In this document: piece by piece, positions 1 through 24,982 of the stretch | How positions within the stretch are numbered: position 1 is the first letter of the stretch | Layout of the letters: each line of letters opens with the position of its first letter | Source of the DNA: a virus | Reading direction: 5' to 3' (one strand) | IMG/VR virus record: IMGVR_UViG_3300045588_000067 | Location: 1-24,982 of that record | DNA length: 24,982 nt | Translations under genes and position numbers: made by a program | The notes under the pieces: model-generated | What the model was told of the DNA's origin: nothing | What the model saw: the letters and a program-made list of their open reading frames with translations, nothing else | The model's database searches: none

Positions 1-13
1 CTAATGTTTTCAT
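1..13 (-). CDS. start of a gene running out of the window
   Basis: An ATG on the minus strand at 13 follows the stop of the short fibre gene by three bases and reads Met-Lys-Thr-Leu before the sequence ends. The tight spacing matches the rest of the operon, so this is probably the next late gene. Four codons give no hint of function. Confidence 0.35.
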
Positions 14-16
14 ATT

Positions 17-262
17 TTATATTATTTGAACCCAACCTGTTGATTTATATATGTATAGCCCCTCTGTTGCATCTGTGCAATATACAATTAATCCCACTGG
101 AGGCGTACCTCCTGCGATAGCTGTACGTTGTGCATTAGTCATCCTTGGAAGCAATATCCCTTGTGATGTGCTATTAACTTCCCATATAGCACTTGCATTG
201 TTTCCCGTAATGCCCGTTGCATCTAATTTAACGGGCATCCTTAATATTTTTTGTGTTGCCAT
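17..262 (-). CDS. short tail-fibre-like protein with PRMT motif
   Basis: This 81-residue protein carries the segment GILLPRMTNAQRTAI (residues 35-49), followed by PPVGLIVYCTDATEGLYIY and GWV. That pattern (PRMT..QR.AI, then GL.VY.T, then an aromatic and a GW) recurs in fibre-like and surface proteins of Bacteroidota and their phages. It usually sits just before a C-terminal fibre domain or a chaperone. Here it is almost the whole protein, so this may be a small fibre subunit or a partner that ends the long fibre encoded just upstream. Its ATG overlaps the stop codon of the 639-residue fibre gene by one base (TAATG), which suggests coupled translation. The family resemblance is recalled, not searched. 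The exact role in the virion is inferred. Confidence 0.7.
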   Translation of the reverse strand: MATQKILRMPVKLDATGITGNNASAIWEVNSTSQGILLPRMTNAQRTAIAGGTPPVGLIVYCTDATEGLYIYKSTGWVQII

Positions 263-2181
263 TATAGTGTATATCCGTTAATTAAATCAATGTCACAATC
301 GTTTGTTAGGTTTGTCACATTTTGCAAATAGTTAGTAGCCACATTGCCTTCTATCCTGCAAGTGTATGACGTATTAGCATTGTAAGGTCGCATAAATGTA
401 GCATTTACATTACTGTTAGTGTCTATTTGTGATGAAACAACAAGGTTTCTAAATCTTACTATTTTAGTGTTGGTGTCTAAGTAATATATAGGTACAAATG
501 GTTGTGTACTACCTGTTGCAATATTTGAGTTATAAATAGTCAAGTTGTTAATAAATGTTGCTTTAGGCGAAGCAGAACCGCTTATCATGATTATTGCGGT
601 TGAGGCTATATAAGTAGGGTCTGTGTGGATAATTTTAAATCCATTCCCGTTAATAATTGCACCAGCACCTATCCAGATTAAAAACTTGTCTGCTGATTGA
701 GATGCCACCGTTTTTGTAATGTTGCCTAATAGGTTTAGATTTTTTGTAAACGGATTGCTTGTATTCCCTATAACACCATTCATTGACAATTCACCTAAAT
801 TAAGGTTTTCTAATTCAGATTGTGCAATAGTCAATACTCCAAAATTAAGAATAGAGCCTGACATAATTGTTAGATTCTTACATGCAGATATAGAAAAAAG
901 TCTGAATGATATTGATTTTTGAGTTGAACCATCACTTGCAATGTTTATATTGTTAACAAATATATTGTCAGCTGTAATTGATGCCGTAACGCTGAATGAT
1001 GTCAAATTAGTGTAGCTGTTATCTGTTATTAAGTTTTCAATATATATGTTTTTAACTGTTCCCGTAAAACCTTCAAACGCTGTACTTGCTACTGATGCTG
1101 TGCCTGTAATCTTTAATGTTCCAATCTTATAATTACAACTAGCTATTGCAAATGGATACGCATACCCTTTTATCCCACTTCCATCACCTGTCATGCTTAC
1201 TGTTAGGTTATTACAAGTGAAGTATGCTTGATTTGTCGCTGTGCCTGTTCTGAATCCAAAATTATTAACGGAACTTGTATTAACGCCCATTAAAATCTGC
1301 ATATTGTCAAAAATATACCTATTACCGTTGGTTACGCCTACTGGCGCAGTGTATATGAACCCTCCCTGTGTTGTTTGAGTGTAGTTAGGTACAATAAATG
1401 TAAGATTGTTATTTGTTCCTGTAAATGTAAATAAAGGTCTTGATGTAGGACTTACTGGTACGGCATACACAATTTTTCCTTTGAATAAAAAAGTGATATT
1501 ATCCTTGTTTACGCTTGTTAATAAAGCATGAGTAGTGAATGTAAAATCTCCTACAATTTCAATTGTAATTTGTGCGGTACTACTTGTAGGTATCAAATCC
1601 CAAACTGTTTGAATTAATCTATAAGGCTTATCCTCTCTACCTGCTACACCTGTTAAATCATCTCCTAAATTCAGGTCTACACGGTAATAATTTGGTATTG
1701 CATAAGCTATTGACCTTGCATCAATTTGCGGTTGGATAGCACTTGTAACGCCCTTGACATAGCTTAATTCAGTTAAGCTTGGATAAGTCGCTAAAGGTAA
1801 TGATTCAATATTTTTTGTGGCGTCAAAATGTGCAATAGTTGATGCAGTTGCATCTGAAACAACAATATCAGGAGTTGTAACCGTACCCGTAAAAGTTGGA
1901 CTTGCTATGTCAGCCTTTAAATCTAAAGCAGTTTGAGTATCTGTAGAAATTGGCTTATTAGCATCGCTTGTGTTGTCAACGTTTGGCAATCCTACTAATG
2001 TCTTATCTAATGTTTCTAAACTTGCAGTATTAGTATTATCACCAACATAAACAGTACCTTCGGGCATTTCTGAACTTAGCCCTGCATTGGCAATCATATC
2101 TACAACCGCATCAAATGAGGCGTCCATTTCTTGCGTAGTAATCTTACGCATCACATTGCGCCAATAGGTAATTATTGCCAT
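262..2181 (-). CDS. tail fibre / receptor-binding protein
   Basis: This 639-residue protein begins with a helical segment. Next comes GLPNVDNTSDANKPIST (about residues 84-100), a motif widespread in T4-type and other tail fibres, then ASPTFTGTVTTPDI, another common fibre repeat. The rest is rich in Asn, Thr, Ser and Ile in short beta-strand-like runs, with repeated small hydrophobics spaced as in a parallel beta-helix. That is the usual architecture of a host-binding or polysaccharide-binding fibre. No catalytic motif is evident. It sits at the end of the structural operon, where fibres are expected, one base after the previous stop. An alternative start is the ATG at 2151 (MRKITTQEM). Role in adsorption is inferred from family and position. 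Confidence 0.75.
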   Translation of the reverse strand: MAIITYWRNVMRKITTQEMDASFDAVVDMIANAGLSSEMPEGTVYVGDNTNTASLETLDKTLVGLPNVDNTSDANKPISTDTQTALDLKADIASPTFTGTVTTPDIVVSDATASTIAHFDATKNIESLPLATYPSLTELSYVKGVTSAIQPQIDARSIAYAIPNYYRVDLNLGDDLTGVAGREDKPYRLIQTVWDLIPTSSTAQITIEIVGDFTFTTHALLTSVNKDNITFLFKGKIVYAVPVSPTSRPLFTFTGTNNNLTFIVPNYTQTTQGGFIYTAPVGVTNGNRYIFDNMQILMGVNTSSVNNFGFRTGTATNQAYFTCNNLTVSMTGDGSGIKGYAYPFAIASCNYKIGTLKITGTASVASTAFEGFTGTVKNIYIENLITDNSYTNLTSFSVTASITADNIFVNNINIASDGSTQKSISFRLFSISACKNLTIMSGSILNFGVLTIAQSELENLNLGELSMNGVIGNTSNPFTKNLNLLGNITKTVASQSADKFLIWIGAGAIINGNGFKIIHTDPTYIASTAIIMISGSASPKATFINNLTIYNSNIATGSTQPFVPIYYLDTNTKIVRFRNLVVSSQIDTNSNVNATFMRPYNANTSYTCRIEGNVATNYLQNVTNLTNDCDIDLINGYTL

Positions 2182-2182
2182 C

Positions 2183-2737
2183 TTAACAATTATTTTTTGA
2201 AGGTGTTAAACATTTATTTTGCAAGTCAAATATTATTCTATATTCAATTTTAGCAAGCACATCATTTGCATTTAGCTTGTACCTTAATTCTCCAAACTCT
2301 GACTTATAGATTGCTTGTTTATCGCTCTTAATTGACTTTATCTCAATATCAACAAAATTAACGCCTAGTACATTACGTTGCGCTTGCGTTATTAGCGTTG
2401 TTAAACCTTTGTCTATAATTTCGGTTATGTACTCCGTGCTTGTATTTCGGGCGTAAAGGATTATAGAATTGTCAAATGTTTTTTCGATAAGCTTATTGTC
2501 CCCAAATCCTTTATTATTGTTGTTATTATTGTTTTCAGAAGTAGCATAGTGATAGAGTTCGCATTCAAATGAATCATCGAAAAAAATATGCTCAATGTCG
2601 CCATTTTCGTATATTACTGGGAACGTTTTCCCTTCACGAATAAGCACTTCACTAAGTCCAATAGTGCGGATATTAATGCAACTATTGGCTTTAATGTTAT
2701 CATTAATTATTGAAACTATTTTATTAACTATGCTCAT
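2183..2737 (-). CDS. probable neck or tail-terminator protein
   Basis: This 184-residue protein is not recognised with certainty. It opens with an alternating hydrophobic helix (VNKIVSIINDNI), as tail-terminator proteins often do, and has a beta-rich second half. A run of seven Asn residues (about residues 69-75) forms a flexible insert. Its start overlaps the end of the tail-completion-like gene by four bases (ATGA), and it is followed after one base by the tail fibre. Size and position between capsid connectors and fibre fit a tail-terminator or joining protein, but no diagnostic motif is visible. A search by structure prediction would be the best test. Confidence 0.6.
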   Translation of the reverse strand: MSIVNKIVSIINDNIKANSCINIRTIGLSEVLIREGKTFPVIYENGDIEHIFFDDSFECELYHYATSENNNNNNNKGFGDNKLIEKTFDNSIILYARNTSTEYITEIIDKGLTTLITQAQRNVLGVNFVDIEIKSIKSDKQAIYKSEFGELRYKLNANDVLAKIEYRIIFDLQNKCLTPSKNNC

Positions 2738-3270
2738 TTCAACTGTTTATCTAGTTCGAATAAAAAAATTTCGGTAAACTCGTCAGCTTCATCACTTGTC
2801 ATTTGAAATATGTCATCAAATAATTTTTCCATAAATTCAGCTTTTTGCGCAGCGTTAGGTATTTTTGATTTTGCCCCGTTTGGGTCTGCTTCAAATCCTA
2901 AACAGTATTCTCCATTACTAACCCCGAACTTAAATTGAGATTCCAAGTCGCCTGTAAGCATTAGATTAATATTTTTATTAGTCCGCTTACCTTCGTTACC
3001 CATCATGCTTGTAAGTTTTCTAGGACCGATTCTATGCTTTACCAGTCCTAATCTTGCTCTTAAATATTGAGGGTCATATAATCCAAATTCATCACCGTTT
3101 GAGTTTTTACCCCCACCATCATTAAAAACCCTTTCTTTCACTTTTACTAACATTGAAAGTCCTGCGCTACGTTGTGCTTTATCTATGTAAGTACCCAAGA
3201 TTGAACTACCTAACATTTCGCCCATTAGCGTGTTGTCTAATTGATTATCTGTCTTGGCGGTTACTTTCAT
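2734..3270 (-). CDS. gpG-like virion morphogenesis / tail completion protein
   Basis: This 178-residue protein has a basic N-terminal half containing VKERVFNDGGG and a segment SMMGNEGKRTNKNINLMLTGDLESQF. Phage tail-completion and virion morphogenesis proteins (Mu gpG and HK97 gp10-like groups) typically carry such a 'basic patch, then L.LTG.L..S' pattern. The C-terminus is acidic and helical (FDDIFQMTSDEADEFTEIF). It lies just downstream of the capsid and connector genes. Its ATG overlaps the stop of the preceding 46-residue gene by one base (TAATG) and its end overlaps the next start by four. The family call is moderate: the motif is visible, but it is short and degenerate. Confidence 0.65.
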   Translation of the reverse strand: MKVTAKTDNQLDNTLMGEMLGSSILGTYIDKAQRSAGLSMLVKVKERVFNDGGGKNSNGDEFGLYDPQYLRARLGLVKHRIGPRKLTSMMGNEGKRTNKNINLMLTGDLESQFKFGVSNGEYCLGFEADPNGAKSKIPNAAQKAEFMEKLFDDIFQMTSDEADEFTEIFLFELDKQLK

Positions 3271-3410
3271 TAAGCTACTTTTTTAATGCGTTCGTACGAT
3301 TCAATTTCATCGCAAGCAATCTCTTTTGGCATAGCCACAATTTTACAAAGTGGTAAATTAGTAGTCTTACACCCTCTTTTTCTTGCACCACAACTATTAT
3401 TTATTTTCAT
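3270..3410 (-). CDS. small cysteine-containing protein (46 aa)
   Basis: This 46-codon gene fills what otherwise looks like a gap between two structural genes. The ATG at 3410 overlaps the TGA of the upstream connector gene (ATGA), and its TAA overlaps the next ATG by one base. This double coupling argues strongly that it is translated. The protein is basic, with four Cys residues at 7, 14, 22 and 33 (SCGARKRGCKTTNLPLCK is the core), enough to hold one metal ion or two disulphides. No family is recognised. Its place among head-tail connector genes suggests a minor virion or assembly role, which is inference only. Confidence 0.7.
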   Translation of the reverse strand: MKINNSCGARKRGCKTTNLPLCKIVAMPKEIACDEIESYERIKKVA

Positions 3411-4411
3411 GGTCTTGAATATGTTTGTTGAAATCTTTCATTATTTTTAAAGCACCCGTTTGTAGGTAATACCATATTCTTAAATGATATGTCCATGTAC
3501 TTATTATATTCATTAATATAATGGTCATACATTCCGTTTAGTTCCTCGTTGGTATATTGAGTAGTAAATATGTTGAACCTCTCGGATAGCTTCGTTTCTT
3601 GCACTATTTCAGATAATAATAAATACGCCCAAGCTAATTTGAAACGGTCAATAATAGGCGCAATGAATTCTTCAAGTGAGCATTTTTGATTGAAATCTAG
3701 TATTATGCCCCAAGTGTTTGAAACGCTTGTAATATTCGCCTTTACGTTAGGTTGTTTGCCTACATTAATAGCACCTACACAACTAATCGAATAGCCATTT
3801 ACAAAGCCTGTACTTTGCATTGAACAGTCGTCTTGATAGCTTGCTTGCGTTTGGTTTAATTGAAAATCATTATTGTCATAACATAAAAAATAATTAGGAT
3901 ATAAGTTACCGTTATTTTCAATCTCTAAATCTAAATACACCTCGTTGAATCCCTCTACTAAATCAACGGTAACGGTCTTAATCAATAATCCTTTGTTTAA
4001 GTCGTATATTAAGAACTCCGCACCTGTAACAGTAGTATCAGAATAGCAAGTGAATTGAGTTAATTGAACACGTTCGTATCTTTCTTGTATGCCGTATATC
4101 TTAATACCTACAAAGTCATTGCTTGCGCTATTCATTGTAAGTGTTTGAGGTTGCAATCCGAATTGTAATTGGTCTTTAATAATAGGCATTAAAGCACGTC
4201 TATTAAGTCTGTCAAGTATGCCTTCATTAATCAATAAAGTACACCTTTCTTGAATGTTATCCCAAGTGGCTGAAAATGTCTTATCCTCGGAATTGCTTAT
4301 TTTATCCAAAGATTTTAAGCTTACGCCTGCCATTTGGTTTATCCAAAAATTGCTCCTTGGAGTTCCCGAAGTGCAAGATTTCAAACCTATGTAGTCTTTA
4401 AAAATTCTCAT
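3407..4411 (-). CDS. head-tail connector-like structural protein
   Basis: The protein is 334 residues from the ATG at 4411 (MRIFKDYIGLK). A TTG five codons upstream is possible, but it lies in the terminator stem. The N-terminal part (about residues 1-75) has SGTPRSNFWINQMAGVSLKSLDKI and TWDNIQERC, a layout I associate with connector or neck proteins of Bacteroidota phages. The middle is beta-rich and the C-terminal quarter helical (LAWAYLLLSEIVQ). It is the first gene after the capsid terminator and has its own promoter-like signal, whose -7 box ends three bases before the ATG. Function as a head-tail connector or adaptor is inferred from position. Confidence 0.65.
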   Translation of the reverse strand: MRIFKDYIGLKSCTSGTPRSNFWINQMAGVSLKSLDKISNSEDKTFSATWDNIQERCTLLINEGILDRLNRRALMPIIKDQLQFGLQPQTLTMNSASNDFVGIKIYGIQERYERVQLTQFTCYSDTTVTGAEFLIYDLNKGLLIKTVTVDLVEGFNEVYLDLEIENNGNLYPNYFLCYDNNDFQLNQTQASYQDDCSMQSTGFVNGYSISCVGAINVGKQPNVKANITSVSNTWGIILDFNQKCSLEEFIAPIIDRFKLAWAYLLLSEIVQETKLSERFNIFTTQYTNEELNGMYDHYINEYNKYMDISFKNMVLPTNGCFKNNERFQQTYSRP

Positions 4412-4414
4412 ATC

Positions 4415-4458
4415 CAAAAATAACAAAAGCCACCCCGTAAGAGGTGGCTTTGTGCTAC
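4415..4458 (-). promoter_or_regulatory. GTAGCACAA-N27-TATTTTTG promoter of connector operon
   Basis: On the minus strand, GTAGCACAA (4458-4450) is followed after 27 bases by TATTTTTG (4422-4415), a full match to the Bacteroidota -7 consensus TAnnTTTG. The same pair at nearly the same spacing occurs before 6421, before 21420 and at 15348-15304. The start codon at 4411 begins three bases after the box, so the transcript would be leaderless or nearly so. The terminator of the capsid gene occupies the spacer, so capsid transcription ends and connector transcription restarts at one place. Promoter activity is inferred. Confidence 0.6.
4426..4451 (-). terminator. intrinsic terminator after the major capsid gene
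   Basis: AAAGCCACC (4426-4434) is perfectly complementary to GGTGGCTTT (4443-4451), with an eight-base loop. On the minus strand the stem is followed by TTTTGTTATTTTTG. It lies about 35 bases past the capsid stop codon and would end or attenuate the scaffold-capsid transcript, keeping capsid mRNA above that of the connectors. Confidence 0.8.
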
Positions 4459-4487
4459 TTTAGTATAATTTGAACTAACAAAACAAA

Positions 4488-5570
4488 TTATTCAGCAGTT
4501 GCGGTATAACGAAGTAAGCCATTAGAACCAGCTAAGTCGTCATAAGTACCATAAGCATCAGTAGGAACTACATAAACGCCTGCATTGGCTGACAATCTTA
4601 ATAAGAATTTATCCTCACAAGTATCAAATTCAAACTTGGCATCATACATAAGATTTGGAATTACTGTATCTGGAATTGTAAACATTGTAGCTGCTCCAAA
4701 AGTACCTTCAAAAGCATCAACATATTTATTCCAAGACATGAATTGCGCTGAACCTTCGCCCATAACGATCAATTCATTTGCACCAACAATAGTATTAACA
4801 GCTTTGTCGACAAAAAACTTATAATCTTGCGAAACGCTAGAGAAGTCAACACCGCTATTTTGTAAGCCGTATTTGTTTGTTCCTAGGTCGAATTTCTCAA
4901 AGTTGCCTTTACCAATAATGATAGGCGTTCCGTAAAGTTCATTTTCTGTGAAGTCAGAAAGTAAAGTTTGGAACCCTTCAAAAATTGGTGCACCTGCAAC
5001 AATACCAGTCGCACCTGCCGAGATTACAGGGATAGAAGTTGTTGTTGCTACTCCTGATCTTGCATTAATACCAAATGAATTCGATAATTTAGTTACTACA
5101 GCTTCGTTAATTTTAGTTCTTAGAGCGTTTTGAGCATTTAAGATTCTCTTTGTAACCTCTCTTAGATTATACGGAACAGGTAGTCCCGCTACGGCTGAAG
5201 AAGCTTCTTCACAGAATACTCTGATTTCATCCATACCCAAAGAAATATCTACCTGAACATATATATCCAATAGGGTATTATCTTCAATATATTCTACAGG
5301 GTCTCCAGCTACACAGTCAGCTGTAGTTTTTACCTTATCTTTAGTCATACGAGGCATATATTTAATGCGAGCCTCTTTTATGTGACCTTTATTATTTCTG
5401 CCATAAATATCAATTATTTCAGCAGATTGGTTTTCAGGTTGTGATAATGCTAAAGTAGCACCCACTGGAGTTTGTTTAGATTGAGGGTCATTAAGACCTA
5501 CAACCATTTCTAAACCTGTTAATATTGCAGGACATACACCTGCTACGTTGAAATCAATTCCTTGTGCCAT
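4488..5570 (-). CDS. major capsid protein (HK97-fold type)
   Basis: This 360-residue protein is directly downstream of the scaffold-like gene and upstream of a strong terminator, the usual setting of a major capsid gene. It has the expected size. Regions typical of capsid proteins of Bacteroidota phages include the N-terminal MAQGIDFNVAGVCPAIL, the acidic long-helix region LREVTKRILNAQNALRTKI (spine-helix-like, about residues 135-155) and a C-terminal beta-rich domain with TPIIIGKGNFEKF and LRLSANAGVYVV. No protease gene or delta-domain cleavage site is obvious. The ATG at 5570 is two bases from the scaffold stop, implying coupled expression. The assignment rests on context and general composition, so is strong but not proven. 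Confidence 0.85.
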   Translation of the reverse strand: MAQGIDFNVAGVCPAILTGLEMVVGLNDPQSKQTPVGATLALSQPENQSAEIIDIYGRNNKGHIKEARIKYMPRMTKDKVKTTADCVAGDPVEYIEDNTLLDIYVQVDISLGMDEIRVFCEEASSAVAGLPVPYNLREVTKRILNAQNALRTKINEAVVTKLSNSFGINARSGVATTTSIPVISAGATGIVAGAPIFEGFQTLLSDFTENELYGTPIIIGKGNFEKFDLGTNKYGLQNSGVDFSSVSQDYKFFVDKAVNTIVGANELIVMGEGSAQFMSWNKYVDAFEGTFGAATMFTIPDTVIPNLMYDAKFEFDTCEDKFLLRLSANAGVYVVPTDAYGTYDDLAGSNGLLRYTATAE

Positions 5571-5572
5571 AA

Positions 5573-6421
5573 TTATAATCCGTTTGATTGTTTAGCTTTT
5601 GCTAAGTTTTGAGCAAAAGTGTTATTAATTGGTTTTGTTGCTTGCGCTTGCGCTTGTTGAGTAACAACAGGAGGCGTAACGGTTGCAACGTGCAATAGAT
5701 TTTTTTCTGCAAGGGCTTTTTGAATACCTGTTTTGATGTCCAAATCGGTAACATCTAAACTTTCGTCGGATAGTCTTTTTAGCTTTAATTCGCCATTTTG
5801 TAAAACAACTTTAGCATCTTTAGATTTGAAGAAATCTGATACGGCTTGCTTAGCAAGCGTTCCACGATATTCTGAAGGGATACTTTCGCTTATTTTATGT
5901 TGGTTAATAAAACTTGACATGTTCCAATCAATCTCTTTATTAATAGATTGGTTTACTAGGTCAATGTTTGCCGATTTAAAGCTTTCAACTTGGTTTGATA
6001 ATTCTGAAATCTTTGATTTATATTCTAAGTCTAAAGCTTTCATTTTTTCATCATTGCCACTTGCTTTTGTTTTTGCTTCGATAAGCTTATTAGCTTCATC
6101 CGTTAATTTTGATATTCTTTTGAATGTTTTAGGTTCTGAAGCCTTTAGTTCGTTAATCTGTTCATCACTTAGTCCAAGCCCTTTGAAAGCCAAAGTCAGT
6201 TCTTTGTCTGTCGCATCGGCAAACTCACTAAAGAATTTTGCTTTGATGTCGGGGTTGTTCTTCGCTTCGTTGGCAGTTAGTAAACCACTTTCAAAAGTCT
6301 TAGCCAATTCTTCATCTATTTCAATAGTTGCAGTTAGGCTGATAAGTTGTTTCAATGATTCATTTGCTGAATCTGTTCCCACTTTCGTGGCTAAGGTTGT
6401 AATAAGTTCTCCTAATAACAT
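5573..6421 (-). CDS. scaffolding-like capsid assembly protein
   Basis: From the ATG at 6421 the protein has 282 residues. It is highly charged and helical, with coiled-coil character in the middle (TDEANKLIEAKTK to LSNQVESFKSANID) and a Gln/Ala-rich tail (VVTQQAQAQATKP), then AQNLAKAKQ. Low complexity, charge and position just before the capsid gene are the marks of scaffolding proteins, which guide procapsid assembly and leave. An in-frame ATG at 6487 would add MYIKKLISLLYLEK, but the promoter-like -7 box TATATTTG at 6459-6452 lies downstream of it. For that reason I prefer 6421. The gene is divergent from the island on the other strand, with which it shares a 91-base promoter region. Confidence 0.75.
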   Translation of the reverse strand: MLLGELITTLATKVGTDSANESLKQLISLTATIEIDEELAKTFESGLLTANEAKNNPDIKAKFFSEFADATDKELTLAFKGLGLSDEQINELKASEPKTFKRISKLTDEANKLIEAKTKASGNDEKMKALDLEYKSKISELSNQVESFKSANIDLVNQSINKEIDWNMSSFINQHKISESIPSEYRGTLAKQAVSDFFKSKDAKVVLQNGELKLKRLSDESLDVTDLDIKTGIQKALAEKNLLHVATVTPPVVTQQAQAQATKPINNTFAQNLAKAKQSNGL

Positions 6422-6451
6422 AAGGACAGTTTTTTGTTTAGTTAATTTTTC

Positions 6452-6496
6452 CAAATATAAAAGGGATATTAATTTTTTTATGTACATTTGTGCTAC
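6452..6496 (-). promoter_or_regulatory. GTAGCACAA-N28-TATATTTG promoter of scaffold-capsid genes
   Basis: GTAGCACAA (6496-6488, minus strand) is followed after 28 bases by TATATTTG (6459-6452), a full match to TAnnTTTG. The predicted transcript would start near 6447 and have a leader of about 26 bases before the ATG at 6421. No TTG-like -33 element is seen at the usual distance. The GTAGCACAA element overlaps the -7 box of the opposite promoter. Confidence 0.6.
6483..6490 (+). promoter_or_regulatory. -7 box of the plus-strand island promoter
   Basis: TACATTTG matches the Bacteroidota -7 consensus TAnnTTTG and lies 23 bases before the first ATG of the island (6513). It is the only full match in the intergenic region on this strand. 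A clear -33 TTG is not visible at 17-23 bases upstream. The box overlaps the GTAGCACAA element serving the opposite strand by three bases, so the two promoters probably cannot be fully occupied together. Confidence 0.5.
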
Positions 6497-6512
6497 CTTG
6501 TTAATCTTAAAT

Positions 6513-6758
6513 ATGGGATATAAAAATAAAAATAATAGTACGGGTAAGAATAGGATTTGCTCATATATTAATGATGCTTCATTGCTATTCTTAGACGCTC
6601 AAAGTAAGGGGCTTACAAGATATAGAAGCGAAAGTGTTAGGCGAATGATTAACGAGCATATGCTTTGCGAAAATTTGACTGGAAAAACAGTTTGGCAAGT
6701 AATTAAAGATAATATTGAATTAAGAAAAGAAATTTTAAAATTAAAAAGATATGAATAA
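6513..6758 (+). CDS. small helical protein, first gene of island
   Basis: This 81-residue protein starts at the ATG at 6513. The frame stays open far upstream, but that part is antisense to the scaffold gene and lies before the promoter. The N-terminus is basic (MGYKNKNNSTGKNR). It is followed by a helical region (DASLLFLDAQSKG, RSESVRRMINEHM) and a charged helix at the C-terminus (NIELRKEILKLKRYE). It could be a small DNA-binding or regulatory protein, but no motif proves it. It overlaps the methyltransferase start by eight bases (ATGAATAA), so translation is probably coupled. Function unknown. Confidence 0.6.
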   Translation: MGYKNKNNSTGKNRICSYINDASLLFLDAQSKGLTRYRSESVRRMINEHMLCENLTGKTVWQVIKDNIELRKEILKLKRYE

Positions 6759-7272
6759 ACACCCTTGGAATAGCGAATATGCAGTAAGTTCACTTATTGC
6801 TGAATTGATTAAGATTAAATCATGCACTAATGTTTTGGAAATTGGCGTTTTTCAGGGACAAACAGGGCTTGCGATGATTAACGCATTGCCTAAAAATGGC
6901 TCTTACACGGCTCTTGACATTACAGAAGAAAACTATACCACTGATTTTAAAACTAAGCTAAAGAAACACACTTCTTTAATTGGTAATAGCTTGGATTTGT
7001 TGCATACATTACCCAATAGAAGCGTAGACTTAATATTTATCGATAGCGTTCATGAATATGCGCACCTTAGCAAAGAGTTCAAAATATGTGAGAATATCAT
7101 TAAGCAAAATGGATTGATTGTACTACATGATTCTATCTTGTTTGTTGGCGTTGCTCAATTTGTGAAGGAGTTGAAAAATAATAAAGGATTTGAAATCTTG
7201 ACTTTAGAAACTCCAGAGGAGGGCGACCGGACCCCTAGTGGCTTAACAATTATTAAATGCTTATATCCGTAA
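6751..7272 (+). CDS. class I SAM-dependent methyltransferase (Methyltransf_24-like)
   Basis: In this 173-residue protein SAM motif I is VLEIGVFQGQTG (residues 28-39). An acidic residue ends the second strand (ALDITEE, D56). VDLIFIDSVHEYAHLSKEF (92-110) and GLIVLHDS (121-128) complete the pattern. The 'FIDs.HeY......D/E......L...G.ivlHD' arrangement is that of Methyltransf_24 and cephalosporin-hydroxylase-like O-methyltransferases, which often act on sugars or small phenolics near glycan loci. The length is short but complete for the core fold. It sits in the island with a second, FkbM-type methyltransferase. Methylation of host or phage glycan is inferred from that pairing; the substrate is unknown. 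The next gene begins two bases after the stop. Confidence 0.8.
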   Translation: MNKHPWNSEYAVSSLIAELIKIKSCTNVLEIGVFQGQTGLAMINALPKNGSYTALDITEENYTTDFKTKLKKHTSLIGNSLDLLHTLPNRSVDLIFIDSVHEYAHLSKEFKICENIIKQNGLIVLHDSILFVGVAQFVKELKNNKGFEILTLETPEEGDRTPSGLTIIKCLYP

Positions 7273-7274
7273 TT

Positions 7275-7649
7275 ATGATAGAACTAATAAAAGGCAATAC
7301 CTATAATATAAAATTATCAGGACACGATTTAGGTAATTTAAAATTTAATAATACTATTTATTATGGAGACCATAATTCATATTCATATTTGTCATTTGAA
7401 GGATTATTACAAATTCAATTAAATGAAATAAATTTATATGAGATTAAATTAGTTGAAGAATCTGATTATATTGATAGTTGGAATTTAAAAACAGGTGGAA
7501 CATATCTTATTGGAGCAAAAAAAGAAATAGCCAAATATTATACAGTAGTTGGTAAATATATTGATGGATATATTTTAATGGATGAAGAAAAAATATTATC
7601 TAAACGGTTAAAAGTATCATTTGTAAATTATAGAGTATTTAAAGATTAA
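7275..7649 (+). CDS. hypothetical island protein, strongly AT-rich gene
   Basis: This protein has 124 residues from the ATG at 7275, chosen because it follows the preceding stop by two bases. An earlier in-frame ATG overlaps the methyltransferase. The protein is rich in Tyr, Ile, Asn and Lys, with many short beta-strand-like segments (MIELIKGNTYNIKLSG, YDGYILMDEE-type turns). It has no signal peptide, membrane segment or catalytic motif that I can recognise. The gene is visibly more AT-rich than the structural genes, in line with separate acquisition. Function unknown. Coupling to its neighbours puts it in the same transcript as the Imm-like gene that follows four bases later. Confidence 0.6.
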   Translation: MIELIKGNTYNIKLSGHDLGNLKFNNTIYYGDHNSYSYLSFEGLLQIQLNEINLYEIKLVEESDYIDSWNLKTGGTYLIGAKKEIAKYYTVVGKYIDGYILMDEEKILSKRLKVSFVNYRVFKD

Positions 7650-7653
7650 AATT

Positions 7654-7815
7654 ATGTTCTATTTATTGTTAATATTCTTGTACTTCGTGCCGTCTATGGT
7701 GGCGTACGGTAAACAACAATTCAATCAAATTGTTGTATTAAATCTTTTTTTAGGGTGGACTGGTATCGGGTGGGTAGCTAGTTTAGTATGGGCTTTAAGC
7801 AACGTAAAAGAATGA
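7654..7815 (+). CDS. superinfection immunity protein, Imm-like
   Basis: This 53-residue membrane protein resembles the Imm_superinfect family (Pfam PF14373, named after T4 Imm). Phages of that family make such proteins to stop DNA of a later phage from entering the already infected cell. The signature is plain: a first hydrophobic segment ending in YFVPSMVAY (residues 10-18), a short polar turn with KQQFNQ, then NLFLGWTGIGWVASLVWAL (30-48). The 'YF.P...A......ivvLNLfLGWT.iGWv.aLvWAl' order is diagnostic. Two transmembrane helices are expected, both ends on the same side. It begins four bases after the previous stop and its TGA overlaps the next ATG (ATGA). The family match is from recall of the motif and is strong. 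Confidence 0.88.
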   Translation: MFYLLLIFLYFVPSMVAYGKQQFNQIVVLNLFLGWTGIGWVASLVWALSNVKE

Positions 7816-8021
7816 TAATAATAAAAATAATAGCACTTATAATAGTGTGTTTTCTCGGGTCTTATGCAACATATTATTTCAATGTAGAAGAATATGATAC
7901 AATGTTGTTTAAATTGTCAATGATATTACTTGGTAGTACAATGGCTTTAATCATTACAATTATGTTATCTTGTATGTTTGTATTGTTCAAATTATTGTTT
8001 ATAAATTTTATTCTTAACTAA
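7812..8021 (+). CDS. small two-helix membrane protein
   Basis: This protein has 69 residues from the ATG at 7812, which overlaps the stop of the Imm-like gene by four bases. An ATG at 7788 in the same frame lies inside the Imm-like gene and is less likely. Two hydrophobic helices are clear: IIIKIIALIIVCFLGSYATYY near the N-terminus, and a long C-terminal stretch beginning MILLGSTMALIITIML. A short acidic loop with NVEEYDT joins them. No family recognised. Its coupling to the Imm-like gene suggests a partner in the membrane, possibly a second superinfection-exclusion factor. A holin-like role is an alternative but is less consistent with the early, separate transcript. Confidence 0.65.
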   Translation: MIIIKIIALIIVCFLGSYATYYFNVEEYDTMLFKLSMILLGSTMALIITIMLSCMFVLFKLLFINFILN

Positions 8022-8031
8022 TCCAAAAGTA

Positions 8032-8670
8032 ATGAGAAAACAAACTTTAAAAGATGGTACGTTTATATACACTCACGACAAAGGCGAGTATATAAGCGAC
8101 GTAATTGAGCAAACAGGGTGGTACTATGAGCCTAAGACAATCGACTATATTAAGAACCTTAATCTAAAAGATTGCAATATTCTTGATATTGGTGCCAATA
8201 TTGGCAATCATAGTCATGCCATGCAAAAGTTTAGTGATAATTGTCAGATTGGGTCATTTGAACCATATCAAAAAAACTTTGATATACTTAAAAAAAATGC
8301 TAGGTTTTCTTACAACAATTTTGTGACTAATAAAAATGATGAAAAAACATATAGTATTGATCCAGTTTGGGGAGGTGCCAATTTAGGCTATATTACATCA
8401 AGTAAAGATGGCGAAAAAGTTAATAATACATTTATTGATTACTATGAACTTGATAATATAAGCCTAATTAAAATTGACATCGAAGGTCACGAATTAGAAG
8501 CGTTGAAAGGGGCTTTTAATACGATTAAAAAAAGTAAGCCTTGCATCATTGCCGAACACCACACCAACGAAGAACACCTTCAAGTAATGGACTACCTTAA
8601 ACAATTTGGTTATTACTTAGCCACTATAATAGAAGAGGATAATTTAAACTACGTTTATAAACCTATTTAA
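8032..8670 (+). CDS. FkbM family methyltransferase
   Basis: This 212-residue protein has the hallmarks of FkbM methyltransferases. They are ILDIGANIGNHSHAM (SAM motif I, about residues 50-64), FEPYQKNF (76-83, the acidic end of strand two), and LIKIDIEGHELEALKGA (145-161, the catalytic-side signature of the family). FkbM enzymes transfer methyl groups to hydroxyls of sugars or polyketides and are common in glycan loci. The gene is the last of the island and runs 27 bases into the end of the convergent MuF-like gene. A methylated surface or virion glycan as substrate is inferred. A long perfect inverted repeat begins 14 bases past its stop. Confidence 0.88.
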   Translation: MRKQTLKDGTFIYTHDKGEYISDVIEQTGWYYEPKTIDYIKNLNLKDCNILDIGANIGNHSHAMQKFSDNCQIGSFEPYQKNFDILKKNARFSYNNFVTNKNDEKTYSIDPVWGGANLGYITSSKDGEKVNNTFIDYYELDNISLIKIDIEGHELEALKGAFNTIKKSKPCIIAEHHTNEEHLQVMDYLKQFGYYLATIIEEDNLNYVYKPI

Positions 8671-9543
8671 GTCAATCTTAGGCACTATCTTTTCACTTAC
8701 AGGTATAATCTGATGGTTGCATTGCCATCCACCCCTGTAAGTGAAAATAGTAGTCTTATTGGTTCCTGCAATCATTCCACCTCCTTTGTGAAGCTTCGTT
8801 TTGCAACTGTTCCAAAGTGAAGGCGTTTCTCCCCAATGTTCAACCTCTGTAACGTGAAAATATTTATCAACACGCTCCAAACAAAAGCACCTAGAACTTG
8901 TTTTTCTACCCCCTTGATACTTATACCATTTTAAGCCTAAGTCATCGCTTACGGTTTTAATATAATTCGCAGAATATTGGTTTAAAGAGTCCGTAGCAAT
9001 CTGTTTAACATTCTTCATTAAGTACCCTAAATTCTCTTTATCTCCTATAATCTTTACTTTTAAATCTTGTATTAGTTCAGTTAGATTTGAACCGCTTGTA
9101 ACTGACTTACTAAGGTAGTCAGATATAGGATTGATGATGTCATTTGATACACCAGCACCTAGCAAGCTTTCAGTTGTAATGCTTACCGAGTTATTCAATA
9201 TTGCTTTGAACAGTTCGCCTTTACCGTTAAAATCTGAAACTATGGTACTGAAATAACTATCAATTAATGTCTTTGTTTCTTCAAAACTATTAAGGTAGGC
9301 ATTTACGTCTTGCTTATAATCGTCATTTAATATAATGGCGTTTAGTTTTGATTTTACTTTTTGAATCTGTTTAAGGTTTTCGACACTTGTTTTAATGTTG
9401 CCATTTGCAGTTTGAAGCTTTGATAATTCAATACTTAATTCATTGAATATAGCTTTCTCAATTGATGGGATAGATTTCTCTACACTATCAATTGAGTTTT
9501 GAATACTGTCGAAAATCTGACTTATTAATTCGTCTTGATTCAT
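8644..9543 (-). CDS. MuF-like minor head (head morphogenesis) protein
   Basis: This 299-residue protein follows the portal directly, as MuF/SPP1 gp7-type minor head proteins do. A long helical N-terminal region leads to a C-terminal domain. That domain contains SSRCFCLERVDKYF (Cys 219 and 221) and, after GGGMIAGTNKTTIFTYRG, the ending GGWQCNHQIIP (W273, C275, H277, P280). The 'R..C......, G.W.C.H...P' pattern is characteristic of the MuF-type domain, in which Cys and His residues probably bind metal. Such proteins bind the portal or DNA in the head. Its start overlaps the portal stop by one base, and its 3' end overlaps the island's FkbM gene by 27 bases. Confidence 0.82.
   Translation of the reverse strand: MNQDELISQIFDSIQNSIDSVEKSIPSIEKAIFNELSIELSKLQTANGNIKTSVENLKQIQKVKSKLNAIILNDDYKQDVNAYLNSFEETKTLIDSYFSTIVSDFNGKGELFKAILNNSVSITTESLLGAGVSNDIINPISDYLSKSVTSGSNLTELIQDLKVKIIGDKENLGYLMKNVKQIATDSLNQYSANYIKTVSDDLGLKWYKYQGGRKTSSRCFCLERVDKYFHVTEVEHWGETPSLWNSCKTKLHKGGGMIAGTNKTTIFTYRGGWQCNHQIIPVSEKIVPKIDLNRFINVV
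8684..8751. repeat. 14-bp perfect inverted repeat at island boundary
   Basis: TTTTCACTTACAGG (8690-8703) and CCTGTAAGTGAAAA (8734-8747) are exact complements. ACTA (8684-8687) and TAGT (8748-8751) extend the stem past a two-base bulge. The loop holds a smaller stem, GATGG with CCATC. It lies within the last codons of the MuF-like gene, just beyond the stop of the plus-strand island. No T-run follows on either strand, so it is not a classical intrinsic terminator. Confidence 0.85.
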
Positions 9544-11522
9544 TATTTAATCTTTTCTTGCGTTGCCCTTAAGTCAATCGGATTACCTAATAATTTACGT
9601 GCCGTCACATCATCAAAGCCGTAAATCTCGCCTAACATAATAATTGCACTTTCATATTGGGTTGTGCCTGCACTTACTGATTGTTGAATTTCAATCAATC
9701 CTTGCACACCACCTACCGAGCCTTTTAATTTTGCTTTGGCTTCCGCTTCTATGTCGTTTGGTACGTCTAGTCCATTTAATGGGTTTGTTGCTTGTGTTGG
9801 TAGTTTATTGGCGTTGATGTACTCATTTGCGTACGTGTTCATTAAAGCTTTTTTCTCGCTTAGTTCCCAATTTGCAAAGTCTTTATTCTCGCTAAACGCA
9901 CGTTCTACAAATGTGTTAATAAATGAATGAATAGTTAATGTTTCAGCATTAAATGGTGATATGGCGTTCATCGTTAATATATCGTCCGTGGTCATTCCAC
10001 GAAGCGCATCTAATAAGATTATGTTTTGTTGGTATGCCATTTCTTTTGGGCTACCTTCGTATTTTTTACTTATGTAGTCCATTTCCATGGATTCAATAAT
10101 TGAACTACTGATACCGCTTTGCGTTGCTTTTCCTATTTGTTCTTCAATTACCGAAGTAGTGATAATATCAAAATCATTAGGTATATTAATACTTGGCAAT
10201 TGCTCATTAAGAAGAACCTCATTTGATTCTAGCAACTCATTATACCTTAACTTGTTTATTGTCTTAATGATAAACGGTAAATAACGCCCAAAAACATCAC
10301 TTGATATATTGCTAAGAAATTGATGAGTTTGGTCGTAGTCGTAAGCCTTAGAAACTCCGCTTTGATCCGTTGGACTTTCTGCAAGAAATTCCATATTGAC
10401 AGCGCCTAAACCTGACTTAATTAAGTTCTTAATATCTTGACTTAGAAATTCAACTGGCTTTAAATCTTTCTCAACATACTTAACGGGCGCCCATTGTGGT
10501 ATGGCTGAATCCTCGCCACTCATTGCAGGGCGCACCTTGGTAACGCCAAAAGGCGAACCACTACTAAAACCATCTCCGCCACAACTTGTACATGATGATG
10601 TTGTATTTCTTCCAAATGAATTTACCCTGCTAATATTACCCGTTCCGTTGCAACTTGTACATTCATTTTGTGTGAATTCTACTCGTTCAGGGTAAAGGTG
10701 TTGCTTAATGGTAACATTCTTGTCAATGTTTTCTAGTAAAGCTTGGTCAAAGTCGGGGATAATACCAGCAATCCAAGATTCATAGTAAATATCATCATCT
10801 TCGCTTGTCAATACTCCCCCATTTTCAATGCAAGGCACGAAGCCAAGATTATGTGCGTATAATAGAGTAGTTACATACTTTTCTTTGACATGGTCACGTT
10901 CTAATAGATAGTAATTAACAGTATCAACTACTATCCATTCATTTTTCTCTTGTTCAATAATTAATAGGTCGTCGTCAAAGTATTTTACCTTAGTGATTGA
11001 AAAACTATAAGGGATGGGCTTAATATATTCGTTCGTTGGTTTGTCTTTATATTCCTCTAAATAGTCGTCGTCTAGCACATATTGAGGCGCCATCACTACA
11101 ATACCATTTGAATCAGTTAAGTAGGGCTTAATCTGAAAATTAAAAAACCATTGAATCAAACTGTTATATTTCGGGAACTGCTCAAAAAGATAAGTATAAA
11201 GCGTTTCAGAATCTTTTATTTTAGGGCTGTTTTTTTCACTAGCCGTGATAATTAAGTCCCTAGCTTTTTGAATCTTGGCTATTGAGTTTTGAATCTTTTT
11301 GTAAGGTGCTTTTGTGATTGCCCTATAATTGTCTTTTTTATACTTTACCGCCCACTCTGGCTCACTTGGTTGGTACGTTACCATCATGTCAAGTGCATCG
11401 TCTACTTTGCCATCTGAATGTCTTTTAAGACTGCGGTATTCTTTTACCTTAATTTCTTTCAGTTCCTTATCGTGGTCTTTCTCGATGTACTTTTCAATAA
11501 ATGCTTTTGTTCCAACTTCCAT
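9543..11522 (-). CDS. portal protein with a DnaJ-type zinc motif insert
   Basis: This 659-residue protein has the size, composition and place (just before the MuF-like gene) of a portal protein, the dodecameric DNA channel at the head vertex. Portal-like features include the polar helical N-terminus, the central region SWIAGIIPDFDQALLENIDK (stem/wing) and the acidic helical C-terminal part with SPKEMAYQQNIILLDALRG. Unusually, residues 288-318 hold two CxxCxGxG units, CTSCNGTG and CTSCGGDG, separated by a Ser/Asn/Arg-rich linker, as in the zinc-binding domain of DnaJ. Four Cys suffice for one zinc. The gene starts two bases after the glycosyltransferase stop. Portal identity rests on context, length and general pattern. 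Confidence 0.8.
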   Translation of the reverse strand: MEVGTKAFIEKYIEKDHDKELKEIKVKEYRSLKRHSDGKVDDALDMMVTYQPSEPEWAVKYKKDNYRAITKAPYKKIQNSIAKIQKARDLIITASEKNSPKIKDSETLYTYLFEQFPKYNSLIQWFFNFQIKPYLTDSNGIVVMAPQYVLDDDYLEEYKDKPTNEYIKPIPYSFSITKVKYFDDDLLIIEQEKNEWIVVDTVNYYLLERDHVKEKYVTTLLYAHNLGFVPCIENGGVLTSEDDDIYYESWIAGIIPDFDQALLENIDKNVTIKQHLYPERVEFTQNECTSCNGTGNISRVNSFGRNTTSSCTSCGGDGFSSGSPFGVTKVRPAMSGEDSAIPQWAPVKYVEKDLKPVEFLSQDIKNLIKSGLGAVNMEFLAESPTDQSGVSKAYDYDQTHQFLSNISSDVFGRYLPFIIKTINKLRYNELLESNEVLLNEQLPSINIPNDFDIITTSVIEEQIGKATQSGISSSIIESMEMDYISKKYEGSPKEMAYQQNIILLDALRGMTTDDILTMNAISPFNAETLTIHSFINTFVERAFSENKDFANWELSEKKALMNTYANEYINANKLPTQATNPLNGLDVPNDIEAEAKAKLKGSVGGVQGLIEIQQSVSAGTTQYESAIIMLGEIYGFDDVTARKLLGNPIDLRATQEKIK

Positions 11523-11524
11523 GG

Positions 11525-12445
11525 TTAATATTTTACACGTTCTTTAAGATAGTCCCTTTTGTCAATCCATAAAAACGGATTCTTTACATTTTGATGTTGT
11601 GCATAATTCCATTTAACATGATCATTATACAAGTCTTTCAATCCCTTCGACATGATATGTCCTGCCATGCTAATAAAAAAATAATTCTTTTCTATTAAAG
11701 CCCTTTCGGTAGGTTTTACACCTCTTTTTTTGCCTTCATCAACAATCTCGCTCATAGGGTAAAAAAATATATCTTTATACGGATTCTCAACCTTGAAATT
11801 TAGATTTAACAAACTTAAACTAAAAGCTAATTCATCGGGCATACTATCCGCCCAATCTCTGAATTGAAAATCCCTTGTAATGAATAAGTCTTTAGCACGT
11901 GCAAAAATTTGTTCGGCTTCTTTTGACTTTTTAAAATACAGAAATGAACTTTGCAAGTGATAGTAGTAGGCATCTTTTTTTAATTTAAAATACTTGCGTA
12001 AATCTCTTACTGTTTCCCCTTCCTTAAACCAAAAATTACTATTGTCGCTATCAACTGGGTAGTGTGCATTTGGGTGGTATAAGGTAAATCCAAAATTCAC
12101 GGCTTTGTAAGTATTGAATAAATCATTTACTTTTTTGTTCTTAATCCAAATCGAATCACTATCAATATACACAGTTTCATCAAATGGGCTTAAATCGTAA
12201 ATCATGGTTTTTGCCAATGGAATTTCGACTTTACCATTAATGGTGTAATCTTTAGGGGTAATCTCTATGAAGTGCGTGAAGTATTTTTTTTCAAAGATAT
12301 TAAACTTATCTTTTACCCCTTCGTTGCTTACTAATGCAATTTGAGCATCAGGATTTGATACCCTAATGCTCATTGCAAGATTGAAAGCCATTCGCCTATA
12401 ATTATCGTGACCTAATGCCACTATAATGATGCCTTTATTTTCCAT
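11525..12445 (-). CDS. glycosyltransferase, GT-A fold
   Basis: This 306-residue protein has the layout of a nucleotide-sugar glycosyltransferase of the GT-A type. The N-terminus GIIIVALGHDNYRRMAFNLAMSIR has a strand-turn-helix start like glycogenin/GT8-related enzymes. YIDSDSIWI (residues 93-101) gives the DxD metal site at D95 and D97, in the expected place near residue 95. A later SSFLYFKKS and DELAFSLSL (the acceptor-side acidic DE) fit the same fold. It lies between the tail tube and portal genes on the late transcript, so it is made with virion proteins. Glycosylation of a capsid or tail protein, or of a host polysaccharide, is possible. The substrate cannot be read from sequence. Confidence 0.8.
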   Translation of the reverse strand: MENKGIIIVALGHDNYRRMAFNLAMSIRVSNPDAQIALVSNEGVKDKFNIFEKKYFTHFIEITPKDYTINGKVEIPLAKTMIYDLSPFDETVYIDSDSIWIKNKKVNDLFNTYKAVNFGFTLYHPNAHYPVDSDNSNFWFKEGETVRDLRKYFKLKKDAYYYHLQSSFLYFKKSKEAEQIFARAKDLFITRDFQFRDWADSMPDELAFSLSLLNLNFKVENPYKDIFFYPMSEIVDEGKKRGVKPTERALIEKNYFFISMAGHIMSKGLKDLYNDHVKWNYAQHQNVKNPFLWIDKRDYLKERVKY

Positions 12446-12469
12446 TTAATTGTTAGTTTTTAGGGAAAA

Positions 12470-12994
12470 TTAGACAGTAAATAGAGTTGATGGACTTGTA
12501 TAAGGTGTAGGCATTTCCATTTCTGCCCATTTAACAGTCACATTGAAGTTGACACCCTCTTGTAAGTTGTCTGTAATTGGCAAAGTAGAAGCTAATTGAA
12601 TACCTTTAGTTTGACCCCAAATTAATGATTCAGTAGCAAAGAAAACATTGTAATTATTACTTGCTAAAGCAAATTCATTATAGAATGTAACGTTATTTTT
12701 TACAGTATAATCCATGTAAGTTAATACGTGATTTCTTCCTGTTAGCTGTGCGCTATTGTCACCAAATCCAGTAGATTCAACAACAACACCACCATCATAA
12801 GCACCTCTTACATTCTTAATAACAAGCGCATCGCCCGAAGCAATCAACGCAGTCCATTCTGAAGCACTTGAAGGGTCTGTAATAGTTGCTGTTTTCTTTT
12901 TAAGAATAAGGTGCCTTACTCTACCATTTTCAATATTTCCGCAATCATCTGCTACATAGTCAGGGATGGCTTGGCAATCGGTGTAAATACTCAT
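12470..12994 (-). CDS. probable major tail tube protein
   Basis: This 174-residue beta-rich protein resembles tail tube proteins of Bacteroidota siphophages. An N-terminal CGNIENGRVRHLILKK is followed by TDPSSASEWTALIASG, a glycine-rich turn (GAYDGGVVVESTGFG) and a later NVTFYNEFALAS. It lacks membrane segments and coiled coils. It is downstream of the tail tip genes and upstream of the glycosyltransferase and portal. In a normal siphophage the tube gene lies upstream of the tape measure, so the order here is unusual. Another structural role cannot be excluded. A GTAGCACAA element lies about 70 bases upstream of the start, without a good -7 box. Confidence 0.6.
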   Translation of the reverse strand: MSIYTDCQAIPDYVADDCGNIENGRVRHLILKKKTATITDPSSASEWTALIASGDALVIKNVRGAYDGGVVVESTGFGDNSAQLTGRNHVLTYMDYTVKNNVTFYNEFALASNNYNVFFATESLIWGQTKGIQLASTLPITDNLQEGVNFNVTVKWAEMEMPTPYTSPSTLFTV

Positions 12995-13015
12995 AATTAA
13001 TTATTTTTTAAGTGT

Positions 13016-13753
13016 TTATAAACAATTCGAATTAACGAAATTATAATTTGACTTACTTAGTATTGTGCTACCTTGGGCAAGTGAATACCGTTCAATTGTC
13101 TTAATCGAATATTCGCTAGCTTTTACGTAAGGTTCGCCATTGACATTCACATTGTCGTGCATAAATGCTAAGTTCAATTTCTCGTGTTCGTAACGTGGGA
13201 TATAGTCGGTTAAAAATAGGTTTTTATTTTTTAGCGTGCTTGCTAGTTTAATTATAGTTCCGTTTGATTGTTCGTACGTTGTGCTTGTTTCTTCATAATT
13301 TACCTCGTGCCCAAATTGACTAGACACATAAGCGTAATTAACATAGTTGGCGTAGTCTATCGTGTCAAATATCTCATTGTTGGTATATTCAAGTAAAACC
13401 AAGTCATCAAACTCGGCACCTACTCTTAATGGCTCACTTTCAGCTATCACATCAATAGGTTCGGGCGTTGCTATGTTTTGTTGATTGGTATAAATATAGC
13501 AGTGTAGGCACTTATTATATAAGTTGGCATATGTCGATAGATTGAAGCTCCATTTGTACAAGTTATCTCCACATGATGTACCTAGATTCTCATATATGAC
13601 ATTATTATCCTCATCGAAGAACCCAAGATAAGGCACGTTTGCGCCATCGTATTCAATTTGTGTAACGAATACACCCCATGTTGGATAAGGTTGTTTGTAT
13701 GGGGCAATTTCTACCCCCACAATATTTTCAAAACGGTATAAAGTATCTGCCAT
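13016..13753 (-). CDS. tail structural protein, function unknown
   Basis: This 245-residue protein is rich in Tyr, Asn and Glu, and beta-strand-rich. The C-terminus reads KTIERYSLAQGSTILSKSNY. YSLAQGSTI is close to YSVGKGSTI near the end of the 739-residue tail protein encoded nearby, suggesting a shared structural element. It overlaps the upstream gene by one base and precedes the probable tail tube gene by 21 bases. I cannot assign it to a family; a distal tail or baseplate component is the best guess from position. The GSTI codons also carry one of the GTAGCACAA elements. Confidence 0.65.
   Translation of the reverse strand: MADTLYRFENIVGVEIAPYKQPYPTWGVFVTQIEYDGANVPYLGFFDEDNNVIYENLGTSCGDNLYKWSFNLSTYANLYNKCLHCYIYTNQQNIATPEPIDVIAESEPLRVGAEFDDLVLLEYTNNEIFDTIDYANYVNYAYVSSQFGHEVNYEETSTTYEQSNGTIIKLASTLKNKNLFLTDYIPRYEHEKLNLAFMHDNVNVNGEPYVKASEYSIKTIERYSLAQGSTILSKSNYNFVNSNCL
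13063..13071 (-). other. GTAGCACAA element without a clear -7 box
   Basis: This is an exact copy of the nine-base element found in four promoter-like sites. It lies about 70 bases upstream of the probable tail tube gene. At 27-28 bases downstream only a poor match, TTAATTCG, is found. It may be a weak site, or a coincidence of coding for Gly-Ser-Thr-Ile. Confidence 0.35.
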
Positions 13754-14643
13754 TATTCAGCTTTTGAAATATACGTCAAACTAAAGTTATAACTGAATAC
13801 GTCCCCGATTGCTACCGTTGCGATTGGTGCCGTTTCGCTGAAATTGATGTACAATATTGTTGATGTTGCTCCGTAAGCGTTGAATCCTCCGTAATTATCT
13901 ATCCACCCTACACTAGAATAATTATCTGTTACGCCTAGGTATGTACGCTTAACGCTTACGCTTGCCGTTCCTGTTACTACTCTACCGCTATTACCATTTT
14001 CAATAGCATAGGCACTATCAAGATATGCAAGTAGTATGTCTTTATCAAATGCCGAAGAAGTAGCCGTAACCTGTAAGAATCCTGACACGGTTGTAAGATT
14101 TCCGTATTGTGAAACACTCGCCCAAAGTGAATTAAATGTACTGTTGGGAGGCGTTGCCACAATTCCGAAAATAGCATTAGGAATTGCCGTAGTTTGGTTG
14201 ACAATGTACTGATTATCATTTTCATCCCAATAAGGAATAACAACGCAGTCGGTACTTGTTCCACTTCCTGACACCTTGGTAATGCTTACAGTAATATTTT
14301 GATTGTCAGGTATTGCCGTAATCGTTCCAATAACATAATTCGCTGAATTTGCCAAAGAATACGCTTTAATCTTAGCGTTCCCTTCGTCCGAATATGAATG
14401 ATATGGCGTTGCTATTGTTTTTGAATCTCCAATCGCAATGGTACCAAAATTAAATGATGAACCTGAGTTTATTTTACCTTCGGGGTCACACCATCCCGTA
14501 TTAAAATCAGTAGCATTTACTTTTACTTTACGCTGATTCTCTGCACCTCCTGATAACCCATTGTACGAACCTATTACATTATTTATTTTTGTAACTGCTG
14601 CCGACCATAAGTCAGTACCGTAAACTAAATCCCAAACTGCCAT
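13753..14643 (-). CDS. tail or baseplate protein, beta-rich
   Basis: This 296-residue protein begins MAVWDLVYGTDLWSAAV. NNVIGSYNGLSGG and KVNATDFNTGW follow, a layout like N-terminal attachment regions of fibre or baseplate proteins. The remainder is a Ser/Thr/Gly-rich beta domain (FNFGTIAIGDSKTIATPYH, VSVKRTYLGVTDN) that could be a carbohydrate-binding or jelly-roll type module. No enzymatic motif is seen. It sits among tail genes, its stop overlapping the next start by one base. It probably forms part of the tail tip or a side fibre. That is inference from composition and neighbours. Confidence 0.65.
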   Translation of the reverse strand: MAVWDLVYGTDLWSAAVTKINNVIGSYNGLSGGAENQRKVKVNATDFNTGWCDPEGKINSGSSFNFGTIAIGDSKTIATPYHSYSDEGNAKIKAYSLANSANYVIGTITAIPDNQNITVSITKVSGSGTSTDCVVIPYWDENDNQYIVNQTTAIPNAIFGIVATPPNSTFNSLWASVSQYGNLTTVSGFLQVTATSSAFDKDILLAYLDSAYAIENGNSGRVVTGTASVSVKRTYLGVTDNYSSVGWIDNYGGFNAYGATSTILYINFSETAPIATVAIGDVFSYNFSLTYISKAE

Positions 14644-14654
14644 ATTTTATTTTT

Positions 14655-15026
14655 TTAATAGAAACTATTTACTGTGCAATTATAGAAATTACCCATTTTT
14701 AATCCTGTATTAATTATGTCTTGAACCGTTGAGCCTGCGTAATCTCCGCAATCAACATTATCGAACAGCGCAACGCCTTCCCATCCTATTTTCCCGAACT
14801 TATCAACTACTTGAATGACGTAGTTTTTAGCCTCTAGTCCGTTGAATTGATTGCTTGATTGTGGTTCACTTCTATCAATAACGTATCTATATGGTGCCGT
14901 TCCTCCCGATACCACAACTACAATAACTCCATTATCCAATCCTAATGATGGATTGGTCTTAATGGTTGAAACTGTGAGGCTTCCCGTTATAAATTTAGAT
15001 TGATTCGCTTTGCTTATAAATATCAT
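14655..15026 (-). CDS. small tail protein with SprB-repeat-like fold
   Basis: This protein has 123 residues from the ATG at 15026. A TTG three codons earlier is possible. VVVVSGGTAPYRYVIDR (about residues 36-52), followed by FNGLEAKNYVIQVVDKFG, is the pattern of the SprB repeat. That Ig-like module (GG..PY.Y ... L..g.Y.v.v.D..G) recurs in Bacteroidota surface adhesins. The rest is short. It overlaps the preceding 64-residue gene by 32 bases. A host-derived adhesin-like module in a phage tail could help bind the cell surface. The role is inferred, but the motif is clearly visible. Confidence 0.7.
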   Translation of the reverse strand: MIFISKANQSKFITGSLTVSTIKTNPSLGLDNGVIVVVVSGGTAPYRYVIDRSEPQSSNQFNGLEAKNYVIQVVDKFGKIGWEGVALFDNVDCGDYAGSTVQDIINTGLKMGNFYNCTVNSFY

Positions 15027-15189
15027 TTGTATCAATTAACATTTGCAAAATTTGCGATTCTGTTTGAGTATCTCCCCAAGACATCAATATAGCAATCTCA
15101 TTCATACCTCCACCTAGATTAACTAATAAGTCGGATATTTGTTTTTGAATCTTATAATGTGTTTCGCTATATTCTTCTATTTCTTCCAT
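14995..15189 (-). CDS. small helical tail-operon protein
   Basis: This 64-residue acidic protein is mostly helical (YSETHYKIQKQISDLLVNLGGG, then SQILQMLIDTNDIY). It is encoded one base after the stop of the 739-residue tail protein and overlaps the SprB-like gene by 32 bases. This tight packing supports its being real. No family is recognised. It could be a small tail-tip subunit or assembly factor. Nothing in the sequence decides between these. Confidence 0.6.
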   Translation of the reverse strand: MEEIEEYSETHYKIQKQISDLLVNLGGGMNEIAILMSWGDTQTESQILQMLIDTNDIYKQSESI

Positions 15190-15190
15190 A

Positions 15191-17410
15191 CTACTCTACA
15201 TATTCATCAACTACATAAGGGCACTCAACATAAATAAGGTCGCATTGTGGCTCATTGCCGTACAACTTAATTAAATCAAAGTTCGCCATGCCTTGTACTG
15301 GCATAAATGTAACCATTTTAATGTAGCCCCTATGTTCAATTGTGCTACCTTTGCCAACCGAATAATACCCGTACTTATTATCAATCATGTAATTAAAGTT
15401 TGATAAACTCATAGGGTAGTCAAATTTAATGCTTATAGGCTCGTATATTGGCGAGTTAATAAGATTGTTCTCATCATCCCATGCCAAGTTTTGATTTTCT
15501 TTAAGCACCGCATTATTATATCTATCTGTACAATTACCTATTAATTGGCTTTCATATAGATAGTTGTTTTTGCCGTTGGTGAACTGCGCTGACTTGCCTG
15601 CAATCTTAGCGTAAGCGCCTGATATAATTTGATTCCAATTCAACATCATGCGCATAGGGGTAAGCCTTAGATTATAACCAGTTCCAGGGCTTAATATATT
15701 TTGCGTTGAAAAGTTTTCATTTCTTTCGGCTAGGTTCAATTCCGTCGCATATCCTGATACACTTTCAGTGCGTTTTGTGCATATTAAAAAATTATCGTCG
15801 TCAAATTTCCATGACGATGTACTTGTTTCTAGGTATTGCACACGTCTTGTAAACTCAATGGCGTAGTGGTCGGCTACGTACTTGCATACATTAACAAATT
15901 CACGCTTTACCGTTGTTATTGGTAGGCTGTAAGAATGATTAGTGGCAAAACCATCTAGTGTATTACTTTTGTCCGTGCCTTCCTCTGTACCTTCTTTTTC
16001 AAAACCAATCTTTACGGTATTGAAAACCCTGTTTTGATCTACTGATACATTGATTGATTTGATATTAGTAATGTCATTTATATTTGTTTCGTTGTAAAAA
16101 TAGCTTACAGGCTCAACCCTTATAATCTCGTTACCCCCATCATTTTCAAGTCCTAAGCCTAGACAATGAACTGCAGACAATGAGGAATATATATCTGTTA
16201 AGTTCGCTAGTATAGGCTTGTCAAAGCTTCGTATATTGAAACCGTTTGTCAGCGCCATGAATGAACCGCACCCGTTCGCACCGTACCCTAAATCTTTACG
16301 CCCCAAGAAATTACTTTTAAATGCTGTACGCTTATCTAGTGCATTTTGCGCCACACGTTCAAAACATTCATGTATCATGTATGTCTTTGCCGTGCTCGAT
16401 GGCGTTTCTGTTTCTGATTTAAAATAAATGTTTGCAGTATTAAAAAGTAGGTAAAAATATGATATACTTGATGTTGGAACAGAATAGTTGGCAATTACTA
16501 AGTAAATTTTAACAACATCATTTGCATTTAACGTTAATGATAAGGTTTCATTAATATCGAATAATACAGTTAGTGGAGATAGTGGATTTTGCGCCCCAAT
16601 ATCATAAATCGAATAAGGCGTGCCATTAATTGAGTATGTCCATTGAAGGTTATAGCTACGCCCTAATGCCGTAGTTATTGAATCCACAAATGAACCTTCA
16701 CATTCAAATATTAAATCATAAACACCATCATAAGCTGGTATAAATGTAGGTTCAATTAGTGCTATATCTGTTGTTATATTCTCAATTAGTTGCGCATTTA
16801 TTCCCGTGGTACTACTTATGCTTAAGTCATTGCTTTTTACATAAACAGGCATTGGCAAAAAATATGTTTGGCTTACATCAATATTGACAGTTTCAGCAAT
16901 CAAAGGAACGCTTTCGGTAACCGTATCAAATACGCTTGTTAGCACAATAGCTTTGCTGTGCATCGTCATAGTGTTAGGCAATAGTGGCGGTAGTGATTCA
17001 TCTGTAAGGTGTAAAACCTTGCTAAAATCAACTATCTTGTCACTATTATTCTTCATTAACATTGTATTGCTATCTTGTTCAATGTTAGTGATACATGAGC
17101 AAAAAATATTAAACCTATCTTGAAATCCTGCAAGGTTTACACGCCCTGTATAAAGTGTTTGATATTCGTATGAAGCATTGCACCTCTGCTCTATGCGTAT
17201 CTTTAAAAGGTACTCAATCCCGTAAGTATAGAACGCATTAGCAATAATTGTATATCCATCGTTTACAAACTCTAATTCGTCTGTGTAGCTTGTAAAAATG
17301 CCATGGTATTTATCATCTCTTGCGTAAGTAATCTTACACTTATCCCACCCTATCGGCTCATCAATAACCGTTTCAACCTCACCATCTATTAACGTGAATT
17401 TATACTCCAT
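15191..17410 (-). CDS. large distal-tail / tail-tip protein
   Basis: This 739-residue protein is directly downstream of the tape measure gene and overlaps its end by 11 bases. That is the usual place of the distal tail and tail-associated proteins. It starts YKFTLIDGEVETVIDEPIGWDKCKITY. Its N-terminal part has many beta strands (EYLLKIRIEQRC), suggesting an adaptor domain that joins the tube. The C-terminal part holds YYSVGKGSTIEHRGYIKM. No lysozyme, peptidase or glycosidase motif is evident. Tail-hub, tail-tip or baseplate role is inferred from position. The gene contains a promoter-like element near its end. Confidence 0.7.
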   Translation of the reverse strand: MEYKFTLIDGEVETVIDEPIGWDKCKITYARDDKYHGIFTSYTDELEFVNDGYTIIANAFYTYGIEYLLKIRIEQRCNASYEYQTLYTGRVNLAGFQDRFNIFCSCITNIEQDSNTMLMKNNSDKIVDFSKVLHLTDESLPPLLPNTMTMHSKAIVLTSVFDTVTESVPLIAETVNIDVSQTYFLPMPVYVKSNDLSISSTTGINAQLIENITTDIALIEPTFIPAYDGVYDLIFECEGSFVDSITTALGRSYNLQWTYSINGTPYSIYDIGAQNPLSPLTVLFDINETLSLTLNANDVVKIYLVIANYSVPTSSISYFYLLFNTANIYFKSETETPSSTAKTYMIHECFERVAQNALDKRTAFKSNFLGRKDLGYGANGCGSFMALTNGFNIRSFDKPILANLTDIYSSLSAVHCLGLGLENDGGNEIIRVEPVSYFYNETNINDITNIKSINVSVDQNRVFNTVKIGFEKEGTEEGTDKSNTLDGFATNHSYSLPITTVKREFVNVCKYVADHYAIEFTRRVQYLETSTSSWKFDDDNFLICTKRTESVSGYATELNLAERNENFSTQNILSPGTGYNLRLTPMRMMLNWNQIISGAYAKIAGKSAQFTNGKNNYLYESQLIGNCTDRYNNAVLKENQNLAWDDENNLINSPIYEPISIKFDYPMSLSNFNYMIDNKYGYYSVGKGSTIEHRGYIKMVTFMPVQGMANFDLIKLYGNEPQCDLIYVECPYVVDEYVE
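15304..15348 (-). promoter_or_regulatory. intragenic GTAGCACAA-N28-TACATTTA promoter-like site
   Basis: GTAGCACAA (15348-15340) and TACATTTA (15311-15304) lie 28 bases apart, the same spacing as before the scaffold gene. The second box matches TAnnTTTG except for its last base. It is inside the distal tail gene, about 115 bases before the start at 15189, and could lift expression of the later tail genes. The element also codes for the conserved Gly-Ser-Thr-Ile. Confidence 0.4.
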
Positions 17411-20075
17411 ATCGGTTGTTTAGTTTTTCTTGCTTTAAGTGTTCTGAATAAAGGAATGTTTTAAAACCATCTTTATCAATCGAAATGTGATTCTTTGGCA
17501 TACTTCGCAATTCTTTTGCAAGATGAGAAGTGTCTAGGTTTACATTGGACATTTTTTGTCCACTTATCATCATGTTAGCCAGTTCGGGGCTTAGTTCCTT
17601 ACGTCTTATGCTTTGTAGTAACGGCTTAAATTTGCTTGTTTCTTCTGCTGTCATAACGCTTTCGCCCTTCGATAACATGGCATGGATTTCGTCACTTGTT
17701 CCCGTTCCTTTTCCTTGTAAATCAATTACGCCCTTTGCAAATTTTGGAGTAGGTTGTGACGCTATCAAAGCTGTTTGTATTGCACCGCTTGCGATTACTA
17801 AAGGTACCATAAAAGGTGCGGTTAATGGAGTTTTCCAAGCACTTGCAATACCTTGGGCGGTATCAATAGCTACATTTATAAGCGCTATTTGTTTGTTTTG
17901 TTCAAACTGTTGTTTTCTTATCTTAGCCTCTGCAAGTTGATATTTCTTAGCAATAGCATCTTTTTTAGCTTGGTTATCTCCTGCAAGCTTTAACTCACGT
18001 TCCTCTTTGTCTTTAAGGTCGATAAGTTCTTGCTCGTTAACATTCGATTTGTATTGATAAACAGCATTAATGCCTTGCTTAACTACATCCATAGCTTGTT
18101 TAGCTATTTCTTCCCTATTTTTTTGATGTTCTTTATCATCCTCCTCTACCTCATCATTTGCATCTTTATTTAACTTTACTTTTTTCTCTGCTATTTTACG
18201 CTGTAATGCAATGTATTCGTCGGAATTCAAAACTAAAGCATTAAGCTTTTCTTCATCTGATTTAATTTGAGCCTTCAAAGAAAGTTTTTCAAACTCCTTT
18301 TCTATTTTCTTACGTTCTTCGAGTTTCTGCTTAACAGTTAAATTTTGATTGTCGTATAGGCTTATTAAAGCATTTGCTTTGTCAATTGCGATGCTGTCTT
18401 GCGTGATTGAATTTTGGCGGTCTAGTGTTTTCTTTAAATCATCTTCGTCTTTTTTGTGTTGATCGAATGTTGCTTTACTCCATTCCTCATTGGCTTTTTT
18501 TCTTGCTTCTAAATCATCCTTAGTTTGCTTTTCTATTTTCTTGCCAATTGTAATCACGTTTACAATCGTGCTTTCTTGGTCTTGCTTTTGTTTAGTGTTT
18601 AGGATTTTTGAATATTTATCATAAATATCAACCCTTTTGTCGTTGTATTTAGCCTCTATTTTTAGAATCTCAATTTCTTTTGCCCCTGCATTAACCGCCT
18701 TTTGTTTTGCGATTTGTTCCTCATGTTTAAGCAAATTTAAAGCGTCATCAACTATCTTTTTTTGCGCTGATTCCTGCGCTTTACGTTCTTTGTCGGTAAA
18801 TTCTTTGGTTGTTACCTCTTTTGATTTTAAATATTCTTCATATTGCCTCTTGAGTTCATCTTGTCTAAATTTACGCTCTTGTAAGTATGCTTGAGCCTCT
18901 TTAATAGCTATCTTCTTTTCTTTTGTTGCTCCAATTTCCGCCAAAGCTAATGATGCTTTATTGGCACTTTCAATAGTAGAAAGTTTTACATTAGCTACAT
19001 CCTCAAGGTTTTCTTTTGCCGATTTATAATCTTTATTATAAACTGATAACTTGTCCAAGTAAGCCTTTTCCATTGCTTGTTTTTCGTCTTGCTTGGACTT
19101 CTCTGATTCTTTTTTTATACTATCAAAATATGAAGTAATACTTTTTTGAGCAAAACTATTTGAAGCGATAGTGCTTTCTGATAGTTCTTGCTCTTTAGTT
19201 TTTAGTATTTCTGTTAAAAAAGTTATCCTCTCTGAAATAAAGCCAATAGCATCTCCAAAAATCTTTGAAGTATTATTTCCAATTGATATTAAAAACTTAT
19301 CCCATTTATCTCCAAGGTTTGAAATTTTGCCGCCTAGAGTTTCACTAATAGCGGCGGTTGAACCCATAACCCCATTTAAATCTCCAAGTCCTAGCAAGTA
19401 ATTTTTAATAGCTTCTTGCGTGTTCTTAACCTCGGTAGTTACCCCCTTAAACGTGTATTGAGTTGTTTCTCCTGTTTTCTTGGCTGTGATACCAAACTCT
19501 TTAAGCCTCTCATTCTCGCCCGTGAAAGCGTCAAGAGTTGCCTCTGTTAATTGGTCAATAGACTTGCCTGTACTATTGGCAATGTCGGCAAGCTTCATCA
19601 TTTCATTTTGTGAAAGCTTTAAACCTCTATTGGCAAATTTTATATAGGTGTCAGTAAGTTCCATTACCGAAAAATTTGTCTTAATGGCTACGTCTGAAAT
19701 TTGAGCCATAGCAATATCGGCTAAGTTCTGACTGCCTAGAGTGTTGGTTAATACCGCCCTATACTTCTGTACTTGGCTAGTAATATCTATTACAGTTTTA
19801 CCAAATGCCACTACCGAACCAATAGCGAAAGCACCTGCAATGGCGTTGCCTATGCCATCAAACGAGCCCCTAAACTTATCAATCGATTGTTTTGAGTTAT
19901 CAACGCCATCCTTTACCTTTTTACTACCCTCGGTGGCTTGCTTTCCTGTTTCAGTTAGTTCTTTTCCAGTCTTATCAATAGAGTTAGCAAGATTATTATA
20001 GTCTTGCGTTGCTTTCTTAACATCTGCGGTATCTACTACAAAAACGGTCTTAACTACTTTGATATCGGTTGCCAT
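17400..20075 (-). CDS. tail tape measure protein
   Basis: This 891-residue protein is the longest here. It fixes tail length and is ejected with the DNA. The N-terminus (MATDIKVVKTVFVVDTADVKKATQDYNNLANSID in pattern) is followed by a glycine/alanine-rich hydrophobic stretch (about 76-97). A long Lys/Glu-rich coiled-coil region occupies roughly residues 300-730. A second hydrophobic helix lies at 753-774 (APFMVPLVIASGAIQTALIASQ in pattern), then the C-terminal FAKGVIDLQGKGTGTSDEI..LSKGESVM. This last motif, ending in 'GE.V.t..E', is typical of tape measures. The ATG at 20075 follows the end of the predicted frameshift extension of the tail chaperone by two bases. Confidence 0.92.
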   Translation of the reverse strand: MATDIKVVKTVFVVDTADVKKATQDYNNLANSIDKTGKELTETGKQATEGSKKVKDGVDNSKQSIDKFRGSFDGIGNAIAGAFAIGSVVAFGKTVIDITSQVQKYRAVLTNTLGSQNLADIAMAQISDVAIKTNFSVMELTDTYIKFANRGLKLSQNEMMKLADIANSTGKSIDQLTEATLDAFTGENERLKEFGITAKKTGETTQYTFKGVTTEVKNTQEAIKNYLLGLGDLNGVMGSTAAISETLGGKISNLGDKWDKFLISIGNNTSKIFGDAIGFISERITFLTEILKTKEQELSESTIASNSFAQKSITSYFDSIKKESEKSKQDEKQAMEKAYLDKLSVYNKDYKSAKENLEDVANVKLSTIESANKASLALAEIGATKEKKIAIKEAQAYLQERKFRQDELKRQYEEYLKSKEVTTKEFTDKERKAQESAQKKIVDDALNLLKHEEQIAKQKAVNAGAKEIEILKIEAKYNDKRVDIYDKYSKILNTKQKQDQESTIVNVITIGKKIEKQTKDDLEARKKANEEWSKATFDQHKKDEDDLKKTLDRQNSITQDSIAIDKANALISLYDNQNLTVKQKLEERKKIEKEFEKLSLKAQIKSDEEKLNALVLNSDEYIALQRKIAEKKVKLNKDANDEVEEDDKEHQKNREEIAKQAMDVVKQGINAVYQYKSNVNEQELIDLKDKEERELKLAGDNQAKKDAIAKKYQLAEAKIRKQQFEQNKQIALINVAIDTAQGIASAWKTPLTAPFMVPLVIASGAIQTALIASQPTPKFAKGVIDLQGKGTGTSDEIHAMLSKGESVMTAEETSKFKPLLQSIRRKELSPELANMMISGQKMSNVNLDTSHLAKELRSMPKNHISIDKDGFKTFLYSEHLKQEKLNNRYGV

Positions 20076-20077
20076 AA

Positions 20078-20296
20078 TTATTTTTTATTTGCTTGTTTCT
20101 CCATTTCTTCAATAAACAAATGGTATTCGTAAATACTTAACCCTCTAATGCTATTGAGTTCAGTAGGGCTTCCTTTTGCAAGATTAAGCCTTTCGCTAAA
20201 TCTCCTTTCAATGCCTCGTGTGAAAGATTGTGCAAGATGTTGTCTAATTGCAGAACCGTTAATTGTCTTACCTCGTGGTTCATTTGAGTAAAGGTC
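20078..20296 (-). CDS. -1 frame extension of the tail assembly chaperone (gpT-like)
   Basis: In the -1 frame relative to the chaperone gene, codons stay open past its stop and end at 20078, just two bases before the tape measure ATG. The distal part reads SPTELNSIRGLSIYEYHLF followed by an acidic helix and Lys/Asn end. It has no usable start codon of its own, so it would be made only by frameshifting. If the slip occurs at 20302-20296 the fusion is 168 plus 72 residues. A slip at the end of the upstream frame (GGT before TAA) would add only the last 20 residues. Shifted chaperone products of this kind are known in most siphophages (gpG-gpT of lambda). Confidence 0.55.
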   Translation of the reverse strand, partial: DLYSNEPRGKTINGSAIRQHLAQSFTRGIERRFSERLNLAKGSPTELNSIRGLSIYEYHLFIEEMEKQANKK

Positions 20297-20799
20297 TTTA
20301 AATCTATTTTTGAGAAATCTAAAGAGGGTATTAAGTTTTGTAAAGGCAAGACTCGGAAAAAATCCATTAATTTATCTTTTTTCCATTCTTTTATCTTCTT
20401 TTCATTGTAAGCAAAGTCATAAACTAAAGGACTTTCATTTTCATCAAAGAATACAACACTTGCTAATTTTAGTAACAAATCGGGGTCACTAACTAGGCTA
20501 AGTCTTAATTTTAGATCGTGGTTTAACTTAACCACCTCGGTTAATTTACCATTATTACAAGCTGTTTCTATTGCTTCATTGTGTGCCAATAGGAACGCCC
20601 TATCACATTTCATCGTCAACTCATCATAATAGCTTACCGCTGTAAATGCACGCTCGCACGGAATGTTAGTATAGTCCGCCATTTGATAGTAATTCTTGCC
20701 GTTATGCTTAAAGGCAAATTCTATTACATAGTTCGTTTCTTTTCTCCAAACTGGAGGATTCGAACCAAAGAACTTTGTTAGTTTTTCTTTTAGTTTCAT
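20137..20799 (-). CDS. tail assembly chaperone (gpG-like)
   Basis: This 220-residue protein is encoded directly upstream of the tape measure, the standard place of tail assembly chaperones, which keep the tape measure soluble during tail building. It is helical, and contains YTNIPCERAFTAVSYYDEL (about residues 43-61) and a charged middle region. The C-terminal part is amphipathic (HEVRQLTVLQLDNILHNLSH). Its length is larger than lambda gpG but plausible for this group. It overlaps the membrane-protein gene by four bases. A canonical slippery heptamer, T TTA AAG, lies at codons 166-168 in the right phase for a -1 shift into the overlapping frame. The chaperone call is from position and architecture. 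Confidence 0.7.
   Translation of the reverse strand: MKLKEKLTKFFGSNPPVWRKETNYVIEFAFKHNGKNYYQMADYTNIPCERAFTAVSYYDELTMKCDRAFLLAHNEAIETACNNGKLTEVVKLNHDLKLRLSLVSDPDLLLKLASVVFFDENESPLVYDFAYNEKKIKEWKKDKLMDFFRVLPLQNLIPSLDFSKIDLKTFTQMNHEVRQLTVLQLDNILHNLSHEALKGDLAKGLILQKEALLNSIALEG
20296..20302 (-). other. candidate slippery heptamer T TTA AAG
   Basis: The minus-strand heptamer TTTAAAG is in zero-frame phase T TTA AAG across codons 166-168 of the chaperone gene. It fits the X XXY YYZ rule for -1 frameshifting and resembles lambda's G GGA AAG. It is 52 codons from the stop, rather far upstream. An alternative slip site is GAG GGT at the stop codon. Stimulatory structure was not evaluated. Confidence 0.4.
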
Positions 20800-21071
20800 T
20801 CTTTATAAGATATTGATAATAAACAACTATACACCTCGCACAATGCGAGTGTAAGGAACCCACACAGGATGCTTTGATAGGTAAATCCGTTTACCGAGCC
20901 TACCGCAATCCCGTACCACCATCCCATACACGTAGGACATCCGAAAACTGGTTTTAATAACCATATTGATTTATATTGATTTAATTCGCCAAATATCATT
21001 CCTTCCTCGGTGCTTTGATAAACGGTTATAACAATAGCCGTAGCAAGCAATACACTATCGTAGATACTCAT
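20796..21071 (-). CDS. small membrane protein with CPTC motif (DUF1360-like)
   Basis: This protein has 91 residues from the ATG at 21071. A longer frame opens upstream inside the previous gene. Three hydrophobic segments are clear: SVLLATAIVITVY near the start, GWWYGIAVGSV (51-60), and SILCGFLTLALCEVYSCLL near the end. Between the first and second lies the motif PVFGCPTCMGWW (C45, C48). A 'CP.C.g.W' motif with neighbouring membrane helices is typical of the DUF1360 family found in phages and Firmicutes. The function of that family is unknown. Holin-like activity cannot be excluded, but no lysis gene is next to it. It sits between the post-terminase gene and the tail chaperone. Confidence 0.65.
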   Translation of the reverse strand: MSIYDSVLLATAIVITVYQSTEEGMIFGELNQYKSIWLLKPVFGCPTCMGWWYGIAVGSVNGFTYQSILCGFLTLALCEVYSCLLSISYKE

Positions 21072-21420
21072 AGGTAGCGCTTGAATTAGAATCAATAAAT
21101 GTCAATATAAAGCAATTGTATGTCACGCTTTTAAATGTCAATTCAATAGGCGTGTCAAGGTCTGCGGTTTCGTAAATTTTAAGGGTAAACTCGCCAGCAT
21201 TGCAGTTAAGCAAGTTAGGGGTAAGCAAACTTAAATCAAGTGTGCAAATACCACCTATTGATGTTTCTGTTAGAACCTCAACATTATCAAACTTATCCCA
21301 AAATTCAAAAAGGTAATTGGTAGCATCGGTTAAATCTGCAATCTTGATTTCTTGTAAGCATTGCGACATCGGAACAGCATTATAGCAGTTGCAGGTGTCC
21401 TGATTAATTAGGTAACTCAT
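21055..21420 (-). CDS. hypothetical beta-rich protein after the terminase
   Basis: This 121-residue protein has no recognised family. It has a Cys-rich start (DTCNCYNAVPMSQCL). A beta-sandwich-like pattern follows (ATNYLFEFWDKFDNV, GICTLDLSLLTPNLLN, GEFTLKIYETADL, TYNCFILTFIDS) that reads like an Ig-like or jelly-roll domain. It could be a tail or head decoration protein. Its start codon lies four bases past the -7-like box of a promoter-like site, so its mRNA may be leaderless. The next gene overlaps its end by 17 bases. The role is unknown; the context is structural. Confidence 0.6.
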   Translation of the reverse strand: MSYLINQDTCNCYNAVPMSQCLQEIKIADLTDATNYLFEFWDKFDNVEVLTETSIGGICTLDLSLLTPNLLNCNAGEFTLKIYETADLDTPIELTFKSVTYNCFILTFIDSNSSATYEYLR

Positions 21421-21424
21421 AATG

Positions 21425-21468
21425 TAAAAATATGCCTTATTGAATTACTTTATTGCCATTTGTGCTAC
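21425..21468 (-). promoter_or_regulatory. GTAGCACAA-N27-TATTTTTA promoter-like site
   Basis: GTAGCACAA (21468-21460) includes the TAG stop of the terminase gene. After 27 bases comes TATTTTTA (21432-21425), one mismatch from TAnnTTTG in its last base. The ATG at 21420 begins four bases later, again giving a leaderless or nearly leaderless transcript. The spacing equals that of the site at 4458. Confidence 0.55.
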
Positions 21469-22751
21469 AAGTGAAGTGACTTTGTGAAGTTGTAATGAAA
21501 TGTTGAATAGTAGTATCTCTGACAGTCCAAGTTGTGAGTTAGCTTACTGTCTGACTTATCTATACTATTATCCTCTAATACCTTTACATTCAAATTATCT
21601 TTGATTGAATAAACGCATTTAGGGTGGATTAAGCATTTTACGTGTTTCTCGAATATACTGTTGTAAAGTTCCCTAGACTTCTTATGTGAAGGGTTTGCCC
21701 TTGGCGTCTTAATTGCCGTAATAGGTAGGTTGAATTCACGCCTAATGATAGAGTACATAGAATCCAAAGCGCTTGTACTCTTTTCCCTTGCCCACCCCGA
21801 AGCATCTCCAGTAACGTATATTTGGCTCTGATAATAGTCTTTAGTTTTGATTAACTCAATTACCGAATATATTGAACTATCCTTTAGCCTTATCTCGTCT
21901 ATTTGGTAAATGAAATCGTGGGTATGTTGAAATACGGCACACGTTGCAGGGTTAACATTAAAGTCAAATGATAGGTACACAGGTAGCCCTTCTTGATATA
22001 CAGCTTCTTCGCTTACGTTTCTTGTAGGTTCAAAAGCATAGGCGAATAGGTTTTCATTTTCCCGTACCTCCCAATCTCCATTTACCATTCTTTCAAATAT
22101 TAATGAAGTTGTAGTTGCTCTTAATTCCTCAATTGCTGTTTCAGGGATATATGGATTATCGGTAATCTTTGAGGGTATATAAGCCCAATTTGATGGGAGC
22201 GTATTATCCTTCCATCTATCGTAAAACTTTTCTTTTACCCACCCCGTTGATGGGTTACACGTTGCCAATATTATTGGCTTTGGTTGATTTGGTATTAAGT
22301 GAGAATAAGAGAACACCCTACTATTAACAACATTGAAAGTATCTTCTTGGCATTCGTTTATTTCGTCAAATCCAGCACCATTTATCTCTAAACCTCTAAA
22401 CCTGTTTAGTTCCTTATCTGTATCATAGCTTTCTGCCATAAACATGATTTGAGAACCATTTTTATAATAAACAATATAATCTTGGTTATTGAACTTCTCA
22501 ATATAATGAGATATTCCCATGTGGTACAACTTAAAAAATGAAGGGATAAGCGTTTTTTTAAGTGTTGGTAAAGACTTTCTAATCATTACCCATTTACTGC
22601 CTTCGTGCTTCATTGCTAGGCTGTGCATCATCAAACATAGCCAAAAACTTTTACCTCCTCGGATGGCACCTCCGTACAGTATTATATTTTTATCCTGTTG
22701 GCAAGCTATACCTTTAGCTTCTATCTGTTTAGGTGTCGGTGTAATTACCAA
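21465..22751 (-). CDS. terL: terminase large subunit
   Basis: This 428-residue protein is the DNA-packaging motor ATPase and nuclease. The ATPase Walker A is GGAIRGGKS (residues 27-35) with the conserved GKS. Walker B is GAGFDEI (125-131) with D129 and E130. A coupling motif ATCNPS follows at 163-168. The RNase H-type nuclease has acidic residues in SFDFNV (D263) and VTGDASG (D316), with a third near LDCQRYYY. Size and motif order match Terminase_3/6-like proteins. The initiation codon appears to be TTG at 22751, overlapping the small terminase stop. No ATG or GTG occurs before the Walker A motif. Its end carries the GTAGCACAA element. Confidence 0.95.
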   Translation of the reverse strand: MVITPTPKQIEAKGIACQQDKNIILYGGAIRGGKSFWLCLMMHSLAMKHEGSKWVMIRKSLPTLKKTLIPSFFKLYHMGISHYIEKFNNQDYIVYYKNGSQIMFMAESYDTDKELNRFRGLEINGAGFDEINECQEDTFNVVNSRVFSYSHLIPNQPKPIILATCNPSTGWVKEKFYDRWKDNTLPSNWAYIPSKITDNPYIPETAIEELRATTTSLIFERMVNGDWEVRENENLFAYAFEPTRNVSEEAVYQEGLPVYLSFDFNVNPATCAVFQHTHDFIYQIDEIRLKDSSIYSVIELIKTKDYYQSQIYVTGDASGWAREKSTSALDSMYSIIRREFNLPITAIKTPRANPSHKKSRELYNSIFEKHVKCLIHPKCVYSIKDNLNVKVLEDNSIDKSDSKLTHNLDCQRYYYSTFHYNFTKSLHL

Positions 22752-23098
22752 TTTAGTATTGCTCCTTCGTGCTTTATTTCTTGCTTTATTTCTTGCTTAG
22801 ATCCATTTAACTTATGGTTTTCGTCGTCTGTTCCACAAAGTTTGTAAAGGGCAATTTGCAAAGCAGGTGCTTCAGCTTCTTTCCACTTTTTACGCATAAA
22901 AGCTTTAGCACTAACTTTATTAAAGTCAATCATTTCTTTTATTTCGTTGTATTCGTTGCTATCAGGTGGGAAAATCCTATAAAAAGTAGTTTTATCGCAA
23001 GGAATATATGACACGACTTCTTCAATAAAAATCAATTCATGTGCCAATATAGCTTTCTTAGCTTGTTCGAATATATTTTTTGGGTCGTATGACATCAT
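22745..23098 (-). CDS. terS: terminase small subunit
   Basis: This 117-residue protein is directly upstream of the large terminase and overlaps it by seven bases. The N-terminal half is a helix-turn-helix-like DNA-binding region (EEVVSYIPCDKTTFYRIF, about residues 26-43). Next comes MRKKWKEAEAPALQIALYKLCGTDDE (69-94). This 'RKKW....APALQIALYKL.GTd.E' motif is characteristic of small terminases of Bacteroidota phages. The C-terminus has repeated KQEI units. It recognises phage DNA and recruits TerL. The first ATG, at 23098, is followed at once by a second. A promoter box lies just upstream. Confidence 0.88.
   Translation of the reverse strand: MMSYDPKNIFEQAKKAILAHELIFIEEVVSYIPCDKTTFYRIFPPDSNEYNEIKEMIDFNKVSAKAFMRKKWKEAEAPALQIALYKLCGTDDENHKLNGSKQEIKQEIKHEGAILNW
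22771..22798 (-). repeat. 12-bp tandem repeat in the small terminase gene
   Basis: AAGCAAGAAATA occurs twice in tandem on the minus strand, with a partial third copy. It codes for Lys-Gln-Glu-Ile twice, then Lys-His-Glu, near the C-terminus. It is in frame and probably a slippage expansion, possibly lengthening the linker that touches TerL. Confidence 0.7.
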
Positions 23099-23110
23099 AC
23101 CAATTTTTTA

Positions 23111-23118
23111 CAAATATA
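23111..23118 (-). promoter_or_regulatory. -7 box upstream of the terminase genes
   Basis: TATATTTG (23118-23111, minus strand) matches TAnnTTTG exactly and overlaps the T-run of a terminator. The first ATG of the small terminase gene begins 12 bases after the box. Neither a -33 TTG nor GTAGCACAA is present, so if active it is a different class from the four other sites. Confidence 0.5.
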
Positions 23119-23151
23119 AAAAAAATAGTCGAATAAATTAATATCCGACTA
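23118..23151 (-). terminator. strong intrinsic terminator before the late operon
   Basis: On the minus strand TAGTCGGATA (23151-23142) pairs with TATTCGACTA (23135-23126), a ten-pair stem with one G-T pair, a six-base loop and eight T residues directly after it. It lies six bases past the stop of the preceding gene (23157). It separates the small-gene cluster from the terminase operon. Confidence 0.88.
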
Positions 23152-23156
23152 AAATT

Positions 23157-23465
23157 TTATATGGCTAAATCTACTTTAATAAATATATTGTCGCTGTCTA
23201 TTACTTCTATTTCGTGATTACCTTCCTTATACCCTAGCTTTATGCTTATACTTCCTCTGTTTTTGCATAAATCTATTATTTTTACTGTTTTTTTTGTTGA
23301 ACTTATACTTGCCCTTGTTATTTGAATACCATCATCGTGATATTTAATTATTACTTCTTCATTGTTGTTTAATATTTTTTGATTAAGATACATTACATTT
23401 AAAGCTTTTGATTTAGCATTTTTATAAATTGATGCTGTGTTTTCTTTTAATTTTTCGTATATCAT
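23157..23465 (-). CDS. hypothetical protein, last of the small-gene cluster
   Basis: This 102-residue protein is not recognised. It has a helical first third (KLKENTASIYKNAKSKALNVM), then a beta-rich basic region (EEVIIKYHDDGIQIT, GSISIKLGYKEGNHEIEVI). There is no membrane helix and no signal peptide. It is 12 bases after the coiled-coil gene and immediately before a strong terminator, so it is the last gene of its transcript. A regulatory or early function is possible for this position but nothing in the sequence proves it. Confidence 0.6.
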   Translation of the reverse strand: MIYEKLKENTASIYKNAKSKALNVMYLNQKILNNNEEVIIKYHDDGIQITRASISSTKKTVKIIDLCKNRGSISIKLGYKEGNHEIEVIDSDNIFIKVDLAI

Positions 23466-23477
23466 ATAGTTTAATGT

Positions 23478-23777
23478 TTAATAAAGTATTTTTTTCCACC
23501 AAGGCTTCTTTATCTCTCGTAATTCTATTTCTAGTCTACCTGTTTCAAATATTTGATTTCGATACCCTTCCCTTAATTCATTAACTTTTGAATATAGTAT
23601 TTTATTTCTACTTTGGAGTTCAACAATTTCAATACTTACTTTTTTGTCATACGATTTCAAGTTTTCAAGATTACTTATTGATATTTCTTTAGTTTTTTCT
23701 GCTAATTTTTCATCGAAGTTCTTTTTTATTTCGAGTAGTTTTAAATACTCATCCATGCTTATTTCTGCCTTATTCAT
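23478..23777 (-). CDS. small coiled-coil protein
   Basis: This 99-residue protein is almost entirely helical with heptad-like Leu/Ile spacing (MDEYLKLLEIKKNFDEKLA, VELQSRNKILYSKVNEL, ETGRLEIELREI). It ends in an aromatic basic patch (KKPWWKKILY) that could bind membrane lipid or nucleic acid. Its ATG overlaps the stop of the 58-residue gene (ATGA), supporting translation. No homologue is recognised. A membrane-associated or DNA-associated coiled coil is the most that can be said. Confidence 0.6.
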   Translation of the reverse strand: MNKAEISMDEYLKLLEIKKNFDEKLAEKTKEISISNLENLKSYDKKVSIEIVELQSRNKILYSKVNELREGYRNQIFETGRLEIELREIKKPWWKKILY

Positions 23778-23950
23778 ATTGTTTCGTCTAGTGGTTTACA
23801 ATAGTCTTTGACTGTTTTGAGGGCGTTGATATTACCAGCTAGCCATCTTTCAACCATTCCATTATCTGATTTATTGAATTTGTCAGTCATTTCTTGAATA
23901 AGCCTTTCCAGTATAGCTTTTTCGATTACAATGTATTTTTCGTTTTTCAT
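23774..23950 (-). CDS. small helical protein (58 aa)
   Basis: A 58-codon gene found by reading the gap between two neighbours. Its ATG overlaps the previous TGA by four bases and its TGA overlaps the next ATG by four bases, the strongest sign of reality here. The protein is helical and charged, starting MKNEKYIVIEKAILERLI and ending in KPLDETI. It also contains NGMVERWLAGNINALKTV. No family is recognised. Confidence 0.65.
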   Translation of the reverse strand: MKNEKYIVIEKAILERLIQEMTDKFNKSDNGMVERWLAGNINALKTVKDYCKPLDETI

Positions 23951-24213
23951 AATATACTTTCAAAATTGTCATTAAAATATTGCTCAGCAACTAACCATTG
24001 GTCATTATGATTAATTGGATTTCTTGCAATCATATCTCCAATTCTAGGACTGCCATTTTTTTTATCTACTGAAGAAATAGAAACTACATGTTGCCAACCA
24101 AATACACTTATGTAATCTTTTTCAGCATATTGTTTAACATCAAATTCAGTAACTTCTCTAATTTCTGCAATCTGTTTTCTTCTATATTGTTTAAATTCCA
24201 TATTAGTTTTCAT
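23947..24213 (-). CDS. conserved-type phage protein with GDMIARNP motif
   Basis: This protein has 88 residues from the ATG at 24213. The frame also opens with TTG two codons earlier, but the ATG sits two bases after the previous stop. The second half has KKNGSPRIGDMIARN and HNDQWLVAEQYFNDNF. Proteins with the pattern 'GSP..GDMIARNP.nH.DQWLV...YF..NfE' occur in several phage groups, as far as I recall, without known function. The gene is in the small-gene cluster before the packaging genes. Function unknown. Confidence 0.7.
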   Translation of the reverse strand: MKTNMEFKQYRRKQIAEIREVTEFDVKQYAEKDYISVFGWQHVVSISSVDKKNGSPRIGDMIARNPINHNDQWLVAEQYFNDNFESIL

Positions 24214-24215
24214 TC

Positions 24216-24356
24216 TCAAATGTTTGGTTCAATTAAGCTTGCTAATATTAATACTATAATTACTGCTAATAATCCTACGTAATGTGCCTCAATCAAATCC
24301 TGTTTTTCTTGTGGTAGTTTTGATTCAAGTATTTCAATAATTTTATTTCTCAACAT
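24216..24356 (-). CDS. small single-helix membrane protein (46 aa)
   Basis: A 46-codon gene found in the gap between the 60- and 88-residue genes. The first half is charged and helical (NKIIEILESKLPQEK), and the second is a clear transmembrane helix (YVGLLAVIIVLILASLI). Its end is two bases from the next ATG, which fits the spacing of the cluster. A cytoplasmic helix joined to a membrane anchor suggests an accessory membrane protein such as a host-interference factor. That is a guess. Confidence 0.6.
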   Translation of the reverse strand: MLRNKIIEILESKLPQEKQDLIEAHYVGLLAVIIVLILASLIEPNI

Positions 24357-24374
24357 GTGTTCAATGACTGTGGA

Positions 24375-24431
24375 TCAATTAGGCATAGCTTGTATTTCAT
24401 CTATTGCACTTTGTAATGCTGTCTTTTTCAT
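24375..24431 (-). CDS. possible 18-residue microprotein
   Basis: An ATG overlapping the preceding TGA (ATGA) opens 18 codons reading MKKTALQSAIDEIQAMPN. The overlap is typical of real gene junctions here, and it fills part of an otherwise empty 71-base gap. However, it is very short. It may be a translational bridge rather than a functional peptide. Confidence 0.35.
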   Translation of the reverse strand: MKKTALQSAIDEIQAMPN

Positions 24432-24610
24432 ATTTCTGTTTGATTAATTATGTCCATAATAATATCTTCTTTAGTTTTACAAATACATAATGATAGTACT
24501 TCACTAATCCTAAATATACTAAAATCATCTTCTTTAGGTAGTTCTGGATTTTGATTTTTTAAATGCTCTCTAGCATTATTTATCATCATTTTATATAGTG
24601 CATTTTCCAT
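24428..24610 (-). CDS. small hypothetical protein (60 aa)
   Basis: This 60-residue helical protein (MENALYKMMINNAREHLK, then EDDFSIFRISEVLSLCICKTKEDIIMD in part) contains two Cys residues. It begins two bases after the stop of the 31-residue membrane protein gene and overlaps the next ATG by four bases. No family is recognised. The context is a cluster of small, probably early genes. Confidence 0.55.
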   Translation of the reverse strand: MENALYKMMINNAREHLKNQNPELPKEDDFSIFRISEVLSLCICKTKEDIIMDIINQTEI

Positions 24611-24612
24611 AA

Positions 24613-24708
24613 CTAAATTTGTTTACTTAATAACCAAAAGAACCCTAATACTACTGCTGTCATACAAATACAAGCTGTAATAAATTGTATATCGTTTAAA
24701 TTTTCCAT
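24613..24708 (-). CDS. 31-residue single-helix membrane microprotein
   Basis: A 31-codon gene fits exactly between two neighbours, with two-base gaps on both sides. It encodes a short polar start (MENLNDIQ), a hydrophobic helix (FITACICMTAVVLGFFWLL) and a basic end (SKQI). The clean transmembrane profile and tight spacing argue for a real gene. Function unknown. Confidence 0.6.
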   Translation of the reverse strand: MENLNDIQFITACICMTAVVLGFFWLLSKQI

Positions 24709-24710
24709 AA

Positions 24711-24974
24711 CTATATATCTGTTTCGTTAATGTATTGGTCAAAACCTTCCCATAAGTCAGAATTATAGTAAGCAAAATCAACTGCATCCCTTACAATCGG
24801 CTCTAAAGGTTTGGATTCTGTAATAATACTTTCAATTGTGTTAATTACTCGCATTCTTGAATTTACTGCTTGATGATCATTGAACTCTCTGAATATCTCA
24901 CAATTCTTTCTTAAAACAGCTACTTGGCCTTTTAGTAATTCTATGTTAATTACTGCACATTCATTTATTTTCAT
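24711..24974 (-). CDS. small hypothetical protein at the right edge
   Basis: This 87-residue protein is mainly helical (IELLKGQVAVLRKNCEIF, AVNSRMRVINTIESII). Its acidic C-terminus is rich in aromatic residues (DAVDFAYYNSDLWEGFDQY). The ATG at 24974 is only eight bases from the window edge, so the upstream context is not visible. No family is recognised. It starts the visible part of the small-gene cluster. Confidence 0.55.
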   Translation of the reverse strand: MKINECAVINIELLKGQVAVLRKNCEIFREFNDHQAVNSRMRVINTIESIITESKPLEPIVRDAVDFAYYNSDLWEGFDQYINETDI

Positions 24975-24982
24975 AATATTAT

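Follow-up and report, generated by a model that had tools for sequence, protein, structure and literature searches.

A conserved element at predicted late promoters of a Bacteroidota phage group and a divergently encoded candidate regulator

A short element, GTRGCACA, recurs in the late regions of a group of related tailed phages at a fixed distance upstream of Bacteroidota-type -7 boxes, and its third base varies together with a small protein encoded divergently from one of the sites. On balance, these sequence patterns make it probable, by no means certain, that a small phage regulator, probably of the ribbon-helix-helix (RHH) type, binds GTRGCACA, activates the late promoters and represses its own gene.

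Source of the window and related contigs

The analyzed window was an entire IMG/VR record of 24,982 bases. It represents a fragment of a tailed-phage genome that encodes terminase, portal, tape-measure and further virion proteins. The names "capsid" and "scaffold" were inferred from gene order and sequence, since no family model named either gene. Thirteen related IMG/VR contigs (G001-G013) were retrieved by searches with capsid, terminase and virion proteins, and the largest of them measured 44.8, 44.3 and 40.4 kb. Most of these contigs are incomplete and the early regions are missing from most of them. A search with the 174-aa gene returned only contigs that were already known. Two diverged copies of the counterpart of the window gene at 2734-3270 were observed in G002 (596-1132 and 44216-44701, as oriented here), near opposite contig ends, suggesting that this contig may be closable or that the gene was duplicated.

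No relative was found among cultured phages for the capsid protein or for the whole window, and the best of the terminase matches listed for cultured phages had 24-27% identity. More distant terminase relatives were located in Bacteroidota genomes, Pedobacter included, therefore supporting a Bacteroidota host. The distant terminase relatives (34-41%) showed no repeated element comparable to this one, and no convincing match to the candidate regulator was obtained in them. Pattern scans of IMG/VR for the promoter returned 127 stretches, and those outside this phage group were apparently single chance matches.

Occurrence and conservation of the element

Five exact copies of GTAGCACAA were confirmed in the window at the positions given below, all on the minus strand (shuffle mean 0.18). 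Four of the five are followed by TANNTTT at 27, 28, 28 and 27 nt (0.01 in shuffles), as the preliminary description had reported. In a count over all 9-mers, GTAGCACAA was the most enriched of the window (P=5e-7); the pattern was picked post hoc, and set against the 262,144 possible 9-mers this value leaves the window by itself marginal and not decisive. It is the 13 related contigs, rather than the window, that settle the reality of the boxes.

The consensus in the aligned relatives was GTRGCACA(A), found at matching places. Four relatives carry GTGGCACAA instead of GTAGCACAA, and an exact search for GTAGCACAA is therefore misleading in the relatives. Pattern searches in the relatives gave matches confined to the late strand, while the reversed control pattern gave 0 matches. 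In most phages all sites share one form, either GTAG or GTGG. At sites A and E the element is located N27/28 upstream of the box in all phages holding the region, and at site B in most of them. At both A and E, every phage has its ATG 47-49 nt from the motif start.

Site E (GTAGCACAA, 21460-21468, minus strand) overlaps the stop codon of the terminase gene (21467-21465), and its -7 box TATTTTTA (21425-21432, minus strand) lies N27 from the motif and 4 nt before the ATG at 21420. This site was conserved in 13/13 phages holding the region, always with N27 to TAnnTTT(G/A), the box of the relatives being TAnnTTTG and the ATG being 47-48 nt from the motif start. Mean identity at E was 0.96 in the first eight motif columns, compared with 0.61 in the spacer and 0.52 in the upstream sequence.

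Site A (GTAGCACAA, 4450-4458, minus strand) is located 3' of the capsid gene and was present in 9/9 phages. Its -7 box TATTTTTG (4415-4422, minus strand) ends 3 nt before the ATG at 4411; in the relatives the box, TAnnTTT(G/A), follows at N27 or N28 and the ATG at 47-49 nt. The spacer is filled by a terminator-like hairpin with an 11-bp stem (4426-4451, minus strand), whose pairing is maintained in the relatives despite changing sequence, and TATTTTTG doubles as the T-tract of the hairpin. Judged from these features, site A is probably a terminator fused to the promoter of the next gene, with the T-tract supplying the predicted -7 box.

Site B (GTAGCACAA, 6488-6496, minus strand) is located between the divergent regulator gene and the scaffold-position gene, whose ATG is at 6421, and its -7 box TATATTTG (6452-6459, minus strand) follows at N28. 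GTRGCACAA was found at this site in 7/9 phages. The boxes at B vary (TATATTTG, TAAATTTC, TAAATTGC/T and TTCTTTTG) and the ATG lies at 67-76 nt. The window has TATATTTG, while the counterparts in five relatives (among G001-G006) have TAAATTGC/T, which resembles the alternative-sigma motif TAnnTTGY of F. psychrophilum (PMC9723704).

Predicted transcription starts and sigma factor

In F. johnsoniae the -7 element occupies -12 to -5 and transcription starts 4-5 nt downstream of it (PMC6847099). On this scale the motif would occupy -48 to -40 (N27; centered at about -44), and in most phages the predicted start at E would coincide with the first base of the ATG. The gap at A (3-4 nt) is slightly short for the F. 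johnsoniae rule. Since the start codon follows the -7 box by 3-4 nt, leaderless or nearly leaderless mRNAs are predicted at A and E, with 5' ends expected on the AUG or immediately beside it. Leaderless mRNAs are uncommon in Flavobacterium, accounting for 5.5% in F. psychrophilum (PMC9723704).

Loss of the boxes from relatives that keep the genes had been proposed as evidence against a phage promoter class; in the relatives the boxes were retained. The idea of a phage-specific promoter class at structural genes is supported, in that a conserved upstream element and a Bacteroidota -7 box recur in the relatives at fixed spacing. Sigma-54 promoters have the form TGGCAC-N5-TTGC. A sigma-54 reading was rejected, as none of sites A, B and E, read by eye in the alignment, has TTGC at the required distance.

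The TAnnTTTG box had been taken as the Bacteroidota -7 element, and the boxes at A and E indeed fit the primary-sigma consensus (PMC6847099). No sigma-like gene was seen among the ORFs of G002, the one relative that was read by eye. Because of this and of the fit of the A and E boxes, an altered sigma factor, one of the two readers suggested in the preliminary description, is not favoured. The other suggestion, a site for a phage activator, gained ground, as an R/Y residue of the candidate protein tracks the third base of the element (see below). The -33 element is normally weak or hardly visible in Flavobacterium (PMC6847099), and its absence at these sites therefore proves nothing.

Copies inside virion genes

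Site C (GTAGCACAA, 13063-13071, minus strand) lies inside the gene at 13016-13753, with the ATG of the next gene at 12994. It is the copy without a box; TTAATTCG stands at N27 in the window and TAAATTCG at that place in four relatives. Site D (GTAGCACAA, 15340-15348, minus strand) and its box-like TACATTTA (15304-15311, minus strand, N28) are both internal to the gene at 15191-17410 and not at a gene start. The box of D was rejected as promoter evidence, as its letters follow a conserved peptide. In G002, site D reads ATGGCACA.

Third bases were frozen at C (11 phages) and at D; at both sites the three codons read xxT-RGC-ACA throughout, across 10-11 phages. AGC makes up only 12.5% of Ser codons and GGC 13% of Gly codons. 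The motif at D is the sole 3-codon window with invariant third bases (1/692), and that at C is 1 of 3 such windows among 241 3-codon windows.

The divergently encoded candidate regulator

The candidate regulator (81 aa, 6513-6758, plus strand) is encoded divergently from site B and has an RHH-like N-terminal half. The gene was divergent from site B in 9/9 phages holding the region, with proteins of 71-81 aa. In the window it forms the end of a 341-aa ORF (5733-6758, plus strand) that lies opposite the scaffold-position gene and is mostly antisense; only the last 81 residues of this ORF (ATG at 6513) correspond to the regulator conserved in the relatives. A search of IMG/VR for homologues returned only the same 8 contigs, and a search of GTDB genomes returned none. 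The gene opens an inverted cassette in the late region (6513-8670, plus strand), which also comprises two genes that appear methyltransferase-like by eye and small ORFs. A glycosyltransferase-like gene was noted at 11525-12445 (minus strand).

The N-terminal half consists of a short predicted strand (NRICSYI in the window, NRVVTRI in G002) followed by helices. In pairwise comparison it matched the N-domain of NikR in register (E 0.005), the match being limited to this strand/helix half. One regulator member matched BrnA (E 0.012), and the RHH-type antitoxin Rv0298 was matched weakly (E 1.3). Comparisons with Arc, Mnt and Pfam gave no match. AlphaFold2 monomers of middling confidence (mean pLDDT 66-70) displayed three helices, with the strand region unfolded and at low confidence, and fold searches with these models gave no RHH match and nothing convincing. 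Taken together, these results weakly suggest a ribbon-helix-helix fold.

A predicted -7 box for the regulator gene, TACATTTG (6483-6490, plus strand), overlaps site B. The same arrangement, with the predicted -7 box of the regulator overlapping the motif (TAnnTTTG-TGCTAC), was found in the window, G007 and G008. Autorepression is predicted because site B overlaps the predicted -7 box or start region of the regulator gene.

Third base of the element in relation to the regulator

The A/G third base at sites C, D and E required 3 changes on the DNA trees of the respective own genes (terminase, D and C genes, with the motif masked at C and D) and 1 change on the regulator tree. Supported independent contrasts agreed with the regulator type at E (3/3), D (2/2) and C (3/3); each sign test is singly too small for significance and the three sites share some phage pairs. 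Of the 23 gene families that occur in 7 or more of the 9 phages, only two could be fitted with one change, namely the regulator and the 121-aa gene adjoining site E. In the regulator alignment, column 18 was the only column fixed within both classes, with R in GTGG phages and Y in GTAG phages, a comparison that spans only about 6 independent lineages. This column is the third of the alternate positions in the predicted DNA-contact strand. Exceptions were found in G005 and G006, which have GTGG at site A despite a Y-type regulator and GTGTGCCAA at site B. The hosts may differ between the GTGG and GTAG phage classes.

These patterns tentatively suggest that operators are located both between genes and inside virion genes, and that an R/Y change in specificity rewrote them, and with them a Ser/Gly residue of two structural proteins, G005 and G006 being part-way through the switch. 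We regard this scenario as possible, with the odds somewhat against it.

Proposed mechanism and alternative explanations

In the reading that we favour, GTRGCACA would be the binding site of the regulator encoded divergently from site B. The bound protein would cover roughly positions -48 to -40, with a host-type TAnnTTTG -7 box downstream of it, and would most likely assist the RNA polymerase of the host at late promoters B, A and E, of which B precedes the scaffold and capsid genes, A follows the capsid gene and E follows the terminase gene. The regulator perhaps also acts at C and D within virion genes. Binding at B would shut down its own gene.

The main rival is late-gene repression. The same protein would occupy the same sites and would, like SvtR, keep itself and the late promoters repressed, either up to a later stage or during dormancy. 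RHH factors mostly repress, SvtR binds its own promoter and a structural-gene promoter (PMC5569661), and the overlap of site B with the predicted promoter of the regulator is in agreement with such a role. However, the site stands at a fixed 27-28 nt above the core promoter, as expected for an activator, and not over the -7 box, and repression of the late genes appears unlikely to us.

A second rival is another reader of the site, such as a host factor, a phage sigma factor or another early protein, in which case the covariation would reflect linkage or shared hosts. The early regions are missing from most contigs, the RHH fold of the candidate lacks support from Pfam and structure searches, G005 and G006 are partly discordant, and the 121-aa gene beside E fits with one change as well. 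On the other hand, even at sites as far as 15 kb from the divergent gene the third base follows that gene, against the own-gene trees, and the one residue that is completely fixed by class is part of the strand predicted to read DNA. We likewise give this explanation a low probability. A functionless chance repeat combined with coding constraint is very improbable and already disfavoured by the relatives: although the enrichment within the window is marginal once all 9-mers are allowed for and conserved residues explain the letters of the D box, the motif is conserved next to diverged spacers, synonymous codons are frozen and the base covaries in trans.

If the regulator is indeed the reader and the sites embedded in coding sequence are bound, the DNA preference of a regulator would constrain amino acids of unrelated structural proteins. 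A late-gene regulator of this type was not found for Bacteroidota phages in the open-access literature searched. The group offers a candidate protein with its site and promoters, together with a specificity switch that occurs naturally in two states (R/GTGG, Y/GTAG), and binding and specificity are therefore directly testable.

Comparison with known systems

Mnt is a member of the RHH superfamily. Arc belongs to the same superfamily (PMC9731233). Like the candidate, Mnt and Arc of P22 are small phage regulators whose operators, according to the record annotation, lie in a divergent control region. They differ in governing lysogeny and the antirepressor, not structural promoters, and neither matched the candidate in profile comparisons. 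The open-access literature searched yielded no bacteriophage RHH protein that acts as a late activator.

AvtR and SvtR are RHH regulators of archaeal viruses that bind their own and other viral promoters, and AvtR both activates and represses (PMC5569661). They resemble the candidate in being virus-encoded and in binding their own promoter, as predicted here. However, they act in an archaeal transcription system, and their binding sites are different and longer.

The predicted promoters at A and E resemble Bacteroidota primary-sigma promoters (PMC6847099) in the -7 box, with 3-4 nt from it to the predicted start. The promoters described here differ in the extra conserved element at about -44 and in the leaderless starts predicted for them.

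AmrZ of Pseudomonas aeruginosa is an RHH activator and repressor that represses its own gene, and its strand residues Lys18, Val20 and Arg22 recognise GGC (PMC3325190). By analogy, the R-V-R of the candidate could read GTGGCAC as AmrZ reads GGC, the two being likened by strand position. AmrZ is a bacterial chromosomal regulator, whereas activation by a phage protein would be involved here.

What the first reader, a model, noticed from the sequence alone, without database searches (positions are those of the whole stretch)
6513..8670. Opposite-strand cassette combining Imm-like immunity with two glycan-type methyltransferases
Six coupled genes interrupt the head module between the MuF-like and scaffold genes. 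An Imm-like membrane protein (PF14373-type) blocks entry of superinfecting DNA in known phages. Its membrane neighbour is unknown. FkbM and Methyltransf_24-like enzymes can modify surface sugars, changing receptors. Together they resemble a two-layer superinfection-exclusion moron: receptor change outside and DNA-entry block at the membrane. I know of no description of this exact combination.
Basis: partly seen in the sequence, partly recalled or inferred. Interest (0 to 1): 0.75.

Follow-up and report, generated by a model that had tools for sequence, protein, structure and literature searches.

The report
Swappable glycan-methylation and immunity cassette in phages
A small set of genes for methylating sugars and for blocking second infections sits backwards inside the head-building genes of a group of uncultured phages, and one of its enzymes is swapped between distant phages and belongs, in other relatives, to a sugar-adding gene block beside the DNA portal gene.

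Summary
Six tightly packed genes at 6513-8670 run against the head genes, and the PF14373, Methyltransf_24 and FkbM assignments pass curated cut-offs. Relatives carry an opposite-strand cassette at the same place (10 of 10 complete sites), with methyltransferase MT24 always present and the other genes varying. One outgroup has the site empty. MT24 alone was exchanged between phages whose other genes are only about 43% identical.

In 71 of 71 more distant relatives MT24 lies on the late strand between a GT8-fold glycosyltransferase and the portal gene; the window keeps that glycosyltransferase beside its portal. So MT24 looks like a glycan-decorating enzyme tied to the head module rather than a receptor-changing moron by origin. 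The empty-site outgroup and a second lineage also keep both methyltransferase types with glycan enzymes in the late region; the second has Imm beside them. No integrase or prophage was found.

Best reading: a modular cassette in which MT24 and FkbM O-methylate a phage-made glycan, more likely on the virion than on the host surface, while Imm gives superinfection immunity. Target, timing and joint action are inferred, not shown. A new variant of known kinds.

The parts
6513..6758 (+). c1: 81-aa first gene of the cassette, variable N-terminal and conserved C-terminal half; possibly a ribbon-helix-helix-like regulator (unproven)
   Evidence: Homologue in 9 of 10 complete sites; model helix-helix-helix with pLDDT 66.8; no Pfam regulator hit; PDB profile match to a solved antitoxin only at E 1.3
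6751..7272 (+). MT24: class I SAM-dependent O-methyltransferase (Methyltransf_24 / Methyltransf_3)
   Evidence: PF13578 3.3e-15, PF01596 1.8e-13; nearest solved relatives are O-methyltransferases; in 10 of 10 complete sites
7275..7649 (+). c3: 124-aa protein of unknown function (alternative start 7257)
   Evidence: No Pfam hit; a 36-aa match in L006; similar by eye to a 137-aa ORF in L024
7654..7815 (+). Imm: 53-aa two-helix membrane protein, PF14373 superinfection immunity family
   Evidence: PF14373 8.6e-15, phrog_1039 4.2e-14; two hydrophobic stretches; in 9 of 10 fetched clade records
7812..8021 (+). TM2: 69-aa membrane protein, unknown function (alternative start 7788)
   Evidence: Two long hydrophobic stretches; 46% identical homologue in L005
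8032..8670 (+). FkbM-family methyltransferase (Methyltransf_21)
   Evidence: PF05050 4.9e-18, TIGR01444 9e-18, solved FkbM relative 2py6 at 2.8e-7; in 7 of 10 fetched clade records
11525..12445 (-). GT8-fold glycosyltransferase next to the portal gene: the proposed partner of MT24
   Evidence: AlphaFold model pLDDT 83.4, pTM 0.86; Foldseek top hits glycogenin, UGGT, LgtC, best E 1.7e-9; D95 and D97 invariant in 35 sequences; homologue upstream of MT24 and portal in 71 of 71 distant relatives
9543..11522 (-). portal protein
   Evidence: phrog_7376 1.9e-20
8644..9543 (-). MuF-like head protein flanking the site
   Evidence: Position, and weak phrog_758 E 0.025; conserved in relatives
5573..6487 (-). 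scaffold-like protein flanking the site (true start probably near 6418)
   Evidence: Relatives start at the inner ATG; weak phrog_581 E 0.0095

Best explanation
The site between the MuF-like and scaffold genes holds an exchangeable opposite-strand cassette in what looks like a virulent phage lineage. MT24 and FkbM are glycan O-methyltransferases that finish a glycan begun by the phage's own GT8-fold glycosyltransferase (11525-12445), which is made with the head proteins. The most likely acceptor is a virion protein, the less likely one a host surface glycan. Imm is a two-helix inner-membrane protein that makes the infected cell resist further DNA entry, as T4 Imm does. The small genes are variable cargo, and c1 may regulate the cassette. 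Shown by computation: the families, the shared site, the variable content, the empty-site outgroup, the single-gene exchange of MT24, and the head-operon block GT-MT24-portal in relatives. Inferred: substrates, virion as target, exclusion activity, and time of expression.
For: Family assignments. Same-site cassette with MT24 in 10 of 10 complete sites. Empty site in L211, about 70 bp between MuF stop and scaffold start. GT then MT24 then portal on one strand in 71 of 71 distant loci, GT-MT24 gap at most 150 bp in 70 and MT24-portal gap at most 150 bp in 65. GT8 fold and invariant DxD. The empty-site phage G051 carries PF01531, PF13578, PF03016, PF00535, PF05050 and a just-below-cut-off PF01755 between terminase and tape measure. 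G052 carries Imm, epimerase, PF13578, PF05050 then portal, plus a GDP-mannose dehydratase and a GT homologue. MT24 of L022/L023 and L024 is 90-94% identical while coat, scaffold, MuF, portal and GT are 38-44%; the matching tract is 519 nt at 86% over little more than the gene. No PF00589 in 10 and no PF00239 in 11 records; no portal relative in the genome collection.
Against: No acceptor is known. The cassette is on the opposite strand, so it need not be expressed late with the virion genes, which weakens the virion reading for the window's own clade. FkbM is missing from 3 of 10 complete sites, so it is not essential to whatever MT24 does. Pfam does not recognise the window's GT. Only 4 of 72 Imm loci outside the clade have an FkbM hit within about 4 kb with my narrow profiles, so Imm and glycan enzymes are not generally linked. 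c1 as a regulator is not confirmed.
Confidence: 0.5

Rival explanations
1. Two-layer superinfection exclusion: early expression of MT24 and FkbM methylates host surface glycans used as receptors, and Imm blocks DNA entry behind it.
For: Imm with PF13578 and PF05050 enzymes also recurs beside the portal in L169/L155. Opposite strand and a TAnnTTTG element about 30 bp before c1 in the window, L022, L023 and L024 allow separate timing. A published study reads LPS genes in phages without integrase that way (PMC9723584, section 11).
Against: MT24 belongs to the late head strand in 71 of 71 distant relatives, where early receptor change is unlikely; 40 of these records searched have no PF14373. Passages of PMC11990801 note that receptor-glycan change for exclusion is common in temperate phages and possible in principle for virulent ones, but begin a caveat about the abundance of O-antigen. 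No prophage or integrase was found.
Confidence: 0.22
2. Unlinked cargo island: the genes share a tolerated insertion point and transcript but no function; each is an independent moron.
For: Content and order vary: Imm absent in G001, FkbM absent in G003, G008 and G010, unrelated small ORFs throughout. MT24 moves alone.
Against: MT24 and Imm are kept together in 9 of 10 complete sites, and Imm plus both methyltransferase families recurs in a separate lineage.
Confidence: 0.2
3. DNA decoration: GT and methyltransferases modify hydroxymethylated phage DNA against restriction.
For: A thymidylate-synthase-family gene in G002, G006 and G007, a family that includes hydroxymethylases (recalled). Weak PHROG and PADLOC matches of MT24 to DNA methyltransferases.
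Against: 0 of 40 GT-MT24-portal records searched have PF00303 (many are fragments). Nearest solved relatives of MT24 are mostly small-molecule O-methyltransferases (one is a tRNA methyltransferase). The GT fold is GT8-like.
Confidence: 0.06

Closest known systems
T4 Imm / PF14373 superinfection immunity proteins (phrog_1039)
   Same: Window Imm passes the PF14373 cut-off over all 42 positions and has two hydrophobic helices.
   Different: Only 53 aa, in a cassette with glycan-type methyltransferases. Exclusion not tested. T4 Imm's role is stated in PMC7677548 (one passage seen).
Mycobacteriophage virion glycosylation (Che8, Corndog, Myrna; Freeman et al. 2023)
   Same: Phage-encoded glycosyltransferases proposed to decorate virion proteins.
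   Different: Here the GT is GT8-like and paired with methyltransferases, and no glycosylated virion is shown. Known to me through passages of PMC12363180 and PMC12691614; the original paper is not held.
Prophage O-antigen modification (GtrABS and seroconversion)
   Same: Phage genes that change a glycan and can block adsorption.
   Different: Those are prophage systems acting on LPS. Here no integrase or prophage was found, and MT24 is tied to head genes. Passages of PMC11990801 seen.
Opposite-strand bS21 gene in a conserved head region of large phages (PMC9723584)
   Same: A non-structural gene on the reverse strand within the terminase-capsid-portal region, in phages without detected integrase.
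   Different: A ribosomal protein gene, not a cassette. Abstract, passages and section 11 seen.
Glycan cluster of an uncultured 735-kb phage (LR756501)
   Same: Holds PF13578 and PF05050 methyltransferases related to the window's.
   Different: A large biosynthetic cluster with GDP-mannose dehydratase, aminotransferase and several GTs; no Imm seen among the 10 ORFs scanned there.

Membership tests
PF14373 superinfection immunity | Match above the curated cut-off | tested here: met
   54.8 bits against 27.9
PF14373 superinfection immunity | Small membrane protein with two hydrophobic helices | tested here: met
   Hydropathy stretches 1-20 and 26-42
PF14373 superinfection immunity | Blocks entry of superinfecting DNA | not testable with these tools
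   Needs infection experiments
FkbM methyltransferase | PF05050 and TIGR01444 above cut-off | tested here: met
Methyltransf_24 / O-methyltransferase | PF13578 and PF01596 above cut-off | tested here: met
Methyltransf_24 / O-methyltransferase | Acts on a sugar | not testable with these tools
   Context only
GT8 glycosyltransferase | GT8-like fold and DxD motif | tested here: met
GT8 glycosyltransferase | Pfam Glyco_transf_8 above cut-off | tested here: not met
   No match for the window protein; 16.2 bits against 24.3 for L028. It therefore works like, but is not filed as, GT8
Moron / accessory island | Extra genes at a defined site, absent in a relative, content variable | tested here: met
   Empty site in 1 outgroup record; variable content in 10 sites
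Moron / accessory island | Own promoter and expression from a prophage | tested here: inconclusive
   Partial promoter element only; no integrase or resolvase and no prophage found, but most records are fragments
Virion glycosylation system | Phage GT linked to structural genes | tested here: met
   71 of 71 distant loci, and beside the portal in the window
Virion glycosylation system | Glycan present on virion proteins | not testable with these tools
   Needs purified virions
Ribbon-helix-helix regulator (c1) | RHH family or fold match | tested here: inconclusive

The most novel reading that the evidence does not exclude
Virulent phages carry a switchable identity cassette. MT24 and FkbM alleles, swapped as single genes between distant phages, set the methylation pattern of a glycan on their own virions (or on the infected cell), and Imm is kept with them because both decide which phages may share a cell. 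The methyltransferase allele would then define a superinfection or serotype group.
Probability: 0.15. Interest if true: 0.8.

Novelty: new variant of a known kind. Interest (0 to 1): 0.52.

Why it matters
Head-linked glycosyltransferase and methyltransferase genes appear in a large group of uncultured phages, yet what phage glycan methylation does is open. The natural experiment is clean: one site, empty in an outgroup, filled with varying combinations elsewhere, with a single methyltransferase gene moving between phages that share little else. It makes two questions testable: whether these phages decorate their virions, and whether Imm and glycan modification act together.

Tried and rejected
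Prophage origin and host: a portal profile against genome contigs gave 22 pattern matches and no relative. The second scan, with MT24, gave 5 weak relatives at 24-28% identity in Gemmataceae, Limnoglobus, Rhodopila and Granulosicoccaceae MAGs, whose flanks I did not study. Flavobacterium as host is only suggested by a 61-residue portal C-terminus and a 160-residue match in named phages whose own head modules look different.

MT24 in named phages: none with the window protein. A distant homologue gave 7 records, all uncultured or metagenomic.

c1 as RHH: the sequence pattern is suggestive, but Pfam, PDB and fold comparison do not confirm it. The VIA-align 2 rows were Z 3.1 or lower and of unrelated proteins.

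Promoter: a TAnnTTTG element just before c1 in 4 of 10 upstream regions, with the full two-box form only in L024. The two-box pattern occurs 6 times in the window by itself, so it is not counted as evidence.

DNA modification: considered and thought unlikely.

Literature: searches listed no paper recognisable by title or abstract as describing Imm with Methyltransf_24 and FkbM in one phage cassette. The library lacks most subscription journals, so absence in print is not established.

Full report
WHAT IS THERE. The window is an uncultured virus record of 24,982 bases. Its structural genes run on the minus strand: terminase 21465-22751, tape measure 17400-20075, a glycosyltransferase-like protein 11525-12445, portal 9543-11522, MuF-like 8644-9543, scaffold-like 5573-6487, putative coat 4488-5570 ('coat' is by position, no family hit). 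Between the MuF-like and scaffold-like genes six + strand genes are packed at 6513-8670. Pfam confirms Imm (PF14373), MT24 (PF13578, PF01596) and FkbM (PF05050) above the curated cut-offs. c1, c3 and TM2 have no family. Pairwise dN/dS for c1, MT24, Imm and FkbM is 0.03-0.37 in 12 of 13 comparisons; in one, dS was saturated.

THE SITE IN CLOSE RELATIVES. Scans with the MuF-like, coat and MT24 proteins gave ten further IMG/VR records that carry a cassette, G001-G010. Counting the window, ten sites are complete across the cassette (G005 is cut by its contig end). All ten have the cassette on the strand opposite the head genes. MT24 is in 10 of 10. A c1 homologue is in 9 of 10; L024 has a 46-aa protein instead. 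Imm is in 9 of 10 (missing in G001). FkbM is in 7 of 10 (missing in G003, G008, G010). Family searches of the whole records agree: PF14373 in 9 of 10 and PF05050 in 7 of 10 of G001-G010, the cut G005 counted. Small ORFs and order vary; in G004 FkbM precedes a TM2-like gene. Three further records (L200, L201, L210) are cut before or inside the cassette. The cassette is therefore a stable, variable accessory locus.

THE EMPTY SITE. One outgroup, L211 (G051), has portal 37-39% and coat 30-37% identical to the clade. It has about 70 bp between the MuF stop and the scaffold start, with no cassette. It has no PF14373. It does carry a same-strand glycan island between terminase and tape measure: PF01531, PF13578, PF03016, PF00535 and PF05050 above cut-off, and PF01755 just below (terminase and tape measure there are named by eye). 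This is one record; a further scan with its portal found no second empty site.

WHERE MT24 BELONGS. The MT24 scan confirmed 152 places and kept the best 80. Of these, 71 (L025-L095) are not in the cassette clade. In 71 of 71 the order is GT, MT24, portal on one strand. The GT-MT24 gap is at most 150 bp in 70 and the MT24-portal gap at most 150 bp in 65. The MuF-like gene follows the portal in 65; in the other six it was not found after the portal, and L068 has it elsewhere. The GT is homologous to the window's 11525-12445 protein, which the cassette clade keeps next to its portal. L028 and L054 have two MT24 copies. In a tree of 78 MT24 proteins, cassette and portal-adjacent copies separate at 99/98 support, unrooted, so the direction of the move is not shown. 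MT24 is 34-43% identical between the two groups while the portal is 20-23%. Imm is in 0 of 40 and FkbM in 1 of 40 of the portal-adjacent records searched; 31 more were not searched.

WHAT THE GT IS. Pfam does not recognise it. A model from 35 homologues has pLDDT 83.4 and pTM 0.86. Foldseek's best PDB matches are glycogenin, UGGT and LgtC, with 393 matches at E <= 0.001, best E 1.7e-9, TM 0.53/0.63. D95 and D97 are invariant in all 35. It is a GT-A, GT8-like transferase by fold.

EXCHANGE. L022 and L023 against L024: MT24 90 and 94% identical, while coat 43, scaffold 38, MuF 41-43, portal 43, GT 42-44 and Imm 53. At DNA level the L023-L024 match is 519 nt at 86% over the gene and about 35 bp upstream. 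The window's MT24 allele is only 42% identical to theirs although its coat is 80% identical to that of L022 and L023. FkbM also varies out of step (window against L017: FkbM 67%, MT24 94%). Single genes of this cassette move between phages.

RECURRENCE ELSEWHERE. Among 80 Imm loci kept from a further scan (259 confirmed), 72 are outside the clade. Four of these (L154, L155, L168, L169) have FkbM nearby, and five (those four and L145) a MuF-like gene. In L169 the order is MuF-like, Imm (PF14373), epimerase (PF01370), an unknown protein, a DUF6492 protein, PF13578, PF05050, portal, all on one strand. The same phage has a GDP-mannose dehydratase and a GT homologue further upstream. L145 has Imm followed by a GT2-family protein. 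So Imm beside glycan enzymes in the head region is not unique, but neither is it the rule for Imm. In a 735-kb uncultured phage, relatives of both methyltransferases lie in a glycan cluster.

LIFESTYLE. No PF00589 integrase in 10 records and no PF00239 recombinase in 11. No portal relative in the genome collection by the patterns used. Two records of about 44 kb have ends that repeat imperfectly, so they may be near complete. A virulent lifestyle is likely but not proven.

MECHANISM. Shown: families, site, variability, exchange, and the GT-MT24-portal block. Inferred: that the methyltransferases finish a glycan started by the phage GT; that the acceptor is more likely a virion protein than a host receptor, because in the relatives MT24 sits in the head operon and because these phages seem virulent; and that Imm acts alone at the membrane.

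VERDICT. The two-layer exclusion model is unproven, and its receptor half is weakened by the head-operon home of MT24. It is a new variant of known kinds: PF14373 immunity plus head-linked phage glycan enzymes.

Noticed in passing
window 9543-11522: The portal protein carries a DnaJ-type CXXCXGXG-like cysteine cluster (PF00684 E 0.0017, below cut-off); cysteines there are invariant across 11 diverse portals: possibly a zinc-binding insertion in a portal.
   Followed up: no
L221 4280-8665 (G051): A same-strand island of GT11, Methyltransf_24, GT47, GT2, FkbM and a GT25-like gene between terminase and tape measure.
   Followed up: partly
L222 2181-18651 (G052): A GDP-mannose dehydratase and, before the portal, an epimerase, two methyltransferases and GT-like genes suggest a phage-encoded GDP-sugar pathway, perhaps GDP-fucose.
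   Followed up: partly
L118 8527-13791 (LR756501): A 1755-aa protein combining hexapeptide repeats, Methyltransf_24 and GT2 domains in an uncultured 735-kb phage.
   Followed up: no
L028 6908-8031 and L054 6926-8025: Tandem duplicated MT24 genes before the portal.
   Followed up: no
L008 215-833 and L005 11107-11253: Repeated small coiled-coil-like ORFs with the shared end LKDTILKLIKP at the MuF side of the cassette.
   Followed up: no
L109 13052-15331 (G006): Thymidylate synthase family and C5 cytosine methylase genes in a close relative.
   Followed up: partly
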